Below are positions 1-64,000 of a stretch of 64,000 nucleotides of DNA, piece after piece. Under the pieces are notes generated by a model. That model had not been told where the DNA came from, did not search any database, and saw nothing but the letters and a program-made list of their open reading frames with translations. The position numbers and the translations under genes were made by a program. Positions within the stretch are counted from its first letter, which is position 1, and every line of letters begins with the position of its first letter. Source of the DNA: Mycobacterium botniense (GTDB lineage Bacteria > Actinomycetota > Actinomycetes > Mycobacteriales > Mycobacteriaceae); NCBI RefSeq assembly GCF_010723305.1, contig NZ_BLKW01000002.1, forward strand, positions 1,984,001-2,048,000, read 5' to 3'.

Positions 1-2
1 AG

Positions 3-680
3 GGGGTGCTGGTGGAAGCCGCTATGGTCGACGCTGCGTTAAACGTAGCCGCCGAGCAGGTCATTGAATACTCCGCCTATGGGGCATTGCTACAACGCAC
101 TGGAAATCGGGGCCCGGCGGCGGCACCGCAGAACCTCTACCGAACCGCCGACATCGATGAGTTCGGTCGCGCCGACTGCTGGGTCGCGGTAGCGGTGGCG
201 ACCGACGAACAGTGGGAGGCACTCCGCGATGCGCTGGGACGGCCTTCCTGGGCAATGGATCCGAAGCTATGCGCCGTAGCGGGGCGACGGGAACAGCACG
301 ACCTGATCGACGAGCGTCTCGCTGCCTGGTGTGCGGACCGTGCCGCTGACGAGATCGTTCGGGTACTCTGGGATGCCGGTGTTCCGGTGGGCAAAGTGAT
401 GCAGCCGCATCGTCAAGCCGAGCTGGCGCAGTTGGTGTTTCGTGGCTTCTTCGAAGAGGTGAGACACCCGGTTAACCCTGCGGTTAAGCACAGCACAGTT
501 CCGATTCGGTTCTGCTGTGGACCGGGAGAGTTTCACCGTCGCTCTGCACCCCTGCTCGGCCAGCACAACCATGAGCTGCTATCGGAGCTGGGGTTGACCG
601 AGGCGGAGATCGCTGAGCTGGAAGCCGAGGGCATCATCGGCCGGGCGCCGACCTTGTCCGATTCCGGCACGGCCGGTTGA
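3..680 (+). CDS. CaiB/BaiF family CoA-transferase, C-terminal part (5' end outside window)
   Basis: The frame is open to the left edge, so this is the last 225 or so codons of a class III CoA-transferase, whose usual length is near 400. These enzymes move CoA between acyl-CoA and a free acid. Visible family traits are the helical lid region with an AGVPVGKV-type stretch, and a C-terminal segment ending LLGQHNHELLSELGL, the normal ending before the last helix. The N-terminal CoA-binding half and the catalytic Asp lie upstream of the window. A decayed SDR follows 10 bp downstream, so an operon partner may have been lost. Family is confident; substrate unknown. Confidence 0.8.
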   Translation, partial: GVLVEAAMVDAALNVAAEQVIEYSAYGALLQRTGNRGPAAAPQNLYRTADIDEFGRADCWVAVAVATDEQWEALRDALGRPSWAMDPKLCAVAGRREQHDLIDERLAAWCADRAADEIVRVLWDAGVPVGKVMQPHRQAELAQLVFRGFFEEVRHPVNPAVKHSTVPIRFCCGPGEFHRRSAPLLGQHNHELLSELGLTEAEIAELEAEGIIGRAPTLSDSGTAG

Positions 681-690
681 TTCTGGCACT

Positions 691-1018
691 ATGGCAATCG
701 ATCCCTCAAAAATCGAACTTACCTGCCGGGTCGCGATCGTGACCCACGGCGGAGCTGGGATCGGCGCTTCGGTCGAAAGTGTCGGTATTGCACCGGGTTA
801 CGCCGCATACGCACCGCTAAGTTGTCGACTTCCCGGTCGTCGTTCCGATGGGCCGTGCAGGAGGTGCCGCCGAGATTGCCAGTACCGCAGTGTTGCTCGC
901 CTGGAACATGGGAAGCTACATTACCGGGGAGACGATCCGTGTCGATGGCGGCGCTTATGCTGCGAGCGGCTGGTACCGCCAACCGCAGCCTGGGGAGTTC
1001 CAGCTGGAACCGCGATAA
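691..1018 (+). pseudogene. Decayed short-chain dehydrogenase with internal deletion and frameshift
   Basis: The start resembles an SDR N-terminus (RVAIVT followed by HGGAGIG, where TGGGAGIG is expected). It jumps almost at once to a stretch resembling the late motif VNSVAPGYV (here ESVGIAPGYAA), so about 130 residues of the middle, including the Ser-Tyr-Lys active site, are missing. After a frame change near 800-836 the usual SDR ending reads on in another frame from 836: PMGRAGGAAEIAST, SYITGETIRVDGG, and a stop at 1016-1018. One Gly of the cofactor loop is also changed to His. No functional product is expected. It probably was the partner of the CoA-transferase just upstream. Confidence 0.75.
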
Positions 1019-1127
1019 CGGCCACCTCCGGCGAATCGAATCCCGCGAGCCGCACTGCGGCCGCACAGCGCGACGTCGACCCACTGCTGGTTTTGGGCAC
1101 CGCGTCCCGCGGCGAGTGTCTGTTCCT

Positions 1128-1964
1128 TTACTTCAAGCAGCTTCCCGCGTCGATAGGCAACGTTACTCCGGTGATATAGCGAGACTCTTCAGATGCCAGG
1201 AACAACACGGCGTTGCTGATGTCTTCTGGTTCTACCCACGGGATTGGCAACGTGTGGAACATCTGGCAGATCGGGGCGATGTCGTCTGGACCCGGATTCT
1301 CCAGATCCGGGCGGAACATTCGATAGGTTCCTTCGTTCATCACCATCGGGGTGTTCACATGGGTTGGGTGCACCGAATTGACCCGAATCATATGTTGACC
1401 CAACTCCACCGCGAAGGTCCGCATCAGCCCAACGACACCGTGTTTAGCGGCGACGTAGTGGCCGGTGTGCGGATAAGCCTTTAGTCCGCCGACCGAGCTG
1501 GTCAAGATGATCGACCCGCCCCGGCCGCCCGCCACCAAGTGCGGTACACCGGCCTTCACGGTCTTCCACACCCCCGACAGGTTCACGTCGATCATGTCTT
1601 GCCAGTCACGTTCTTTGGTGTTCGCCAGGGTGTCCCCGCCGTTACCGATACCCGCGTTGGCTACGATGATGTCCAGCCTGCCCAGCTGCTCCACTCCGTC
1701 GTCTACGGCTGCCTTGAGGGCTTCGTAATCGCGCACGTCGACTTCGGCGGTGACGACTCGCCGATTGTGGCTTTTAACCAGATCCGCGGTTTCAGCCAGA
1801 TCTTGGGGTGTGGACGGCGGAATGAGAACTCCCTCGATCGGCTTGCAGATGTCGACGGCGATGATGTCGGCACCCTCTTGCGCTAGCCGCACCGCATGCG
1901 AGCGGCCCTGACCGCGCGCTGCGCCGGTGATGAACGCGACCTTACCTTCGACTCGCCCAGCCAT
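1128..1964 (-). CDS. Mycofactocin-coupled SDR family oxidoreductase
   Basis: 278 aa, full length. The cofactor loop TGAARGQG (13-20) followed by RSHAVRL is the signature of the actinobacterial SDR subfamily that keeps its nicotinamide bound and is re-oxidised through mycofactocin. Active site: S156/S157, Y170 and K174 (YVAAK). The NAG motif is at 103-105. It sits 21 bp downstream of a P450 on the same strand, so it probably oxidises the alcohol that the P450 makes. A second member of the subfamily lies at 36539-37399, also beside a P450. Subfamily is confident; substrate unknown. Confidence 0.9.
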   Translation of the reverse strand: MAGRVEGKVAFITGAARGQGRSHAVRLAQEGADIIAVDICKPIEGVLIPPSTPQDLAETADLVKSHNRRVVTAEVDVRDYEALKAAVDDGVEQLGRLDIIVANAGIGNGGDTLANTKERDWQDMIDVNLSGVWKTVKAGVPHLVAGGRGGSIILTSSVGGLKAYPHTGHYVAAKHGVVGLMRTFAVELGQHMIRVNSVHPTHVNTPMVMNEGTYRMFRPDLENPGPDDIAPICQMFHTLPIPWVEPEDISNAVLFLASEESRYITGVTLPIDAGSCLK

Positions 1965-1985
1965 CGTTACCTCGTTTCTTGCATC

Positions 1986-3188
1986 TCAAGGGAGTACGGC
2001 CACCATCGATTCCCAGCCGCGCACGGTCGACGTCGGCGAAAGCTTGGCGTTGCTCATGTCGACGTCCCATTCCGGGAACCGTTTCAAGATCTCTTCGAGC
2101 GCGATACGTCCCTCAAGGCGGGCCAACGCCGAGCCGAGGCAGTAATGGGTTCCGACACTGAAGGCGAGATGTTGCCGTGGCTCTCGGTGGATGTCGAAAA
2201 CGTCACCGTCGGGCGGGAATTGACGGTGGTCGCGGTTAGCGGCTCCGATGAGCATCATCATGACGCTGCCGGCTGGCACTGTCTGGCCGTAGTATTCGAC
2301 GTCTCGGGTGACATATCGAGCGACATGGGGCGCCGGGGACTCATAGCGGAGCAATTCTTCGACGGCCTGTGGGATCAACGCAGGGTTTTCGACCAGCTGA
2401 CGGCGCTGTTCAGGATGCTCGGCCAGCACCTTGCCCGCCCAGCCGATCAGCCGGGTGGTGGTCTCGTTACCCGCGCCCGACACAACGCTGACGTAGGTGA
2501 GCAGTTCCTCGCGACTGAGCCGCCGCCACGTACCGGTCTCATCCTCGAACTCGACGTTGAGCAGTTCGGTCATGATGTCGTCTGACGGATGCTCGGCGCG
2601 CCAGTCGATGTAGCGGGCAAAAAATTCCCCGCCCGCCATGCCCTCCGCGGCCGCCTTCATCGGCTTGCCGGCTTCGGTGCGCATCTGCGCGTTCGCGAAA
2701 TCGCGGGCGGCTTCTTGGTCTTCTTCGGGAACGCCAAGCAGCATCCCGATGACGCGCATTGGCATCTGCGCCCCCAGATCAGCGACGAAATCGAACCGGT
2801 CTGCCCCGATCAACGGATCCAGACAGCGCGCGCAGAATTGGCGAATCTGGGGTTCCAGGTCGCTGACCTTGCGCGGCGTGAACATGCGGGCCAGCAATTT
2901 GCGATGGACGTCATGAATCGGCGGGTCCTCGAAGATGAGCACACCGGGAGGGATGTCGATGTTGGCCTTGATCAGTTCCAGGATTGCTCCGCGCGCTGAG
3001 CTGAACGTCTCGTAGTCGACCAGCGCGCGGTCGACGTCGATAAACCGGCTCAGTGCGAAAAAGTCGTGCTGCTCGTTGTAATACAGTGGCGCGTCTTCAC
3101 GAAGTCGCCGAAAGGCCGGGTAAGGGTCGGTGTTGATCTCGACGTCATAGGGGTCGTAGTAGATGTCGCTGGCAGCGCTGAGTGTCAC
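1986..3188 (-). CDS. Cytochrome P450
   Basis: 400-aa soluble bacterial P450. I-helix oxygen-binding motif AGNETT at 239-244; ExxR as E278-L-L-R281; heme-thiolate loop FSVGTHYCLG with Cys350. It should hydroxylate a small or mid-size hydrophobic substrate using a ferredoxin; none is adjacent, but three P450-type ferredoxins lie in the window. It is first in a two-gene operon with the mycofactocin SDR. A GAGAAT-type palindrome sits 122 bp upstream. It is clearly paralogous to the P450 at 54536-55732: same length, near-identical stretches such as LGAQMPMRVIG and EDPPIHD. Start ATG 3188 gives the normal N-terminus. Confidence 0.92.
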   Translation of the reverse strand: MTLSAASDIYYDPYDVEINTDPYPAFRRLREDAPLYYNEQHDFFALSRFIDVDRALVDYETFSSARGAILELIKANIDIPPGVLIFEDPPIHDVHRKLLARMFTPRKVSDLEPQIRQFCARCLDPLIGADRFDFVADLGAQMPMRVIGMLLGVPEEDQEAARDFANAQMRTEAGKPMKAAAEGMAGGEFFARYIDWRAEHPSDDIMTELLNVEFEDETGTWRRLSREELLTYVSVVSGAGNETTTRLIGWAGKVLAEHPEQRRQLVENPALIPQAVEELLRYESPAPHVARYVTRDVEYYGQTVPAGSVMMMLIGAANRDHRQFPPDGDVFDIHREPRQHLAFSVGTHYCLGSALARLEGRIALEEILKRFPEWDVDMSNAKLSPTSTVRGWESMVAVLP

Positions 3189-3485
3189 GGTGTCTCGCCT
3201 CTCGCCGGAACGCCGTAGTCGGAGGTGCTGAGCATCTGCTCAACTCTGGCATCAGCCACGGCGGGTGTCAACGACGAATTCGTTTGTGCTAATTCGTGTT
3301 CTAGATTTGAGAGAATAATGTTCTCGGAGTTCGCGGTACCGTGCGATATGCGAACTACGGGGCGGCTGTGACAGGAGCGGCACCGTCGACGGGGGTGAGG
3401 GTGTTCGGATGGGCAACCGACACGGGTGCGGGCAGGCGCCCGGGGGAGGTGGCGACCAGCTACTGAAATACGCGAGCCGCGTTGT
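3189..3485. other. Intergenic region between P450 and TetR genes
   Basis: About 297 bp upstream of the P450 start and downstream of the TetR stop. It holds one GAGAAT-type palindrome (3311-3325). The open frame that can be drawn here on the minus strand has the composition of a shadow and no recognisable motif, so I call no gene. Confidence 0.5.
3311..3325. promoter_or_regulatory. GAGAAT-type palindromic operator (site A)
   Basis: Reads GAGAAT-AAT-GTTCTC, one mismatch from GAGAAT-N3-ATTCTC. It lies 122 bp before the start of the minus-strand P450 (3188). It is the first of a set of related sites across the window. Binding by the neighbouring TetR protein is inferred, not shown. Confidence 0.55.
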
Positions 3486-4238
3486 CTACTCGCTGGTGGC
3501 GTCGCCGGCGAACCCGCGCGAGCAGAATTCCCACACTTCATCCGCCGTGATGGGATGAATCGTTGCGTCGTCGGTCCCGCCACTGGATTGTGCGATGAAC
3601 ATCACGGTTTGCATCGTCATGGCAGCCATCCGCTTCGGGTTGATACCGGGACGTAGCTGTCCGGCTTCGGCGGCGCCTTCCATCAGTTCGGTGAGCAACG
3701 CCAAAAGCGGGGCATGGGCAACTTTGACCTCGGCAGGGTGCGAAACCAGCAAACGCGGCGCGAAGTCAGTGAACAGCGGCCGTTTCGCGTTGGGGTCTGG
3801 TCGTGAGGCCTCGAAGAGCAGCTGAACGGCGACCTTCAACCGCTCGAGCGGATCGGAATGGCTTTCGGTAGCGGCACGGATCTGGTCGGCGGAGCGGCTC
3901 AGGGCGTCTTCGAACAGGGCCAACAGCAGCTCGTGTTTGCCATCGAACTGCAGGTAGAAGCTACGCAGCGACTGCCGGGAGCGGTCGACGACTTCTTGAA
4001 CGGTAAAGTCCGTGCTGCCTTTTTCAATGATGATGGCCTGGGCCGCGTCGAGGAAGCGCTGAACACGCTGCGCTGCCCGCAGTTTTGCCGTCTTAATCGA
4101 GCGCTCGACCGCACGCTGTTTCCAGGCCGGCTCCTCGCTGGGGCTGGTCACGACCGGCTCGGACGATTGCCGTGAAGGGAGAACATGATTGAACTGTACC
4201 GGAGAACGGCGTGACATCGCTGCGCTCGACCCCCTCAC
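3486..4238 (-). CDS. TetR/AcrR family regulator, candidate master regulator of the island
   Basis: Up to 250 aa, longer than the usual 200 because about 50 polar residues precede the DNA-binding domain. The true start may be internal (ATG 4217 or GTG 4151). The helix-turn-helix is around residues 78-101 (FTVQEVVDRSRQSLRSFYLQF), followed by a variable ligand-binding domain. The gene is divergent from an acyl-CoA dehydrogenase; the 145-bp gap holds a perfect GAGAATA-C-TATTCTC palindrome 35 bp before this start. Another copy lies just downstream at 3311. It is the only TetR gene here flanked by that site, so I infer it binds it and represses itself and the regulon until an acyl-CoA-like ligand is present. 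Confidence 0.85.
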   Translation of the reverse strand: MRGSSAAMSRRSPVQFNHVLPSRQSSEPVVTSPSEEPAWKQRAVERSIKTAKLRAAQRVQRFLDAAQAIIIEKGSTDFTVQEVVDRSRQSLRSFYLQFDGKHELLLALFEDALSRSADQIRAATESHSDPLERLKVAVQLLFEASRPDPNAKRPLFTDFAPRLLVSHPAEVKVAHAPLLALLTELMEGAAEAGQLRPGINPKRMAAMTMQTVMFIAQSSGGTDDATIHPITADEVWEFCSRGFAGDATSE

Positions 4239-4273
4239 GGTCGCCGTGTTGGAGATTGTAACTTTCCCGACAC

Positions 4274-4288
4274 GAGAATACTATTCTC
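4274..4288. promoter_or_regulatory. GAGAAT-type palindromic operator (site B), divergent promoter
   Basis: GAGAATA-C-TATTCTC, perfect 7-bp arms around one base. It lies 35 bp before the TetR start (4238) and 95 bp before the dehydrogenase start (4384), which suits control of both directions and autoregulation. Confidence 0.65.
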
Positions 4289-4383
4289 TTAGACGTATTA
4301 ATGGAAGCACATTCGACATCTGGACCTGCCGCTGCAGGTCGAGCGGGAGTTCGCCCGCCGGACGCTGAGTGACAAGGAGAACC

Positions 4384-5568
4384 GTGCAGCTGACATTTGA
4401 CTCCGATGTCGAGGAGTTCCGCGCTGAATTCGCGGCTTTCCTTGATCAGCACCTGCCCGACGAGGCGATGGCGGTTGAGCGACCGCGCTCATGCTCAGAT
4501 ATCCCCGAATGGGCTCGATGCTGGCAGCGGTTGCTGTTCGACCACGGATGGCTGCTGCCCGGCAATCCGCCCGAGTACGGCGGTCGGAATGCCACCATCC
4601 TGCAGCAGTACGTGCACGCCGACGAGCTCTCCCGGCGCCGGATCCATTTGAGTTTCAATCCGCAAGGGGTGGGCATCGTGGCGGCCTCGCTGCTCTCGTT
4701 CGGCTCCGAGGAACAGAAGCGTCGGTGGGCGGCGCCGATCTTGCGGGCGGAGATGACCGCGTCGCTGGGGATGAGCGAACCCGGTGCGGGCTCAGATCTG
4801 GCGTCGCTGCGCACCCGGGCCGTGCTGCGCTCTGATTCGGAAGGCGAGCATTTCGTGGTCAACGGGCAAAAGGTGTGGACGTCGGGCGCCCATGACGCCG
4901 ATGTGTTGCTGACATTCGTACGCACCGACCCGGACTCCCCGAAACATAAGGGAATCAGCGCGCTGTTGATCCCGACTGACGCCCCGGGCGTGGTACGCCG
5001 TCCATTCGCGTCGGCATGTAGCCGCGATGACATCGATTTCAATGAGGTGTTTTTCACCGATGTGCGGGTGCCGGCGGAAAACCTGGTGGGTCCGCTGAAT
5101 CAAGGGTGGCGTGTGGCGACCGGTTCGTTGGGACATGAACGCACCATGCTGTGGATGGGATATGCCGATCGGCTGCGTGAACTACTCATCGATTTCCGGC
5201 CGAAGACAGCGCATAACAGAGATCACTACGCCACTTTGGCGATGGATGCTCAGGCGTTGCGGCTGCTGGGGTCTGTGGCCCTCGCGCGTGCCGATCGGGG
5301 GGAGGAGGACGTGCCGGGTTTGTCGGTGCTCAAACTGCTCGGATCGGAAGCGGTACAGCGCGCCTCCGAACACGCGCTGGCCGCCGCGGGACTCGACGGT
5401 CTGCTCCACCCCGCTGTCACGGGACCGTTCGCGCCGCTGAACCTCGATGCCCACTACGGTAGCTGGTTCGATCGCTACGTCCGAAGCTTTGCTGGCACCA
5501 TCGCGGGCGGTACATCGGAAATCCAGCGCAACATCGTCGCCCAACGAATCCTCGGATTGCCCCGCTGA
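4384..5568 (+). CDS. Acyl-CoA dehydrogenase, orphan large subunit
   Basis: 394 aa flavoprotein for alpha,beta-desaturation of an acyl-CoA. Typical blocks: GMSEPGAGSDLASL (FAD/substrate region), VNGQKVWTSGA, and C-terminal GTIAGGTSEIQRNI. I chose GTG 4384 because AAGGAG (4374-4379) precedes it by 4 bp and because its close paralog at 33480 begins with the same MQLTFDxDVE. The two proteins match over nearly their whole length. The paralog has a small dehydrogenase partner directly upstream; this copy has none, so it may be homomeric or pair with a subunit encoded elsewhere. Controlled from site B. Confidence 0.92.
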   Translation: MQLTFDSDVEEFRAEFAAFLDQHLPDEAMAVERPRSCSDIPEWARCWQRLLFDHGWLLPGNPPEYGGRNATILQQYVHADELSRRRIHLSFNPQGVGIVAASLLSFGSEEQKRRWAAPILRAEMTASLGMSEPGAGSDLASLRTRAVLRSDSEGEHFVVNGQKVWTSGAHDADVLLTFVRTDPDSPKHKGISALLIPTDAPGVVRRPFASACSRDDIDFNEVFFTDVRVPAENLVGPLNQGWRVATGSLGHERTMLWMGYADRLRELLIDFRPKTAHNRDHYATLAMDAQALRLLGSVALARADRGEEDVPGLSVLKLLGSEAVQRASEHALAAAGLDGLLHPAVTGPFAPLNLDAHYGSWFDRYVRSFAGTIAGGTSEIQRNIVAQRILGLPR

Positions 5569-5678
5569 GCATTTGTGGGCATTCGCTCACAGGTGCAAAG
5601 GTGTCCGCGCGATAAGCGCACCATGTTTCGCCGCACGGGCCACCGACGCCTGTAGTGGTGCGACAGCGGGCACACCGT

Positions 5679-6476
5679 TCAGAGGTTCGCCAGTCGAGGC
5701 GCACATCCCTCTGTCCGCAATAGCGCTCCGGCTTCCCGCGTCAATTCTCTTGTGCCGCCGAGCAGTCCGTCGAGAACCAGCGACCGCTTCACGTGGCGAT
5801 GCAGCTCATGTTCTGCGGTGAAGCCGATACCGCCGAGCACCTGCTGGCAGTTGCGTGCGGCCATCAGCGCCGCCTGGCCGGCGGCTGCCTTGGCCAGCAG
5901 GAACCCGAACTCGCCCTGTTCGGCTGCGGCCGCGTGCAACGTCGCCTCTGCGCCTTCAACAGCAACGAGGGTTTCGGCCAGCCGATGCCGGACCGCTTGG
6001 AAGGAGGCGATAGGACGGCCGAACTGGACGCGGTTGAGCGCATGCTGGCGCGCCAGCGAGAGCATCGCGCGGCTGGTGCCTACCAGCCACCATCCCAGTG
6101 CTTGCCGGCCTGCGGTTAAAGGCAGCGGTTTTCCCTCAGAAACACGGTGGATGGGGAGCTCGCTGTCCAGCGCCGAAGTGGGCTTATCGGTTCGCTCCCA
6201 GACAACCCAGCAGCCGCCGGTAAACGGCAGCGCTACGGTGCCGCCGCCGGCGTGGCCGGCGGCACGCAGGACCACGTCGTTGAGCACCGGCGCATGAGCC
6301 CCGGTCTCACCAAGCAGGCGGAACACCAACGGAATCGCCACATCGGGCATTTCCTCGACCATATCCAGCCAGCCCAGTTCTGTCAGAGCCGCATCGAGCT
6401 GGTGGCCTGACACCGCGCTCATGGCTTTGCGTAACGCCTGTTCCAGAAGGCGCAAGGATTCGGTATCCACGATCAT
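5679..6476 (-). CDS. Small acyl-CoA dehydrogenase subunit
   Basis: 265 aa, shorter than the 380-400 of a complete enzyme. The C-terminal helical FAD domain is clear (ALNRVQFGRPIASFQAVRH; CQQVLGGIGFTAEHELHRHVKR). The N-terminal half is abbreviated. Such short members form alpha2beta2 enzymes with a full-length partner in steroid-type degradation (FadE28/FadE29-like pairs). ATG 6476 overlaps the stop of the full-length dehydrogenase upstream by 4 bp (ATGA), supporting a heteromeric pair. It is last in the seven-gene minus-strand operon. The open frame runs further upstream but only within the neighbour. Confidence 0.88.
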   Translation of the reverse strand: MIVDTESLRLLEQALRKAMSAVSGHQLDAALTELGWLDMVEEMPDVAIPLVFRLLGETGAHAPVLNDVVLRAAGHAGGGTVALPFTGGCWVVWERTDKPTSALDSELPIHRVSEGKPLPLTAGRQALGWWLVGTSRAMLSLARQHALNRVQFGRPIASFQAVRHRLAETLVAVEGAEATLHAAAAEQGEFGFLLAKAAAGQAALMAARNCQQVLGGIGFTAEHELHRHVKRSLVLDGLLGGTRELTREAGALLRTEGCAPRLANL

Positions 6477-7561
6477 TCGTTGCCCAGCTCCAAGAGACGG
6501 CGGGCGATGATATTGCGCTGGATCTCTGCCGTCCCTCCGTAGATAGTTGCCGCCCGCGAGTAGAGGTATTCGGGCCGCCATGACGTGTCGTCGAGCTCAA
6601 CCATTCCTGGCAGCAGGTCGCGCACCGTGTCGAAGAGCCGTTGTTCGGCGGTGGCCAGCAGCACCTTGTCGATCGAGGTTTCCGGTCCCAGCCGTTCACC
6701 GTTGGTCAGGCGCTGCAGCGTGGCGCGGGAGCGGCAGCGCAGGATGTGTAGCGCCAAATAGGCCGATCCGAGTTCGAGATCGTCAGGACAGTCTGCCTGC
6801 GCGATGAGTCGGTCGAACCGTGAGTACAAATAGGCGATCCGCTGCCAAAAGCAGGTGGAGCGCTCGTAGGGCAGCAAGTCCATCGCGAGGCGCCAGCCGT
6901 CACCGGGCCGACCGAGGATCCGGCTTTCAGGGACCGCTACGTCGTCGAAGTACACTTCGCAGAACTCGTCGACACCGTGCATGGTGCGCAGCGGCCGCAC
7001 TGTGATACCGGGCGAATCCATGTCCACGAAGAAGGCGGTAAGTCCATCGCGTCCGGACGCCGTGCGGGTGAGCAGCACACACCGCGTGGCATACTGCGCG
7101 AAGCTAGTCCAGACTTTCTGCCCGTTGATGATCCAGTGATCGCCCTGAGCAACCGCGCGGGTGGAAAGCGAAGCCAGGTCACTGCCCGATCCCGGCTCGG
7201 AAAAGCCTTGACACCATTGCTCACGTCCACTGAGCAGACGCGGGATCATCTCGGCGGCGAGTTCGGTGGGCGCGTAATCGATCATTGTGGGCGCGAGCAC
7301 CTCGATCATCGAGTAAGGGCCGGGCTCGGCGAGACCGCGGCCGACGACCTCTTCTCCGACGATCGCGCGCAGCACCGCCGGCCCGCCCAATCCACCTACC
7401 TCGGTCGGCCAGCCGTAGCGCATCCAGCCGGCGTCGTAGAGCGCCCGATGTACCCGGGCAAGCTGCCGTAGCTGGCCCTCCAGCGAATGATCTGGACCTG
7501 GAGTCAGATCATTGTCGTCGAGCCACGCACGCAGCTCCGCCCGGAACCGCTCGACACTCAT
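6473..7561 (-). CDS. Acyl-CoA dehydrogenase, large subunit of a pair
   Basis: 362 aa. Motifs: FSEPGSGSDLASL, INGQKVWTSFAQ, and IYGGTAEIQRNIIARRLL near the C-terminus. ATG 7561 overlaps the preceding NTF2-like gene by 4 bp (ATGA), and its own stop overlaps the small subunit the same way, so the three are translationally coupled. It probably desaturates a CoA thioester produced by the Rieske/amidohydrolase genes of the same operon; that link is inference. Confidence 0.9.
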   Translation of the reverse strand: MSVERFRAELRAWLDDNDLTPGPDHSLEGQLRQLARVHRALYDAGWMRYGWPTEVGGLGGPAVLRAIVGEEVVGRGLAEPGPYSMIEVLAPTMIDYAPTELAAEMIPRLLSGREQWCQGFSEPGSGSDLASLSTRAVAQGDHWIINGQKVWTSFAQYATRCVLLTRTASGRDGLTAFFVDMDSPGITVRPLRTMHGVDEFCEVYFDDVAVPESRILGRPGDGWRLAMDLLPYERSTCFWQRIAYLYSRFDRLIAQADCPDDLELGSAYLALHILRCRSRATLQRLTNGERLGPETSIDKVLLATAEQRLFDTVRDLLPGMVELDDTSWRPEYLYSRAATIYGGTAEIQRNIIARRLLELGNE

Positions 7562-7977
7562 GGGGTGGGGCGGCCGGCGGCGTGCGGACGGCCCGAATCG
7601 TGCGCGCCACTGCGTCGAATGAAGGTCATCGCCCGGCTTTTCAGCCGCCAGCCCTCGGGGGTGCGGACATATGCGTCGCGGTAGTAACCGATCCGCATAT
7701 CGTGGGTCGCGTGCTCGATGAAGCACAGCGGCTGAGTGCCGGTCGCGGTGTCACCGTCGAGATCCACTAACGCGGTCCCGGTCAGGAACAGGCCCTTCGG
7801 TGCGGCAGCGACGAGCTCCGGGAACCTGTCTAGACGGTAGGTGTCCCCGAAAGCGCTATAGGTGCCGTCAGGTGTGAAAACGCTTAGCAGACCCTCGATG
7901 TCCTGCTGGGTAATGGTAACCGCGTAGCGTGCAAGCAACTGCTGGATTTCGACCAGATCGTCAGTCCTTGTTGACAT
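7558..7977 (-). CDS. NTF2-like / SnoaL-like domain protein
   Basis: 139 aa. Cone-fold features: an N-terminal helix with EIQQLLARYAVTIT, then DIEGLLSVFTPDGTYSAFG, and strands ending in RTPEGWRLKSRAMTF. Members act as small hydratases, isomerases or lyases on cyclic substrates, or as non-catalytic partners. The ends overlap both neighbours (17 bp with the amidohydrolase, 4 bp with the dehydrogenase). A role on the ring intermediate of this operon is plausible but unproven. Confidence 0.8.
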   Translation of the reverse strand: MSTRTDDLVEIQQLLARYAVTITQQDIEGLLSVFTPDGTYSAFGDTYRLDRFPELVAAAPKGLFLTGTALVDLDGDTATGTQPLCFIEHATHDMRIGYYRDAYVRTPEGWRLKSRAMTFIRRSGAHDSGRPHAAGRPTP

Positions 7978-9175
7978 AAACCTTGCCGCCCTTCATCACG
8001 AACCCGACGTTTTGAGTCACCGTTATGTCCTGCAACGGATTTCCCGGCACCGCAATCACGTCGGCAAGCATGCCCTCCGCCAGCCGGCCGCGGTCGGTGG
8101 CGAGGATGAGCTCGGCGGCGGTGACGGTCGCGGCGCGGAGCACCGCGGCCGGCGGTATACCGAGCTCGACCAGGGTGACCAACTCGTCAGCGTTGCGCCC
8201 GTGCGGAATTGCGGGCGCGTCGGTGCCGACAGCGATCTTGACCCCGGCCTGGTACGCACTTACCACCGATTTGCGCGCACGCGGAAACATTTCGGCAGCC
8301 TTGGCCTGGAGTTCCGGCGGGGCGCTCGAGACGTCCATCGCGTCGGTCAGGCGCCGAGTGGTCACCAGGAATGTTCCGTGTTTGACCATCGCGGCGATTG
8401 CATCGTCATCGACCAGAAAGCCGTGCTCGATACAGTCGATGCCCGCTGCGACCGCGTGCCGAACGGCGTCGGCGCCATGCGTGTGCGCGGCGACACGGAG
8501 CCCACGCCGATGCGCTTCGTCGACGATCGCACGCAACTCGTCATCTGAATAGTGTTGTGCCCCAGGAGGGCCAGTCAATGACATCACCCCGCCGGAGGCA
8601 CAGACCTTGATCAGTTGCGCACCGTGTTTGATCTGGTACCGCACCGCCCGGCGGACCTCGTCGACACCGTTGGCGATGCCTTCTTCCACTGTGAGCGGCA
8701 GCACGCCCGGTGCGAGCGGCTGAAACATGCTCGGGTCCAAGTGTCCGCCCGTCGGGGTGATCGCATGCCCGGCCGGCACGACCCGCGGGCCCTCGATCCA
8801 GCCCGCGTCGATCGCTTTGCTCAGAGCGACGTCGAGCAGATAGCCGCCGGTTTTCACGAAAAGCCCAAGGTTGCGCACAGTGGTGAACCCGGCACGTAAC
8901 GTGCGGCGGGCATTGCCGACTGCGCGCAGTACCCGGGTGGGCGGGTCGTCTTGCACCTGCGACAGTGCGGGCTTCTCGCCGCGCCCGCCCATCAGGAGGT
9001 TGACCTCCATGTCCATCAGGCCGGGCAGCAGGGTCTGGTCGCCGAGGTCGATCACCTCACCCTCGACGGGGCCGCCGACGCCGACAATGTGTTCGCCGTC
9101 AATGCGAACGACGCCCGGCTGGATGATCTTGCCGGCGTCGACGTCAAGCAGCCCAGCGGCTTTGAGGGTCAGCAC
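7961..9175 (-). CDS. Metal-dependent amidohydrolase-like protein lacking the first HxH motif
   Basis: 404 aa with the imidazolonepropionase/prolidase-type layout: a small beta domain, TIM barrel, and closing beta domain. Retained motifs: IKVCASGG, HTHGADAV, CIEHG and VGTDAPAIPHG. Where the family normally has LPGLIDxHxH, this protein reads LPGLMDMEVNLL (about 52-62), so both His of the first metal site are replaced by Glu and Asn. Either it binds one metal differently or it is not a hydrolase. It lies 3 bp after the 111-aa orphan and overlaps the NTF2-like gene. Family is confident, catalysis doubtful. Confidence 0.82.
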   Translation of the reverse strand: MLTLKAAGLLDVDAGKIIQPGVVRIDGEHIVGVGGPVEGEVIDLGDQTLLPGLMDMEVNLLMGGRGEKPALSQVQDDPPTRVLRAVGNARRTLRAGFTTVRNLGLFVKTGGYLLDVALSKAIDAGWIEGPRVVPAGHAITPTGGHLDPSMFQPLAPGVLPLTVEEGIANGVDEVRRAVRYQIKHGAQLIKVCASGGVMSLTGPPGAQHYSDDELRAIVDEAHRRGLRVAAHTHGADAVRHAVAAGIDCIEHGFLVDDDAIAAMVKHGTFLVTTRRLTDAMDVSSAPPELQAKAAEMFPRARKSVVSAYQAGVKIAVGTDAPAIPHGRNADELVTLVELGIPPAAVLRAATVTAAELILATDRGRLAEGMLADVIAVPGNPLQDITVTQNVGFVMKGGKVYVNKD

Positions 9176-9178
9176 TTT

Positions 9179-9514
9179 TTAAACCACCGGCTCCCTGACC
9201 AGGTTCAGGTAGGTTGCGCCACTGTCGGGCACCTTTGGCTGTTTCCATGCCTCGACCGGGAACGACACCATAATCAATGACTGCATCATATGAAGCAGGG
9301 TGCGAGCATCGTCGGGCAGGTCATCGAGCGGAAATTTGTTGAGGTAGGTGATCGCATCCTCCAAGCGGGGAAACGCGGCGTCATAAAACGCTTGCATCTC
9401 GGCCATGGAGGAAGCCAGCCGCTTGGCGTAGCGTTCGGGCTCAGTTGCCAAGTCCCAGTCAGTAAAAGGCTCCAAGTCTGCAAATTCAGCTGGCAATACT
9501 GGCTTTTCGGCCAT
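9179..9514 (-). CDS. Small conserved-looking protein coupled to the Rieske oxygenase
   Basis: 111 aa, acidic, mostly helical by composition (MAEMQAFYDAAFPRLEDA; DDLPDDARTLLHMMQ). No family recognised. I prefer ATG 9514, preceded at 7 bp by AGGGAG, over the in-frame ATG at 9532. The gene overlaps the end of the Rieske oxygenase by 29 bp and is followed after 3 bp by the amidohydrolase. A role as a small accessory subunit of the oxygenase is only a guess from position; no beta-subunit (cystatin-like) pattern is visible. Confidence 0.7.
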   Translation of the reverse strand: MAEKPVLPAEFADLEPFTDWDLATEPERYAKRLASSMAEMQAFYDAAFPRLEDAITYLNKFPLDDLPDDARTLLHMMQSLIMVSFPVEAWKQPKVPDSGATYLNLVREPVV

Positions 9515-10775
9515 TTTGGTACTCCCTGACATAATCGTGCGCCACTTTGTGCAGGTGGCGCAGCAAAATTTCCTGATCGCAAAGCGGGAACTCTTTGACG
9601 ACGCCGGTGCCGATCATGGTCTGGGTCGCCTCCAAGGTGTTGGAATCTTGCAGCGCATACTCCTTGAAGGTCACCGCTGCCAATTCCTGAGCCAGTCGTT
9701 CCCGGGCGTTCTTCGGTGGAACGAAATAGATGGTCCCTTCGAAGATGTGCCTGTCGACGGCAGTCGGCCAGTAGTGGTAGGTGAGATACCAGCCCGGGGC
9801 CCAGATCAGCAGCATGAAGTTCGGGAAGAAGTGGAACGAATCTATTCCCCACTGGGATGCGCGGGTGGGGTTGATACCGGGGGGCAGCTGCTCGAGCTTC
9901 TGGATGACATCGGGCCGGTCCCAGGGGCCGAACAGCCCGCTGCGCAGTACCCGGTCCATGGGCTTGACCATGTTCAGGTCCGCGGGCGGGGACTGTCCTC
10001 CCCACACGGAGATCATCGCGTGGGGGCTTGCGATCTCGTAGTGCAGCGCCTCGAAGCCGTACTTCATGATCTTGGCTGCTTCTTCTTTGGTGTACTGCCC
10101 CTGGTGCAGTACGGGCGCGTGGTAGAACTCGGCGAATGCATCGATGAACAGCTTCCAGTTGGCTCCCACCTCGGCCTTGTATTGGTAGACCTCAGTCATC
10201 TCGTGGAAGGGGTAGCCCTCGAGACCTTTGGCCAGCGGGCCCAGGTACTCGCGCAGCGGTTGCGCATCCGGATCGAGGTTGACGAAGATAAACCCCTCCC
10301 AGACGTCGCAGCGAACCGGCTTGAGCCCGTATTGGTTTTTGTCGACGTCGAAGAACTCATCTTCTTGCTGGATGAAGGTCAACTCGCCGTCGAGGCTGTA
10401 CCGCCAGGCGTGGTACTTGCAGGTGAATTGCCGACAGGTGCCTGACGTCTCCTCGTGCGGATAGTCATTCCACACCAGCTTGTTGCCGCGGTGACGGCAG
10501 ATGTTGTGGAATGCCTTGATTGACCCGTCCTTGGTCTTGACCACGATCACCGACATGCCGGGGCCGGCCGAGGGCAGCTCCTTGGTGAAGTAGCTGCCAA
10601 CGCGGGGCAGCCGCTCGGTGCGGCCGACGTTGAGCCAGGTCCGCTTGAAGATCGCCTCGCGTTCGGCTTCGAAGAATGCGGGGTCGATGGAATCGGTGTA
10701 ATCGACCGGCGCGGTGCCCAGTTCGGGATAATGCTGTGTCCAGCTTCCGGCTGCTGGTTTGGGAAAATGCGCCAC
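9486..10775 (-). CDS. Rieske non-heme iron oxygenase, catalytic (alpha) subunit
   Basis: 429 aa. Rieske [2Fe-2S] ligands C93-x-H95 and C119-x2-H122. The mononuclear-iron region NWKLFIDAFAEFYHAPVLH gives His219 and His224. The Asp that normally bridges electrons between subunits (second D of DNxxDxYH) is Glu216 here. No beta subunit or reductase is adjacent; a Rieske ferredoxin lies 19 kb away (29329-29721). It is second in the operon after the carboxymuconolactone-decarboxylase-like gene. It should hydroxylate or demethylate a ring or carboxylate substrate; which one is unknown. Confidence 0.92.
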   Translation of the reverse strand: MAHFPKPAAGSWTQHYPELGTAPVDYTDSIDPAFFEAEREAIFKRTWLNVGRTERLPRVGSYFTKELPSAGPGMSVIVVKTKDGSIKAFHNICRHRGNKLVWNDYPHEETSGTCRQFTCKYHAWRYSLDGELTFIQQEDEFFDVDKNQYGLKPVRCDVWEGFIFVNLDPDAQPLREYLGPLAKGLEGYPFHEMTEVYQYKAEVGANWKLFIDAFAEFYHAPVLHQGQYTKEEAAKIMKYGFEALHYEIASPHAMISVWGGQSPPADLNMVKPMDRVLRSGLFGPWDRPDVIQKLEQLPPGINPTRASQWGIDSFHFFPNFMLLIWAPGWYLTYHYWPTAVDRHIFEGTIYFVPPKNARERLAQELAAVTFKEYALQDSNTLEATQTMIGTGVVKEFPLCDQEILLRHLHKVAHDYVREYQNGRKASIAS

Positions 10776-10797
10776 GATCTACCTCTCTTGCTACCTG

Positions 10798-11340
10798 CTA
10801 TCTCAGTTGCTCGGAATCGTCTTCGATCTCGACACCGAAGGTGTTGAACGCCATGGCCAGCAGGGTGTAGCACCCGACCGTGAAAACCAGGTCCATCCGC
10901 TGGCGGTCATTGAGGCGCTCACCCAGCGTGGCCCAGGTCTGGTCGGAGATCTGGGATTTCTCGTCGAGCTCATCGACCGCGGTGAGCACTGCGCCCTCAA
11001 GTCTGTTGGCGGCATCGCCGCGGCGAACCGCGGTGATCTCGTCCTCCGACAGGCCTGCCTCCTTAGCAAGCGCCACATGGTGCACCCATTCGTAGGTGCA
11101 GTCCCGCCGGTGCGCGACCCGCAGGATGGCCAGTTCGCGCAGCCGCGCCGGTAGGGTCGACGCGAACAGCAGATGGGTGTTGAAGCGCAGGAATGCCCGG
11201 GTCAGCGCGGGATGGTGCGCCAGTGTCGCCAGCGCGTTACCAGCGTCACGGGGATTGCGTCGCTCCGCCGGCAGCATGTCGGCGAGCGAGCGCTGCACGG
11301 CGTCGTCCCACTGGTCTGCCGGCAACGGCTGCAAGCGCAT
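10798..11340 (-). CDS. Carboxymuconolactone decarboxylase (AhpD-like) family protein
   Basis: 180 aa, all-helical. The family core is RLRELAILRVAHRRDCTYEWVHHVALAKEAGLSEDE (residues about 66-101), with one Cys and the E-x3-H pair typical of CMD proteins rather than the CxxC of AhpD. Members act as lactone decarboxylases or as small peroxidase-like proteins. It is the first gene of the seven-gene operon, only 23 bp downstream of operator site C and 22 bp before the Rieske oxygenase. Confidence 0.85.
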   Translation of the reverse strand: MRLQPLPADQWDDAVQRSLADMLPAERRNPRDAGNALATLAHHPALTRAFLRFNTHLLFASTLPARLRELAILRVAHRRDCTYEWVHHVALAKEAGLSEDEITAVRRGDAANRLEGAVLTAVDELDEKSQISDQTWATLGERLNDRQRMDLVFTVGCYTLLAMAFNTFGVEIEDDSEQLR

Positions 11341-11363
11341 CCAGCCGACTCCTCTCGTATATC

Positions 11364-11378
11364 GAGAATCAGATTCTC
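11364..11378. promoter_or_regulatory. GAGAAT-type palindromic operator (site C)
   Basis: GAGAATC-A-GATTCTC, perfect 7-bp arms. It lies 23 bp before the first gene of the minus-strand Rieske operon, in the divergent promoter shared with the plus-strand amidohydrolase at 11601. Confidence 0.65.
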
Positions 11379-11499
11379 ATTTCTAACTAATAGACTTGCA
11401 CGGTTCGACCAAGAGGTCAATGGCGGTCTTCGGACTGGTCGCGAGAAATCGGGGCAGGCCACGGTGGGCGTCGTCGAGCGACCCGGCCTCAGACGTTGA

Positions 11500-11516
11500 T
11501 TCTCGGGAACTGAGAA
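11500..11516. promoter_or_regulatory. Everted repeat TTCTC-N7-GAGAA (site C2)
   Basis: TTCTC-GGGAACT-GAGAA, 84 bp before the amidohydrolase start at 11601. The same half-sites in the same outward arrangement and spacing occur at 53280 and 62185, so this may be a second geometry for the same regulator. Confidence 0.45.
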
Positions 11517-11600
11517 GATAGTTTCCGAAGGTAGAGAACTGCATGGAAGGGCACATGCGGCTCGCCGCAACCGCAGTAGGCGGGATCGAAAGGAACGGCC

Positions 11601-12881
11601 ATGAACAAAGACGACATGATTCTGATCAGCGTCGACGACCACACCGTCGAGCCGCCGGACATGTTCAAGAACCATCTGCCCAAAAAGTACCTGGACGATG
11701 CTCCCCGGCTGGTCCACAACCCCGATGGCTCGGACATGTGGAAGTTTCGCGACACGGTCATCCCCAACGTGGCGCTTAACGCGGTAGCCGGCCGGCCCAA
11801 AGAAGAGTACGGACTCGAACCCCAGGGTCTGGACGAGATCCGGCCGGGTTGCTACAACGTCGACGAGCGGGTCAAGGACATGAATGCGGGCGGCATCCTC
11901 GCCTCGATCTGCTTCCCATCCTTCCCGGGGTTTGCCGGGCGCCTGTTCGCCACTGACGACCCGGAGTTCTCGGTCGCTCTCGTGCAGGCCTATAACGACT
12001 GGCACATCGAGGATTGGTGCGGCGCGTACCCGGCCCGGTTCATCCCAATGGCGTTACCGGTGATCTGGGATGCTGAGGCGTGCGCTGCGGAGGTGCGGCG
12101 CGTCTCGAAGAAAGGCGTGCACGCGCTGACGTTCACCGAAAACCCCGCAGCGATGGGTTACCCGAGCTTCCACGACCCCTACTGGAACCCGCTGTGGAAG
12201 GCATTGTGTGACACCAACACCGTGCTGAACGTACACATCGGATCCTCGGGCAAATTGGCGATTACCGCGCCCGACGCACCGATGGACGTGATGATCACCC
12301 TGCAGCCGATGAACATTGTGCAAGCGGCTGCGGATCTGCTGTGGTCTAAACCGATCAAGGAGTACCCGGACCTGAAGATCGCTTTGAGCGAAGGCGGAAC
12401 CGGATGGATTCCCTACTTCCTGGAGCGGGTGGACCGGACGTTCGAAATGCATTCAACGTGGACGCATCAGGACTTCGGCGGCAAGCTGCCGTCAGAGGTG
12501 TTCCGCGAGCATTTCCTGACATGTTTCATCAGCGATCCCGTGGGTGTGAAGCTACGCCATGAGATCGGCGTCGACAACATCGCATGGGAGGCCGATTACC
12601 CGCACAGTGACTCGATGTGGCCGGGCGCACCCGAGGAGCTGTGGGATGTTCTGAGCGCCAACAACGTTCCCGACGACGAGATCAACAAGATCACCCACGA
12701 AAACGCGATGCGCTGGTACTCGTTCGACCCGTTCGCGCACATCTCCAAGGAGCAGGCGACAGTCGGCGCGCTGCGTAAAGCGGCCGAGGGCCACGATGTG
12801 TCGATTCGGGCACTTAGCCACCACAAGGCGGGTGAGCGGACGATGAACGCGCTGACCCAGGCAGCTCAGGCCACCAGCTAG
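11601..12881 (+). CDS. Amidohydrolase family 2 (ACMSD-like) protein
   Basis: 426 aa, TIM-barrel amidohydrolase of the decarboxylase/hydrolase group (PF04909 type). Landmarks: DDHTVEPPDMF near the N-terminus, HIGSSG in the middle, SEGGTGWIPYFLERVDR, and WEADYPHSDSMWP carrying the metal Asp. Members decarboxylate or hydrolyse ring-cleavage products. It is the first plus-strand gene after the divergent promoter with sites C and C2, and leads into the beta-oxidation genes that follow after 92 bp. Three more members of this superfamily lie in the window (29722, 30889, 63854). Confidence 0.9.
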   Translation: MNKDDMILISVDDHTVEPPDMFKNHLPKKYLDDAPRLVHNPDGSDMWKFRDTVIPNVALNAVAGRPKEEYGLEPQGLDEIRPGCYNVDERVKDMNAGGILASICFPSFPGFAGRLFATDDPEFSVALVQAYNDWHIEDWCGAYPARFIPMALPVIWDAEACAAEVRRVSKKGVHALTFTENPAAMGYPSFHDPYWNPLWKALCDTNTVLNVHIGSSGKLAITAPDAPMDVMITLQPMNIVQAAADLLWSKPIKEYPDLKIALSEGGTGWIPYFLERVDRTFEMHSTWTHQDFGGKLPSEVFREHFLTCFISDPVGVKLRHEIGVDNIAWEADYPHSDSMWPGAPEELWDVLSANNVPDDEINKITHENAMRWYSFDPFAHISKEQATVGALRKAAEGHDVSIRALSHHKAGERTMNALTQAAQATS

Positions 12882-12973
12882 GTTCAACGCGCCTCAAAGA
12901 CGCAGAATCGCACGGCTGAGTGCAGCAACCGTGTGGATCTGTGCTTGCCCGGATTGGGACGTAAAGGATCTCC

Positions 12974-14167
12974 ATGCCCAGCAGCGGAATGAATTTCGAA
13001 CTTACCGAAGATCAGCAACTGATCCGGCGGTCGGTTGCTGAGCTCGCGCAGAAGTTCGACGACCACTACTGGATGCAAAAAGACCAGGCACACGAGTTTC
13101 CCACCGAGTTCTACCGCGCCATCGCCGATGGCGGCTGGCTGGGTATGACGATCCCCGTCGAGTACGGTGGTCACGGACTGGGCATCACCGAAGCCACCCT
13201 GCTGGCCGAGGAGGTTGCCAAATCCGGTGGAGGCATGAACGCCGCCAGCTCGATTCACCTTTCTATCTTCGGTATGCAGCCCGTGGTGGTGCACGGCTCC
13301 GAAGACCTCAAGTGCCGCACCCTGCCCCGCGTCGTCACCGGTGATCTGCATGTGTGTTTCGGGGTGACCGAACCCGGTGCCGGGCTGGACACCTCACGCA
13401 TCACCACGTTCGCCAAGCGGCAGGGCGATCATTATGTCGTCAACGGCCGTAAGGTGTGGATCTCCAAAGCCCTGGAGTCCGAAAAGATCCTGCTGTTGAC
13501 GCGCACCGAGACCTACGACCAACTGGCGAAGAGAGGTGCCAAGAAGACCGACGGGATGACGCTGTTTCTCACCGACCTGGATCGCAGCCGGGTCGACATC
13601 CGGCCTATTCGCAAGATGGGCCGTAACGCCGTGTCCTCTAACGAGCTTTTCATCGACAACCTGAAGGTGCCGGTTGAGGATCGTGTCGGGGAGGAAGGCA
13701 AGGGATTCGAGTACATTCTCGACGGGCTAAACCCGGAACGGATGCTGATCGCCGCCGAGGCCCTGGGCATCGGCCGGGTTGCACTGGATCGAGCGGTCAA
13801 ATACGCCGGCGAGCGTGAGGTGTTCGGCCGCCCGATCGGCATGAACCAGGGTATCCAGTTTCCGCTCGCCGACTCGCTAGCTCGGCTGGACGCCGCCGAG
13901 CTGATGTTGCGGAAGGCGACCTGGCTCTACGACAACGGGAAACCCTGTGGACGCGAGGCGAACACTGCGAAGTACTTGTGCGCCGACGCCGGCTTCACCG
14001 CAGCTGACCGGGCGCTTCAAACCCATGGCGGAATGGGCTATGCCGAGGAATACCACGTGGCTCGTTACTTTCGCGAAGCCAGGCTGATGAAGATCGCCCC
14101 GGTCAGCCAGGAGATGATCCTCAACTACCTGGGATCGCACACACTGAAACTGCCGAGGAGCTACTGA
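12974..14167 (+). CDS. Acyl-CoA dehydrogenase
   Basis: 397 aa, full-length FAD enzyme. Motifs: VTEPGAGLDTSRI, VNGRKVWISKA, AGEREVFGRPIGMNQG, LQTHGGMGYAEEYHVARYFRE. ATG 12974 is preceded by AAAGGA. It resembles ordinary medium-chain dehydrogenases rather than the divergent paired ones elsewhere in the window. Its stop TGA shares a base with the ATG of the SDR that follows, so the two are coupled. Likely the first step of side-chain beta-oxidation in this plus-strand block. Confidence 0.9.
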   Translation: MPSSGMNFELTEDQQLIRRSVAELAQKFDDHYWMQKDQAHEFPTEFYRAIADGGWLGMTIPVEYGGHGLGITEATLLAEEVAKSGGGMNAASSIHLSIFGMQPVVVHGSEDLKCRTLPRVVTGDLHVCFGVTEPGAGLDTSRITTFAKRQGDHYVVNGRKVWISKALESEKILLLTRTETYDQLAKRGAKKTDGMTLFLTDLDRSRVDIRPIRKMGRNAVSSNELFIDNLKVPVEDRVGEEGKGFEYILDGLNPERMLIAAEALGIGRVALDRAVKYAGEREVFGRPIGMNQGIQFPLADSLARLDAAELMLRKATWLYDNGKPCGREANTAKYLCADAGFTAADRALQTHGGMGYAEEYHVARYFREARLMKIAPVSQEMILNYLGSHTLKLPRSY

Positions 14168-14934
14168 TGGCCCGCAACAATGCGATGTTCGATCTCACCG
14201 GACGCTCAGCGCTGGTGACCGGCGCGGGCGGGGGCATCGGTGCAGCGGTGGCGGTGGCGTTTGCAGCCGCGGGTGCCGCAGTGCTCGTGAGCGACATCAA
14301 CGGGGACGCGGCAGCTGCGGTCGCCGAAGGTATTTGCGCCAGCGGCGGGAAGGCGGACAGCACTCCACTGGATGTGCGTGATCGTGCGGCTGCTGACGCG
14401 GCAGCCGCGCAGGCCGCCGGACTCGGGGAGGGCGTGCTGCACATCGTGGTCAACAACGCCGGAGTGACAGCACCGGCGATGTTCGCCGAGGTGACCGACG
14501 AGACCTTTCGCCGACTGCTCGACATTCACGTGCTGGGTGCTTTTCATTGCGCACAGGCCGCGCTGCCATTTCTTCCCACTGACGGCACTGGCCGTATCAT
14601 CAACGTCACGTCGTCCGCCGGGATCATCGGAACACTCGGTCAAGTCAACTATTCGGCCGCTAAGGCGGGCATCATCGGTTTCACGAAGTCGCTGGCGCGT
14701 GAGATGGCGCGCAAGAACATTTTGGTCAATGCAGTGGCGCCACTGGCGGCGACACGCATGACGGAGACGATCCGCACCAATGAAAAGTTCGCGACCGCCA
14801 TGATGGCGCGCATCCCGTTGCAGCGCTGGGCAGAGCCCGAGGAGATTGCCGGGGCATTTGTCTTTCTCGCTTCTGACGCCGCGTCGTACATCACGGGCCA
14901 GGTGCTTGCCGTGGACGGTGGCATGGTGATGTGA
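14167..14934 (+). CDS. Short-chain dehydrogenase/reductase (3-hydroxyacyl-CoA dehydrogenase-like)
   Basis: 255 aa classical SDR. TGAGGGIG cofactor loop near 18-25, NNAG motif, Ser in TSSAG and the YSAAK active-site pair, then DGGMVM at the C-terminus. Lying among dehydrogenase, hydratase and thiolase genes, it most likely serves as the hydroxyacyl-CoA oxidation step. Coupled to the upstream dehydrogenase by a one-base stop-start overlap. Confidence 0.9.
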   Translation: MARNNAMFDLTGRSALVTGAGGGIGAAVAVAFAAAGAAVLVSDINGDAAAAVAEGICASGGKADSTPLDVRDRAAADAAAAQAAGLGEGVLHIVVNNAGVTAPAMFAEVTDETFRRLLDIHVLGAFHCAQAALPFLPTDGTGRIINVTSSAGIIGTLGQVNYSAAKAGIIGFTKSLAREMARKNILVNAVAPLAATRMTETIRTNEKFATAMMARIPLQRWAEPEEIAGAFVFLASDAASYITGQVLAVDGGMVM

Positions 14935-15538
14935 TGGCCGATCCCGGGGTGCCGCAGGCGGATTCACCGTGGCGTCGTTAGAGCAGGCGGTGTCCGCGCC
15001 GATGTGTACACGTGTGCTCGCCGACTCCGGTGCGCGGGTCATCAAGATTGGAAACCCGAACGGCGGCGACTTCGTCCGCTACGACGACGCCGTCAATGGC
15101 CTTGCGGCGCACTTGTGCATTGCCCGGGCAGAGCTGTCGCAGCGCCGCCCGCGAGTGATCGGCCTCGAAATCGGGGGCTACGGGCCCGGCGGCCCGCTAT
15201 CGCACCAACGTGCCTACGATGCACTCGCACAGGCGGAATCGGGCGCGCAAAATACCGCTGATGCTGCCGGGATCGACAATGCTCGGTACAACCGGCCCAG
15301 CGAGGTGCTCACCCCTTCTCAGCTGGCAGCCCGGAATCGTTGGCGCCAGATCGATATCCCGGCCGGCCCGATCCCATCGTTGCTGCCGCCATCGGTGATC
15401 AGCGGCTACCAGCCGCCGATGGGCGCTGTGCCCGGGCTGAGGCAGCACACCGACTCGGTGCTCGCAGAGTTGGGTATGACGTCAGCCGACATTGCTGCGT
15501 TGCACGTTCAGGGTGTCGCCGGGCCGGTCTGCCGCTGA
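14934..15538 (+). pseudogene. CaiB/BaiF CoA-transferase remnant with internal deletions
   Basis: A coupled ATG at 14934 reads only 15 codons to a TAG. A +1 shift gives the real family start AGGFTVASLEQAVSAP and then an open frame to 15538. That frame has only about 190 codons instead of 390 and joins three family segments: an N-terminal CoA-binding piece (TRVLADSGARVIKI), the middle GYGPGGPLSHQRAYDALAQAESG with the catalytic Asp, and the last 90 residues (NRPSEVLTPSQLAARNRW to LAELGM). About 200 residues are missing in two places. Probably inactive, although downstream reading frames are preserved. Confidence 0.75.
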
Positions 15539-16344
15539 TGTCCGACGAGCCGGTGCTGCTATCCGATGACCGCAACGGCGTGCGGACACTGACTCTCAAC
15601 CGTCCGGCCCGCAAGAACGCCATCAACCGCGAACTGTGGATTGCGTTGGCAGAAGCGCTCACTGCGGCGGGCAAAGACCGTGGGGTGCGTGTGCTGGTGA
15701 TTACCGGAGCCGGCGGTGCGTTCTGCTCTGGCGCCGACATCGCTTCCCCAGACGACGCTCATCCGGTCGATAAGATGCGAAGGCTCACCGACGTGGCGCT
15801 GGCCTTGCACGAGCTGGCGATACCCACTATCGCGAAGGTGACCGGGGTGGCAGTCGGCGCCGGCTGGAACCTCGCGCTGGGGTGTGACCTGGTGGTGGCC
15901 ACCCCAGAATCGACGTTTTGCCAGGTCTTCTCCAAGCGAGGACTATCCTTGGACCTTGGAGGTTCATGGCTGCTTCCCAAGCTGGTGGGTTTGCAACAAG
16001 CAAAACGGCTCACCCTGCTGGCCGAGACCATCGACGCCGAGGAAGCCTTGGCGTTGAACTTGGTGACCTGGGTGGTGTCGGCCGACGAAATCGACAGTTT
16101 TGTCGCTGAACTGGCCGCGCGGCTGGCCGCAGGACCGCCAATCGCGCTGGCCCAGAGCAAGGCGCTGCTGAACGAAGGCGCCGACCGGACACTGCGCGGC
16201 GCACTCGCAAACGAGGCCCGCGCGCAGGCGGTCAATTTCGCGACCGCCGATGTCGCCGAAGCCTATGCCGCGTTCACTGCGAAACGAGAGCCGTCGTTTA
16301 CTGGACGCTGGGCGGTGTCGAGATCGGAGCGGACAGATGCGTGA
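15538..16344 (+). CDS. Enoyl-CoA hydratase/isomerase family protein
   Basis: 268 aa crotonase-fold protein. Oxyanion-hole blocks: GGAFCSGADIAS and GVAVGAGWNLALGCDLV. The GLSLDLGG segment stands where hydratases carry a catalytic Glu/Asp. ATG 15538 shares its A with the TGA of the CoA-transferase remnant; an upstream in-frame start would lie inside that remnant. It overlaps the thiolase by 8 bp. Expected to hydrate the enoyl-CoA from the dehydrogenases around it. Confidence 0.9.
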   Translation: MSDEPVLLSDDRNGVRTLTLNRPARKNAINRELWIALAEALTAAGKDRGVRVLVITGAGGAFCSGADIASPDDAHPVDKMRRLTDVALALHELAIPTIAKVTGVAVGAGWNLALGCDLVVATPESTFCQVFSKRGLSLDLGGSWLLPKLVGLQQAKRLTLLAETIDAEEALALNLVTWVVSADEIDSFVAELAARLAAGPPIALAQSKALLNEGADRTLRGALANEARAQAVNFATADVAEAYAAFTAKREPSFTGRWAVSRSERTDA

Positions 16345-17482
16345 AGCGGTAATCGTCGAAGCGGTGCGCACCCCAGTCGGCAAGCGCGACGGCGTGCTGT
16401 CGACCATGCACGCCGCTGACCTATCGGCGGTCGTGCTCAACGAATTGGTGGATCGCGCGGGCATCGGTCCCGGGATCGTCGACGACGTGATCTGGGGTTG
16501 CGTCTCACAAGTCGGTGACCAATCGAGCAATATCGGCCGCTATGCGGTGCTGGCGGCCGGCTGGCCCGAGACGGTGCCCGGCACCACCATCAACCGGGCA
16601 TGCGGCTCCAGCCAGCAAGCCCTCGACTTCGCGGTGCACGCGGTGATGTCTGGTCAGCAGGACCTCGTCATAGCCGGCGGTGTCGAGGTCATGAGCCGGG
16701 TGCCCCTGGGCGCCGCGCGGACCACGGGTATGCCCTACGGGCCGAAAGTCCTCGCCCGCTATCATGATTTCTCGTTTAACCAGGGGGTCTCCGCTGAGCT
16801 GATCGCCGCGAAGTGGGGGTTTTCCCGCACCCAGCTCGACGAGTACGCAGTGCGTTCCCACGAGCGTGCCGCGGCCGCACAGGACAGCGGCGCTTTCGAC
16901 ACCCAGATCGTGCCGGTCTGGGTCGACGGGCAACGCGTCGCCGCGGACGAAGGCGTTCGCCGCGGAACCAGCGTCGAGAAACTGGCCGCATTAAAGCCCG
17001 CGTTCGTTGAGGACGGGATGATCCACGCGGGCAACTCATCTCAGATCTCCGACGGAGCTGCGGCCCTGCTGGTGACGACACCTGCCGTGGCGCTCGAACT
17101 TGGGTTGACGCCGATGGTGCGCTACCGCGCCGGCGCGGTCACCGGCGCAGACCCGGTGCTCATGCTTACCGGCCCGATTCCGGCGACCGAGAAGGTCCTT
17201 CGCAAGGCCGGCGTTTCGCTGGCCGAAGTCGGCGTCTTCGAGGTGAACGAGGCGTTCGCGCCGGTGCCGCTGGCCTGGCTCGCCGAAACCGGCGCTGACC
17301 CGCAGCGGCTCAATCCGCTTGGCGGCGCTATCGCACTAGGACATCCCCTCGGCGCGTCCGGTGCGGTGCTGATGACCCGCATGGTGCATCACATGCGCGA
17401 CAACGGGATTCGTTACGGGTTGCAGACCATGTGCGAGGGCGGCGGCACCGCCAACGCCACGCTGGTCGAACTTGTTTCATAG
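16337..17482 (+). CDS. Acetyl-CoA acetyltransferase (thiolase)
   Basis: 381 aa degradative-type thiolase. Nucleophile Cys89 in NRACGSSQQA, GHPLGASGAV with the active-site His near 337, and a C-terminal MCEGGGTANATLVE with the second Cys. ATG 16337 fits the standard N-terminus (REAVIVEAVRTPVGKRDG); it starts inside the end of the hydratase gene. It would perform the cleavage step with CoA for the plus-strand beta-oxidation set. Confidence 0.92.
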   Translation: MREAVIVEAVRTPVGKRDGVLSTMHAADLSAVVLNELVDRAGIGPGIVDDVIWGCVSQVGDQSSNIGRYAVLAAGWPETVPGTTINRACGSSQQALDFAVHAVMSGQQDLVIAGGVEVMSRVPLGAARTTGMPYGPKVLARYHDFSFNQGVSAELIAAKWGFSRTQLDEYAVRSHERAAAAQDSGAFDTQIVPVWVDGQRVAADEGVRRGTSVEKLAALKPAFVEDGMIHAGNSSQISDGAAALLVTTPAVALELGLTPMVRYRAGAVTGADPVLMLTGPIPATEKVLRKAGVSLAEVGVFEVNEAFAPVPLAWLAETGADPQRLNPLGGAIALGHPLGASGAVLMTRMVHHMRDNGIRYGLQTMCEGGGTANATLVELVS

Positions 17483-17500
17483 AGAGTCAGAGGAGAGGCC

Positions 17501-18649
17501 GTGCGGCGAGATCTGTTCACCGAGGACCACGAGGCGTTCCGCCGGCTGGTCCGAGATGTCGTCGAAAAGGAAATCGAGCCGCATTACGCCGAGTGGGAGA
17601 AGGCCGGCCGGATGCCGCGTGAAATCTTCGAGAAGCTCGGTTCGCTGGGGATGCTGGGCATGGCCATCCCCGAGGAATACGGTGGTTCGGGGCTGCCCGA
17701 CTACCGCTACAACGTTGTCCTGCAGGAGGAGGCTGCCCGTGCCCTGGTTACGCTGGGTACCGTCCGCACCCAGCTCGAGGTGATCCTGCCGTACTTTCTG
17801 CACTACACCAACGCCACGCAACGGCGACGCTGGTTTCCCGGGCTGGCTGCCGGCACGCTGCTGACCGCGATCGCGATGACCGAGCCCGGCACCGGCTCCG
17901 ATCTTGCGGGGATCCGCACGACGGCGGTGCGCCGCGGCGACGACTATGTGCTGAACGGCGCTAAGACCTTCATCACCGGCGGCCTGCTCGCCGACCTGGT
18001 CATCGTGGTGGCACGAACGTCGACCGATCCGGACAACCGTCGGCACGGGCTGACGCTTCTGGTGGTCGAAGACGGTATGCCCGGCTTCGTCAAGGGGCGT
18101 GCCCTGGACAAGATGGGCTGCAAAGTACAAGACACCGCCGAACTGTCCTTCACCGATGTTCGGGTCCCGGTGGCCAACCGGCTGGGCGAGGAGGGTCGGG
18201 CCTTCGAATACCTCACGCACAACCTGCCCCAGGAGCGGATGACGGTAGCCGTCGGTTCGGTGGCACAAGCTCGGGCAGCGGTGGACACGACCATCGAATA
18301 TGTCAAGGGGCGCAAGGCATTCGGGACAACCGTCGCGTCTTTTCAGAACACCAAGTTCGAGCTGGCGGCAATGGCGGCAGAGGTCGAAGCGGCCCAGGCC
18401 ATGCTTGACCGTGCGATCATCGAGCTCGTCGCCGGTCAACTCTCGGGTGCCGACGCGGCGAAGGTGAAGTTGTTCTGCACCGAAATGCAGGGTCGTGTCG
18501 TGGACCGCTGTCTGCAACTTTTCGGCGGCTACGGCTACATGATGGAGTACCCGATCGCCCGGCTGTACACCGATGCCCGGGTCGCCCGGATCTACGCGGG
18601 GACGAGCGAGGTGATGAAGGTGATCATCGCCAAGTCGCTGGGACTGTGA
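17501..18649 (+). CDS. Acyl-CoA dehydrogenase
   Basis: 382 aa, starting GTG 17501 after an AGAGGAG-type ribosome site. Typical blocks: MTEPGTGSDLAGI, LNGAKTFITGG, KGRKAFGTTVASFQN, QLFGGYGYMMEYPIARLYTDARV and IYAGTSEVMKVIIAKSL. This ending is that of long/very-long-chain dehydrogenases. It closes the block 12974-18649 and lies 96 bp before the next TetR gene. Confidence 0.92.
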   Translation: MRRDLFTEDHEAFRRLVRDVVEKEIEPHYAEWEKAGRMPREIFEKLGSLGMLGMAIPEEYGGSGLPDYRYNVVLQEEAARALVTLGTVRTQLEVILPYFLHYTNATQRRRWFPGLAAGTLLTAIAMTEPGTGSDLAGIRTTAVRRGDDYVLNGAKTFITGGLLADLVIVVARTSTDPDNRRHGLTLLVVEDGMPGFVKGRALDKMGCKVQDTAELSFTDVRVPVANRLGEEGRAFEYLTHNLPQERMTVAVGSVAQARAAVDTTIEYVKGRKAFGTTVASFQNTKFELAAMAAEVEAAQAMLDRAIIELVAGQLSGADAAKVKLFCTEMQGRVVDRCLQLFGGYGYMMEYPIARLYTDARVARIYAGTSEVMKVIIAKSLGL

Positions 18650-18695
18650 CGGGCGACCGGGAAAACCTTCGGTGAGACTCTTGTCACAGGGATCA

Positions 18696-18727
18696 AACCA
18701 ACCTACTGTGTGTTCACTAGGTTGGTT
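18696..18727. promoter_or_regulatory. 32-bp inverted repeat operator of the second TetR gene
   Basis: Perfect 10-bp arms AACCAACCTA (18696-18705) and TAGGTTGGTT (18718-18727) around 12 bp, ending 17 bp before the TetR start at 18745. Position and symmetry suggest autoregulation. The sequence is unrelated to the GAGAAT sites, so this regulator probably has its own target set. Confidence 0.7.
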
Positions 18728-18744
18728 ATCCGCAGAGGAGTTCC

Positions 18745-19359
18745 GTGCCCGGCGCACCCAGTTCGCGGCGCTATGACACGCTGCTCGCCAAGGGCGAGGA
18801 CCGCAAGCAGCGTATCCTTGAGGTCGCTCAGCGGCTTTTGACCCGCAAGGGCTGGCGCAACACCACGCTGGCCCAGATCGCACGCGAAGCCGGGGTCAGC
18901 CCCGCGGGCCTTCTGCATCATTTCGAGTCCAAAGAGCAGCTGCTGCACGCGGTGCTCGACATCCGCGATGCCGACGACGACGCCCACGCTAACCGCGCGG
19001 GCGACCTTATCGCCGAGATTGCGCGGGTGCCCGAGCGGTTCGACCGGACGCCCGAGCTCATGGGTGCGTTCACCGTGCTGTTGGTGGAGAACCTTCTCCC
19101 GGATGCTCCGCTGCATGATCGTCTGCTCAACCGGTATCGGGACGCGGTCGGCATTGTCGCTGAGCTCATCCGGCGCGGCCAGGAGTCGGGCCGCTATCGC
19201 GCGGACATGGACCCCGCCACCAAGGCAGTGGAAATTATCGCCTTCGTTAACGGAATGGAGACCACATGGTTGCTCGATCCCTCGATACCGCTGACCGAGG
19301 TGTTCAAGGGGTACGCCGAGTCGCTGGCTCGCGATTTTGCCCGGCCGAGCCGGACATGA
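18745..19359 (+). CDS. TetR/AcrR family transcriptional regulator
   Basis: 204 aa. The DNA-binding domain covers about residues 18-65, with the helix-turn-helix TTLAQIAREAGVSPAGLLHHF (40-60), a strong TetR match; the rest is a ligand domain of no assigned class. GTG 18745 follows GAGGAG. A 32-bp inverted repeat lies in its promoter. The stop overlaps the next gene by 4 bp (ATGA). Targets could include the beta-oxidation genes just upstream and the coupled gene downstream; neither is proven. Confidence 0.9.
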   Translation: MPGAPSSRRYDTLLAKGEDRKQRILEVAQRLLTRKGWRNTTLAQIAREAGVSPAGLLHHFESKEQLLHAVLDIRDADDDAHANRAGDLIAEIARVPERFDRTPELMGAFTVLLVENLLPDAPLHDRLLNRYRDAVGIVAELIRRGQESGRYRADMDPATKAVEIIAFVNGMETTWLLDPSIPLTEVFKGYAESLARDFARPSRT

Positions 19360-19862
19360 GATACCGGCTCGACGTTGTCGCGCCCACTGTCGCCGACGTG
19401 GTGCGGTTCGCCGGTGGATGGCTGTTCGACCGGGCGATGGCCGGATGGGACGTGACGGTTCTTGTCGCCGGGCACCCCGACGGGCGGCCGTTGCAGATTT
19501 TGGGCGCCCAGACACGTGACCTCGAACACGTGCTGGCGGCGGGCGAGCAGTGGCCGCGTCCGCAGACGTTGGCGGTGGCCGCAGATCTATTCAGATGCGA
19601 CTCGCGGGTGCGACGCGGCGTGCTACAGGCGCTCGACCACGGGATCACTGAAGTGACGCTGTGGGGGGAGACATGGCCGGCCGAGCTTGATGCCAGCGTC
19701 GGGTGGGTGCGGCATCAGCTGAGCGCGGCCGCGCAAGCTTTCAAGGCTCAGGCCCTCGCGGCTGCCGCGATGTCCGAGACCCCGGTCGGGTCCACCGAAA
19801 CTTTTCGCACCGGGATCATGGCATCCCCTTCGGTGGCCGCTGATCTGGTTCCAGCCAGCTGA
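19356..19862 (+). CDS. Protein of unknown function, translationally coupled to TetR
   Basis: 168 aa. ATG 19356 overlaps the TetR stop (ATGA), so both come from one message. The N-terminal 100 residues look like a compact alpha/beta fold (YRLDVVAPTVADVVRFAGG; WDVTVLVAGHP; LQILGAQTRDLEHVL), and the end is Ala-rich and probably helical or loose. No membrane segment and no enzyme motif that I can name. Coupling to a regulator suggests a modulator or sensor, but that is a guess. Confidence 0.75.
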   Translation: MRYRLDVVAPTVADVVRFAGGWLFDRAMAGWDVTVLVAGHPDGRPLQILGAQTRDLEHVLAAGEQWPRPQTLAVAADLFRCDSRVRRGVLQALDHGITEVTLWGETWPAELDASVGWVRHQLSAAAQAFKAQALAAAAMSETPVGSTETFRTGIMASPSVAADLVPAS

Positions 19863-20241
19863 GTTGCCGGCCAAATGCTGCCGGCATCTTCGCATCACCG
19901 CCGTGCGCCCGTGCCGTGACAGCGGGGTGGAACTTCACGGACACAGTCCGTGGCGGCGTGTCGGCAAGAACCCCGATCACCGTCAGTGCGTCATCGGTGC
20001 CGGCAGGCGCGGTCATCAGGCCGCGACGCGCGACGTCGTGATCATCACCCCGAAAGACCAGTGCCCGTCGGCCCACGCCCGTGGGCAGCAGCAAGCTCGC
20101 CGTCGTCGTCGAGCGTGCCCGGATGCGCGCGTTGCGCGGGCATCAACGCATCGCGGTCAGCCGTCGTTGACGGCGACAAGCAGGTATGGAAACCTAATAT
20201 TCATTGATGAGAGGACAATTCTCATCAGTGGAGATTGCTGA
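19863..20241. other. Gap before the P450-ferredoxin operon, no clear gene
   Basis: 379 bp. Open frames exist on both strands. The minus-strand one at 19816-20094 has a somewhat protein-like stretch (DDALTVIGVLADTPPRTVSV) but no start context and no family match, and it runs into the neighbour. It may be the wreck of a gene. The last 40 bp hold operator site D. Confidence 0.45.
20205..20227. promoter_or_regulatory. GAGA-type palindromic operator (site D)
   Basis: TGATGAGA-GGACAAT-TCTCATCA, perfect 8-bp arms with 7 bp between. Its core GAGAGGACAATTCTC has the same 15-bp geometry as the other GAGAAT sites. It ends 14 bp before the P450 start at 20242. Confidence 0.6.
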
Positions 20242-21528
20242 ATGGAGCAATGGATAGTGAACGATCTCACCGAGTTGGACTTCTTCCGCGACGACCGGCT
20301 AGTGGAGAACCCCTACCCGTACTTCGAGGCCTTGCGGCGGCAGTGCCCGGTGCTGCGTGAACCGCACCACGGTGTGACGATGGTGACCGGCTGGGACGAG
20401 GCGGTAGAGGTGTTCAACGATGCCTCGACGTTCTCGTCGTGCATCTCGGTGACCGGTCCGTTCCCGGGGTTCCCGGTTCCCCTCGAGGGCGATGATGTGA
20501 CGGACCTCATCGAGCAGCATCGTGATGAGCTGCCTTTCAGCGATCAGCTGCCGACGCTTGACCCGCCGACCCACACCAATCACCGCGCGCTGCTGATGCG
20601 GTTGATCACTCCCAAGCGCCTCAAAGAGAATGAGGACGCGATGTGGATGCTGGCCGATCGCGTGCTGGATACTTTCCTGGCCGGCGGCGAGGGCGAGTTC
20701 ATCAAGGGGTTTGCCGCTCCTTTCACACTTTTCGTGATAGCCGATCTGCTCGGTGTCCCCGACGATGATCGCGACGACTTCGTTAAAAACTTGCACCGCA
20801 ACGTCGGTGGCGGCCTCGGCAGTACCGAGGGTGAGTCCCTGGCACACAGTCCCCTGGAATTCATTTACGGGCGCTTTGCCAACTACATCGAGGATCGGCG
20901 CCGCGAACCGCGCGATGATGTGCTAACCGGCCTGGCGACCGCAACGTTCCCTGACGGTTCGACACCGGATGTCACCGATGTCGCCCGCGTCGCCACCAAC
21001 GTCTTCTCGGCGGGGCAGGAGACCACGGTGCGCCTGCTCGGTGCCGCGCTGCAGGTGCTCGGCGAGCGCCCGGATATTCAGCAGCTGCTCCGCAAAGATC
21101 GCAGCTGCATTCCTAACTTCATCGAAGAGACGTTGCGGATAGAAAGCCCGGTCAAAGGCGATTTTCGGCTATCGCGTGTGCCGACTGTCGTGGGCGGCGT
21201 CGATATCGCGGCCGGTTCCACTGTGATGGTGCTGCAAGGCGCCGCCAACCGCGATCCGCGCCGATTCGAGGATCCGGACACATTCGATCCCGCCCGCAAG
21301 AACGCCCGCCAGCATTTGGCGTTCGGACGCGGGATCCACAGTTGTCCGGGAGCACCGCTGGCGCGCGCCGAAAGCCGGGTGGCAATCGAACGATTGCTGG
21401 ATCGGACGAGCGAGATCAGAATCTCTGAGCGTATGCACGGTTCAGCCGATGACCGCCGCTATAACTATGTCCCGACCTACATCCTGCGCGGCCTGACCGA
21501 ACTGCACCTGGAGTTCGACCCGGCATGA
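20242..21528 (+). CDS. Cytochrome P450
   Basis: 428 aa. I-helix AGQETT (257-262), ExxR E296-T-L-R299, heme loop FGRGIHSCPG with Cys368. ATG 20242 comes 14 bp after operator site D. The stop overlaps the following ferredoxin by 4 bp (ATGA), so the natural electron donor is encoded next door. It is a clear paralog of the P450 at 58948-60225, sharing KENEDxMWxLADR, the AGQETT region, and a C-terminus reading YxPTYILRGLxELHLxF. Substrate unknown. Confidence 0.93.
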   Translation: MEQWIVNDLTELDFFRDDRLVENPYPYFEALRRQCPVLREPHHGVTMVTGWDEAVEVFNDASTFSSCISVTGPFPGFPVPLEGDDVTDLIEQHRDELPFSDQLPTLDPPTHTNHRALLMRLITPKRLKENEDAMWMLADRVLDTFLAGGEGEFIKGFAAPFTLFVIADLLGVPDDDRDDFVKNLHRNVGGGLGSTEGESLAHSPLEFIYGRFANYIEDRRREPRDDVLTGLATATFPDGSTPDVTDVARVATNVFSAGQETTVRLLGAALQVLGERPDIQQLLRKDRSCIPNFIEETLRIESPVKGDFRLSRVPTVVGGVDIAAGSTVMVLQGAANRDPRRFEDPDTFDPARKNARQHLAFGRGIHSCPGAPLARAESRVAIERLLDRTSEIRISERMHGSADDRRYNYVPTYILRGLTELHLEFDPA

Positions 21529-21713
21529 AAGTCACAGTTGATGACCAGCTCTGCCGCGGTCACGGTGTGTGCGTTTCCGTTTGCCCGGAAGTATTCAGGC
21601 TGACCGACGACGGCTATTCGGAGGTATATCTGTCCGAGGTTCCCGCCGACCGCGAGGCCGCGGCCAGAGACGCTATCGAAAACTGTCCCGAGCAAGCCAT
21701 CAGCGAGACCTGA
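21525..21713 (+). CDS. Ferredoxin for P450 ([3Fe-4S] type)
   Basis: 62 aa. Cys10, Cys16 and Cys54 are the three ligands of a P450-type [3Fe-4S] ferredoxin; His13 stands where a [4Fe-4S] protein would have its second Cys. An extra Cys20 (VSVCP) remains from the ancestral CxxxCP motif. Start overlaps the P450 stop. It should carry electrons from a reductase to the adjacent P450. No ferredoxin reductase is adjacent. Confidence 0.92.
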   Translation: MKVTVDDQLCRGHGVCVSVCPEVFRLTDDGYSEVYLSEVPADREAAARDAIENCPEQAISET

Positions 21714-21730
21714 GCCCGATCGGAGATCGA

Positions 21731-22036
21731 ATGCCTAAGGGATACATCATTTTGACCGAAGCCATCAAAGATCCGGAAGGAATGAAGGCTTACGCCCGGG
21801 CGGCGGGTGCAGCGATGGGCGGTGTGAACATTCTTGCGGTGGATACCGCGCCGCAGGTCATCGAGGGCGACTGGCATGGCGACCAGACGGTCGTGCTCGA
21901 ATTCGAGTCGGTGGACGCAGCCCGCACATGGTATGAGTCCGAGGGCTACCAAAAAGCGGCAAAACTGCGGCAGGCCGCTGCTGACTGCAACGCCGTCATC
22001 GTCAGTGGATTTGAGCCTGCCCCGGCGGGTGGTTGA
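21731..22036 (+). CDS. DUF1330 family protein
   Basis: 101 aa, ferredoxin-like alpha/beta fold of the DUF1330 family: N-terminal GYIILTEAIKDPEGMKAYA, central QVIEGDWHGDQTVVLEFESVDAARTWYESEGYQ. These small proteins often sit in catabolic operons; their reaction is not established. It follows the ferredoxin by 17 bp and closes the three-gene operon under site D. Confidence 0.88.
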   Translation: MPKGYIILTEAIKDPEGMKAYARAAGAAMGGVNILAVDTAPQVIEGDWHGDQTVVLEFESVDAARTWYESEGYQKAAKLRQAAADCNAVIVSGFEPAPAGG

Positions 22037-22147
22037 TTCGCTCGTCGGGTGCGCACCGCGGCGCGGATCAACCTGACACGGTTGTTCGGTTGTGCGCTCA
22101 CCCTCGCGGCGGTTGACCGGACTGCGTTCGGTGATCTCCCCGATGCG

Positions 22148-22939
22148 CTAGGGCATCTCGGCGATGACGCTGTCCAGGGCGCCGAGATCGGTACCAAGTT
22201 CAGCAGTGAACGCGCGGACAACGGCCACATCCTTACCGAGGAATTCGGCTGCTGTTTGGACAAACGACGCGACCGACCCCCGCGCCGCAACAATGTCGAG
22301 CACCCGGCTTCCGGCGCTGCCGTGAGGCAGCGCAGCCAGCAACGCCGACTCGGGCACACCAAGCCGGGCACCCAGCCGCACGGATTCTGCGAGCAGCCCG
22401 ATGTGGGCGGCAAAGAGCGCGTTGTTGATCAGCTTGACCTTCTGTCCGACACCGAGCGGCCCCACGTGAAGCACCGGATCGCCGTAGCAGCCCAGCACTT
22501 TCCGCAAGCGCGCCACCGGGCCGTCGTCACCGCCCACGAATAGGGTCAACCTGCCCGACGCCGCGTCGTGCGGACCTCCACTCACCGGGGCGTCGACGAC
22601 GTCGACCTGATACGGCGCCGCACGGTCGGCGATGGCCTCGAGCGTGCGCGGACTTGCGGTGGTGTGCACCGCCAGCGCTGAGCCGGGCGGCATGCTGGCC
22701 AGCAGGTCGCTGCCTAGAGCGACCTGCCGCAGTTGCTCGTCACTGAAAACGCACACCACGACGACGTCGGCGCGCATACCGACACCGGCCAAGCCGGACG
22801 CCGGATAGGCACCCATGTCCGCGATGTCACGAAGCTTTTCGGGGGACCGCCCGAACACCCGGACATCGTGGCCGGCGCCGACTAGCCGCGCGACCATGGG
22901 CCGGCCCATTCGGCCCATTCCGATGAATCCGACCTTCAC
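22148..22939 (-). CDS. NAD(P)-dependent 3-hydroxyisobutyrate dehydrogenase-like protein (copy 1)
   Basis: 263 aa beta-hydroxyacid dehydrogenase. Rossmann motif GFIGMGRMGRPM (4-15), substrate loop DAPVSGGPHDAASG, and GQKVKLINN with the catalytic Lys. ATG 22939 overlaps the stop of the sister gene by 4 bp. It is last in the six-gene minus-strand operon. It would oxidise a hydroxyacid or reduce a semialdehyde/imine. The direct neighbour is a paralog, so the two may act on successive or stereo-different substrates. Confidence 0.88.
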   Translation of the reverse strand: MKVGFIGMGRMGRPMVARLVGAGHDVRVFGRSPEKLRDIADMGAYPASGLAGVGMRADVVVVCVFSDEQLRQVALGSDLLASMPPGSALAVHTTASPRTLEAIADRAAPYQVDVVDAPVSGGPHDAASGRLTLFVGGDDGPVARLRKVLGCYGDPVLHVGPLGVGQKVKLINNALFAAHIGLLAESVRLGARLGVPESALLAALPHGSAGSRVLDIVAARGSVASFVQTAAEFLGKDVAVVRAFTAELGTDLGALDSVIAEMP

Positions 22940-23751
22940 CGGGGATGGCCCATCAGCACCAGTGCTGCGTCGGCCGCGTCGAGCACGACCGCCGGTGCGG
23001 CTGCTGCGTGTTCGGCAAGGTCGGCGATCAGCCGAACATCTTTACGCAGCAGCGAGCCCGCGTAACCAGCAAGGCGTTCGAGACCACCGGTTCCGCCAAG
23101 CGCATTGAGCGCGAAACTGTTTCCGCTACCGCGCGAAAGGACCTCGGTGAGACCACCCGCGGAGACACCCAGCGCCTGTCCCAGTGACAACGTCGTCGCG
23201 GCCGCGCCCAGGTTAGCGGTGAACAACAGGTTGTTGAGCAGCTTGGTAGTTTGTCCGCTGCCCAGCCCGCCGAGATGGATGACGGCGTCGGCGTAGCTTT
23301 CGAACACTGGCCGGCACCGTTCGACCACGCCGGGATCGCCACCTGCCATCACCAGCAGGCGGCCTTCCGCAGCTGCGGGACCACCGCCGCTCACCGGAGC
23401 ATCGACAACTGAGACATCCTGTGCACCAGCTTTTTCCGCTAGCTCTAAACACGTATTGGGATGTACTGTGCTGTGGACGGCGATCACACTTCCCGGTTTG
23501 ACGCCGGCGAGCACGCCGTGCTCACCGCCGACAACGTCCTCGACATCGGCGTCGCCGACGACACAAAGGCAGATCAAGTCGCTGGCCGCGGCGAGTTCGG
23601 CCGGTGATCGGGCAACCCTGGCTGCGGTGTTGGCGAACGGTTCGACTGACGCCGGCCGGCGCGCCCACAGTGTCATCGGATAGCCGGCGTCGATGATTCG
23701 CCGCGCCATAGGGCCGCCCTGACTGCCCAGCCCGATGAATCCGACACGCAT
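22936..23751 (-). CDS. NAD(P)-dependent 3-hydroxyisobutyrate dehydrogenase-like protein (copy 2)
   Basis: 271 aa. GFIGLGSQGGPM (4-15), DAPVSGGGPAAAEGR, and GQTTKLLNN with the catalytic Lys. ATG 23751 shares one base with the stop of the hydrolase upstream and overlaps copy 1 downstream; the open frame extends much further upstream but only as a shadow of the hydrolase gene. It resembles copy 1 throughout, indicating an old tandem duplication. Confidence 0.88.
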   Translation of the reverse strand: MRVGFIGLGSQGGPMARRIIDAGYPMTLWARRPASVEPFANTAARVARSPAELAAASDLICLCVVGDADVEDVVGGEHGVLAGVKPGSVIAVHSTVHPNTCLELAEKAGAQDVSVVDAPVSGGGPAAAEGRLLVMAGGDPGVVERCRPVFESYADAVIHLGGLGSGQTTKLLNNLLFTANLGAAATTLSLGQALGVSAGGLTEVLSRGSGNSFALNALGGTGGLERLAGYAGSLLRKDVRLIADLAEHAAAAPAVVLDAADAALVLMGHPR

Positions 23752-24668
23752 CAACCGTCCTCCACATCGGTGGTAAGCCCGACGGCAGCGGGGTGCTGGC
23801 GGGCCAAGAGACATTCCTCGACGAACGAAAACACCTTCAAGTGATAGGCGGCAGCCGCGTGACCGAGGCTGAGATTGTGGCCCGCTCCCAGTTGCCTGTT
23901 GATGACAAAACGAGGCGACGCCGAGAACATCGCGGCAATCTCGGCCAGTGCCGGCGGATCGGACCGCCACACCTTTTCGTGTTCGGCATAACTGAACTGC
24001 ACCGGAACCCGTACCTTTGCAGCCAGTGCCGGAAAGTCGTGGCGAGGCCAGTCGCTGACCATTGTTTGCTCATACGGCGCGCCCGGGGATGCGTTGGTGA
24101 TGCCGGTGAGGACGTTCGCCGGGTACAGCTGAGGCGGATACCACAACAGCTCGCGCAGTCCCGGGGGCCGGTGGTCAAGGCGCGCCGCCGCCAGGATGTC
24201 GTGGACCGGCTCGCAGTAGTGCCTGCCGGTCCCGGCCAGCTCGATGCCCAACACACGTTCTGATCGGCGAGGGCGCCGGCCATCGGTCGCCATCCGCAGC
24301 GCCAGTTCGCACCCGTTTGAGTGAGCCACGACGAACAACCCCGCCCCGCGCGGCTGTTCGCCAAGAATCCGCTCCACTGCCCCGTAGGCAAGATCGACCC
24401 GTTGCCCGGGATGCGCCATCGCCTCCGGGTAGAGGGCAGAACTGCCGTAGCCGGGCCGGTCAAGCGCGATCACCGTGAACCCCAGGGCCGCACCCGTGCG
24501 CAGCAGCGACAACGGCGGGTGACCCGGGCAGTCGAAATACTGCGACGTCGTGCCCCCGCCATGCAGCGCTAGCACCACCGCGCGCGGGTGCGGCACCGCG
24601 GCGACCAACGCGGACATCGGCACACCGTCGACATTGACAACCCGGGGCCGGGGGGCGGCCACACTCAT
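23751..24668 (-). CDS. Alpha/beta hydrolase
   Basis: 305 aa. Oxyanion segment LALHGGGTTSQYFD (34-46), nucleophile elbow VVAHSNGCE with Ser117 (Ala replaces the usual first Gly of GxSxG), and a C-terminal catalytic His in GAGHNLSLGH. The start overlaps the stop of the DUF35-thiolase gene by 4 bp. Could hydrolyse an ester, lactone or CoA-thioester in this operon's pathway. No signal peptide, so cytosolic. Confidence 0.88.
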   Translation of the reverse strand: MSVAAPRPRVVNVDGVPMSALVAAVPHPRAVVLALHGGGTTSQYFDCPGHPPLSLLRTGAALGFTVIALDRPGYGSSALYPEAMAHPGQRVDLAYGAVERILGEQPRGAGLFVVAHSNGCELALRMATDGRRPRRSERVLGIELAGTGRHYCEPVHDILAAARLDHRPPGLRELLWYPPQLYPANVLTGITNASPGAPYEQTMVSDWPRHDFPALAAKVRVPVQFSYAEHEKVWRSDPPALAEIAAMFSASPRFVINRQLGAGHNLSLGHAAAAYHLKVFSFVEECLLARQHPAAVGLTTDVEDG

Positions 24669-26320
24669 GTGTCGGCCCGCAGCAGGAGCACGCCACTGGG
24701 GGTGAGCCCGCCGCTGCTGACCACTGCGACACTGGCATCGGCGACCTGGCGCTCACCGGCCTCGCCGCGCAACTGGCTGACGGCTTCATGCAAAAGCCCC
24801 ATGCCGTGGGTGCGGCCATGGGAGAGCTGGCCACCGTGCGTGTTGAGCGGCAGCAGCCCGTCGCGGGCGATGTTCTTACCGCCGTCGAGAAAATCTTTGG
24901 CCTCACCGATCCCGCAGAAGCCCAGCGCTTCGATCCAGGACAGGCAGTTCATGGTGAACCCGTCGTACAGCTCGGCGACATCGACGTCCTCGGGCCTCAG
25001 CGGGGTGCGCGACCACAGGTGCGCGGATTGGCCCAATACCTGCGGTTCGTGGGTCAGTGTGCTTTGGTCCCAGTCGATGCGCTCGATGATCTGTGTTCCC
25101 ACCGCCTCCACCAGCACCGGGGGTTTGGCCAGGTCGCGGGCAGCGTCGCGAGCGGAGACGATGACCGCGATCGCCCCGTCGCACGGCACGTCACAGTCAT
25201 ACAGTCCGAACGGCGTGGTGATCGGGCGCGCGTTCAGGTAGTCGTCCATGGTCATCGGGGTGCGGTAGATGGCCGTCGGGTTGAGTTCGGCATTGGCGCG
25301 CTGGTTCAACGCGATCCAGCCCAGCGTCTCTTTCGTCGTCCCGTATCGATGCATGTGCCGCTGCGCGTTCTGCGCCAACGTATGAGCAGCCGAGGTGGCG
25401 CCGAACGGGATCAGCCAGCTGGTGGTGCGGCCGGTGGGCGGAGCGAACCTGCCCTGCCTCACCAGCTCGTTGTAGGTGGCCTCCCACAGTGTCCGGAAGC
25501 ACAGCACGTGACGGGCCAGGCCGCCGGCGACCGCAAGCATCGCGGCGATCACCGAACCGCCCGGGCCGAAGGTCTCGATGCCGCCGTTGTGCCAGGTGGG
25601 CCGGATGCCCAGCGCCGCTTCCAGCGCGGTGACCCCGCCCTCACCGAAACCTCCGAGATTGCCTCCGCCGGGATACGTTGAGAGGCCGTCGATGTCGTCG
25701 ATCGTCAGGCCGGCATCGGCGATCGCCGCCTCGCAGGCCTGCACGGTCAGTGACAGCGGCGGCACCATCAGCCGACGCCCGATCTGCGACATGCCGATTC
25801 CGGTGAGCGCCACCTTGTCTTCGAACTTCTCTCGAGTGAGCATGGGGCGCACATACTCACCGAAACGTTCCGGGGGGATCTCGTCGATCGGCAGCGCTGC
25901 GGGCGTCGGGTCGGCGACCGGGCGAAACAGGGGCAGCCACACGTCGTCGGCGCGTTCGAAAACGACTTCCACCTGCTGACCGAGCTGAAGCTGATCGGGG
26001 TCGCACTCGATGATGTTGGTGGTCAACCGGACCCGGGGATCTTCGGCGATCGCCACCTGCGCCACCACATAGGGTGCGGGCAGCCCCGGCAAGCTGAACC
26101 GGTGATTCACAGTGAACCCGGCCAGTGTCGCCCTGCCTGACACCGTCCGCACCCCCAGGTTGTGGGAGCGGCAATAGCGGCAGAGCGGCGCTGGCGGATG
26201 AATCAGCGCCCGGCAGTCCTGACATTCTTGCAGTCGCAGTCTGCCGTCGGCGCCCGAGGACCAGAAGAACTCGTTCTCGGCGGTCACCAGCGGCAGCGGA
26301 CGTCCGGTCTCGCTGCTCAC
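24665..26320 (-). CDS. DUF35 OB-fold/Zn-ribbon fused to thiolase-like (lipid-transfer) domain
   Basis: 551 aa, two domains normally encoded separately. Residues about 10-135 are a DUF35 acyl-CoA-binding module with a rubredoxin-like Zn site (C33, C36, C47, C50) and an OB fold. Residues about 165-551 are an SCP2/Ltp2-like thiolase. The thiolase nucleophile Cys is replaced (ETFGPGGSV), as in Ltp2-type retro-aldolases; HGGQLSHGRTHGMG is kept. In steroid side-chain breakdown a separate Ltp2 and DUF35 protein form such an aldolase, so a retro-aldol cleavage of a CoA thioester is likely. I prefer GTG 26320 (GTGA overlap with the ferredoxin stop) over GTG 26335. Confidence 0.88.
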   Translation of the reverse strand: MSSETGRPLPLVTAENEFFWSSGADGRLRLQECQDCRALIHPPAPLCRYCRSHNLGVRTVSGRATLAGFTVNHRFSLPGLPAPYVVAQVAIAEDPRVRLTTNIIECDPDQLQLGQQVEVVFERADDVWLPLFRPVADPTPAALPIDEIPPERFGEYVRPMLTREKFEDKVALTGIGMSQIGRRLMVPPLSLTVQACEAAIADAGLTIDDIDGLSTYPGGGNLGGFGEGGVTALEAALGIRPTWHNGGIETFGPGGSVIAAMLAVAGGLARHVLCFRTLWEATYNELVRQGRFAPPTGRTTSWLIPFGATSAAHTLAQNAQRHMHRYGTTKETLGWIALNQRANAELNPTAIYRTPMTMDDYLNARPITTPFGLYDCDVPCDGAIAVIVSARDAARDLAKPPVLVEAVGTQIIERIDWDQSTLTHEPQVLGQSAHLWSRTPLRPEDVDVAELYDGFTMNCLSWIEALGFCGIGEAKDFLDGGKNIARDGLLPLNTHGGQLSHGRTHGMGLLHEAVSQLRGEAGERQVADASVAVVSSGGLTPSGVLLLRADT

Positions 26321-26628
26321 CGGGTGAAACCCCACTCGGCTTCATTCGCCTCGATTTTGAGGTTTTCCGCGGGAGCGCCGTCCGCGGTGCCCGACGGCGG
26401 TGACGCGAGATGCGGGCTGCGCTCACCGATCTCGGTGATAGCGTGCACCGGACAGTCCAGCAGCGCGTTCATAACCGCGTCGCGGTCCGGTTCGGCCACG
26501 GTGCCGTCCCCGGTCAGCGATGCATAACCCCAGTCGTCAAGCGAGAAATACCCGGGTGCGTGCTTGGCACAGATGCCGAAGCCGTCACAGACCGTACGGT
26601 CCAGCCGGATTCGCATGCCTTCGCTCAT
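26317..26628 (-). CDS. [3Fe-4S]-type ferredoxin
   Basis: 103 aa; the ferredoxin domain is residues 5-70 and a 33-residue polar tail follows. Ligands Cys14, Cys20 (CDGFGIC) and Cys59 (DCPVHAI). Unlike the other P450-type ferredoxins here, Phe17 replaces the usual His. The start overlaps the stop of the NuoF-like gene by 4 bp (ATGA), so the two are probably a reductase-carrier pair. No P450 lies in this operon; the carrier could serve P450s or the Rieske oxygenase elsewhere. Confidence 0.9.
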   Translation of the reverse strand: MSEGMRIRLDRTVCDGFGICAKHAPGYFSLDDWGYASLTGDGTVAEPDRDAVMNALLDCPVHAITEIGERSPHLASPPSGTADGAPAENLKIEANEAEWGFTR

Positions 26629-27932
26629 GCCCGCATCACCGCCTCGACCTCGAAGGGCCGCTCGGCGCGGAACGCGCCGTCACGGCATGACCGGCAGCTG
26701 CGGTCGAGATGGTGTTGGACACTGCGCGGAAACTGGTTGAGCAGGCTTGCCGCCGCATTGGTGGCCGCGTCCAGGGTCGCGCAGGCGCCGCGGCCGCGCA
26801 GTACTACCGACCAGCGTCTCAGCCGGTCGAGGTCTGCTGTCGTCGCGACTCCGTCGCGCAACGCCCCGCCGACCGCCGACATCGCCGCTGTTCCGTTGAA
26901 GCACGATCCGCACTGCCCGGCGTTTTCCCGATCGAAATACGCCAGCACCGACGCCGCGACCGCAACCGGACACTCGTCGGTAAGCACCGAGATCGCACCG
27001 CAGCCCAGTGCACTGCCGAATCGGCGCATCGTCTCGTGATCCAAGGTGGCGTCCAGGACATCCCGATTGAGCAGGCCGGCGAAATAGCCGCTCATCAGCA
27101 CGCCCTGCACCGAGTCAGACGAGACCCCGTGCAGCGTCAGCAGTTGTGTGAACGGCAGGCCGTGCGGGATCTCGTATAGACCCGGGGAGCGTCCGGCTCC
27201 GGTGAGCGTCACCAGACAGCTGCCCGGCGAGTCGGCGGTGCCCAGCGACCGGAATGCCGCCGCGCCGTGTTGATGGAGGTAGGGCAGATTGGCCAGGGTC
27301 TCCACATTGCTGACCAGGGTGGGGCGTCCGCCGACCCCCGACTCGAACGGGCGCGGCGGCTTGTCGGTGGGCTTGACCGGGCCGCCGTTGAGTGCGCGGA
27401 CGGCGGCGGTCTCTTCGCCGGCGACATATCCGGGATCGACCTTGTGCACCCGGACCGCAACCTCGCCGAATGCATCGGAGTCAGCCTCGGCGAGTGCTGT
27501 TTCAGCGCTGCGGGCCGCGTCGGGGTCGGAGACGTAGACGTACACCCGCTTTGCCCCCACCATTGCCGCCGCCAGCCGCAGCCCGTCGAGCACCAGATGG
27601 GGCCGGTTGCGCAGCAGCCAGCGATCCTTGATCGAGGCCGGCTCGCCCTCCTCGCCGTTGGCGATGACGACGGCGCCGCCGACAGCACGGCCGTTGTCGC
27701 GCACTGCGCGCAGCTTCACCGCCAGTGGGAAGGCCGCGCCCCCGCGGCCCAGCAGCCCACTGTGTTGGACTTCCGCGAGCAACTCGTCGGCGTCCGCCAG
27801 CGGTCGGTAGCCCCCACGGTTCCGATACGCCGCGCAGTCCTCCCTCTCGTGCCCGGGTTGCTCGGGCAACAGGCGTGGCGCGCAGCCGGGCCAGGCGGCG
27901 ACAGTGAGCTGTGGTGCGGCGGTGGTTTCCAT
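26625..27932 (-). CDS. NuoF-like NADH-binding flavoprotein (FMN, SLBB, Fe-S), standalone
   Basis: 435 aa. FMN/NADH motif GLLGRGGAAFP (59-69), NGEEGEPASIKDR (92-104), GYVAGEETA, and VGGRPTLVSNVETLANLP, followed by an SLBB region and an Fe-S domain. NuoF has four Cys in SCGxCxxC plus a distant Cys; here the first is Ala338, leaving Cys341, Cys344 and Cys384, with Cys413 and Cys416 near the C-terminus as possible substitutes. No other complex I genes are present. Paired with the overlapping ferredoxin, it most likely passes electrons from NADH to that carrier. First gene of the six-gene operon, 33 bp from a divergent gene. Confidence 0.9.
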   Translation of the reverse strand: METTAAPQLTVAAWPGCAPRLLPEQPGHEREDCAAYRNRGGYRPLADADELLAEVQHSGLLGRGGAAFPLAVKLRAVRDNGRAVGGAVVIANGEEGEPASIKDRWLLRNRPHLVLDGLRLAAAMVGAKRVYVYVSDPDAARSAETALAEADSDAFGEVAVRVHKVDPGYVAGEETAAVRALNGGPVKPTDKPPRPFESGVGGRPTLVSNVETLANLPYLHQHGAAAFRSLGTADSPGSCLVTLTGAGRSPGLYEIPHGLPFTQLLTLHGVSSDSVQGVLMSGYFAGLLNRDVLDATLDHETMRRFGSALGCGAISVLTDECPVAVAASVLAYFDRENAGQCGSCFNGTAAMSAVGGALRDGVATTADLDRLRRWSVVLRGRGACATLDAATNAAASLLNQFPRSVQHHLDRSCRSCRDGAFRAERPFEVEAVMRA

Positions 27933-27965
27933 CAGTCCTCGATCACCGCGGTTAGGCTGGCATGC

Positions 27966-28439
27966 ATGCGGACTGCTGTGGTGCGGGTCAGAGTCGACCC
28001 GTCCGGTGCGCTTACGCGGACGCAGCTAAGCCAGGGCATGGCCACACTCCTCAAACTCGCTGGCGAGGCCGGTGCCGACGTGATCGAGCGCAACCTGGCC
28101 GCCATGCCGGTCGCCCGTCGCGAGGTGCAATTGCTCATCGCCGGTGACGACGCCGACACCCTCAAGCAGACCGCACTTGACCTGTGCGCCAAGGCGTTCG
28201 GCACCACTCCGGTGGCCGGGGTCGTCACCTATATCAGCAGGGGAACCGACGACGACGCCCGCGGCGTGCTGGCCGGATTCGGGCTTACCGGCGAAATCAC
28301 CCGGACCCCGGGCGACGAAGGCTTCGACGTCGTCTACGTGACGCTGCGCAAATCCGACCTCGAGCGGATTCCGGAAAGCCGCATTCACACCGCTCTCGAG
28401 GCCTCGCTCAACTGTGAGGTCCGCATCCTGACCCGCTGA
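27966..28439 (+). CDS. Conserved-looking protein of unknown function
   Basis: 157 aa, starting ATG 27966; the frame is open further left only as a shadow of the flavoprotein gene. Regular alpha/beta alternation (RTAVVRVRVDPSG; REVQLLIAGDDADTLKQTALDLCAKAF; FDVVYVTLRKSDLERIP) suggests a compact soluble domain, perhaps two similar halves. No family recognised. It is divergent from the six-gene operon with only 33 bp between the starts, so both promoters overlap. Confidence 0.75.
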   Translation: MRTAVVRVRVDPSGALTRTQLSQGMATLLKLAGEAGADVIERNLAAMPVARREVQLLIAGDDADTLKQTALDLCAKAFGTTPVAGVVTYISRGTDDDARGVLAGFGLTGEITRTPGDEGFDVVYVTLRKSDLERIPESRIHTALEASLNCEVRILTR

Positions 28440-28444
28440 CCGCA

Positions 28445-29311
28445 TCAGCGTTCCAAAAATTCCAGGATGGGGGGCGCTGCCAGCACCCAGGTGTCGAACA
28501 TGTTGAAGTGGTCCACCTTTCCCGCGGCGCGTGCTTCGGCCGCACGTTCCCATGCGTCCTCCGGCCAGGGCGGATCGATGAGATGCGATCCCTTGATCAG
28601 GCAACTCACCTCCAGGGATGTCCGCTTGGGGTGGTCCCAATCGTTCTCACCGCCCCGGATGATCAAGGTGGGAACCCTGATGCGGTCAAACATTTCGTCA
28701 TCGACACCGGGAATCGTCTGCCCCGGCTTGGGGACGAACGCATTCAGCCAGCGCAGCATCACCTTGAGGAACGCGTCGGCGTCCAGGCTGAGTATCCGCT
28801 GCTTGTTGTTGGGGTTCTGCTCGATTCGCTCACGCCATTCCGGCACCTTGAGCAGCCCCTCAATACCCGACCAGCGCACCGCCTGAATGCTCGGCAACAC
28901 GTAGAAGGCGCCAAGCTGGTACATGCCGTACACGCCGCCGACGATGTTCCACACCACCAGCTTGGTGACCAGTTCGGGGTAGAGCATCGTCGTGAGCATC
29001 GAGTCGCGGGCCCCGCCTGAGCCTCCCGCGATGATGCACGGCCCCGCGCCGAGCACCGTCAGCAGGCCGTGCAGGGTCTCGGCGCGCATGTGTGACTCGC
29101 TTTGCCCGTAGAACTGCACGTCCGAGGCGCCGCAATTGGGCCGGTCCCACAACAGCACCCGGTAGCCGCCGCCGACCAGTGCTTCCGCCAAAGGGCGCAG
29201 GCCCGGCACATCCTTGCTGAACCGGCCACCCGGGGTCAGGACGATCAGATCGCCTGATTCACCAAGGATTTCGTAGACGACGTTCCCGCCATTGACCTCG
29301 ACAACAGGCAC
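28445..29311 (-). CDS. Alpha/beta hydrolase
   Basis: 288 aa. TPGGRFSKDVPG oxyanion region, LLWDRPNCGASD, and nucleophile elbow AGGSGGARDS (Ser about 98). The late Asp (GGENDWDHP) and His (GSHLIDPP or VDHFN) complete a triad. GTG 29311 follows GGAGG at 7 bp, better than the TTG at 29326. Last gene of the amidohydrolase-Rieske ferredoxin operon; a C-C or ester hydrolase on a ring-opened product would fit. Confidence 0.87.
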   Translation of the reverse strand: MPVVEVNGGNVVYEILGESGDLIVLTPGGRFSKDVPGLRPLAEALVGGGYRVLLWDRPNCGASDVQFYGQSESHMRAETLHGLLTVLGAGPCIIAGGSGGARDSMLTTMLYPELVTKLVVWNIVGGVYGMYQLGAFYVLPSIQAVRWSGIEGLLKVPEWRERIEQNPNNKQRILSLDADAFLKVMLRWLNAFVPKPGQTIPGVDDEMFDRIRVPTLIIRGGENDWDHPKRTSLEVSCLIKGSHLIDPPWPEDAWERAAEARAAGKVDHFNMFDTWVLAAPPILEFLER

Positions 29312-29328
29312 GTGCCTTCCTCCCAACC

Positions 29329-29721
29329 TCAGGCCGTCACCAGGACGTCTTTACCGACCACCCGTACCGGGTAGGTGCGAATGCTCCACTCCGGCTTAAC
29401 CGCGGTTGTTCCCGTCGCCAGCTCGAAACCCCATTGGTGCCAGGGACAGTAGATGTACTCCAGATCCCGGACCATCACCGCATCCCCTGGAACGCTCTCG
29501 TCGACGACCGTCCGTCCCCGCAGACGCCCGGAACACAGCGGCCCACCCTGGTGCGGGCAATAATTCGCGATGGCGTAGAACGTGCCGTTGATGTTGTAGA
29601 CGCCCACACCGTGTCGCCCAATCGGCACCAGTTTGTGTGTGCCGGGCGGAATCTCGTCCACTGTCGCGACAACATGCTCGCGGCCCTGGGCCAGCCGGGG
29701 CCGCATGGTTTCTGGTGGCAT
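29329..29721 (-). CDS. Rieske [2Fe-2S] ferredoxin
   Basis: 130 aa with one Rieske domain: C55-x-H57 (CPHQGG) and C92-x2-H95 (CPWHQW). No membrane segment. It may feed electrons to the Rieske oxygenase at 9486-10775, which lacks its own ferredoxin, or act within this operon. It abuts the amidohydrolase upstream with no gap and lies 17 bp before the hydrolase. Confidence 0.9.
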   Translation of the reverse strand: MPPETMRPRLAQGREHVVATVDEIPPGTHKLVPIGRHGVGVYNINGTFYAIANYCPHQGGPLCSGRLRGRTVVDESVPGDAVMVRDLEYIYCPWHQWGFELATGTTAVKPEWSIRTYPVRVVGKDVLVTA

Positions 29722-30867
29722 TCAGAACACCCGGGTTTGGCCCTCAAGCACCGGGACAGTCTCCGGCAGATGATAGGTCGCGATACCGTTACGGAACATC
29801 ACTGCCTCGCGGGCGGCCTTGGGCAGGTGTTTGACCAGCCAGCGTGGGTCATCGAAGGTCCAGTGCGGGTAGTCGGAGGAATACAGCAAGATCTTGTCGC
29901 ACTCCATCCACTCCAGCGCTCGGGTGAGCTCGGTCTTGTCCTCGGGGTAATCCAGCGGCTGGGTGGTGAACTTGATGTGCTCCTTGACGTACTCGCTTGG
30001 CTTGCGCTTGATCTCCACCCACGACTTACGGGCCTCGTAGATCGCGTCCATCCGCCACATCAGGGGCAGAATCCAGGTGAACGCGTGCTCGACGAGCACG
30101 ATCCGCAGCGTCGGGAAGCGGTCGAAGACGCCGTCGAAGATCAGGCTCATCACCTGGTTGGCGGCCAGCAGCGAGTAGGTCACCATGAAGTCGTGGTTAT
30201 AGCTGGGGAAGCCCACCGGCGGCATTGGCAGCATCTCGTAATTGCTGCGGGATAGGTGACAGCTGACCACGATGTCGTGTTTAGTGGCGGCTGCCCACAC
30301 CGGGTCGTACATGGGGTGCCCCCACGACGGCCGCGGCTCGGCCTTGAGCAGGATTTGCGCCATATACGGGTGGCCGGCCCATCGTTCGATCTCGCGGGCG
30401 GCGCCCTGCGGGTCTTCGACCGCCACGCAGATCGAACCGCGCCAACGCTGATGCCAGTTGTTGTGGCTGTCCAGCCAGTGGTTGGCCTGCCAGTCATTAA
30501 GTGCGCAGGAGAACGCCTGGTGAGCTTCGGGTAGCCGGGGGGTGCGGCCACCGGGCTCCAGGATCGCGATATCCGAGCCGGCTGCCATGATCAACTGGCG
30601 GAATGCCATATCCGGGTCGCTGCCGGGGAATTCGCCGTCGGGTGGAAAGGTGTCGGCGCGCATCGCGAAGGTGTGCGCATAGTCCGGAGCATCGTAGTAG
30701 ATGAGCTCGCCGACCTTGTGGTTGAGGAAGAACTTGCTCCGCCACGGCTCGGGAATGTACTGGGTCAGCTCGCCGCGTTTAGGCACCGGGTGGACATCCG
30801 AGTCGACGCACCGGACGGCGATGCGCTCGGCGGCGGGAACCCGCTCTTGCGTCTGTGTCAGCGTCAT
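29722..30867 (-). CDS. Amidohydrolase family 2 (ACMSD-like) protein
   Basis: 381 aa TIM-barrel enzyme. CVDSDVHPVPKRGEL at 20-34, SCHLSRSNYE mid-protein, VEHAFTWILPLMWRMD and LLYSSDYPHWTFDDP, where Asp is the expected metal ligand. Decarboxylase or C-C hydrolase chemistry is usual for this group. Second in a four-gene minus-strand operon. It is clearly related to the gene upstream (30889-31986) but keeps the Asp that the other lacks. Confidence 0.9.
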   Translation of the reverse strand: MTLTQTQERVPAAERIAVRCVDSDVHPVPKRGELTQYIPEPWRSKFFLNHKVGELIYYDAPDYAHTFAMRADTFPPDGEFPGSDPDMAFRQLIMAAGSDIAILEPGGRTPRLPEAHQAFSCALNDWQANHWLDSHNNWHQRWRGSICVAVEDPQGAAREIERWAGHPYMAQILLKAEPRPSWGHPMYDPVWAAATKHDIVVSCHLSRSNYEMLPMPPVGFPSYNHDFMVTYSLLAANQVMSLIFDGVFDRFPTLRIVLVEHAFTWILPLMWRMDAIYEARKSWVEIKRKPSEYVKEHIKFTTQPLDYPEDKTELTRALEWMECDKILLYSSDYPHWTFDDPRWLVKHLPKAAREAVMFRNGIATYHLPETVPVLEGQTRVF

Positions 30868-30888
30868 TGTGGTTCTCCTTGCTCACTT

Positions 30889-31986
30889 CTACTGTGCGCC
30901 CAAGCTGACCGGGATGTCTATGCCGTAGAGGTTTGCCGCGTTGCGCCAGCTCAGCTTCTCCCGCTGCTCGCTGGTCAGTGCCCTGGGCAGTGCCGTGACG
31001 TCCCCGCAGTGCCAGTGCGGGTAGCTGGAGCCAAACATCACCATGTCGTCTTTGCCCGTGAAGCTCAGCCATTCGCCGGCGAACTCCGCGTCCCCGGGAC
31101 CGTCGAGGCTGCCCTGCACGAAGTAGACGTGTCCGGGCAGGTAGTCGCTGGGTATCCGGGGCGCCCACGGGGTCTGTTCCAGGTGGGGCCGACCGAACAC
31201 ATCCATCCGCCAGATGAACGGGGTGACGAAGTCCGCGGCGCCGTCGGCCCAGACGAACTTCACACTGAACCGCTCGAACACGCCCTCGGCGATCATGTTC
31301 ATCAAGTGGTAGAGGTAATTCAGCGCCATGAAACTGACGTATTGCTCGTACGTTCGGGTGTGTCCGGACGGTGTGGGCGGAAAACCGATACCCTCACCTG
31401 TCTCGATGTGCACCGCCACCGGAAGGTTGGCTGCGGCTGCCGCTTCCCACAGCGGCCAGAACTGCGGCTTGCCGTAGAGTTCGCGCGACTGCAGCGGGAC
31501 ACCGATCTGCACCACCCGCGGGTGGTCTTTATATGTCTCGATCTCGCGCAGCGCCCCGGGGATGTCGTCGGGGTTGACTCGGATAGTGCCGCGGAAGCGT
31601 TCACCGAACTCGCTATGTTCCAACCACCGTGACACCATCATCTCGTTATGCGCGGCGTGCAGCGCGGTGCCCAGGTGCCGATCGGGCATGATGCCGCGTC
31701 CCATCGGGTGCAAGACCGCCACGTCAATACCCCGCTCGGAGAACAGGTAATGGCCGACGAAATCCGGGTCCGAGCCGGGGTAGCCCCGATCCGGCCCGTC
31801 GGTGCCCGGGGCATATTCGCCGCCCGGCGCGCCATACCAGTCCATCTCGTAGTCGGGGAAACCGCGGCTTTTGAAGGGCTCCCGCAAGAAACTGCGCAAG
31901 TCCGTATTGGACGCGAAAAAGATGTGGACGCTGGCGTCAATGACGGGCGTTCGGGTTCCGTCCGGGTGTTGTATCACCTTAACCAC
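30889..31986 (-). CDS. Amidohydrolase family 2 (ACMSD-like) protein with altered metal-site residue
   Basis: 365 aa. DASVHIFFASN near the N-terminus, VHIETGEG in the centre, WADGAADFVTPFIWRMD, and MFGSSYPHWHCGD. In the related downstream protein the last block reads SSDYPHW; here Ser replaces the Asp that normally holds the metal or acts in catalysis. It could be a non-catalytic partner forming a heteromer with the downstream protein. First gene of its operon; site E1 lies 168 bp upstream. Confidence 0.87.
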   Translation of the reverse strand: MVKVIQHPDGTRTPVIDASVHIFFASNTDLRSFLREPFKSRGFPDYEMDWYGAPGGEYAPGTDGPDRGYPGSDPDFVGHYLFSERGIDVAVLHPMGRGIMPDRHLGTALHAAHNEMMVSRWLEHSEFGERFRGTIRVNPDDIPGALREIETYKDHPRVVQIGVPLQSRELYGKPQFWPLWEAAAAANLPVAVHIETGEGIGFPPTPSGHTRTYEQYVSFMALNYLYHLMNMIAEGVFERFSVKFVWADGAADFVTPFIWRMDVFGRPHLEQTPWAPRIPSDYLPGHVYFVQGSLDGPGDAEFAGEWLSFTGKDDMVMFGSSYPHWHCGDVTALPRALTSEQREKLSWRNAANLYGIDIPVSLGAQ

Positions 31987-32154
31987 CGTCCGCGGCTCCG
32001 ACCTCGGTGTCGAGCCTGCTGCTCGTCCGCTAGGTAATCTAACATTTTCCGTCAGCGCCTATCAACGGCTTTCCGGTAAGCATTTCGATTAGCCGTTATC
32101 CCTGGTAGTGGCCGGTATTGCCGGTCCAGTATGTGAGCGTAGTTCTTCAAGACG

Positions 32155-32169
32155 GATAATATCATTCTC
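32155..32169. promoter_or_regulatory. GAGAAT-type operator (site E1)
   Basis: GATAAT-ATC-ATTCTC, one mismatch from the palindrome, extended to GG...CC one base outward. It lies 168 bp before the amidohydrolase start at 31986. Confidence 0.45.
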
Positions 32170-32289
32170 CGATCGGCGTGCGCAGCACCCGGACCCGGGC
32201 ACTGGCGGAACTGGCCCACCACAACACCCGAGGGCTGCGACGCGCTTGCTGGCCGGCTGCGCGTGCGATGACGCGGGAGTCTGCCGGTG

Positions 32290-32340
32290 CCAGGTGTGGG
32301 TCGTGGGAAAGCCCATGTTGGCCAAGCCGATAAACCTCAT
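32290..32340 (-). pseudogene. Fragment of a beta-hydroxyacid dehydrogenase N-terminus
   Basis: Seventeen codons read MRFIGLANMGFPTTHTW on the minus strand, very like the dinucleotide-binding start GFIGLGNMGFPMA of 3-hydroxyisobutyrate dehydrogenases, with one residue lost and Gly changed to Ala. Nothing recognisable follows. A chance match is possible, but two intact relatives lie at 22148-23751. Confidence 0.35.
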
Positions 32341-32450
32341 CGTCACAACGCCCCCGGTTGGAGGCCCGGCGCTGCCCCGCAGCCTTGGTCTGCTGGCGCA
32401 GTCGGGCGCAGCGCACCGCCCACTATGCGAGATTGTGACTGTGCTAATTA

Positions 32451-32465
32451 GAGAATGCTATTCTC
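32451..32465. promoter_or_regulatory. GAGAAT-type palindromic operator (site E2)
   Basis: GAGAAT-GCT-ATTCTC, perfect 6-bp arms, 32 bp before the small dehydrogenase start at 32498. Confidence 0.65.
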
Positions 32466-32497
32466 ACCATGGTGGTGACGGTGAGGAGGCGGCCCGG

Positions 32498-33496
32498 ATG
32501 CTTTTGGAATTCAATGCCGATCAGCGGCTCTGGCAGCACACGGTGCGTGATGTTGTGGCCAAACAGTGCCCGCCAACGCTGGTGCGCAGCGTGGCAGAGG
32601 ACGGCGTTGACACCAGCCCGCTCTGGAAGTCGTATGTCGATTTGGGCTGGACGGAGTTGAATGACCCGGCCGGTGCGGTGGAGTTGGCGATCGTGTTGGA
32701 AGAGCTGGGCCGTGCCACCGATCCCACCCCGTTCTTGGCGACGATGAGCCAGTTCGCGCCGCTGGCGACGGACCGGTTCGACCCGAACCAGTCGGGAACC
32801 GCCGTGTACAGCGGGGTGGCGGCGCACCGCGCGGCGGAGGGGTGGGTGCTGGAGGGCACGGCGCGTTACGTCCTCGACGGGGATCGTGCCGACCGGTTGG
32901 CCGTGGTGACCCCGGCCGGGGTGTTCGTGGTCGACGGCCAGGAATTGCCGAAGCGGCGGCTCCCGGTGTTCGACCCGGTGCTGCACATCGCCGACGTGTC
33001 GTTCCCGGGGATCCGGGTACCCCATGATGCCCGAGTGCACGTGGACGCCGAGCGCGCTCATCATGTGGCGCTGACCGGGATGGCCCTCACGATGGTCGGT
33101 GCCTGTCAGCGCATCCTCGATCTGGTCCTCGACCATGTGCGCACCCGCCATCAATTCGGCGTTCCGATCGGCTCTTTTCAAGCTGTACAGCACAAGGCCG
33201 TGGATATGCATGTCGCAATCGAACGGGCGCGGGCCTTGGCGTATTTCGCCGCGTTGACGATCGCCGCCGACGACCCGCGGCGGCGGCTGGCGGCGGCGAT
33301 GGCCAAAGCATCCGCGGGGGAATGCCAGGCGCTGGTATTTCGCCACGGTCTGCAGTTGTTCGGCGCGATGGGATTCACCTGGGAGAACGACCTGCAGTTT
33401 GCGCTGAAACGCGCCAAGGTGGGCGAGCTCATGCTCGGCGGCGCCGCCGAGCATCGGGCGAGGATCGCGGAGGAATACCGTGCAGCTGACTTTTGA
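32498..33496 (+). CDS. Small acyl-CoA dehydrogenase subunit
   Basis: 332 aa, divergent member. The C-terminal FAD-domain blocks DHVRTRHQFGVPIGSFQAVQHK and LQLFGAMGFTWENDLQFALKR are clear, while the N-terminal half has lost most usual signatures. ATG 32498 is preceded at 8 bp by GAGGAGG. Its end overlaps the following large dehydrogenase by 17 bp, matching the two-gene alpha2beta2 layout of FadE26/27-like and FadE28/29-like enzymes. The frame extends upstream without support. Regulated from site E2. Confidence 0.9.
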   Translation: MLLEFNADQRLWQHTVRDVVAKQCPPTLVRSVAEDGVDTSPLWKSYVDLGWTELNDPAGAVELAIVLEELGRATDPTPFLATMSQFAPLATDRFDPNQSGTAVYSGVAAHRAAEGWVLEGTARYVLDGDRADRLAVVTPAGVFVVDGQELPKRRLPVFDPVLHIADVSFPGIRVPHDARVHVDAERAHHVALTGMALTMVGACQRILDLVLDHVRTRHQFGVPIGSFQAVQHKAVDMHVAIERARALAYFAALTIAADDPRRRLAAAMAKASAGECQALVFRHGLQLFGAMGFTWENDLQFALKRAKVGELMLGGAAEHRARIAEEYRAADF

Positions 33497-34655
33497 CCCC
33501 GATGTCGAGGCGTTCCGCGCCGAGTTCGTGGCTTTTCTCGAGCAACATCTGCCGCCCGCAAGCGAAACGGTGGAGCGGCCGCGCTCGGTGTCGCATATGC
33601 CGGACTGGGCCCGCCGCTGGCAGCGGCTGCTGTTCGACAACGGTTGGCTCTTGCCCGGTCAACCCCCGGAATTCGGCGGGCGCAACGCCACTGTGCTGCA
33701 GCAATTTGTGCACCTTGAGGAGCTGTGCCGGCGACGGATCTATCACAGCTTCAACCCGCAAGGCGTGAACATTGTTGCGGCGTCGTTGTTGACGTTCGGC
33801 ACTGACGAACAGAAACGCCGGTGGGCAGTGCCGATCCTGCGCGCCGAGATCACCGCTTCGCTGGGGATGAGCGAGCCGAGCGCCGGCTCCGATCTCGCGT
33901 CGCTGCGCACCCGTGCCGTTTTGCGGGGCGATCATTTCATGGTCAACGGACAGAAGGTGTGGACCTCAGGGGCCCATCATGCCGATGTGCTGCTGACATT
34001 TGTGCGCACCGACCCCGATGCGCCAAAACACAAGGGTATCAGCGCATTGCTGATCCCCACCGACACCCCGGGTGTGGTGCGCCGGCCGTTCCCGTCGATC
34101 TGTGGCCGTGACGATCTGGATTTTAACGAGGTGTTCTTCACCGATGTGCGGGTGCCGGCCGAAAACCTGGTCGGCCAACTCAACCAGGGCTGGCGGGTAG
34201 CCAACGGGTCACTCGGGCACGAACGCACCATGATGTGGCTGGGTTTCGCGGACCGACTGCACAACCTGATCACGGATTTTCACCCCGGCACGCAGCTCGA
34301 GCGCGACCAGTACGCCACCTTGGTGATGGACCATCATGCCCTGCGCCTGCTCGGCTCGGTGGCCCTGGCGCGCGCAGCCCGTGGCGAAGATGATGTGCCC
34401 GCCCTCTCGGTGCTTAAGCTGCTGGGCTCCGAAGCCGAACGCCAAGCCTGTGAAAATGCACTGTCCGCAGCCGGATCCGACGGGCTGATCCACCCCGCGT
34501 TGACCGGCCCCTATGCGCCGATGAACCTGGATCACTACTTCGCCAGCTGGTTCGAGCGCTACGCCCGCAGTTTCGCCGGCACCATTGCCGGCGGCACCTC
34601 GGAGATCCAGCGCAACATCATTGCCCAACGCGTGCTTGGACTACCCAGGGGCTGA
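33480..34655 (+). CDS. Acyl-CoA dehydrogenase, large subunit
   Basis: 391 aa. GMSEPSAGSDLASL, VNGQKVWTSGAHH, and GTIAGGTSEIQRNIIAQRVLG. GTG 33480 is preceded by GAGGAAT and gives the same MQLTFDPDVE start as its close paralog at 4384-5568. The two match over nearly the full length, so one is a duplicate. Here the small subunit is directly upstream and overlapping. Likely acts on a bulky CoA thioester. Confidence 0.93.
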   Translation: MQLTFDPDVEAFRAEFVAFLEQHLPPASETVERPRSVSHMPDWARRWQRLLFDNGWLLPGQPPEFGGRNATVLQQFVHLEELCRRRIYHSFNPQGVNIVAASLLTFGTDEQKRRWAVPILRAEITASLGMSEPSAGSDLASLRTRAVLRGDHFMVNGQKVWTSGAHHADVLLTFVRTDPDAPKHKGISALLIPTDTPGVVRRPFPSICGRDDLDFNEVFFTDVRVPAENLVGQLNQGWRVANGSLGHERTMMWLGFADRLHNLITDFHPGTQLERDQYATLVMDHHALRLLGSVALARAARGEDDVPALSVLKLLGSEAERQACENALSAAGSDGLIHPALTGPYAPMNLDHYFASWFERYARSFAGTIAGGTSEIQRNIIAQRVLGLPRG

Positions 34656-34861
34656 CTCGATTCGACCGCCGAGCGCCGGGCTGGTGTCCGGTGCAGCGCT
34701 TCGGCAACGGGCGGCCGAGTGCGGGCGTGCGCACAAACCCGGTGATCGACCAGCAGCTCACTTGCCTGTGGAGCGGGCTTGTGTGCAACGGTGTGGTTGG
34801 CTGTCTTGGGTAACGCCGCGTCTGATCGAATTCGCCGACCGAGTTCAGGGATGGTTCGTGG

Positions 34862-36235
34862 TCAGTCGATGACCGCGGCTTCTTTGCGCTCGGTGATGGG
34901 CCGGGCGAGTTCCTCCCGGTCGCAGATGCGCTGGAGTTTCTCAAGGGTTTCGTCCAGGCCCGCGCCGAGCCTGCGAGCCGGGGTGAAAGTGGCCGGCAGG
35001 TGGCGCATGCCCTGGATGACGCCGATGGTGTCGTAGTGCACAGTGCCCGCGGGGTCGCAGCGGTAGTCGGGCATGCGGTCCAGTACCGCAGTCAGCATCG
35101 ACTTGAACACGACCCGCGCGACGTTGGATCCAGCGCAGCGATGAACACCCAGACCGAAGCTGAAGTGTCGATTTCCCTTGCGGTCCAATATGATCCGGTT
35201 CGGATCGGGAAACACCGAGGGATCCCGGTTGGCCATCGCCCACGAGATCCACAGTCGTTCACCCTCTTTGAACCGCGTGCCGAAGAGCTCACAATCCTGC
35301 GAGAACGTGCGTCCGTCACCGGGTGCCGGGGTGAAGTAACGCAGGAACTCCTCGGTCGCGGAGTCCAGTACGGTGTCGCGCTCGCGGCTGAGCAGCTCAC
35401 GCTGGTCGGGATTCTGCGACAGCCACTCCAGCGCGTGCGCGGTTAACGCGGTCGTGGTGTCGAACCCGCCGCCGATGATCAGCCCAAGCATCCCGAAAAG
35501 TTCGAGGTCGGGTGGCGGCTGGCCGTCAATCCGGAGCTGAAGAAGCGCGTGGATCATGCCGGGGCGCGGATTCTCACGGATTTCCACCAGGTTGTCGAAT
35601 AAGTCGACGCCCATCTTCCGGTGTTGCTCGGCCACCCGCTCGGCATCGGGAGAGTGTTCGGGTGTGTACACCGCGGCGTGCACCGGCTCGCTGTACATCT
35701 TCCACTTCTTCAGTGGAATCCCCATCATCGCCAGCGTGAGCACTGCCGGCACGATGTTAGCGAGGTCATCGACGAAGTCGATATGGCCCTCTTCGATCTT
35801 TTCGTCAAGGCTAGCGCGGACCACCTCGTCGATGAACGGAATCCAGCGCTTCACAGCGGCCGGAGACAGATACGGGTTGAGGACGTTGCGATAAATCCGG
35901 TGCTCGGGATCGTCCATCTCCAGCATGCCGCCCCGGATGCCGCTCGCCCGGCGTGCCGGGGGAATGCTAATGCCCTGGTATGCCGGACGTTTTCCGGTGA
36001 GGTCGTGATCGTTTGAGACATAAGGGCATCGGGCGAGCTCGAAGACCTCGCGATTGCCGGCGGCGACCCAATGTCCCCCATAGGTCTCGGTCCACGCGAT
36101 CGGGCACTTGGCGAGCATTTCCTCGGTAATCGCCTCGAACTGTTCCCGATACTCGGGCGTGTGCCGGTCGAAGTGGTAGCGGGGTTGCCGACGGTCATCG
36201 TGCGCGTCGGCGTACGTCCGATCTGCAACGGTCAC
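34862..36235 (-). CDS. Cytochrome P450
   Basis: 457 aa. I-helix GGGFDTTT (255-262), where Asp259 replaces the usual Glu before Thr, ExxR E296-F-L-R299, and heme loop FGLGVHRCAG with Cys367. GTG 36235 overlaps the ferredoxin stop by 4 bp (GTGA) and follows GAGGGAGA; a longer frame would run into the ferredoxin gene. It differs in sequence from the other four P450s here. The last gene of an SDR-SDR-ferredoxin-P450 operon. Confidence 0.92.
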   Translation of the reverse strand: MTVADRTYADAHDDRRQPRYHFDRHTPEYREQFEAITEEMLAKCPIAWTETYGGHWVAAGNREVFELARCPYVSNDHDLTGKRPAYQGISIPPARRASGIRGGMLEMDDPEHRIYRNVLNPYLSPAAVKRWIPFIDEVVRASLDEKIEEGHIDFVDDLANIVPAVLTLAMMGIPLKKWKMYSEPVHAAVYTPEHSPDAERVAEQHRKMGVDLFDNLVEIRENPRPGMIHALLQLRIDGQPPPDLELFGMLGLIIGGGFDTTTALTAHALEWLSQNPDQRELLSRERDTVLDSATEEFLRYFTPAPGDGRTFSQDCELFGTRFKEGERLWISWAMANRDPSVFPDPNRIILDRKGNRHFSFGLGVHRCAGSNVARVVFKSMLTAVLDRMPDYRCDPAGTVHYDTIGVIQGMRHLPATFTPARRLGAGLDETLEKLQRICDREELARPITERKEAAVID

Positions 36236-36474
36236 GACGTTGTCTCCCTCGATTTTTCCTGGCCAGTAGTGCTCTGTTGGTCGACGTCGATAAAGATCGC
36301 GCATTCCGGACAAGACTGGGCGGCTTCACGCACCTTGTCTTCCAGTTCCGGGGGCACCTCCTCGAACACAGCCGTCGAGTGGCCGTCGATATCGTCCAGC
36401 TCGAATGCCTCCGGAGCGATCATCGAACACAGTGTGTGTCCCTGGCAGCGCTCGGGATCGACCCAAACCTTCAC
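36232..36474 (-). CDS. Ferredoxin for P450 ([3Fe-4S] type)
   Basis: 80 aa with Cys10, Cys16 (CQGHTLC) and Cys55 (SCPECAI) as cluster ligands, plus Cys58. GTG 36474 follows GGGAGG; an upstream in-frame ATG adds residues unlike the family. The polar tail (20 residues) is rich in Gln, Thr and Ser. Coupled to the P450 by a 4-bp overlap, so almost certainly its electron donor. Confidence 0.92.
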   Translation of the reverse strand: MKVWVDPERCQGHTLCSMIAPEAFELDDIDGHSTAVFEEVPPELEDKVREAAQSCPECAIFIDVDQQSTTGQEKSRETTS

Positions 36475-36538
36475 GAGCGTCCTCCCTGTTGTGGGGTCAA
36501 GTAGCCTGTGCCTCAACAGTTTTCGCCACAGCTCTAGC

Positions 36539-37399
36539 TCAGATGTGGTAGTCGTACCATTTCAGGTAGCCGCCCGCGTCAACGCGCAGCTGCATGCCCG
36601 TGACGTATCTCGCCTCATCAGAGGCCAGCCACAACACGGCGTTGCTGATGTCCTCCGGCTCAACATAGGGAATTGTCATCGCCTGTTGTACCGCAAAAAC
36701 TGGCTCGGCGTCTGCCCGGGTCGGATGCTCCAGGTCTGGTCGGAAGGACCGGTACATCGGCTGGCTCTGCAGCATCGGGGTGTTGGTGTTGGTCGGGTGA
36801 ATCACGTTCGCGCGGATCCCGCGCGGTGCCAGCTCGGTGGCCAGCACGTGGACATATTCGGCGATCAGCCGCTTGGAATACAGGTAGGCCATGCCGCCGG
36901 GGTCCGCTCCGGGATTGTCCTTCTTGGCGACGTCCATCAGGGCGGCGGTGGAAGCGGTAGCGATGATCGAGGCGCCCTCATCCAGGTGCGGCAGCGCCAC
37001 CTGGATGGCGTTGAGAGTGCCGATCAGATTGGTGTCCATCACATCGCACCAGGCCTGCAGCGGCGGCTGGCCGAACATGCCGGCTACGCCGGCTTGCGCG
37101 ACGACGATGTCGAGCTTGCCGAACTCGGCCAGACCGTTATCCAGCGCTGCGCGCAGTTGCGTGGCCTCGCGCACGTCGGCCTGCGCAGTTACCACGTTCC
37201 GGCCGGTCTTTTCGATCAGCCGCGCGGTCTCGTCGAGATCTTCCGGCCGCGCCATCGGGTATCCGATCGACTCGATGTCCCGGCAAATGTCGACGGCGAT
37301 AATGTCAGCGCCCTCTTCGGCCAACCGCACCGCGTGGCTGCGGCCTTGGCCCCGGCCGGCCCCGGTAACGAATGCGACCTTGCCTTCAACACGTCCCAC
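36539..37399 (-). CDS. Mycofactocin-coupled SDR family oxidoreductase
   Basis: 286 aa. TGAGRGQGRSHAVRL at the cofactor site, active-site YLYSK, and the subfamily segment YRSFRPDLEHP. GTG 37399 after AAAGGA gives the standard start GRVEGKVAFVTG. It is related to the SDR at 1128-1964. It lies between another SDR and the ferredoxin-P450 pair, so it probably oxidises a P450-made alcohol with electrons passing to mycofactocin. Confidence 0.9.
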   Translation of the reverse strand: MGRVEGKVAFVTGAGRGQGRSHAVRLAEEGADIIAVDICRDIESIGYPMARPEDLDETARLIEKTGRNVVTAQADVREATQLRAALDNGLAEFGKLDIVVAQAGVAGMFGQPPLQAWCDVMDTNLIGTLNAIQVALPHLDEGASIIATASTAALMDVAKKDNPGADPGGMAYLYSKRLIAEYVHVLATELAPRGIRANVIHPTNTNTPMLQSQPMYRSFRPDLEHPTRADAEPVFAVQQAMTIPYVEPEDISNAVLWLASDEARYVTGMQLRVDAGGYLKWYDYHI

Positions 37400-37436
37400 G
37401 GGTTTTCCTTTCACGTGCTCGCCAATTGCCCGGAAC

Positions 37437-38138
37437 TTAGGTATTCCGGCCGCCGTTGACGCCCAGGATCTGGCCGGTGATGTAGCCCGCCTCCTCGGAC
37501 ACCAGGAAGGCACACGCGGCGGCGATGTCTTCGGGTTTGCCGATCCGCCGGACCGGGGTCGCCTGGATGTTCTTCTCAATATCGCCGAGATAGCCGCGTT
37601 CGGCGGCCGCGCGCAGCATCGGGGTGTCGATGAAACCCGGCGGCACCGCGTTCACCGTGATGCCGCTGGGACCGTACTCGAGCGCCAGCGATTTGGTGAG
37701 CCCGTTGACCGCCGATTTCGCCGCCACGTAGTGCGCCATATAGGGGACACCGGAGTGCGTGCTCGACGATGAGATGTTGACGATCCGGCCCCAGCCAGCT
37801 TCCACCATGTCAGGCAGCACCGCCTGAATCGTGTGGAAGACGCCGTTGAGGTTGACGTCGATGATCCGCTGCCAGTCCTCGAAGGTGATGTGGGCGAACC
37901 TTTTGAACCCGTCCAGGCCGGCGGCGTTGACAAGTATCGTCACCGGTCCCAGCTGCGCGCGGATCGCCGAGAGCGCCGCGTCCACCTGGGATCGGTCGGT
38001 CACATCGGCGGTGTAGGCGAACTCCGTCTCAGCCGGCTTGAGGTCGATGGTGGCGACGCGGTGACCGTCGGCGTGCAGCCGACGCGCGACGGCGCGGCCG
38101 ATGCCGGAGCTGCCCCCGGTGACGACCGCGGTTCTCAC
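37437..38138 (-). CDS. Short-chain dehydrogenase/reductase
   Basis: 233 aa classical SDR: TGGSSGIG (7-14), NAAG (a variant of NNAG), Ser in ISSSSTH, YVAAK active site, and TGQILGVNGG near the end. GTG 38138 is the first gene of the minus-strand operon; a degenerate GAGA palindrome lies 52 bp upstream. A 37-bp gap separates it from the mycofactocin SDR. Substrate unknown. Confidence 0.9.
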   Translation of the reverse strand: MRTAVVTGGSSGIGRAVARRLHADGHRVATIDLKPAETEFAYTADVTDRSQVDAALSAIRAQLGPVTILVNAAGLDGFKRFAHITFEDWQRIIDVNLNGVFHTIQAVLPDMVEAGWGRIVNISSSSTHSGVPYMAHYVAAKSAVNGLTKSLALEYGPSGITVNAVPPGFIDTPMLRAAAERGYLGDIEKNIQATPVRRIGKPEDIAAACAFLVSEEAGYITGQILGVNGGRNT

Positions 38139-38189
38139 GGCTTTGCCTGCACTACCGTCTCAACCACAAAGAATCTCCCTTCCAATTAT

Positions 38190-38206
38190 GAGAACCATAC
38201 TCTCAC
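38190..38206. promoter_or_regulatory. Degenerate GAGA-type operator (site F1)
   Basis: TGAGAACCATACTCTCA: outer TGAGA/TCTCA arms match, inner bases do not. Same 15-bp core geometry as the other sites. 52 bp before the SDR start at 38138. Confidence 0.45.
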
Positions 38207-38320
38207 ATCGGAGCAGCCCGCAAGGAGCCGGGAAAGGCCGCCCGGCCTGCACAGACGCGTTGGCGCCAGGTCGTGTCGATGGATATGAGCATGGCAGTCT
38301 CATTTCTTGTGTTTGCTTGA

Positions 38321-38361
38321 ATTCTCGTTGCCCGAATGTAAGATTCGCCGAGAACGAGAAT
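38321..38361. promoter_or_regulatory. Nested palindrome with ATTCTCGTT/AACGAGAAT arms (site F2)
   Basis: Outer arms ATTCTCGTT (38321-38329) and AACGAGAAT (38353-38361) are perfect 9-bp inverted repeats. Between them lies a second, almost concentric palindrome CGAAT-GTAAG-ATTCG (38333-38347). It ends 32 bp before the aldehyde dehydrogenase start. Half-sites match the GAGAAT set; spacing differs. Confidence 0.55.
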
Positions 38362-38393
38362 GAAATTATCCAACGTGCGTCGAGGAGGCCGGA

Positions 38394-39926
38394 ATGCAAC
38401 AGCAGGATACGGCGGCGGTCCTCGCGGGGGAGGCGCAGTCAACCGGGGGGGACATCGCCCAGGTCGGGCGGCGGCTGCTGATCGACGGCCGGCTGGTCGC
38501 CGCCGATCGGAGGTTCCCGTCGATTAATCCTGCCAGCGGTGTGTTGTTGGGGTACGCCCCGGATGCCGGGGTCACCGAGGCCCGGGCGGCAATTGCGGCG
38601 GCGCGGCGCGCCTTCGACACCACGGCCTGGCCCACCGACATCGAGCTGCGAATACGCTGCCTGGGTCAGCTGCACCAGGCTTTGCTCGACCACGCCGATG
38701 AGCTGCGCGAGCTCACCATCGCCGAGGTCGGTGCCACCCGGGCGCTCACCCACGGGCCGCAACTGGATGAGCCGATCGCAATCGTGCGCTACTACGCCGA
38801 CCTGCTGCGCACCTATCCGATGACCGAGGATCTCGGAGAGGCCGAATCCCGCGGCATGCGCCATCACCGGTGGGTCGAAAAGGAAGCCGCCGGAGTGGTC
38901 GGGGCGATCATCGCCTACAACTACCCGAACCAGCTCGCGCTGGCCAAGCTGTCCCCGGCGCTGGCTGCCGGCTGTACCGTGGTGCTCAAAGGTGCACCGG
39001 ACACCCCGCTGGTGACATTGGCGCTGGGGGAGCTGATCGCCAACCACACCGACATCCCGCCGGGCGTGGTCAACGTACTGAGTTCGTCGGATCCAGCCGT
39101 TGGAGAAGCGCTGACCACCAGTCCTGATGTCGACGTCATCACCTTCACCGGGTCCACCGCGACCGGCCGGCGGATCATGGCCGCGGCCAGCGACACCGTC
39201 AAGCGGGTCTTCCTCGAGCTCGGCGGCAAATCGGCGGTCATCCTGCTCGACGACGCCGACTTCACCGCCGCCAGTATGTTTGCGGCGTTTTCGATGGTCA
39301 CCCATGCCGGCCAGGGCTGCGCGCTGACATCGCGGTTGCTGGTTCCCAAAACGAAGCATGACGAAATCGTGGAACTGATCGCGGCCAATTTCGCCAAGGT
39401 GCGCCACGGCGACCCAGCCGACCCGAAAACCTTGATGGGACCGCTGATCAGCGAGCGTCAGCGCGACAAGGTCGACGGTATGGTCCAGCGCGCGATAGCC
39501 GCCGGGGCGACCTTGGTCACCGGCGGCAAGAAAGTGGACCCCGGCTTCTTCTATGCACCGACCCTGCTCACCAACGTCGATCCGAACAGCGAAATCGCAC
39601 AAGAGGAGATCTTCGGGCCCGTGCTCGTCGTCATCGCCTTCGACAATGACGACGATGCCGTGCGCATCGCCAATAACTCGATCTACGGTCTCGCCGGTGC
39701 GGTCTTCAGCCGCGATCAGGATCGGGCCTTGGCGGTGGCGCGCCGGATCCGCACCGGATCGTTTTCTATCAACGGCGGCAACTACTTCGCGCCGGACTGC
39801 CCGTTCGGCGGTTTCAAGCAATCGGGTGTGGGCCGGGAGATGGGCGTGGCCGGGCTCGAGGAGTTCTTGGAGCGCAAGACGTTTGCTGTGCCGGTGTCTG
39901 AGCCTATGTCCGGGACGGCCCGATGA
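38394..39926 (+). CDS. NAD(P)-dependent aldehyde dehydrogenase
   Basis: 510 aa. Catalytic Cys309 in HAGQGCALTSR, general base Glu275 in LELGGKSA, cofactor motif FTGSTATGRR, and C-terminal PFGGFKQSGVGREMG. ATG 38394 follows GAGGAGG. Its stop overlaps the CoA-transferase start by 4 bp. It would convert an aldehyde, for example from P450/SDR oxidation, to the acid that the next gene can link to CoA. First gene of the block leading into the mce operon. Confidence 0.93.
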   Translation: MQQQDTAAVLAGEAQSTGGDIAQVGRRLLIDGRLVAADRRFPSINPASGVLLGYAPDAGVTEARAAIAAARRAFDTTAWPTDIELRIRCLGQLHQALLDHADELRELTIAEVGATRALTHGPQLDEPIAIVRYYADLLRTYPMTEDLGEAESRGMRHHRWVEKEAAGVVGAIIAYNYPNQLALAKLSPALAAGCTVVLKGAPDTPLVTLALGELIANHTDIPPGVVNVLSSSDPAVGEALTTSPDVDVITFTGSTATGRRIMAAASDTVKRVFLELGGKSAVILLDDADFTAASMFAAFSMVTHAGQGCALTSRLLVPKTKHDEIVELIAANFAKVRHGDPADPKTLMGPLISERQRDKVDGMVQRAIAAGATLVTGGKKVDPGFFYAPTLLTNVDPNSEIAQEEIFGPVLVVIAFDNDDDAVRIANNSIYGLAGAVFSRDQDRALAVARRIRTGSFSINGGNYFAPDCPFGGFKQSGVGREMGVAGLEEFLERKTFAVPVSEPMSGTAR

Positions 39927-41128
39927 GACCACTGGACGGCATCCGCGTGGTGGAAGTTGCGATGTACGGGTTCGTCCCGTCGGCGGGCGCGGTGCTGGCC
40001 GAGTGGGGCGCCGATGTCATCAAAGTCGAGCACGCGGTCACCGGCGATCCGCAGCGCGGGCTGCGGCAGACCGGCAACTTGCGCGTCGAAGGGGACCCCA
40101 ACCCCAACATCGAGCACGCCAACCGCGGCAAGCGCAGCATCGGCCTGGACATCTCGGTGCCCCAAGGCAAGGAAGTGCTCTATGAGCTGGCGCGCCGCTC
40201 GGATGTCTTTTTGACGAGTTTCCTGCCGGGACATCGGCAAAAGTTCGGTATCGACGTCGACGATATTCGCGGGGTGAACCCGAAGATCATCTACGCGCGC
40301 GGCAGCGCGTTCGGGCCGCGCGGGGCAGAGGCGGGCAAAGGTGGCTACGACATGACCGCCTTTTGGTGCCGGGCCGGAACCGCCGCCACCATCACCCCGC
40401 CCGGGATGGAAGGCATGATCGGGCCGCCCGGGCCGGCGTACGGCGACACCATCTCCGGCACCAACCTCGCCGGTGGTATCGCGGCTGCGCTGCTCAAACG
40501 CGAACGCACCGGTGAACCCTCGATCGTGGACGTCTCGTTGCTCGGCAGTGGTCTGTGGTCGATGGGGCACACGGTGGCGTTGACGGTGCACCTTGGCCGG
40601 CGGTTGGAGGCGCCCCCACCGGGCGTGCACGGGTCGCCCGTCAATCCCCTGGTGGGGGTGTACGCCACCTCGGACGGCCGGTACATCTCTTTTGTGATGA
40701 TGCAGCCCGGAAAGTACTGGGCCGACGTGTGCCGCCACATCGAGCGGCCGGAACTCGCCGACGATCCCCGGTTTGCCAGCGACGAGCAGCTCGCCGCCAA
40801 TACCGGCGAGGCGGTGGCGATTCTCAGCGAAGTCATCGGGAAGCGGACACTCGCCGAGTGGACGGAGCGTTTCGCGACGCTGGCAGGGCAGTGGGCGCCG
40901 GTGCAGGACACGTTGCAGGCGGCTCACGATCCACAGATCCGGGCGAACGAATACATCGTGCAGGCCGGTGAACTCGAACTGGTCGCCAACCCCGTGCAAT
41001 TCGAAGTCACCGCGCCACAGAGCGGGCCGGCGCCGAAATTCGCCGAGCACACCGATGAAATCCTGGCTGAACTCGGGCTGGACTGGGACCGCATCATCGA
41101 ACTCAAGACAGCCGGTGCGGTCACCTAG
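39923..41128 (+). CDS. CaiB/BaiF family CoA-transferase
   Basis: 401 aa, complete. N-terminal IRVVEVAMYGFVPSAGAVLAEWGADVIKVE, catalytic Asp143 in GGYDM, and C-terminal HTDEILAELGL. It transfers CoA to a carboxylate, here probably the product of the aldehyde dehydrogenase with which it overlaps. The window holds one partial and one broken relative (3-680; 14934-15538), so this is the only surely intact one. It precedes yrbEA by 251 bp. Confidence 0.93.
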   Translation: MRPLDGIRVVEVAMYGFVPSAGAVLAEWGADVIKVEHAVTGDPQRGLRQTGNLRVEGDPNPNIEHANRGKRSIGLDISVPQGKEVLYELARRSDVFLTSFLPGHRQKFGIDVDDIRGVNPKIIYARGSAFGPRGAEAGKGGYDMTAFWCRAGTAATITPPGMEGMIGPPGPAYGDTISGTNLAGGIAAALLKRERTGEPSIVDVSLLGSGLWSMGHTVALTVHLGRRLEAPPPGVHGSPVNPLVGVYATSDGRYISFVMMQPGKYWADVCRHIERPELADDPRFASDEQLAANTGEAVAILSEVIGKRTLAEWTERFATLAGQWAPVQDTLQAAHDPQIRANEYIVQAGELELVANPVQFEVTAPQSGPAPKFAEHTDEILAELGLDWDRIIELKTAGAVT

Positions 41129-41379
41129 GACAGGGGATTTCGATGCCTTACCTCGCTTCCGTCGCCGGTAACGACGAGCAGGTTTGCGGCGAAATGTTTT
41201 GGCCGCCGGAAAAACCCTTGTGCGAGCACCGGGGACGCGGTAGGCAATACGTCGATGTGCGGTCGCATCTGATGCATTCGGTGCCGTACCGGTCCGCGGT
41301 GCGGATAAGCTCCGCGCAACCGGTTCGAAAGACCCGCGGGTCGGAGGTGTGTCGACTGTGAAGCTGCTGGGAAGGCCAG

Positions 41380-42195
41380 GTGGCGATGGCGACTAACGGG
41401 CCGGACCGGTGGTCTCCGGGTGTGACGTTCGGGCGCGATCTCGCGGCGCCGATGCAAGCCGTCGGTGGTCTGTTCGCAATGGCCGCGGACGCAGTCAAGT
41501 TCGCATTTCGCCGGCCGTTTTATTGGCGGGAATTCCTCGAGCAGGCCTGGTTCGTCGCTCGGGTCTCCCTGGCGCCAACATTGTTGGTGGCCATCCCGTT
41601 CACCGTGCTGGTCAGCTTCACACTCAACATTTTGTTGCGCGAACTGGGTGCGGCCGACCTGTCCGGGGCAGGTGCTGCGTTCGGCGCGGTTACCCAGGTC
41701 GGCCCCCTGGTGACCGTCTTGATCGTGGCCGGTGCCGGTGCCACCGCGATGTGCGCGGACATGGGCTCACGAACCATTCGCGAAGAGATCGACGCCATGG
41801 AGGTGCTGGGCATCAACCCAGTACAGCGGTTGGTGACCCCGCGCATGCTGGCAGCGGGGCTGGTCGCGCTGCTGCTGAACAGTCTGGTGGTCATCATCGG
41901 GATTTTGGGCGGCTACACCTTCTCGGTGTTCGTCCAAGATGTCAACCCCGGCGCGTTCGCCGCCGGTATCACCTTGCTGACCGGAGTGCCCGAGGTGATC
42001 ATTTCCTGCGTCAAGGCGGCACTGTTCGGCCTGATCGCCGGATTAGTCGCCTGTTATCGGGGGTTGACGATCACGGGCGGGGGCGCCAAAGCAGTCGGTA
42101 ACGCGGTCAACGAAACCGTGGTGTATGCGTTCATGGCATTGTTCGTCGTCAACGTAGTGGTCACCGCTATCGGTATCCAGATGACGGCCAAATAG
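41380..42195 (+). CDS. yrbEA: YrbE/MlaE family ABC permease, first subunit of Mce system
   Basis: 271 aa inner-membrane permease with about five hydrophobic segments (around 60-85, 100-120, 155-180, 200-225 and 245-265). The MlaE signature is the cytosolic EEIDAMEVLGINPVQRLVTPRM. GTG 41380 or ATG 41386 may be used. With YrbEB it forms the membrane channel of a lipid importer that works with the Mce proteins and an MceG-type ATPase, not encoded here. First gene of the eight-gene mce operon. Confidence 0.93.
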   Translation: MAMATNGPDRWSPGVTFGRDLAAPMQAVGGLFAMAADAVKFAFRRPFYWREFLEQAWFVARVSLAPTLLVAIPFTVLVSFTLNILLRELGAADLSGAGAAFGAVTQVGPLVTVLIVAGAGATAMCADMGSRTIREEIDAMEVLGINPVQRLVTPRMLAAGLVALLLNSLVVIIGILGGYTFSVFVQDVNPGAFAAGITLLTGVPEVIISCVKAALFGLIAGLVACYRGLTITGGGAKAVGNAVNETVVYAFMALFVVNVVVTAIGIQMTAK

Positions 42196-42205
42196 GGGAC
42201 TGTCC

Positions 42206-43063
42206 GTGACGCTTCGAGCCACCTATCCGCGACTGACCCGCGAACTTGAGCGGCCGTTCACCACCGTGCTGACCACGCTGAACCGCATCGGCGACCACAC
42301 CCTGTTTTACGGCAAGGCGCTGGCCGGGGCGCCGTTCGCCACCGCCCACTATCGGCGGGAAGTGGTGCGGCTGATCGCCGAAATCAGCATGGGCGCAGGC
42401 ACGTTGGCGATGATCGGCGGAACCGTGGTGATCGTCGGCTTCTTGACGCTGGCTGCCGGCGGGACGTTGGCGGTCCAGGGCTACAGCTCGCTGGGCAATA
42501 TCGGTATCGAGGCGTTGACCGGGTTTTTGGCGGCTTTTATCAACGTGCGTATCTCCGCCCCGGTGGTCGCCGGCATCGGCCTGGCAGCCACCTTCGGCGC
42601 CGGCGTGACCGCCCAGTTGGGCGCCATGCGGATCAACGAGGAAATCGACGCGCTGGAGTCCATGGCAATTCGCCCGATTTCGTATCTGGTGTCCACCCGC
42701 CTGGTGGCGGGGATGATCGCAATCACCCCCCTCTATTCCATCGCGGTCATCTTGTCATTCGTGGCGAGCCGGGGGGTGACGGTGTTTTTGTTCGGGCAAT
42801 CCGCCGGCCTCTACGACCACTACTTCAACACCTTCCTCAATCCGATCGATTTGTTGTGGTCGTTTCTGCAGGCCGTCCTGATGGCACTGACGATTCTGCT
42901 GATCCATACCTACTACGGTTATTTCGCCTCGGGTGGACCCAGTGGTGTCGGTGTCGCGGTAGGTAACGCGGTGCGCACCTCGCTGGTCGTGGTGGTATCG
43001 GTGACCTTGCTAGTCTCGCTGTCCATCTATGGCGCCAACGGCAACTTCAACCTGTCCGGGTGA
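42206..43063 (+). CDS. yrbEB: YrbE/MlaE family ABC permease, second subunit of Mce system
   Basis: 285 aa. Hydrophobic segments and the conserved cytosolic INEEIDALESMAIRPISYLVSTRL helix identify the partner of YrbEA. It starts GTG 42206 10 bp after YrbEA and ends 9 bp before mceA. The pair is the permease core of the importer. Confidence 0.93.
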   Translation: MTLRATYPRLTRELERPFTTVLTTLNRIGDHTLFYGKALAGAPFATAHYRREVVRLIAEISMGAGTLAMIGGTVVIVGFLTLAAGGTLAVQGYSSLGNIGIEALTGFLAAFINVRISAPVVAGIGLAATFGAGVTAQLGAMRINEEIDALESMAIRPISYLVSTRLVAGMIAITPLYSIAVILSFVASRGVTVFLFGQSAGLYDHYFNTFLNPIDLLWSFLQAVLMALTILLIHTYYGYFASGGPSGVGVAVGNAVRTSLVVVVSVTLLVSLSIYGANGNFNLSG

Positions 43064-43072
43064 GGAGGCTGG

Positions 43073-44335
43073 GTGACTGGAACGATCGGGCTGAATCCAA
43101 GGCCAGTCGGGGGCCAGCAGCGGCCGGCGGCTGTCAGCCCGCGCAGAGGCGCTCCAGCCTACCTGCGTCCTCTGGCGGGTCTGGCAACGATCGCCGTGAT
43201 CGCCGGGATTTTCGCCGTGGCCGCGACCCTCTTTCGCGGCGGCTTCACCTCCACCGTGCCGGTGACTGTGCTGTCGCCGCGCGCCGGCCTGGTGATGAAC
43301 CCGGACGCCAAGGTGAAGATGCGCGGTGTGCAGGTGGGCAAGGTTGCCTCGATCGAGCCGCTACCCAACGGCCAAGCAGCTCTTCGCCTGGCGATCTATC
43401 CGTCGCAGCTGCGTTTCATTCCGGCAAATGTGCTGGTCGACATCACATCGTCGACGGTTTTCGGAGCCAAGTTTGTCGACCTGGTGCCGCCGGCCGAGCC
43501 CTCACCGCAGCATCTGCGCGCCGGAGAGGTGCTCGACACCAAACACGTCATGGTTGAAATCAACACTGTTTTTCAGCAGTTGACATCCGTACTGTCCAAG
43601 ATCGAGCCGGAAAAACTGAACGAGACCCTGGGCGCGTTGGCGAAAGCGTTCAGCGGCCGGGGCGCCAAACTGGGCCAGGCGCTAAGCGACCTGGATTCTT
43701 TTCTGGCCACGGTGGATCCCAGCCTTCCCGCCCTCAACCGCGACATCGCGATGTCACCGCCGGTGTTCAATGCGTACGCCGACGCGGCACCGGATCTGGT
43801 CAAAACTGCCGCCAATGCGACCAAGATCAGCAAGACCATCGTCGATGAGCAACGCAACCTGGATGCGTTGCTGGTCAGCGCGATCGGTTTGGCCGACATC
43901 GGAAACGACGTGGTGGGCAGCAACCGCAAACCGCTCACCGAGGTCCTGCACCTGCTGGTGCCCACCACCGATCTGACCAACCAGTACAACAAGGCCCTGA
44001 ACTGCGGCCTTGCCGGGGTCGGGGTGTTGGCGAAGGGTTTCCCGTTGTATGAACCAGGAATCGCGATATCGGCCAGCCTCACGTGGGGCGCCGAGCGCTA
44101 CCGGTATCCGACGCATTTACCGAAAGTCGCCGCGACGGGCGGCCCACAATGCCTGGACCTGCCGAGGATTCCGTTCGGCTCCTATGAGCCGTACGTGGTC
44201 GCCGATGTCGGCGCGAACCCTTGGGAATACGGGAACCAGCAGCTGCTGATCAACTCTGACCTTCTCAAACAGCTGCTCTACGGTCCGATCGCTGGTCCAC
44301 CGCGCAACTCCGCCCAGATCGGAGAGCCCGGATGA
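43073..44335 (+). CDS. mceA: Mce family protein A
   Basis: 420 aa. One N-terminal membrane anchor (about 37-57, LAGLATIAVIAGIFAVAATLF), then the MCE domain (TVLSPRAGLVMNPDAKVKM, GVQVGKVASI) and a helical periplasmic domain. MCE subunits are thought to make the tunnel that carries lipid across the envelope. GTG 43073 start; its end overlaps mceB by 4 bp. Which of the known mce families this operon matches needs alignment. Confidence 0.92.
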   Translation: MTGTIGLNPRPVGGQQRPAAVSPRRGAPAYLRPLAGLATIAVIAGIFAVAATLFRGGFTSTVPVTVLSPRAGLVMNPDAKVKMRGVQVGKVASIEPLPNGQAALRLAIYPSQLRFIPANVLVDITSSTVFGAKFVDLVPPAEPSPQHLRAGEVLDTKHVMVEINTVFQQLTSVLSKIEPEKLNETLGALAKAFSGRGAKLGQALSDLDSFLATVDPSLPALNRDIAMSPPVFNAYADAAPDLVKTAANATKISKTIVDEQRNLDALLVSAIGLADIGNDVVGSNRKPLTEVLHLLVPTTDLTNQYNKALNCGLAGVGVLAKGFPLYEPGIAISASLTWGAERYRYPTHLPKVAATGGPQCLDLPRIPFGSYEPYVVADVGANPWEYGNQQLLINSDLLKQLLYGPIAGPPRNSAQIGEPG

Positions 44336-45360
44336 TGGGCTCAATGCGCGCGACGCTGATCAAGTTCGGAGTCTTCGCCATCGTGATGGCGGTACTGACC
44401 GCGTTTTTGTTCTTCATCTTCGGCCAGTACCGCACCGGTGCGACAACCGGGTATTCCGCGGTTTTCAATGATGTTTCGCGGCTTAAGTCTGGAGATTCGG
44501 TGCGGGTCGCGGGCATCCGGGTGGGAACCGTCAACGGTGTCTCGCTGCGCCCCGACAAAAAGGTTGTGGTCAAATTCGACGCCGACCGCAGCATCGTGCT
44601 CACTGATGGCACCAGGGCGGCAGTTCGCTACCTCAACCTGGTCGGGGATCGCTACCTTGAACTCCTCGACGGCCCGGGATCAACCAAGCGGCTGTCGGCC
44701 GGGGGGCAGATTCCGGTGGACCACACCTCCCCGGCGCTCGACCTCGACCTGTTGCTCGGCGGGCTGAAACCTGTGATCCAGGGCCTGAATGCGCACGATG
44801 TCAATGCGCTCTCATCAGCGCTGCTGCAGGTCTTCCAGGGCCAGGGCGGAACTCTCGAGTCGTTGTTCGCCAAAACAGCATCGTTCTCGAACGCGTTGGC
44901 CGACAACGACCAAACCGTACAACAACTCATCGACAACCTGAACGCCGTAGTGGCCACACTGTCGAAGGACGGTGAGAAGTTCTCGGGTGCGATCGATCGC
45001 CTCGAGCGGCTTATCGGCGGGTTATCGGAAGACCGCGATTCTATCGGCGCTGCTATCGACGCGCTGAGCCGGGGAGCAGCGTCACTGGCGGATCTGCTGT
45101 CTAGCGCACGGCCGCCGCTGGCGGGCACGGTCGAGCAGCTGAGCCGGTTGGCCCCGCTGCTCGATCAGGATAAAGACCGCCTCGACGCCGCTGTCCAAAA
45201 AGCGCCGAAGAACTACCGCAAACTGGTCCGGCTGGGTGTATTCGGCGCCACCATCCCCTACTACGTCTGCGGGTTGTGGATCCGGGGCACGGATCTGCAA
45301 GGCAAGACAGTGGTTGCGCCGTGGTTCAAGTCAGAGGCCGGAAGGTGCAAGGAACCCTGA
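44332..45360 (+). CDS. mceB: Mce family protein B
   Basis: 342 aa. Membrane anchor about 8-30 (FGVFAIVMAVLTAFLFFIF), MCE domain YSAVFNDVSRLKSGDSVRVAG with GIRVGTVNGV, then a long helical region to WIRGTDLQGK. Both ends are coupled: ATGA with mceA, and the stop shares a base with the mceC ATG. Confidence 0.92.
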   Translation: MMGSMRATLIKFGVFAIVMAVLTAFLFFIFGQYRTGATTGYSAVFNDVSRLKSGDSVRVAGIRVGTVNGVSLRPDKKVVVKFDADRSIVLTDGTRAAVRYLNLVGDRYLELLDGPGSTKRLSAGGQIPVDHTSPALDLDLLLGGLKPVIQGLNAHDVNALSSALLQVFQGQGGTLESLFAKTASFSNALADNDQTVQQLIDNLNAVVATLSKDGEKFSGAIDRLERLIGGLSEDRDSIGAAIDALSRGAASLADLLSSARPPLAGTVEQLSRLAPLLDQDKDRLDAAVQKAPKNYRKLVRLGVFGATIPYYVCGLWIRGTDLQGKTVVAPWFKSEAGRCKEP

Positions 45361-46478
45361 TGTTGAAGTATCGCGGAGCTGGTCTGATCAAGGCGGGGTT
45401 CATCGGCGCTGTGCTGGCCGTGTTGATCATCTTGGTCGGACTGTCGCCCCAGCAACTGATTTCGTGGGCGACAGCGGTGCGCTACCAGGCGTTGTTCACC
45501 GAAGCCGGCGGACTCGCGGCGGGCAACGACGTCACGGTCTCGGGGATCAAGGTTGGCACGGTGTCGAAGGTATCGCTTCGCAACGGCGACGCTTTGGTGA
45601 CGTTCAGCCTCAACGGAAAAGTGCAGCTCGGCTCTGACACCACCGCGCACATCCGCACCGGCACGCTGTTGGGCGAGCGGGTGCTGACCTTGGAGTCGGC
45701 CGGCGGCGGGACCATGCATCCGATGGAGGTCATTCCGATCTCACGGACCTCCTCGCCGTATTCCCTGACCGAGGCGGTCAGCGATTTCACCACCTACGCC
45801 GCCGATACCAACACCGCGACGCTCAACCAGTCGCTGGACACGCTGTCGGCGACGCTCAACCAGATCGCACCGCAACTGGGGCCGACCTTTGACGCGCTGA
45901 CACGGTTATCGCGAACCCTCAACGGCCGCAACAAGACGCTGGGCGACTTGTTCAAAAGCGCAGCCGATGTCAGCGGAGTTCTCTCCGAACGCAGCCAGCA
46001 AGTCAACAAGCTGATCCTCAACTCCGACGACCTGCTGCAGGTCCTGGTGGCGCGCCGCCAGGAGATCGTCGCGCTGCTGGCCAGCACGTCGGCAGTGGCT
46101 AAGCAGCTGTCGGGGTTGGTGCACGACAACGAAAGCAAACTCGCGCCGACGCTGGAGAAGCTGAATTCGGTGATCGCGATGCTGGAGAAGAACCGCGACA
46201 ATATCGGCCAAGCGCTGCCGGCACTTGCGAAATATGAGATCACGGTGGGCGAGGCCGTCGCCAGCGGCTTCTACTACCAAGCATTCGTGCCCAACTTCCT
46301 CATCCCGCAACTTTTTCAGCCGTTCCTGGACTACCTGTGGGGTTTCCGCACCTTCGACACAGCTCGCGGACCCGGCTTCCCCTCGCCGGTACCACGGGAA
46401 TTGGTCCCCTGGCCGTACAACGCTATTCCGCCGTGTCCTGGCTGTACGTTGGGCGGAAGGATCGGAGGATCACAATGA
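45360..46478 (+). CDS. mceC: Mce family protein C
   Basis: 372 aa. N-terminal anchor AGFIGAVLAVLIILVGLSP, MCE domain RYQALFTEAGGLAAGNDVTV with GIKVGTVSKV, then helices. ATG 45360 uses the A of the mceB stop; the frame open further upstream lies inside mceB. It ends in LVPWPYNAIPPCPGCTLGG and overlaps mceD by 4 bp. Confidence 0.92.
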   Translation: MLKYRGAGLIKAGFIGAVLAVLIILVGLSPQQLISWATAVRYQALFTEAGGLAAGNDVTVSGIKVGTVSKVSLRNGDALVTFSLNGKVQLGSDTTAHIRTGTLLGERVLTLESAGGGTMHPMEVIPISRTSSPYSLTEAVSDFTTYAADTNTATLNQSLDTLSATLNQIAPQLGPTFDALTRLSRTLNGRNKTLGDLFKSAADVSGVLSERSQQVNKLILNSDDLLQVLVARRQEIVALLASTSAVAKQLSGLVHDNESKLAPTLEKLNSVIAMLEKNRDNIGQALPALAKYEITVGEAVASGFYYQAFVPNFLIPQLFQPFLDYLWGFRTFDTARGPGFPSPVPRELVPWPYNAIPPCPGCTLGGRIGGSQ

Positions 46479-47878
46479 TCCCGCGCACCAGGCTGGCGGC
46501 CGTGCTGGCGATCACGTTGGCGGGCCTCGTCGTTGCCGGCGCGGTATTGACCATCCGGGACGTGTTTTTGCGCCCGCAGACCATCACCGCCTACTTCACC
46601 ACAGCGACCGCGATCTACCCCGGCGATGAGGTGCGGGTCTCCGGTGTCAAGGTCGGCACGATCAAGTCGATTCAGCCGCAGGGTACGCAGGCCAAGGTGA
46701 CCCTCGAGGTCGAACGCGGCGTGCCCATTCCGGCGGACGCGAAAGCAGTGATCGTCGCCCAGAATCTGGTGGCGGCGCGTTATGTCCAGCTTACTCCCGC
46801 CTATCGGTCGAGCGGCCCCATCATGCCCGACGGCGCGGTGATACCGGTGGAACGCACGGCCGTGCCCGTCGAGTGGGATGAAGTGAAAACCCAGTTGATG
46901 CGGTTGGCAACGGATCTGGGGCCCAACAGTCAGGTGTCGACGCCCTCGGTGGCGCGGTTCATCGACACGGCCGCAAACGCACTCGAAGGCAACGGCGACA
47001 AACTCCGGCAGACGCTGGCCCAACTGTCCGGGGTGGGAAGGATTCTCGCCGAGGGCAGTGGCAACGTCGTCGACATCATCAAAAACCTGCAAACCTTTGT
47101 CACCGCGCTGCGCGACAGCAACGTTGAGATCGTGCGGTTCAACGACCGGCTGGCCACCCTCACCAGCGTGGTCAATGACAGCCGATCCGAGCTGGACGCG
47201 GCGCTGAACGAGCTGTCCACGGCCGTCGGCGAAGTGCAGCGATTCATCGCCGGCACCCGCGACCGGACCAGCGAGCAGATCCAGCGGTTGGCCAATGTCA
47301 CCCAGACGCTGGCCGATCAGCACATGGCATTGGAAAACGTTCTGCACGTCGCACCGAATGCGCTCGCGAACTTCTACAGCGACTACAACCCCGATACCGG
47401 GACCGTCGTGGGCGGCTTCGGGATAATAGATTTCGCCAATCCAGTGGCCTCGGGTTTAATGGTGCCGCTGCCCATTCCCGGCTGCACGCAAGTCGCCACC
47501 GTCGAAAACGTGACCGCGGTCGAAACGGGCAAACTGTGCGCCCTGTTCCTCGGTCCCGGGTTGCGGCTGCTCAACTTCAACAATCTGCCGTTCCCCATCA
47601 GCCCGTTTCTGCAGCCGTCGGCCCACCCGGAAAACATCATCTACACCGAGCCGCGGCTGGCGCCCGGTGGTGAGGGCCCCAAACCCGGACCGCCCGAGAT
47701 GCCGCCCGCGGTGTCGGCATATACCGGACTGCCGGGTGATCCGGTGGGACCGCCGGGGGCGGTGCCGCCGGCGCGGATACCGGGCGCAGCGATGCCGCTG
47801 CCGCCGCCGCCGACCACGCCCGCGCCGCCGCCGAGTTTGCCGGGCATGCTGCTGCCGGCCGAAGGACCGCAACCATGA
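46475..47878 (+). CDS. mceD: Mce family protein D, proline-rich tail
   Basis: 467 aa. Anchor about 8-27 (AAVLAITLAGLVVAGAVLTI), MCE domain ITAYFTTATAIYPGDEVRV and GVKVGTIKSI, helical domain, and a Pro-rich low-complexity tail over the last 60 residues. ATG 46475 overlaps the mceC stop. The tail probably sits at the cell wall or outer membrane. Confidence 0.92.
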   Translation: MIPRTRLAAVLAITLAGLVVAGAVLTIRDVFLRPQTITAYFTTATAIYPGDEVRVSGVKVGTIKSIQPQGTQAKVTLEVERGVPIPADAKAVIVAQNLVAARYVQLTPAYRSSGPIMPDGAVIPVERTAVPVEWDEVKTQLMRLATDLGPNSQVSTPSVARFIDTAANALEGNGDKLRQTLAQLSGVGRILAEGSGNVVDIIKNLQTFVTALRDSNVEIVRFNDRLATLTSVVNDSRSELDAALNELSTAVGEVQRFIAGTRDRTSEQIQRLANVTQTLADQHMALENVLHVAPNALANFYSDYNPDTGTVVGGFGIIDFANPVASGLMVPLPIPGCTQVATVENVTAVETGKLCALFLGPGLRLLNFNNLPFPISPFLQPSAHPENIIYTEPRLAPGGEGPKPGPPEMPPAVSAYTGLPGDPVGPPGAVPPARIPGAAMPLPPPPTTPAPPPSLPGMLLPAEGPQP

Positions 47879-49182
47879 CCGCCCGGGCCGCCGTTCGGCG
47901 GGCGCTGGCCATCGGCGCCTGCGTCGTGCTCGGCACGAGTGGATGCGCTTTCCACGGTCTGAACTCGCTACCGTTGCCCGGCGCGGTCGGACGCGGGCCC
48001 GGAGCTGACATCTACCATGTCGAGATCGCGAACGTCGGCACGCTGGAATCGAATTCACCGGTCCTGATGGATGACGTCGTGGTCGGCAGCGTCGGCCCGA
48101 TGAGGGTGAAAGGCTGGCACGCCGACGTCGAGATTTCGGTGAAGCATAACGTCGTTGTCCCCGCTAATGCGGTGGCCAGCGTCGGCCAGACCAGCCTGTT
48201 GGGGTCGATGCATCTGGAGCTGAATCCGCCGCTGGGCCAGCCCGCGCGCGGACGGCTGCGACCGGGTGCCACCATCCCGCTGAACCGCTCATCGACTTAT
48301 CCGTCAACAGAGCAAACGCTGTCGTCGCTGGCGGTCGTGATCAACGGCGGAGGACTGGGCCAGATCGGCGAAATCATCCACAACTTCAACGCCGCCTTGT
48401 CCGGGCGGGAGGGTGCCGTGCGTGACCTGATTACCCGCCTGGACACGTTCGTGGGCACCCTCGACCAGCAGCGCGACAACATCGTCGCGTCCATCCAAGC
48501 GCTGAACCGGCTTTCGGCCACATTCGCCGGACAGCGCGACGTCCTCGCGCAGGCGCTGCGCAAGATCCCACCCGCGTTGGACGTGCTGATTAGAGAGCGG
48601 CCGCGCCTGACGACGGCCCTGGACAAACTTCGCGTCTTCAGCGACACCGCCACCAAGCTTGTCAACGACACCCAGGCCGACTTGGTGCGGAACCTGAAGA
48701 ATCTGGAGCCGACTATCCGTGCGCTGGCTGATCTCGGGCCGGATATCGACGCCGAACTGGCGTACTTGCCGACATTTCCATTCCCCCAGAGTTTCATCGA
48801 CCGCGGGGTTCGCGGCGACTACTTCAACCTGTTTGCGCATTTGGACCTGACAATTCCGCGGCTCAAGCGAGGGCTGCTCTTGGGGACCCACTGGGGGCAA
48901 ATACGTGCCGAGGAGCCGCCGGCACCCGGAGACCCGTATTGGTTGAACTACACACTGGATCCGCTGCATGCGGGCGTGACACCGCAGCTCCCCGGGCCGC
49001 CACCCGCGAGTGCCCAGCCGCCGCCGCCCGGGGCTGCGCCGTCGCTACCTGGTCCGCCGCCGGCCGGAGCAGTACCGCCGCTGCCCGGTGCGGGTCTGGC
49101 TGAAACGCCTTCGCCACCAGCCGATCACGGCCCGCCGCCCGGTCCGCCACCGGCGGCCCCTCTCAACGGAGGGGGTGGCTGA
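47875..49182 (+). CDS. mceE: Mce family lipoprotein E
   Basis: 435 aa. Signal peptide ends in a lipobox-like TSGC with Cys24 as lipid-modified residue, as in the LprK-type member of mce operons. MCE domain DIYHVEIANVGTLESNSPVLM with VVGSVGPM. The last 70 residues are Pro- and Gly-rich. It overlaps mceD by 4 bp and mceF by one base. Confidence 0.92.
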   Translation: MTARAAVRRALAIGACVVLGTSGCAFHGLNSLPLPGAVGRGPGADIYHVEIANVGTLESNSPVLMDDVVVGSVGPMRVKGWHADVEISVKHNVVVPANAVASVGQTSLLGSMHLELNPPLGQPARGRLRPGATIPLNRSSTYPSTEQTLSSLAVVINGGGLGQIGEIIHNFNAALSGREGAVRDLITRLDTFVGTLDQQRDNIVASIQALNRLSATFAGQRDVLAQALRKIPPALDVLIRERPRLTTALDKLRVFSDTATKLVNDTQADLVRNLKNLEPTIRALADLGPDIDAELAYLPTFPFPQSFIDRGVRGDYFNLFAHLDLTIPRLKRGLLLGTHWGQIRAEEPPAPGDPYWLNYTLDPLHAGVTPQLPGPPPASAQPPPPGAAPSLPGPPPAGAVPPLPGAGLAETPSPPADHGPPPGPPPAAPLNGGGG

Positions 49183-50915
49183 TGCTGAGCCGCTTTGTCC
49201 GGATTCAGCTGGCGATCTTCACGTTCGTGGGGATCGTTGGTGTGATCGCGATGGCCCTCGTCTATATCCAGGTACCGACCTTGCTGGGCATCGGGCGCAT
49301 GACAGTGACCCTTGAGCTACCGGCCTCAGGGGGCCTGTACCGGTTTTCCAACGTAACCTACCGGGGTGTGCCGGTGGGGAAAGTCACTGCGGTGGGGCTG
49401 ACACCCCACGGCACGAAAGCCACGCTGTCCCTGGCCACCTCACCCAAGATTCCGGCGGACTTGCGAGCAGAGGTGCGCAGTATCTCGGCGGTCGGCGAAC
49501 AGTACGTCGACTTGCGGCCGCGAACCGACGGCCCGCCTTACCTGCGCGACGGTTCGGTCATACCCATGCGCGACGCCACGATCCCGCAACCGGTCGGGCC
49601 CATGCTCGATCAGGTCAGCGCCTTGATCAACAGCATTCCCGGGAACAAACTCAACCGATTGCTTGATGAGTCGTTCCACGGCTTCAACGGGTCCGGTTTC
49701 GACCTGGGATCACTGTTCGACTCGTCGGCCACCGTCTCCCGCGACGCCAACAGTGTCGCCAACCGGACCCGTGGCCTCGTCGACGACACCGGCCCGCTGC
49801 TGGATTCACAAGCACGCACCACCGACGCGATCAGAACCTGGGCGCGCAGCCTCGCCGGGATCTCGGATGTGCTGGTGACCGACGATTCGCGGGTGCGCAC
49901 CCTGTTGCAGAACGGACCCGAAGCCGCCAACGAGGCGTCGCGGCTGCTCGAGCAGGTCAAACCGACGCTGCCGGTGCTGCTGGCCAACCTCACCACCATC
50001 GGCCAGATCGGCGTGACATATCACCCCTCGTTGGAGCAGTTGCTGGTGCTGCTGCCACCGATTGTTGCCGCACTGCAAACAGCCAATCCGCCCAATCATT
50101 CGGACGGTTTGGCTGAAGGTGACTTCGCCCTCACGATCGACGACCCGCCGATCTGCACGGTCGGCTTCCTGCCGCCCAGCCAATGGCGATCCCCGGCCGA
50201 CGAAAGTGATATCGATACACCCGACGGGCTGTACTGCAAACTGCCGCAGGATTCGCCGATCGCCGTTCGCGGCGCCCGCAACTATCCGTGCATGGGCCAT
50301 CCCGGCAAACGCGCTCCCACGGTCGAAATCTGCAATAGCGACAAGCCATACGAGCCGCTGGCGATGAGGCAGCACACGCTGGGCCCCTACCCGTTGGATC
50401 CAAACCTGCTCGCCCAGGGCATCCCGCCCGATGACCGGGTCACCTTCGGTGACAGGATCTTCGCCCCGAAGGAGGGAACGCCGCTGCCGCCGGGGGCGGT
50501 CCCACGGGGAACACCGCCGGGGCCCAGAGGAGAATACGGGCCGCCGGGACCGGGGCACGCCGCACCGCCGGCGCCGTCGTCCACACCGCCACCGGCGGCC
50601 ACCATGTCACCGCTGTCGGCCGACCTTGCGTCCATCGCGCCACTCGACGTACCCGCCCCAGGTGAGATTCCGTCACCGCCACCGGTGCCCGCACCGCCGC
50701 CGGTTGCCACGGCACCCGACACGGTCACTGGTGCACGGCCGCAGGCGGCTCCAAGCTCGTTCGGGACCAAGGCATCCGGACCGTTGGTTGCGATCGCCCA
50801 GTACGACCCGCGCACTGGGCGATACGTCGGCCCCGATGGCCGCTTATACCAGCAGTCAGACCTGGCGCACCCGGGGTCGGCCAAAAGATGGCAAGACCTG
50901 ATGCTGCCCGCCTGA
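49182..50915 (+). CDS. mceF: Mce family protein F, long proline-rich tail
   Basis: 577 aa. Membrane anchor about 9-29 (QLAIFTFVGIVGVIAMALV), MCE domain MTVTLELPASGGLYRFSNVTY with GVPVGKVTAVG, helical domain, conserved Cys pair region (PPICTVGFLP; GLYCKLP; YPCMG; EICNS), a Pro/Ala-rich linker about 425-525, and a closing block IAQYDPRTGRYVGPDGRLYQ. Last of the operon; it ends 55 bp from a convergent gene. Confidence 0.92.
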   Translation: MLSRFVRIQLAIFTFVGIVGVIAMALVYIQVPTLLGIGRMTVTLELPASGGLYRFSNVTYRGVPVGKVTAVGLTPHGTKATLSLATSPKIPADLRAEVRSISAVGEQYVDLRPRTDGPPYLRDGSVIPMRDATIPQPVGPMLDQVSALINSIPGNKLNRLLDESFHGFNGSGFDLGSLFDSSATVSRDANSVANRTRGLVDDTGPLLDSQARTTDAIRTWARSLAGISDVLVTDDSRVRTLLQNGPEAANEASRLLEQVKPTLPVLLANLTTIGQIGVTYHPSLEQLLVLLPPIVAALQTANPPNHSDGLAEGDFALTIDDPPICTVGFLPPSQWRSPADESDIDTPDGLYCKLPQDSPIAVRGARNYPCMGHPGKRAPTVEICNSDKPYEPLAMRQHTLGPYPLDPNLLAQGIPPDDRVTFGDRIFAPKEGTPLPPGAVPRGTPPGPRGEYGPPGPGHAAPPAPSSTPPPAATMSPLSADLASIAPLDVPAPGEIPSPPPVPAPPPVATAPDTVTGARPQAAPSSFGTKASGPLVAIAQYDPRTGRYVGPDGRLYQQSDLAHPGSAKRWQDLMLPA

Positions 50916-50970
50916 ACCCGATTGGGAGCGCCGGCGCCCAGCTGGATCCGGGGGAGCTACGAGCGGCCGA

Positions 50971-51492
50971 TCACCCGATCTTGTCTAGACGGAACGGGAG
51001 CTCGACGGTGAGCCACTTGTTTTGCCCGCAGGCACCGCTCGGTCCAACCGTCTTGTCCTTACCCGCGAGCGTCGGCGAGCCGATCTGCGCTTCAGCGTTG
51101 GAGTTCACCGGAATGAAGTAGAACGTCTGCTTCCCGGTGTAACTGGTGCCGTCCGGGCACGTTTCCCAGTTGGGCACATCGCGTTTCACATACCAGAGGG
51201 CTCCGTCATGCGTATATATCGGAGCGCTCCAACCCTGGTCGCTGGTCACCGTGCCGGTGCATTCCTCGAATGTTGTGCATGAGGAACTGATCGTCCATAT
51301 GCTGGTGACTGTTGCTTCGTTGTGGAATTGGTCATTGGTCTTGGCCCAATCGCCGATGGATGTGGCGCGGTACGTGCCGTTGAGCGCCACGTCCTCCTTG
51401 GTGGTCGCCCGGGCCGTCGACGCCATGCCGAAGACGCCGAAGACAGTGCCAACCAACACCATTGCGGTGGCGACCGTTCCCGTCGAACGCAT
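50971..51492 (-). CDS. Exported protein of unknown function
   Basis: 173 aa. Signal peptide TGTVATAMVLVGTVFGVFG ending around ASTARA, then a Trp/Cys-rich mature domain (GTYRATSIGDWAKTNDQ; CTTFEECTGTVTSDQGWSAPIY; WETCPDGTSYTGKQTFYF). Such proteins are common next to mce loci but have no assigned role. ATG 51492 follows GAGGAG; the longer upstream frame has no signal peptide. Convergent with mceF and downstream of the Mce-associated genes. Confidence 0.82.
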   Translation of the reverse strand: MRSTGTVATAMVLVGTVFGVFGMASTARATTKEDVALNGTYRATSIGDWAKTNDQFHNEATVTSIWTISSSCTTFEECTGTVTSDQGWSAPIYTHDGALWYVKRDVPNWETCPDGTSYTGKQTFYFIPVNSNAEAQIGSPTLAGKDKTVGPSGACGQNKWLTVELPFRLDKIG

Positions 51493-51625
51493 CACGAGCT
51501 CCTCGGCGCACGTCGATCCGACCGTGCCGATGCGGTTGCCCGCATCCGGTAGCGGCACTCTCGCGCGATGAGAATAACACCGGCCGCCGCGACCGGGTGC
51601 GGATTCAAAACAAAGACCGCAGCGC

Positions 51626-52237
51626 TCATAGCAGGGGGTCGAATTTCGCGATGAGCCAAGAACCATTGACCTTCGTCAACGTCACCCGGACGCTACTGGC
51701 AGTCACCAGTGGTTCCGGCTTGTCTTTGGTTGTGGTGGTCTGGTCGAGGAACACCAACACGACGGCCGAATCCGGGTGTAACTCCGAAACCGCCGCCCGA
51801 ACCACTTTGGCGGTTGTGGCGATGTGCTTGTCTCGGGCCGTCGGCGCGACAACCTGTTCGGTGAACTTGCTGTAGTAGGCCAGGAAATCGCCGGTGAGGT
51901 GTGTCTTCGCCTTGGCGAAATCACGGTCCAGGTGTTCGGGGGAGTACGACAGTGTTGCCACAGCACCGTCTGAAGCCGCTCGAATCGCCTGGCGGGCTAC
52001 CGCGTCGTCGACCCGCTGATCCGGACGGTACTGGAAGAAATACACCCCGGCTGCAAGTCCCAGCGCGGCGACCACCGCCGCCGTCAGCACAATCGGGCGC
52101 CAGGCGGCCAGACAGCGTCGGGCCCAGCGCACGATCACGCTGACGAAACGGGTGGGCTCTTTCCGGCCGCGTGGAGTTTCCGTGCTGTCCTGCCGCGGCT
52201 CAGCGCTGTGCACCGGCGATTCTTGGTCGACCGTCAC
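51626..52237 (-). CDS. Mce-associated membrane protein
   Basis: 203 aa. One membrane segment about 49-69 (IVLTAAVVAALGLAAGVYFFQY), with a charged cytosolic N-terminus and an NTF2-like extracellular domain (VARQAIRAASDGAVATLSYSPEHLDRDFAKAK; VNGSWLIAKFDPLL), the standard Mam layout. GTG 52237 overlaps the stop of the upstream Mam gene (GTGA). Mam proteins stabilise the Mce complexes. Unusually, it is on the opposite strand to the mce operon. Confidence 0.88.
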   Translation of the reverse strand: MTVDQESPVHSAEPRQDSTETPRGRKEPTRFVSVIVRWARRCLAAWRPIVLTAAVVAALGLAAGVYFFQYRPDQRVDDAVARQAIRAASDGAVATLSYSPEHLDRDFAKAKTHLTGDFLAYYSKFTEQVVAPTARDKHIATTAKVVRAAVSELHPDSAVVLVFLDQTTTTKDKPEPLVTASSVRVTLTKVNGSWLIAKFDPLL

Positions 52238-53094
52238 GGCACGAATTCGACTTTCGACATCTTGAGCTGGCCGCCGTCGCGGGTGATGTTCAGGCTCAGC
52301 CGCCACGGGGGCGGTGGCTGTTTCGTCTTGTCGGGATTAGTGATCTCGGACTTTGCAGCCACCAGGACGACTGCGGAATTGTCGGTCATGGACTCGACGG
52401 CAACTGCGTCCACGCTGGCTTTGGTGCTGATCTTCGAATTCGTCACACCTGCGACCAGGTACGCCGAGGTCACCTCCAGTTGGTCTTTGAGCTGGCCGGT
52501 GGAGTTGTCAATGATGCGCTGGAAGTCCTCCTTGGCGTGGTTGGCGTCAATCGACATCAGCGTCACAGCGCCTTGGCGGGCGGCGGCAGCGAACTCCGCA
52601 GCGAGCCGTCGTTGGTGCACGGCGGTCTGATGCTGCCAGGCCATGTAGCCGCTCGCCCCGAGCGCGAGGCAGATCAGCGCCATCGCGACGCCGACAAGCA
52701 CTGTTTTTCGCCCCGGAGCATGCAGCCTGGCGGTGATGCGGTTGGCGCGGAGCCGCGCAGAACCCGGGTCAGTGGAATGCAGCTGCAGCTGCGGCCTAGC
52801 GGGCGTCTCGGCGGCGGGCTCGCTGCCTTCCGCGTCTGCGTTGTCGGGCATGTCGGGCTGATTGCCCGACGCTGCCTCGGCCTGGCGACGTAGCCGCAGC
52901 GCACGTGCCCGGGCTGCTTGAGCGCGCGCTTCCGCCCGCGCGGCCTCTGCCTCCGCTTCCGCGACTGCAGTGAGTCCGTCGGCGTCGGAACCGTTCGGCG
53001 GGCACGGTCGCTCGGTGCGGGAGTTGGCCCCCGTCCGGGAGCTGTCACCACGGTCGGCCTCACGCGCCTCCGGTGGACGCTGCCGCGGCGGCAT
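52234..53094 (-). CDS. Mce-associated membrane protein with coiled-coil N-terminus
   Basis: 286 aa. Residues about 43-75 form an Ala/Glu/Arg-rich helix likely to be a coiled coil; membrane segment about 131-152 (VLVGVAMALICLALGASGYMAW); then the Mam NTF2-like domain (LAAEFAAAARQGAVTLMSID; GQLKMSKVEFVP). It is followed by the second Mam gene with a 4-bp overlap. Probably works with the mce complex at 41-51 kb. Confidence 0.88.
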   Translation of the reverse strand: MPPRQRPPEAREADRGDSSRTGANSRTERPCPPNGSDADGLTAVAEAEAEAARAEARAQAARARALRLRRQAEAASGNQPDMPDNADAEGSEPAAETPARPQLQLHSTDPGSARLRANRITARLHAPGRKTVLVGVAMALICLALGASGYMAWQHQTAVHQRRLAAEFAAAARQGAVTLMSIDANHAKEDFQRIIDNSTGQLKDQLEVTSAYLVAGVTNSKISTKASVDAVAVESMTDNSAVVLVAAKSEITNPDKTKQPPPPWRLSLNITRDGGQLKMSKVEFVP

Positions 53095-53279
53095 GGTGAC
53101 CTCCTCATCGGTGCGGGTCGTGCACGGAGAACCACATTATCACTAGATGGGCGCTGGCCAGATTGGCGAATCTCCACCATGGATGGCTCTAAGCTGCGTA
53201 AACACTGACTAGACCGAGGGCACAGCGAGGATGGCACCGGTGAGCCAGGAGGGCGCAGCGGCCCTCGGGACAGGTGATC

Positions 53280-53296
53280 TTCTCCAAATAGGAGAA
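53280..53296. promoter_or_regulatory. Everted repeat TTCTCC-N5-GGAGAA (site G)
   Basis: TTCTCC-AAATA-GGAGAA, perfect 6-bp arms. It lies 30 bp before the exported-protein start at 53327 and 185 bp before the divergent Mce-associated operon (53094). Same arrangement and spacing as the sites at 11500 and 62185. Confidence 0.5.
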
Positions 53297-53326
53297 TTTT
53301 GTTTTCGGTTGTGCCACAGTATTGGC

Positions 53327-53704
53327 GTGCGCATCACTGTGGCAGCGTACGCAGCATTCGTCGGCGCTGGTGTGTTGACCGCACCACCGGCCACCGCGGG
53401 GCCGACCGTCTGCGACTACCCCAGCTGTACTCCGGGTATCGCGCCGGGCGTCGTCCTCGGCGCGCCGTGCGACAATACCACCTATTACGTGTTCGGGGTC
53501 ACCGATTGGGGTCGGCTGGTGTTCTGCGGCTCGCCGCGTCGATATCAGCCCAGGTGGTTCCGCTCACCGCCGATGGCGGGAATCAAGGAAGAGAACGCGG
53601 ACTGCACCCAGTACCAGAACTACGTCGCGCAGGCGCCCGACGGGCTGTTTCTGGTCTGTATAGCGCAGGACGGCCGAACGTTCTGGACGCGCGGCGACAC
53701 CTAA
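53327..53704 (+). CDS. Exported Cys-rich protein of unknown function
   Basis: 125 aa from GTG 53327. Signal peptide VAAYAAFVGAGVLTAPPATA, then a mature domain with six Cys (VCDYPSC, GAPCDN, VFCGS, DCTQY, LVCIA), likely disulfide-linked outside the cell. The frame extends upstream to 53231, but that stretch contains operator site G, which argues for the later start. No family named. It may be a surface protein of the regulon. Confidence 0.72.
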   Translation: MRITVAAYAAFVGAGVLTAPPATAGPTVCDYPSCTPGIAPGVVLGAPCDNTTYYVFGVTDWGRLVFCGSPRRYQPRWFRSPPMAGIKEENADCTQYQNYVAQAPDGLFLVCIAQDGRTFWTRGDT

Positions 53705-54525
53705 CCTGCGACCACGGCTAGGCTACGGTCCCACAGCTCGCGGGCGAGCTCTGAATCCGCTGCTGCACGGTGCGGTTTGGCGATCTTGTGCCGTGAGTAG
53801 TATTCGCCTGGTTGCCAGTCAAAACCGGGGGTGCCCGAAGCCAGCCAGACCAGTTGATCAGCTCCTTCGTCTGCGGTCGCAACCAGACGCGTGGTGGGCA
53901 GGTGCCGCATGAAAGCCAAGACCCGTGACCCCGATGCAGGACCGAAGTTGGAGTCGACATAGCCGGGGTGAAACGTCACCGCGGACACCCCCACACCATG
54001 GTATCGACGATGTAATTCCTTGGTGAACAAGATGATTGCCAGCTTGGTGAGGGCGTATGCGGTGCTGGGGCGATGGCGGTGCGTGTTGTGAAGGTCGTCG
54101 ATGCTGACCTTGCCCAGCAGCTTTTGCGACGAACTGGTGGTGTTGACGATCGACGCGCGCGACTCGACCAGGACCTCCATCAACTGCGTGGTGAGCAGAA
54201 ACGGGGCCAGGTAGTTGACCTGGTAGGTGTGCTCATACCCGTCGTTGGTGATCCGGATCGTGCGTGTCATGCCGCCGGCGTTGTTGGCCAACACATCGAT
54301 CCGTGGGTAGCGCGTACGCAACTTCTCGGCCAATGCTCGCACCTGGGCCAGGTCGGCGAAGTCGGCCACGAAACAGTCGGCATCCAGTTCTGCGGCCACC
54401 GCGTGGGTCTTGGTCTCCGATCGGCCGATCACCACCACATGTTCCCCGGCTCGCCGCAAGCGGCGCGCCGCCGCAGCACCGATCCCGTCACTGGCGCCGG
54501 TGATGACAATAGTCTTGGCGGTCAT
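53701..54525 (-). CDS. Short-chain dehydrogenase/reductase (retinol-dehydrogenase-like)
   Basis: 274 aa. TGASDGIG (9-16), NNAGG, NTTSSSQ with the Ser, and YALTK active site. The C-terminal part (WLASGTPGFDWQPGEYYS) is that of the WWOX/retinol dehydrogenase-like branch, often acting on lipid or isoprenoid alcohols. It lies 10 bp downstream of a P450 and is last in the LLM-P450-SDR operon. Confidence 0.9.
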   Translation of the reverse strand: MTAKTIVITGASDGIGAAAARRLRRAGEHVVVIGRSETKTHAVAAELDADCFVADFADLAQVRALAEKLRTRYPRIDVLANNAGGMTRTIRITNDGYEHTYQVNYLAPFLLTTQLMEVLVESRASIVNTTSSSQKLLGKVSIDDLHNTHRHRPSTAYALTKLAIILFTKELHRRYHGVGVSAVTFHPGYVDSNFGPASGSRVLAFMRHLPTTRLVATADEGADQLVWLASGTPGFDWQPGEYYSRHKIAKPHRAAADSELARELWDRSLAVVAG

Positions 54526-54535
54526 GGCCGCGCGG

Positions 54536-55732
54536 TCAGCCGGTGATCACCGGTAATCGCGCCCAACCGCGCACACTGGCCGTGTGGGCGCGAACCGCGT
54601 TGTCATAATCCACCTGCCAATCGGGCCAGCGATTGAGCACTTCGTCAAGCGCGACCCGGGCTTCCATGCGCGCCAGGGCCGAACCCAGGCAGAAATGCAG
54701 ACCGTGCCCGAAGCTTAGATGCGAGCCGGTGTGATGGATATCGAAGCGCTCGGCGTCGGCGAAACGCCGCTCATCGCGGTTGGCGGATCCGTTCAACAAC
54801 AACATGATGGAGCCCTCCGGGACGGTGCGCCCGTAGTACTCGACGTCGGTGGCGACATACCGGGCCTGTACCGGCGATGGCGCCTCATACCGCAGCACCT
54901 CTTCGATCGCCTGGGGAATCAGCGAACGGTCAGCCGCGATCTCGCGGCGCTGATCGGGATGATCGGAGAACAGTTGGCCAATGAAACCGATCAGCCGCGT
55001 GGTCGTCTCGTTACCTGCGCCGGCGATGGTGCTGGTGTAGGTCAGGACCTCGGTTCGCGTCAGGCGTCGCCGGGTACCGTCCGGTTCTTCCACTTCGGCG
55101 TTGAGCAGCTCGGTCATCAGATCATCGGATGGATGATCGGCCCGCCAATCGATGTAGTCGGCGAAGATCTCGTAGGACTGCTCGAAACTGGTGGCGTCGA
55201 AGGCGGGCTTGCCTTCTGTCAAGGTCAGGAGACTATCGGTGCGTTTGCGGATCATCTCCTGGTCGGCCTCGGGGATACCCACCAGGTACCCGATCACCCG
55301 CATCGGCATCTGCGCCCCAAGGTCTTCGATGAAATCGAAACGGCCAGAACCAACGTGGGGGTCCAGTGCTCGCACGCAATACTGGCGCGCCAGCCCCTCG
55401 ACCGCTTCCATCCGCCGGGGAGTAAACACCCGCGACAGCAGCCGACGGTGCAGATCATGAATTGGGGGATCTTCCCATAAAATGATGCCCGGCGGGATTT
55501 CGAAACCGCTGAGCATGATGTCAGCGGTGGTGCCCCGGCCGGAGCGGAAGCGCTCCCAGTCGTTAAGGGCGGGAGCCACATCCGCGTAGCGGCTCAGCGC
55601 GAAAAAGTTGAATTTCTCGTTGTAGTACAGCGGCGCCTCGTCGCGAAGTCGTTTCCACACCGGATAAGGATCATCATCGATTTCGAAATCGAATGGGTCG
55701 TAATACACGTCGACAACGCTGGCGTCGGTCAT
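54536..55732 (-). CDS. Cytochrome P450
   Basis: 398 aa. I-helix AGNETT (239-244), ExxR E278-V-L-R281, heme loop FGHGLHFCLG with Cys348. ATG 55732 gives an N-terminus aligned with the paralog at 1986-3188 (YYDPxDxEIxxDPYPxxxRLR). The frame extends upstream without coding character. It starts 2 bp after the LLM oxidoreductase stop and is followed by an SDR, so the operon can hydroxylate and then oxidise a substrate. Confidence 0.93.
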   Translation of the reverse strand: MTDASVVDVYYDPFDFEIDDDPYPVWKRLRDEAPLYYNEKFNFFALSRYADVAPALNDWERFRSGRGTTADIMLSGFEIPPGIILWEDPPIHDLHRRLLSRVFTPRRMEAVEGLARQYCVRALDPHVGSGRFDFIEDLGAQMPMRVIGYLVGIPEADQEMIRKRTDSLLTLTEGKPAFDATSFEQSYEIFADYIDWRADHPSDDLMTELLNAEVEEPDGTRRRLTRTEVLTYTSTIAGAGNETTTRLIGFIGQLFSDHPDQRREIAADRSLIPQAIEEVLRYEAPSPVQARYVATDVEYYGRTVPEGSIMLLLNGSANRDERRFADAERFDIHHTGSHLSFGHGLHFCLGSALARMEARVALDEVLNRWPDWQVDYDNAVRAHTASVRGWARLPVITG

Positions 55733-55734
55733 TG

Positions 55735-56778
55735 CTAAGCCTCTTGTTTCTCGCGGGTCTGCCCGGGTTCGGTGGGATCGTTGTGCATCCCGTCGCCGGC
55801 GGGATCGAGGGCCAGCGCCGGAACGACGGCCTCGGTGACGCGCTTCAGGTACGGCCAGGCGATATCGGGTGGAAGTCCGCCGCACAGCGGTGCCAGGGTG
55901 AGCATGCCGCCACCGCGGACGTGGGCGATGGCCTCCGGCACGGTGAAGATGCGATATGTGCGTGATAGCGCGCGCAACTCCTCGATGGTATGCACGTCCG
56001 CGATTCCGGCCGAGGTGTCGTTTCCCGGGTTCCAGTCGGCGTAAGCGCGCGCGTCATGCAGCAGGTAGGGGCCGAGTTCTGCCCAGGCGTGATCGACGTC
56101 ATCGGCGACAAAACACACCGATGCGGTCTCGCGGTCCGGCAACAACGTCATACCCGGCTGGTGCCCGTGCGCGCGGCAGGCCGCCTCATAGGCTTCCCGG
56201 CAGCCGGGAACGTTGGCTTGCGCGAGAAAGGACAGCCCATATTTTCCGGCACGCCGGGCGGCTGCCAGACTGCCACCGCCCCACATGATCATCGGGCCAC
56301 CGCCGGTGCACGGCGCCGGCGTCACCGTGATCTGCCGCCCATGGTGCAGGACCGTCTCACCGCTGAGCAACCGGCGCAGCATCGCCAGATTCTCGTCGGC
56401 GATGCGCCCGCGCGCACCCATATCCACGCCGAAGTGTTGGTACTCTTCAGGCCGATACCCCAACCCGAATATGTACGAGACCCGGCCCCGGCTGATGATA
56501 TCGAGCACCGCCATCTCTTCGGCGAGCCGAACCGGGTCATATAGCGGCAGGATTACCACCGAGGTCAGCGCCAGCTGCTCGGTGCGTGCCGCGATAGCCG
56601 AAGCGAGGATCAGTGGCGTCGGCAGATAACCGTCCGGGGAGCCGTGGTGCTCACAGAGCACGACGCCGGAGCAACCACGTGTCTCGGCCCAGGCGCACAT
56701 GTCGATAGCGGTCGCATACAGCTGTGTCGCCGGCGCGCCCGAGTCTGGGGCACGCATGTCGAAGCGCATCGAGAACAC
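55735..56778 (-). CDS. LLM class F420-dependent oxidoreductase
   Basis: 347 aa, luciferase-like TIM barrel. DMCAWAETRGCSGVVLCEHHG, VVILPLYDPVRLAEEMAVLDIISRGR, GLGYRPEEYQHFG, and GPMIMWGGGSLAAARRAGKYG. Mycobacterial members usually use coenzyme F420; some use FMN. GTG 56778 or the ATG three codons in may be used. First gene of the operon with P450 and SDR; divergent from a TetR gene whose palindrome lies about 200 bp upstream. Confidence 0.9.
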   Translation of the reverse strand: MFSMRFDMRAPDSGAPATQLYATAIDMCAWAETRGCSGVVLCEHHGSPDGYLPTPLILASAIAARTEQLALTSVVILPLYDPVRLAEEMAVLDIISRGRVSYIFGLGYRPEEYQHFGVDMGARGRIADENLAMLRRLLSGETVLHHGRQITVTPAPCTGGGPMIMWGGGSLAAARRAGKYGLSFLAQANVPGCREAYEAACRAHGHQPGMTLLPDRETASVCFVADDVDHAWAELGPYLLHDARAYADWNPGNDTSAGIADVHTIEELRALSRTYRIFTVPEAIAHVRGGGMLTLAPLCGGLPPDIAWPYLKRVTEAVVPALALDPAGDGMHNDPTEPGQTREKQEA

Positions 56779-57086
56779 CGCTGGCCCCTGTTAATCGGGC
56801 CGGGCCAGCGGTTGCACCGGCCCGGCGCAAGCCTGAAAAGTCATTGCGGAGTCGCCATCAATTCACCGGATTCCCACCACTGATTACCCCGCCTTTCTGA
56901 ATCCTCGGATCCGCGGCACCAGGCCTGCGGGTAGGCGTGATATTCCCGCCGACGTAGGATTTAAGCGCCCGCCCAACACGGTTGAGCACATGCTTAACAT
57001 GCGGGCTGCGCATGGTCAAGACTCAGGAGGCCGACACCGGCGATGTTGTTCAAGCCCGGCCGGGCTGCCCACGAGTGCGGGTAACG
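56779..57086. other. Divergent intergenic region between LLM and TetR genes
   Basis: 308 bp. It holds the palindrome at 56981-56998. If the TetR starts at ATG 57012 instead of 57087, the gap is 233 bp. Nothing else recognised. Confidence 0.5.
56981..56998. promoter_or_regulatory. TetR operator, TGAGCA-N2-TGCTTA type (copy 1)
   Basis: GTTGAGCA-CA-TGCTTAAC; arms match at 7 of 8 positions. It is upstream of the TetR gene starting at 57087 (or 57012). The same core lies before the paralogous TetR at 60374. Confidence 0.65.
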
Positions 57087-57683
57087 ATGGTATCGGCCCG
57101 CAGATTCGGGGCACCGGACGCGAAGACCCGCGCCACGCTGCTGGACGCCGCCGAGCAGCTGATGCTCGAGGAGGGCTGGGCAGCCGTCACCGGGCGGCGG
57201 GTGGCGGAGAAGGCGGGTCTGCGATCTCAGCTCGTGCACTATTACTTTCGCAGCATGGACGATCTGCTGCTGGCAGTGTTCCGTCGCCGCGCCGAGCAGA
57301 GCTTCAAGGCGAACGCCAAAGCGTTGAGTTCGCCGCAGCCGTTATGGGCGCTGTGGCGGATGTTCAACAATCCGCCGTTCAGTGTTTTCACCATGGAACT
57401 CTTCGCGTTGGCCAACCACCGCGCGGAGCTCAGGACGGAGCTCGCCCATTACGCTGAGCGGTTCCGCAACGAGCAGACACGGACATTGGCCCGCGTCCTG
57501 AAAGGCTACGGGGTTGACACACAGCGATTCCCGCCGGCCGCGGTGGCCTTCCTGATGACGGGCGTGCCCGGTGTGCTGTTCATGGAAGAAGCTCTCGGTA
57601 TCTCGGCCGGTCACGCCGAAATCGTCGCGCTCGTGGAGCGCTACCTCCGGCGGCTCGAAGGTGATCCGGTGACGTCGTCATGA
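57087..57683 (+). CDS. TetR/AcrR family regulator (paralog 1)
   Basis: 198 aa from ATG 57087, chosen because the N-terminus (VSARRFGAPDAKTR) then matches the paralog; ATG 57012 is the alternative. The helix-turn-helix covers about 33-54 (VTGRRVAEKAGLRSQLVHYYF). The ligand domain is nearly colinear with the regulator at 60374-60991, sharing SSPQPLWALWR-type, LANHR, HYAERFRxEQ and VERYLRRLEGDP segments. Likely controls the divergent LLM-P450-SDR operon through the palindrome at 56981. Confidence 0.88.
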   Translation: MVSARRFGAPDAKTRATLLDAAEQLMLEEGWAAVTGRRVAEKAGLRSQLVHYYFRSMDDLLLAVFRRRAEQSFKANAKALSSPQPLWALWRMFNNPPFSVFTMELFALANHRAELRTELAHYAERFRNEQTRTLARVLKGYGVDTQRFPPAAVAFLMTGVPGVLFMEEALGISAGHAEIVALVERYLRRLEGDPVTSS

Positions 57684-57880
57684 GCGCGATCCAGGTCGTT
57701 CGTATCAGGCGAGATGGTCCGTTTCCGGGTGGGTTAGACGGGTGGCTGCGCACTTTGCCGTCCCGACGCCCCACGCAGCCGAGTTAACCGTGGACGTGTA
57801 TGGCACCGACGGTCGGTCGCGTTCGAGGCCACCTGCGCGGGTGCAATCAGGATCAGCCACCGACGATTGGAGTTGCGCAC

Positions 57881-58813
57881 GTGAAGGATCTGGACATCGG
57901 CGTGTACGTGCCCCAGATAGGCTTTTCCTATGACGATGTCCTGCACCGGGCTCGGCGCTGCGAGGAACTGGGCATCGGGTCACTGTGGCTTTACGACCAC
58001 CTGTATGGCCCCGGAGCCCCCGGCGTCGCCTCGCTCGAAGCATGGACGCTGGCGACCGCGCTGTTGAGCAGCACCGAGCGCTTGCGGGTGGGGCATATGG
58101 TGTTATGCAACCAGTTTCGCCACCCAGTCGTGCTGGCCAAAATGGCGACCACCCTCGACCAGATCGCGGCGGGCCGCCTGCAGCTCGGCATCGGTAGCGG
58201 CTCCATCGAAGACGAGCACACTCGAACGGGTTTGCCCTGGGGAAACTTCGCCGAACGAAGCGAGCGCCTGGCCGAGACGCTGGAGATCTTGAGCCAGGCT
58301 TTCAGCAAAGGGGTCATCGATTTCGCGGGCAAGCATTACACGGTGCGCAACATGCCGATCGTGCCGGGCCCGGCGCAGCAGCCCCGGCCTCCTATCGTCG
58401 TTGGGGGCGTGGGCGAAAAGTACACTCTGCCCTTGGTGGCGCGCTACGCCGATGTGTGGAACGTGCCCACTTACGGGCTAAACGAACTTGAACGCAAAAT
58501 CTCTATTCTGCAGTCGATTTGCGGCGATATAGGCCGCGACCCGACCAGCATTGTCCTGTCGATCGAAGCCGTCATGGCGCTTGCCCCAGACGAGTCGTCG
58601 CTGCCAAAGGTCCGTCAGATCGCCGAAAGACGCTTCGGTGCACCGGGTTTCGGTTTACACGAAGGCGGTCTTATCGGCACCCCGCAGGTCATCGTGGATC
58701 GGCTCAATGAACTTCACGCGCTTGGTTTTCGGCAGGTGGTGCTTTTCACCCATGACCGAGCGTCGGATGAGACGCTGGAACTGCTCGCTTCGAGCGTGAT
58801 TGCCCAGATCTGA
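57881..58813 (+). CDS. LLM class F420-dependent oxidoreductase
   Basis: 310 aa luciferase-like TIM barrel. LDIGVYVPQIGFSYDDVLHRARRCEELG, LWLYDHLYGPG, LRVGHMVLCNQFRHPVVLAKMATTLDQIAAGRL, GIGSGSIEDEH, and PPIVVGGVGEKYTLPLVARYADVWN, all usual for F420-binding members. GTG 57881 follows GGAG; upstream in-frame codons lack family similarity. Convergent with the P450 at 58948. Likely reduces or oxidises an intermediate of the nearby P450 products. Confidence 0.9.
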   Translation: MKDLDIGVYVPQIGFSYDDVLHRARRCEELGIGSLWLYDHLYGPGAPGVASLEAWTLATALLSSTERLRVGHMVLCNQFRHPVVLAKMATTLDQIAAGRLQLGIGSGSIEDEHTRTGLPWGNFAERSERLAETLEILSQAFSKGVIDFAGKHYTVRNMPIVPGPAQQPRPPIVVGGVGEKYTLPLVARYADVWNVPTYGLNELERKISILQSICGDIGRDPTSIVLSIEAVMALAPDESSLPKVRQIAERRFGAPGFGLHEGGLIGTPQVIVDRLNELHALGFRQVVLFTHDRASDETLELLASSVIAQI

Positions 58814-58929
58814 GATGGCTGTTCAGCCGATAGCTGCGTTCGGTCACGCTGGATACCTGCTGACGATGTGCGGGGCTGCGGTTTCATACCGCTCATGGGT
58901 GTGGAAGGAGAACCGCCCGGATCGGCAAA

Positions 58930-58946
58930 CTCGCCGGTAAGGCGAG
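58930..58946. terminator. Hairpin between convergent genes
   Basis: CTCGCC-GGTAA-GGCGAG, a perfect 6-bp GC-rich stem with a 5-base loop, in the 134-bp gap between the convergent LLM and P450 genes. No T-run follows, as is common for mycobacterial terminators, so the role is uncertain. Confidence 0.35.
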
Positions 58947-58947
58947 C

Positions 58948-60225
58948 TTAACTGGCTGTGGTGAAAGTGAGATGCAATTCGCTGAGTCCCCGCAAGATGT
59001 ACGTGGGCTCGTAGGTGTAGCGGCGGTTATCCGCCGGGCCGTGTTTGGCTTCGTTGATCCGGATGTCGCTCATCCGGTCCAGGATTCGCTCGATCGAGAC
59101 CCGCCCCTCCACTCGGGCCAGCGGCCCGCCGGGGCAGGTATGCACCCCGCGGGCGAATGCCATGTGCTCGCGGACGTTCTTGCGGTCGAGGCGGAACTCA
59201 TGCGGGTTCTCGAACCGGCGGGGATCGCGGTTGACCGCTCCCGGTAACACCATCACGATCGCACCGGCGGGAATGTCGACACCGCCCACCGTGGTGGCCC
59301 TGCGGGCCAGCCGCGAGTCGCTTTTGACCGGGCTCTCCATCCGCAGGGATTCCTCGATGAAGGCGGGAATCAGGCTGCGATCCTTCCGCAGCTGGTGCTG
59401 GATGTCGGGCCGGTCGCCGAGCACTTGCAGAGCAGCGGAGAGCAGCTTTGCGGTCGTTTCCTGTCCGGCCGCGAAAAGGAAGGTTGCTGAACGCACTACC
59501 TCGATGACCTCGGGTGTGGATCCATCCGGGTATCTCGCCGTCGCCAGCGCAGTCAGCACATCGTCACGCGGTGTGCGCCGACGGTCCTCGATATAGGAGC
59601 AGAACTTGTCATCGAGCCATTCCAGTGGATTGACACCCACCGATTCGTGGTTAAGTGCACCCACCCGCGCGCCCGGACGATCGGCACCAAGGACGGTGCG
59701 GAACTGCTTGTGGTCGTCTTCAGGCACACCGAGTAAATCGGCGATCACCAAAGTGGCGAACGGTTTTGAGTATTCGCTGATGAACTCGCACTCACCGTTG
59801 TCGAGGAATTCTTCGAGCTGACGATCAGCCAGGCGCCACATGAAATCCTCGTTTTCCTTCAGTCGGCTCGGGGTCAGCAGCCGACTCAACAACGAGCGTG
59901 CCCGGGTATGATCCGGTGGGTCCATGGTGACCATGTGCTCGAACATCGGAAACTGGTCGCGGTGTGCTTCGATTTGGGCGCTGATGTCATCGCCGTGGGG
60001 TTGGAAGGGCAGCGGTGGGAACGGCCCGCCCAGTGCGACGCAGTTGGAGAAGGTGTCGGTGTCCTTGTAGACGGCGGTGGCTTCCTCATAGCCGGTGACG
60101 GCAAAAACACCGTAGTGCGGAAGCTGCAACACCGGGTTTTTGCTCCGCAGGTAATCGAAGTAGGGGTGCGGATCAGGAATCAGCGACGCGTCGGTGAAGA
60201 AATCCACCGTGTCGAAGTTGCTCAT
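58948..60225 (-). CDS. Cytochrome P450
   Basis: 425 aa. I-helix AGQETT, ExxR E292-S-L-R295, heme loop FARGVHTCPG with Cys364 (Ala replaces the first Gly of FxxGxxxC). ATG 60225 gives an N-terminus aligned with its paralog at 20242-21528; the upstream extension is unsupported. No ferredoxin is adjacent, unlike the paralog. Divergent from a TetR gene, sharing a 148-bp promoter with the TGAGCA palindrome. Confidence 0.92.
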   Translation of the reverse strand: MSNFDTVDFFTDASLIPDPHPYFDYLRSKNPVLQLPHYGVFAVTGYEEATAVYKDTDTFSNCVALGGPFPPLPFQPHGDDISAQIEAHRDQFPMFEHMVTMDPPDHTRARSLLSRLLTPSRLKENEDFMWRLADRQLEEFLDNGECEFISEYSKPFATLVIADLLGVPEDDHKQFRTVLGADRPGARVGALNHESVGVNPLEWLDDKFCSYIEDRRRTPRDDVLTALATARYPDGSTPEVIEVVRSATFLFAAGQETTAKLLSAALQVLGDRPDIQHQLRKDRSLIPAFIEESLRMESPVKSDSRLARRATTVGGVDIPAGAIVMVLPGAVNRDPRRFENPHEFRLDRKNVREHMAFARGVHTCPGGPLARVEGRVSIERILDRMSDIRINEAKHGPADNRRYTYEPTYILRGLSELHLTFTTAS

Positions 60226-60302
60226 GGTGTGTGCGCGCCTCCCGGGCTGCGGTTTGCTTATCGGCAGCGAGGTTGAGTCGCCTGAGCCGGATATCGATAA
60301 CG

Positions 60303-60322
60303 TGCTGAGCACTTGCTTAGCA
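60303..60322. promoter_or_regulatory. TetR operator, TGAGCA-N2-TGCTTA type (copy 2)
   Basis: TGCTGAGCA-CT-TGCTTAGCA; arms match at 8 of 9 positions. It lies between the P450 start (60225, 77 bp away) and the TetR start (60374, 51 bp away). Same core as at 56981. Confidence 0.7.
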
Positions 60323-60373
60323 TGGCGCTAAGGTCGTGGTCAAGGCGACAGCGCCGTCCGGCATACGATCGGC

Positions 60374-60991
60374 ATGTCTATGAGCGAACGGAGTCAAGCG
60401 ATGACGTCGGCCCGCAGGATCGGTGCACCGGACGCGAAGAATCGAACCCTACTGCTCGAGGCGGCCGAGCAGTTGATGCTCGAAGCAGGCTATGCCGCGG
60501 TGACGTCGCGCCGCCTGGCCAGCAAGGCGGGACTGAAGCCCCAGCTGGTGCACTACTACTTCCGTACCATGGACGACCTGTTCCTGGCGCTTTTCCGGCG
60601 CCAGGCGGAAGCGGGTCTTCGGGCGCAGGCTCGGGCACTGGAGTCGCCGCAACCGTTGTGGGCGCTGTGGCGACTTGGTACAGATCCCGGATTCACACGC
60701 ATCACAATGGAATTCATGGCTCTTGCGAATCATCGCAAAGAGATGAGAGCCGAAATAGCTTACTACGCAGAACGTTTCCGCGACGAGCAATGTAAGGCAG
60801 TGTCTGCAGCACTCGGTCGCTACGGCGCTGCCGGCAAGGACGTGCCGCCGGTAGTGTGGACGGTCCTGATGACAAGTGTCTCACGGGTTCTGGTGCTCGA
60901 GCAGGCTCTTGGCATGTCTACCGGACACGCCGAAACGGTGGCGCTGGTCGAACACTACCTGCGTCGGCTGGAAGGCGACCCGCTGCCGTAG
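60374..60991 (+). CDS. TetR/AcrR family regulator (paralog 2)
   Basis: 205 aa. Helix-turn-helix about 43-65 (VTSRRLASKAGLKPQLVHYYF), preceded by ARRIGAPDAKNR. Very similar along its whole length to the regulator at 57087-57683. Other in-frame starts (ATG 60380, ATG 60401) are possible. By position it controls the divergent P450. Because both paralogs have the same operator core, they may also cross-regulate. Confidence 0.9.
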   Translation: MSMSERSQAMTSARRIGAPDAKNRTLLLEAAEQLMLEAGYAAVTSRRLASKAGLKPQLVHYYFRTMDDLFLALFRRQAEAGLRAQARALESPQPLWALWRLGTDPGFTRITMEFMALANHRKEMRAEIAYYAERFRDEQCKAVSAALGRYGAAGKDVPPVVWTVLMTSVSRVLVLEQALGMSTGHAETVALVEHYLRRLEGDPLP

Positions 60992-60999
60992 ATACGCAA

Positions 61000-61413
61000 T
61001 CACCAATGACGTATCGAGCAAAGTACTCCTTTGGGTCCGTCATTCGATACCACGACTTTGCCGTCCACCGTGAGATCGCAGTGAAACATCGGTGTGCCCG
61101 GCTCGGTGCCGGTGCTGGCCGTGACCAATGCCCACTGATCGGGTTTGGCCAGGTTGAGCTCGTAGGTCCACGGTTTGCCCGGGGCGATGTCGACTTTCAC
61201 GTTCGGAACGAACTGATAGGGGTTGTGGCTGTAATCGGCAAAGATCGCGGGCTCCTGATCCAAGTAGTAGATGTCCGCATAGATAGGCTTTGCCACGCTG
61301 ACGGTGTATTTGACGTGGTGCATGACCGGGTCGTCAGCATGTGCGGGCGCCACCGGAAAAATTACCGTGGCCGCCGCTAATACCATGCCCGGCAACAACA
61401 GTCGCGTACTCAT
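61000..61413 (-). CDS. Exported MmpS-like protein
   Basis: 137 aa. Signal peptide (LLLPGMVLAAATVIFPVAPAHA), then a beta-rich domain resembling the MmpS periplasmic domain: VKYTVSVAKPIYADIYYLDQ, PWTYELNLAKP, FHCDLTVDGKVVVSNDG, CSIRHW with a likely disulfide. MmpS proteins assist MmpL lipid transporters, but no MmpL gene is here. ATG 61413 is preferred to GTG 61419. It is downstream of the enoyl-CoA hydratase by 22 bp and so probably co-transcribed. Confidence 0.78.
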   Translation of the reverse strand: MSTRLLLPGMVLAAATVIFPVAPAHADDPVMHHVKYTVSVAKPIYADIYYLDQEPAIFADYSHNPYQFVPNVKVDIAPGKPWTYELNLAKPDQWALVTASTGTEPGTPMFHCDLTVDGKVVVSNDGPKGVLCSIRHW

Positions 61414-61435
61414 AACCACCTCGGTCCTCCGCTCT

Positions 61436-62161
61436 TTATCGCGGATTGCTACTGGGGTTCAGCGCCCGGTCTGCGGCCCGCCAGTGCGCATCGTCAACCC
61501 ATAGCTGCGCAAAGGCTTTCACCGCTTCCTCGGCGGACACCCCGCCGATGACGCGCTTGATCTCCATCGCCGGGCGCTTGGCAAGCTTTTTGGCAATCTG
61601 CCGCCACCCCTGCTCGAAGGACGAGCGGGGCAGGATTTCGTCGATCAGCCCGATGCGTTGGGCCTCGGTGGCCTCGAGCACCGTGCCGGTGCCCGCTAGC
61701 AGCAGTGCCCGGTTCTTGCCGACCAAAGCCGCCAGCCGTTCGGCTCCGCCCCACGCCGGCATGATCTCCAGGGCCACCTGGTTGAAACCGATCTTGATGT
61801 CGTCGGCCGCCAGGCGGATGTCGGCGGCCACCGCGACCTCGGCGCCCCCGCCGAGTGCGTGACCATTCAGCGCGGCGATCACCGGGGCGGGAAAGCTTGC
61901 GATCCGGTCGCATATCGCCCGCATCCGCCACGCCATCGCGGCGGCGTCGTCCGCTGTTCTGATGGCGCTGAGTTCCTTGAGGTCGCCGCCCGAAACGAAT
62001 GCTCGGTCACCGGCGCCCCGGATGACCAGAGTGTGCGCTCCCGCGGCGGCATCGAGGGCTTGCTCCAGCTGTGCCATGGTATCCAGCGCAATGGCATTGC
62101 GGGCATGCGGGCGGTCAATGGTGAGCACCGCGAGCCCGTGGTCGAGTTCCAAGTCCACCAT
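61436..62161 (-). CDS. Enoyl-CoA hydratase/isomerase family protein
   Basis: 241 aa crotonase-fold protein. FVSGGDLKEL and ALNGHALGGGAEVAVAADIRLAA form the oxyanion hole; the FNQVALEIMPAWGGAERLAALVG segment contains the Glu usual in hydratases. Divergent from the acyl-CoA synthetase; an everted repeat of the GAGAA type lies 23 bp before its start. Likely serves beta-oxidation of the CoA ester made by the divergent synthetase. Confidence 0.9.
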   Translation of the reverse strand: MVDLELDHGLAVLTIDRPHARNAIALDTMAQLEQALDAAAGAHTLVIRGAGDRAFVSGGDLKELSAIRTADDAAAMAWRMRAICDRIASFPAPVIAALNGHALGGGAEVAVAADIRLAADDIKIGFNQVALEIMPAWGGAERLAALVGKNRALLLAGTGTVLEATEAQRIGLIDEILPRSSFEQGWRQIAKKLAKRPAMEIKRVIGGVSAEEAVKAFAQLWVDDAHWRAADRALNPSSNPR

Positions 62162-62184
62162 CGCGCCGCTCCTGCGATATTGGC

Positions 62185-62203
62185 ATTCTCCTCAGCGGAG
62201 AAT
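62185..62203. promoter_or_regulatory. Everted repeat ATTCTCC-N5-GGAGAAT (site H)
   Basis: ATTCTCC-TCAGC-GGAGAAT, perfect 7-bp arms. It is 23 bp before the hydratase start (62161) and 75 bp before the synthetase start (62279). Same half-sites and spacing as 11500 and 53280. Confidence 0.55.
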
Positions 62204-62215
62204 AGCATCACCTTA

Positions 62216-62248
62216 CTGTCTTGAGACTGTCTTGAGACTGTCTCGAGG
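62216..62248. repeat. 11-bp direct repeat, three copies
   Basis: CTGTCTTGAGA at 62216-62226 and 62227-62237, then a third, one-mismatch copy CTGTCTCGAG from 62238. It lies between site H and the synthetase start. Could be a protein-binding array or replication slippage. Confidence 0.7.
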
Positions 62249-62278
62249 ACATGACATTGTGCCCGGCGGAGCCTCACG

Positions 62279-63817
62279 ATGCGTGATATTCCGGTGGAAC
62301 TGGCCATGCACTATGCCGCAGCAGGCTGGTGGACCCACGACACCCTTGGCCAGTTGCTGGCCCGCGGCCTAGCCGCCGCCCCGAGCAGCCAGTTTCGGGT
62401 GCACTCCGCAGTGCGCCCCTGGTCCGGAACGTTCGGCGACGTCGAGCGGATCGCGCGCCGGCTGGCTGCGGGATTGTCTGCGCGCGGCGTCGGTCCGGGT
62501 GACGTGGTGGCATTCCAGCTGCCGAACTGGATGGAAGCTGCTGCGACATTCTGGGCGTCGGCGTTTCTGGGCGCGGTCGTGGTTCCCATCGTGCATTTCT
62601 ACGGCCGCAAAGAACTGGCACACATTCTGCGCACTGCGCAACCGCGCGTGTTCATCACCGCCGAACGGTTCGACCGCATGACCTATCACCCCGACCTGTG
62701 TGCGGACATTCCCATCGTCGGCCTGGTCGGACGCGATTTCGAAGGGTTGCTCGCCGACGAGCCCATGCCGGGCACTATCCCCACCGATCCCGGCCACCCG
62801 GCGCTGATCGCCTTCACCTCTGGCACCACGGCCGATCCCAAAGGCGTCATTCACAGTCACCAGACGCTGGGCTGCGAGACCCGGCAACTCTACGACGGGT
62901 ACCCGCCGAATCGGGGGCGGGAGCTCACCGCGACTCCGGTGGGGCACTTCATCGGAATGCTCAGCGCCTTGTTGGTGCCCGTGCTCGAGGGTGGGGCGAT
63001 CAACCTGTGCGACACCTGGGATCCGGCCCGGGTCCTCGAGCTGATGAGGACTGACGGTTTGGCCATCGGAGGTGGTCCTCCCTACTTCTTCACCAGCCTG
63101 CTCGACCATCCCGACTTCGCCGAAGACCACCTGCGCAGCATTCGGGCCGTCGGTCTGGGCGGAGCACCGGTACCGGCTGCAGTCACCCGCCGGCTCGATG
63201 AGCTCGGTATTCATGTCTTCCGCTCCTATGGCAGCAGCGAACACCCGTCGATCACCTTGACGCCGCACGACGCTCCGGCGGAAAAGCGCCTGTTTACCGA
63301 CGGGGTTCCCCGGCCGGGGGTGGAGGTTCGGCTCTCACCCGACGGCGAGGTTCTCAGCCGCGGCCCAGACCTGTTCCTGGGCTATACCGATGACGCGCTG
63401 ACCGCGGCGGCGTTCGACGATGACGGCTGGTATCACACCGGCGATATCGGCGTCATCGACGCTGATGGGTACCTCACCATCACGGATCGCAAGGCCGACG
63501 TGATCATCCGTGGCGGCGAAAATATCAGTGCCGCTGAAGTCGAAGAAGTGCTGTTGGCATTGCCGGGGGTGGCCGAGGCGGTGGTGGTCGGTGCGCCCGA
63601 CGCCGGGTTTGGTGAACGAGTCGCCGCCGTGTTGCGTCGCAGACCGGGACACACTCTGCCGACCCTCGACCAGGTTCGCGCTCATTTCGCCGGGGTGGGA
63701 GTGGCACGGCAGAAGTGGCCGGAAATCCTGCTGGAGGTCGATGACTATCCGCGCACGGCGAGTGGCAAGGTGCAAAAGCGGCTGGTCCGTGAGGGGATTG
63801 CAGTACGCACTAAATGA
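62279..63817 (+). CDS. Acyl-CoA synthetase (AMP-forming, ANL family)
   Basis: 512 aa. ATP loop FTSGTTADPKGV (179-190), adenylate motif YGSSEHP, hinge/Asp region WYHTGDIGVIDADGYLTITDRKADVIIRGGENIS, and catalytic Lys in RTASGKVQKR near the end. It activates an acid to an acyl-AMP and then CoA thioester. The usual YGxTE motif reads YGSSE. ATG 62279 follows the divergent promoter with site H. Its stop codon lies within the operator of the next gene. Confidence 0.92.
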   Translation: MRDIPVELAMHYAAAGWWTHDTLGQLLARGLAAAPSSQFRVHSAVRPWSGTFGDVERIARRLAAGLSARGVGPGDVVAFQLPNWMEAAATFWASAFLGAVVVPIVHFYGRKELAHILRTAQPRVFITAERFDRMTYHPDLCADIPIVGLVGRDFEGLLADEPMPGTIPTDPGHPALIAFTSGTTADPKGVIHSHQTLGCETRQLYDGYPPNRGRELTATPVGHFIGMLSALLVPVLEGGAINLCDTWDPARVLELMRTDGLAIGGGPPYFFTSLLDHPDFAEDHLRSIRAVGLGGAPVPAAVTRRLDELGIHVFRSYGSSEHPSITLTPHDAPAEKRLFTDGVPRPGVEVRLSPDGEVLSRGPDLFLGYTDDALTAAAFDDDGWYHTGDIGVIDADGYLTITDRKADVIIRGGENISAAEVEEVLLALPGVAEAVVVGAPDAGFGERVAAVLRRRPGHTLPTLDQVRAHFAGVGVARQKWPEILLEVDDYPRTASGKVQKRLVREGIAVRTK

Positions 63818-63832
63818 GAATATGATTCTCAT
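63814..63832. promoter_or_regulatory. GAGAAT-type palindromic operator (site I)
   Basis: ATGAGAAT-ATG-ATTCTCAT, perfect 8-bp arms, the longest match in the window. It overlaps the synthetase stop codon (TGA 63815-63817) and ends 21 bp before the next gene's start at 63854. Confidence 0.7.
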
Positions 63833-63853
63833 AAATTGCAATGGAGGATCTTT

Positions 63854-64000
63854 ATGCCTGCTGCTGAACTGACCTATCCGCTGTTCGACGCCGACAACCA
63901 TCTGTACGAGACCCAGGATTCCCTGACCAAGTACCTGCCCACCCAGTACCGGGACGCGATCCAGTACGTGCAGGTGAATGGCCGCACCAAGATTGCGGTG
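63854..64000 (+). CDS. Amidohydrolase family 2 (ACMSD-like), N-terminal part (runs off window)
   Basis: 49 codons visible to the window edge. The start MPAAELTYPLFDADNHLYE with the metal-site DADNHLYE and SLTKYLPTQYRD matches the N-terminus of this amidohydrolase family in mycobacteria. ATG 63854 follows GGAGG. Preceded by the clearest GAGAAT operator. It is the fourth member of the superfamily here. Confidence 0.82.
   Translation, partial: MPAAELTYPLFDADNHLYETQDSLTKYLPTQYRDAIQYVQVNGRTKIAV

Follow-up and report, generated by a model that had tools for sequence, protein, structure and literature searches.

A candidate TetR-family regulon marked by the palindrome GAGAAT-N3-ATTCTC in a lipid import and catabolism cluster of Mycobacterium botniense

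The window analyzed here, a 64,000-nucleotide stretch of the Mycobacterium botniense genome, contains genes for cytochromes P450, acyl-CoA dehydrogenases (ACADs), a Rieske oxygenase, amidohydrolases, and YrbE/Mce importer components, together with a TetR-family regulator (Table 1). Its ferredoxins are of two types, CXXHXXC and CXXFXXC. In NCBIfam, nothing scored over the cut-off for the P450s, the Rieske protein, or the two amidohydrolases scanned, and no Rfam family was over threshold within the window. A possible reductase for the Rieske oxygenase lies ∼60 kb away.

Table 1 Genes and candidate operators of the window (IR3, inverted form; everted form, ATTCTC-N7-GAGAAT; G and L handles denote genomes and loci)
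Feature	Position	Strand	Remarks
Cytochrome P450	1986..3188	-	
Candidate operator IR3, 1 mismatch, 25.2 bits	3311..3325	.	before P450 1986-3188; kept in G006, G126, G029
TetR-family regulator, proposed regulon repressor	3486..4217	-	TetR_N over cut-off; ORF extends to 4238
Degenerate second operator-like element	4252..4266	.	22 bp from 4274; 9/12 matches; mostly near-invariant columns in 79 loci
Candidate operator IR3, exact	4274..4288	.	TetR/acyl-CoA dehydrogenase divergent promoter; kept in 6/6 genomes
Acyl-CoA dehydrogenase	4369..5568	+	
CMD, Rieske oxygenase, small protein, amidohydrolase, two acyl-CoA dehydrogenases	5679..11340	-	
Candidate operator IR3, exact	11364..11378	.	before CMD/Rieske operon and divergent amidohydrolase operon; 5/6 genomes assigned
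Candidate everted operator, 1 mismatch	11499..11517	.	84 bp before amidohydrolase 11601
Amidohydrolase, ACAD, SDR, CoA-transferase III piece, ECH, thiolase, ACAD	11601..18649	+	
Candidate operator IR3, 2 mismatches	20209..20223	.	before CYP150A-like P450; kept only in G126, with 1 mismatch
P450 (closest solved chain CYP150A6) and CXXHXXC ferredoxin	20242..21710	+	
Two Amidohydro_2 proteins, 130-aa protein, alpha/beta hydrolase	28445..31986	-	
Candidate operator IR3, 1 mismatch	32155..32169	.	before amidohydrolase pair 30889/29722 (minus strand)
Candidate operator IR3, exact	32451..32465	.	before acyl-CoA dehydrogenase pair; degenerate partner at 32429
Two acyl-CoA dehydrogenases	32490..34655	+	first start approximate
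SDR, CXXHXXC ferredoxin (36235-36561), P450	34862..38138	-	∼0.9 kb unannotated between SDR and ferredoxin
Candidate operator IR3, 2 mismatches, 20.3 bits	38190..38204	.	before SDR-ferredoxin-P450 operon (minus strand)
Weak operator-like site, 2 mismatches, 10.6 bits	38287..38301	.	intergenic region shared with 38190
Candidate tandem operator	38334..38370	.	38356 IR3 (1 mismatch) and degenerate partner 38334; before ALDH/CoA-transferase/mce block
Aldehyde dehydrogenase, CoA-transferase, YrbE/Mce importer genes	38394..50915	+	4 of these genes scanned
Weak candidate operator IR3, 2 mismatches, 15.0 bits	53127..53141	.	between gene 52234-53094 and next gene
Candidate everted operator (1 mismatch) overlapping weak IR3 at 53292	53279..53306	.	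near 5' end of small gene
Enoyl-CoA hydratase	61436..62161	-	
Candidate everted operator, exact	62185..62203	.	between enoyl-CoA hydratase 61436-62161 and acyl-CoA ligase 62279-63817
Acyl-CoA ligase (AMP-binding)	62279..63817	+	
Candidate operator IR3, exact	63816..63830	.	before amidohydrolase (ATG at 63854)

A preliminary description had placed a 15-bp palindrome, GAGAAT-N3-ATTCTC, at eight intergenic positions. All eight sites are present, four of them as exact copies, two with one mismatch, and two with two mismatches, but three coordinates had to be corrected (20205 to 20209, 38191 to 38190, and 63814 to 63816). Each of the eight indeed reads as standing ahead of a gene or between two genes, once two points are allowed for: site 63816 overlaps the final 2 bases of the acyl-CoA ligase gene, and sites 32155 and 32451 fall inside an ORF that was called too long, its real start lying further downstream (Pfam match from about residue 137; low codon scores). 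Five further IR3 sites, at 38356 (1 mismatch) and at 38287, 53127, 53292, and 62176 (2 mismatches), were absent from the earlier list, as were sites beyond the window and the everted form.

At ≤3 mismatches, the window contains 24 matches, whereas 100 shuffles averaged 11.6 and never exceeded 21. The loosest (3-mismatch) matches are thus mostly chance, while the strong ones are not, and a matrix trained on other genomes was therefore used instead. Within the 177 kb around and including the window, this matrix found 17 matches scoring ≥10 and 14 scoring ≥12, each against a simulated mean of 0.4 (5 simulations). A reversed-pattern control yielded 1 match in 118 genomes for each motif (inverted and everted); because this control is imperfect in GC-rich DNA, a Markov simulation and TetR-negative genomes were added. 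On the scale of the 4.335-Mb genome, 9 of 11 sites with ≤1 mismatch fall within one 115-kb stretch (binomial 3e-13, for an interval picked after seeing the data). The motif is not equally common inside genes: 10 of the 11 sites stand before genes, allowing for over-long ORFs at three sites and a 2-base overlap at one. Outside the cluster region, 28 of the 33 sites listed fall inside a called ORF, matching chance, and 31 have 2 mismatches.

The sites are conserved before orthologous genes: at nine promoters, a site is retained in three to six of the six other mycobacteria compared. Among 118 genomes, the exact palindrome was found in 93 of 95 that encode the window TetR versus 2 of 23 that do not (Fisher 6e-19, with the genomes related and kinship ignored). 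The exact site precedes the TetR gene in 79 of 80 named loci; a site with ≤2 mismatches was found at 28 of 30 TetR loci examined and one with ≤1 mismatch at 26, the two loci with no site at ≤2 mismatches being L041 and a distant match, L051. Two TetR-positive genomes (G080 and G113) had no exact site, and in two others (G026 and G087) the single exact inverted site is not located at TetR. A homolog of amidohydrolase 11601 was not found at E 1e-100 in G080, G087, or G113; in G026, an amidohydrolase at 91% adjoins TetR, with just an everted element (1 mismatch). When 21 of the 23 TetR-negative genomes were searched with the same amidohydrolase (E 1e-100), 19 had no match, and 2 had proteins 46 to 47% identical to it. 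Since TetR-negative genomes also lack the pathway, site loss there may simply be promoter loss.

Some of the conservation flanking 4274 may reflect promoter elements. It is very improbable that the palindrome itself is part of a core promoter, with TATTCT as a -10 box kept for RNA polymerase: although a T precedes the right arm, giving TATTCT, in ∼44% of distinct sites and many sites are close to start codons, neither dyad symmetry with two perfect arms and a fixed 3-bp spacer, nor a single regional cluster, nor dependence on one TetR across genomes is expected of such an element.

The TetR protein itself has an N-terminal helix-turn-helix domain and probably starts at Met8 (codon 4215-4217), which is invariant in 23 of 23 aligned sequences. 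Residues 72 to 112 are unchanged in 27 of 29 ortholog loci and residues 57 to 112 in 21, this genome included; the other 20 orthologs with identical residues 57 to 112 are 83 to 92% identical overall. The palindrome is present at the TetR promoter and at the promoters of several operons, as expected of a TetR regulon. Three lines of evidence thus back the suggestion that this TetR (3486-4238) acts as the regulator, with binding predicted: its co-occurrence with the sites, the sites in front of its own gene, and the strong conservation of its DNA-binding domain. A structure model (pLDDT 70.6) matches many TetR chains, KstR2 among them, with Z scores so closely tied that no ligand is deduced from the fold.

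Could another regulator, either the TetR at 18745-19359 or one beyond the window, bind the palindrome and TetR 3486 be merely a target? There are more TetR genes in and near the cluster, and autoregulation of TetR 3486 is a prediction, but we consider this unlikely given how regularly TetR 3486 loci hold a site and how well its presence predicts sites across the 118 genomes. Moreover, in G016 and G022, an extra TetR copy with helix-turn-helix changes D85E and D99N adjoins an altered palindrome, GAGAAGnnnCTTCTC, but a half-altered palindrome also occurs in L043, where the TetR does not have the D85E and D99N changes. The TetR at 18745-19359, the second in the cluster, may be a co-regulator.

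The motif had been said to differ from those of KstR and KstR2, and the published motifs agree. The KstR motif is given as TnnAACnnGTTnnA, a 14-bp TAGAAC-N2-GTTCTA (PMC1995591), and that of KstR2 as AnCAAGnnCTTGnT, with three promoter regions and 15 genes (PMC3068626); the common core GAGAAT/ATTCTC was set apart from the latter by eye. Just one KstR-like palindrome (≤2 mismatches) occurs in the 177 kb, where inverted GAGAAT arms are found 17 times with spacer 3 and never with spacer 2. Judged by protein score or motif, the window TetR is neither KstR nor KstR2; for KstR, it scores 20.2 bits against a curated cut-off of 280, and a KstR over that cut-off (339 bits) is encoded 325 kb away. That the sites are drifted KstR or KstR2 operators, forming a branch of the cholesterol regulon, is very improbable. 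The KstR half-site AGAAC does resemble AGAAT (PMC1995591), and KstR2 is one of several structural matches that score almost equally, but the spacers, the KstR2 motif, and the separate KstR gene all disagree with this origin, as does the absence of the motif from 23 of 118 genomes, whereas KstR is reported from all analyzed mycobacteria but M. leprae (PMC3388012).

In organization, the proposed regulon resembles that described for KstR (PMC1995591), with a TetR autorepressor (predicted here), genes of lipid catabolism, many divergent promoters that carry a short palindrome, and mycobacteria-wide conservation. As reported for KstR2 (PMC3068626), a TetR repressor (again predicted) would act on operators that lie between divergent genes of a lipid-catabolic cluster. 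Unlike KstR, the system here has a 15-bp rather than a 14-bp palindrome, a different protein, and an everted form; unlike KstR2, it spans about a dozen intergenic regions.

The everted form, ATTCTC-N7-GAGAAT, appears to be a second operator alongside the inverted one. It was found in 88 of 95 TetR-positive versus 1 of 23 TetR-negative genomes and precedes a homolog of enoyl-CoA hydratase 61436 in 25 of 30 loci, this genome included. Elements similar to the one at 11499 occur in L165, L175, L185, L194, L202, and L249. The small gene at the everted site 53279 is called from 53231, with its start unsure, and has no Pfam match; an exact everted site lies before 55 to 59% identical homologs of it in 3 of 30 loci. 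The palindrome sites also tend to carry what look like extra half-sites on a 22-bp repeat: in this genome, 4 of 17 sites have a partner at exactly 22 bp versus 2 matches over the other 45 offsets together. A tentative reading, to which we give slightly less than even odds, is that the repressor reads a half-site lattice, with side-by-side dimers on one DNA face every 22 bp and two geometries, inverted and everted, and that this tunes promoter strength in a genus-wide regulon for a cyclic-lipid pathway with Mce import. To judge by titles, QacR (1jt0), DarR (8svd), and an EthR octamer are cases of cooperative TetR binding with more than one dimer per DNA stretch; unlike in those cases, multi-dimer binding here is predicted from the 22-bp half-site spacing.

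The sequences themselves show the sites and where they lie, how well they are conserved, that they co-occur with TetR, and that a 22-bp spacing is preferred. The proposal of a large regulon linking lipid import to catabolism is supported, having withstood both the comparison of intergenic and coding DNA and the search for sites before orthologs. We consider it about 80% probable that an autorepressed TetR regulon, with the palindrome as its operator, governs the uptake of a cyclic lipid through Mce and its oxidation. A dimer of TetR 3486-4217 would bind GAGAAT-N3-ATTCTC as a repressor, and pairs of dimers would occupy half-sites on the 22-bp repeat, including those of the everted form. In this way, TetR would silence its own gene along with about a dozen, often divergent, intergenic regions, which would drive Mce import, CoA activation, P450/Rieske hydroxylation, and beta-oxidation-like and amidohydrolase steps on the cyclic lipid. 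TetR would be released by an intermediate of the pathway, for which a CoA thioester is the likeliest candidate, so that import and catabolism are induced together. We infer TetR binding, repression rather than activation, the ligand, and the substrate.

If true, these findings would identify the regulator, operator code, and member genes of a large orphan catabolic system in mycobacteria, with P450s and a Rieske oxygenase, amidohydrolases and acyl-CoA dehydrogenases, and an Mce importer. To our knowledge, the substrates of most Mce importers are unknown; where a repressor is shared, an importer can be linked to a pathway, and the ligand of that repressor would indicate the substrate. The operator set would also be a natural series for studying cooperative TetR binding.

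The substrate may be terpenoid- or steroid-like. P450 20242 is closest to CYP150A6, and CYP150A5, of the same family, hydroxylates beta-ionone (PMC6237146). The same source describes M. marinum CYP188A3, CYP190A3, and CYP150A5 ferredoxin genes within Mmar_4716-4736, which are of the P450 and ferredoxin kinds seen in the window and suggest synteny with it; its account of these genes concerns electron transfer and names no regulator or operator. A plasmid search for substrate clues gave one Rhodococcus ruber plasmid with ACAD/SDR genes at 74% DNA identity and no annotation naming a substrate; the best Rieske relative among the best 25 of 939 records was 38.6% identical. The palindrome, in 6 spellings, was not found in open-licence literature; where GAGAAT or ATTCTC appears in the Mycobacterium papers PMC4757040 and PMC7020754, the occurrences seen are unrelated short sites or probes. 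Two candidate members were set aside. An operon with HsaD/MhpC-like, MhpA, MhpB, and KstD-like genes (∼-19.5 to -14 kb) is not claimed as part of the regulon because it has just a 4-mismatch palindrome here; it carries a site in G126 and G016. Similarly, a flavin-reductase-like gene carries a site in G006 and G029, and its ortholog here has none (≤4 mismatches) near its start.

All eight palindrome sites (GAGAAT-N3-ATTCTC) named in the preliminary description are present in the window, four of them exact, two with one mismatch, and two with two; five of the coordinates were right, and three needed a shift of 1 to 4 bases. A scoring matrix trained on 218 distinct sites from other genomes was run over 176,852 bases of Mycobacterium botniense (the window, 80 kb before it, and 33 kb after it). 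It found 17 sites scoring at least 10 and 14 scoring at least 12, against a mean of 0.4 at either threshold for five third-order Markov sequences; 13 of the 17 lie in the window. In a set of 137 distinct intergenic sites, the arms show almost no variation, and all three spacer bases vary.

Across the 4.335-Mb genome, 54 places match with ≤2 mismatches (6 exact, 5 with one, the remainder with two), and 9 of the 11 best (≤1 mismatch) fall within contig 2, 1,933,146 to 2,047,830. The suggestion that the sites lie between genes was borne out by a check of 50 of the 54 places: 7 of the 17 in the region of the window lie within a called open reading frame (ORF), versus 28 of the 33 outside it. We read five of these seven as lying before genes, those at -45734, 32155, 32451, and 53292 because the called ORF extends too far in the 5′ direction and that at 63816 because the ORF overlaps the site by only two bases; we read -55947 and -3953 (negative positions precede the window) as inside genes. 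The codon score exceeds the fifth percentile of coding DNA at 3 of the 17 places, and 22 of the 33 outside score as coding. The exact site at 1,500,050 precedes a phosphotransferase-like gene; a one-mismatch site on contig 4 is doubtful.

The proposed conservation before orthologous genes was seen in six other Mycobacterium genomes (G006, G031, G126, G029, G012, and G016), which hold 76 sites with ≤1 mismatch, 69 of them inside the fetched stretches: the site is kept in 3 to 6 genomes at nine promoters and in one at P450 20242. No gene could be assigned to the remaining sites, either through failure of the simple gene caller or through absence of the gene from the reference set; some are intragenic (L189). 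In G006 and G029, a site stands 24 to 25 bp upstream of the gene for a 163-residue protein (L170, L199, and L245), presumably of the flavin-reductase-like family; there is no site at its M. botniense ortholog (G000:C2:1393335).

Promoters with a conserved site and 22-bp site pairs of M. botniense (window coordinates)
Feature	Coordinates	Genomes with site at homolog (of 6)
Reductase/acyl-CoA ligase		6
TetR/ACAD		6
Amidohydrolase/ACAD	30889/32108/33480	6
SDR/thiolase/MeaB block		5
CMD-Rieske/amidohydrolase		5
SDR/ALDH-mce		4
Phosphotransferase-like		4
P450	1986	3
ECH/amidohydrolase	63836	3
P450	20242	1
22-bp pair	4252/4274	
22-bp pair	32429/32451	
22-bp pair	38334/38356	
22-bp pair	62176/62198	

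The gene for the proposed repressor, TetR (3486 to 4238), sits between two palindrome sites. TetR is present in 95 of 118 genomes of the genus (E ≤ 1e-70); the exact motif occurs in 93 of these, G080 and G113 being the exceptions. Of the 23 TetR-negative genomes, 2 have it (G068 and G094, one each), three of the 23 having been identified by elimination (Fisher p = 6e-19, computed without correction for kinship). The TetR-negative genomes are also without the pathway: an amidohydrolase search (E 1e-100) of 21 of the 23 gave two matches only, at 46 to 47% identity. At this threshold, the amidohydrolase is absent from the TetR-positive G080, G087, and G113, which have none or one exact site each. 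Since regulator, sites, and pathway are gained or lost jointly, the co-occurrence supports one unit and does not single out TetR itself. The local evidence at the TetR locus, the upstream operator and the conserved residues, is stronger. Of the 80 named loci, the closest 80 of 405 relatives, 79 have the exact core upstream of TetR (exception, L091). Residues 57 to 112 are identical in 21 of 29 ortholog loci, with one or two differences in the other 8, and residues 72 to 112 are altered in L045 and L046 only. Both loci, from G016 and G022, hold an additional TetR copy with D85E and D99N, and an altered palindrome, GAGAAGnnnCTTCTC, adjoins the extra copies (L045, L046, and L209). The paired changes in protein and site hint at TetR-operator coevolution, possibly a natural specificity switch. 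In G026 (L041 and L249), TetR and amidohydrolase orthologs are adjacent without an inverted site, and only a one-mismatch everted element is found. A second TetR, with a BetI-type C terminus, directly follows the 11601 operon (18745 to 19359), and a distant paralog (35% identity; G000:C4:563602-564165) has a two-mismatch site, GAGAATGAGATTACC, ∼84 bp upstream (L237:1501).

A second element, its columns mostly near-invariant, adjoins the TetR operator. Around 78 sites, 22 bp was the most frequent of 38 partner distances (18 partners matching at 8 or more of 12 positions; the runner-up, 21 bp, had 7). With the cut of 8 fixed beforehand from this overlapping set, 4 of 17 M. botniense sites have a partner at exactly 22 bp versus two matches across the other 45 offsets (Poisson 1.7e-4, corrected for 46 offsets). 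Since 22 bp spans about two turns of DNA, two dimers would share one DNA face, and they may bind cooperatively. Half-site pairs in 58 stretches of the six genomes, chosen by inverted spacer 3, peak at inverted 3 (69, the selection spacer), everted 7 (24), everted 29 (8), and direct-repeat spacers 16 (7) and 15 (6), with 0.2 to 0.3 pairs per spacer in simulation. Inverted 24 (11), inverted 25 (5), and everted 13 (6) are also raised and count against a simple lattice picture; a 22-bp repeat gives inverted 25 and everted 29, a 21-bp repeat gives inverted 24 and direct 15, and neither gives everted 13. Over the 177 kb of M. botniense, with two mismatches, everted spacer 7 ranks first (12), closely followed by 12 (10) and 13 (8), both likewise above expectation (mean, 2.9); 7 is also the best flanking half-site distance at 13 inverted sites (mean, 3.69 of 6 matches; 1.4 to 2.8 at the remaining distances within 1 to 23). 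The exact everted form (ATTCTC-N7-GAGAAT) occurs in 88 of 95 TetR-positive versus 1 of 23 TetR-negative genomes. Matches were found in 89 genomes; in the loci fetched for 30 of them, it precedes a homolog of ECH 61436 in 25 (M. botniense included) and a 55 to 59% homolog of 53231 in 3; 2, one from the TetR-negative G116, have no gene assignment.

The proposed system is like KstR in its autorepressing TetR, divergent promoters, and lipid import plus oxidation. Identity with KstR or KstR2 was ruled out by protein score and motif, in agreement with the initial view that the motif differs from both. Six spellings of the motif are absent from the open-licence literature, and no such regulon appeared among the papers listed by further searches of it. 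Within that literature, a KstR-like TetR regulon with this motif is new; its operator layout may turn out to be a variant.

The regulon products are P450s, acyl-CoA dehydrogenases, a Rieske oxygenase, a CMD protein, amidohydrolases, SDRs, CoA-transferases, ECH, thiolases, acyl-CoA ligases, an aldehyde dehydrogenase, and YrbE/Mce proteins. The Rieske protein is similar to carnitine/betaine and aromatic oxygenases; no ketosteroid hydroxylase is named among its listed matches. A candidate partner for it is a reductase resembling PaaE and GbcB (under their cut-offs), fronted by an exact site 60 kb from the Rieske gene. P450 20242 matches CYP150A6 (E 5e-165). Three unusual ferredoxins (two CXXHXXC, one CXXFXXC) are similar to those that PMC6237146 places beside CYP188A3, CYP190A3, and CYP150A5 in M. 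marinum (Mmar_4716-4736), where the CYP150A5 product is 4-hydroxy-beta-ionone. An aromatic-ring module joins the regulon in two of the six relatives (G126 and G016); that of M. botniense has MhpA and MhpB above cut-off and a KstD-like protein. Taken together, these gene products, protein likenesses, and the module give about an even chance that the substrate is cyclic, terpenoid- or steroid-like.

One operon (L019:459-7002) encodes an HsaD/MhpC-like hydrolase, MhpA, MhpB, a KstD-like dehydrogenase, and a luciferase-like enzyme; its homologs carry the operator in G126 and G016, and the M. botniense copy has only a 4-mismatch palindrome between TTGACA- and TATATA-like boxes. A Mce protein gene ∼40 kb before the window (L018:774-2099 and downstream) apparently belongs to a second mce operon (one gene scanned). 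At 24665 to 26335, a ChsH2-like (DUF35) part is fused to a thiolase/lipid-transfer part, whereas in the solved relative 6ok1 the two are separate chains.
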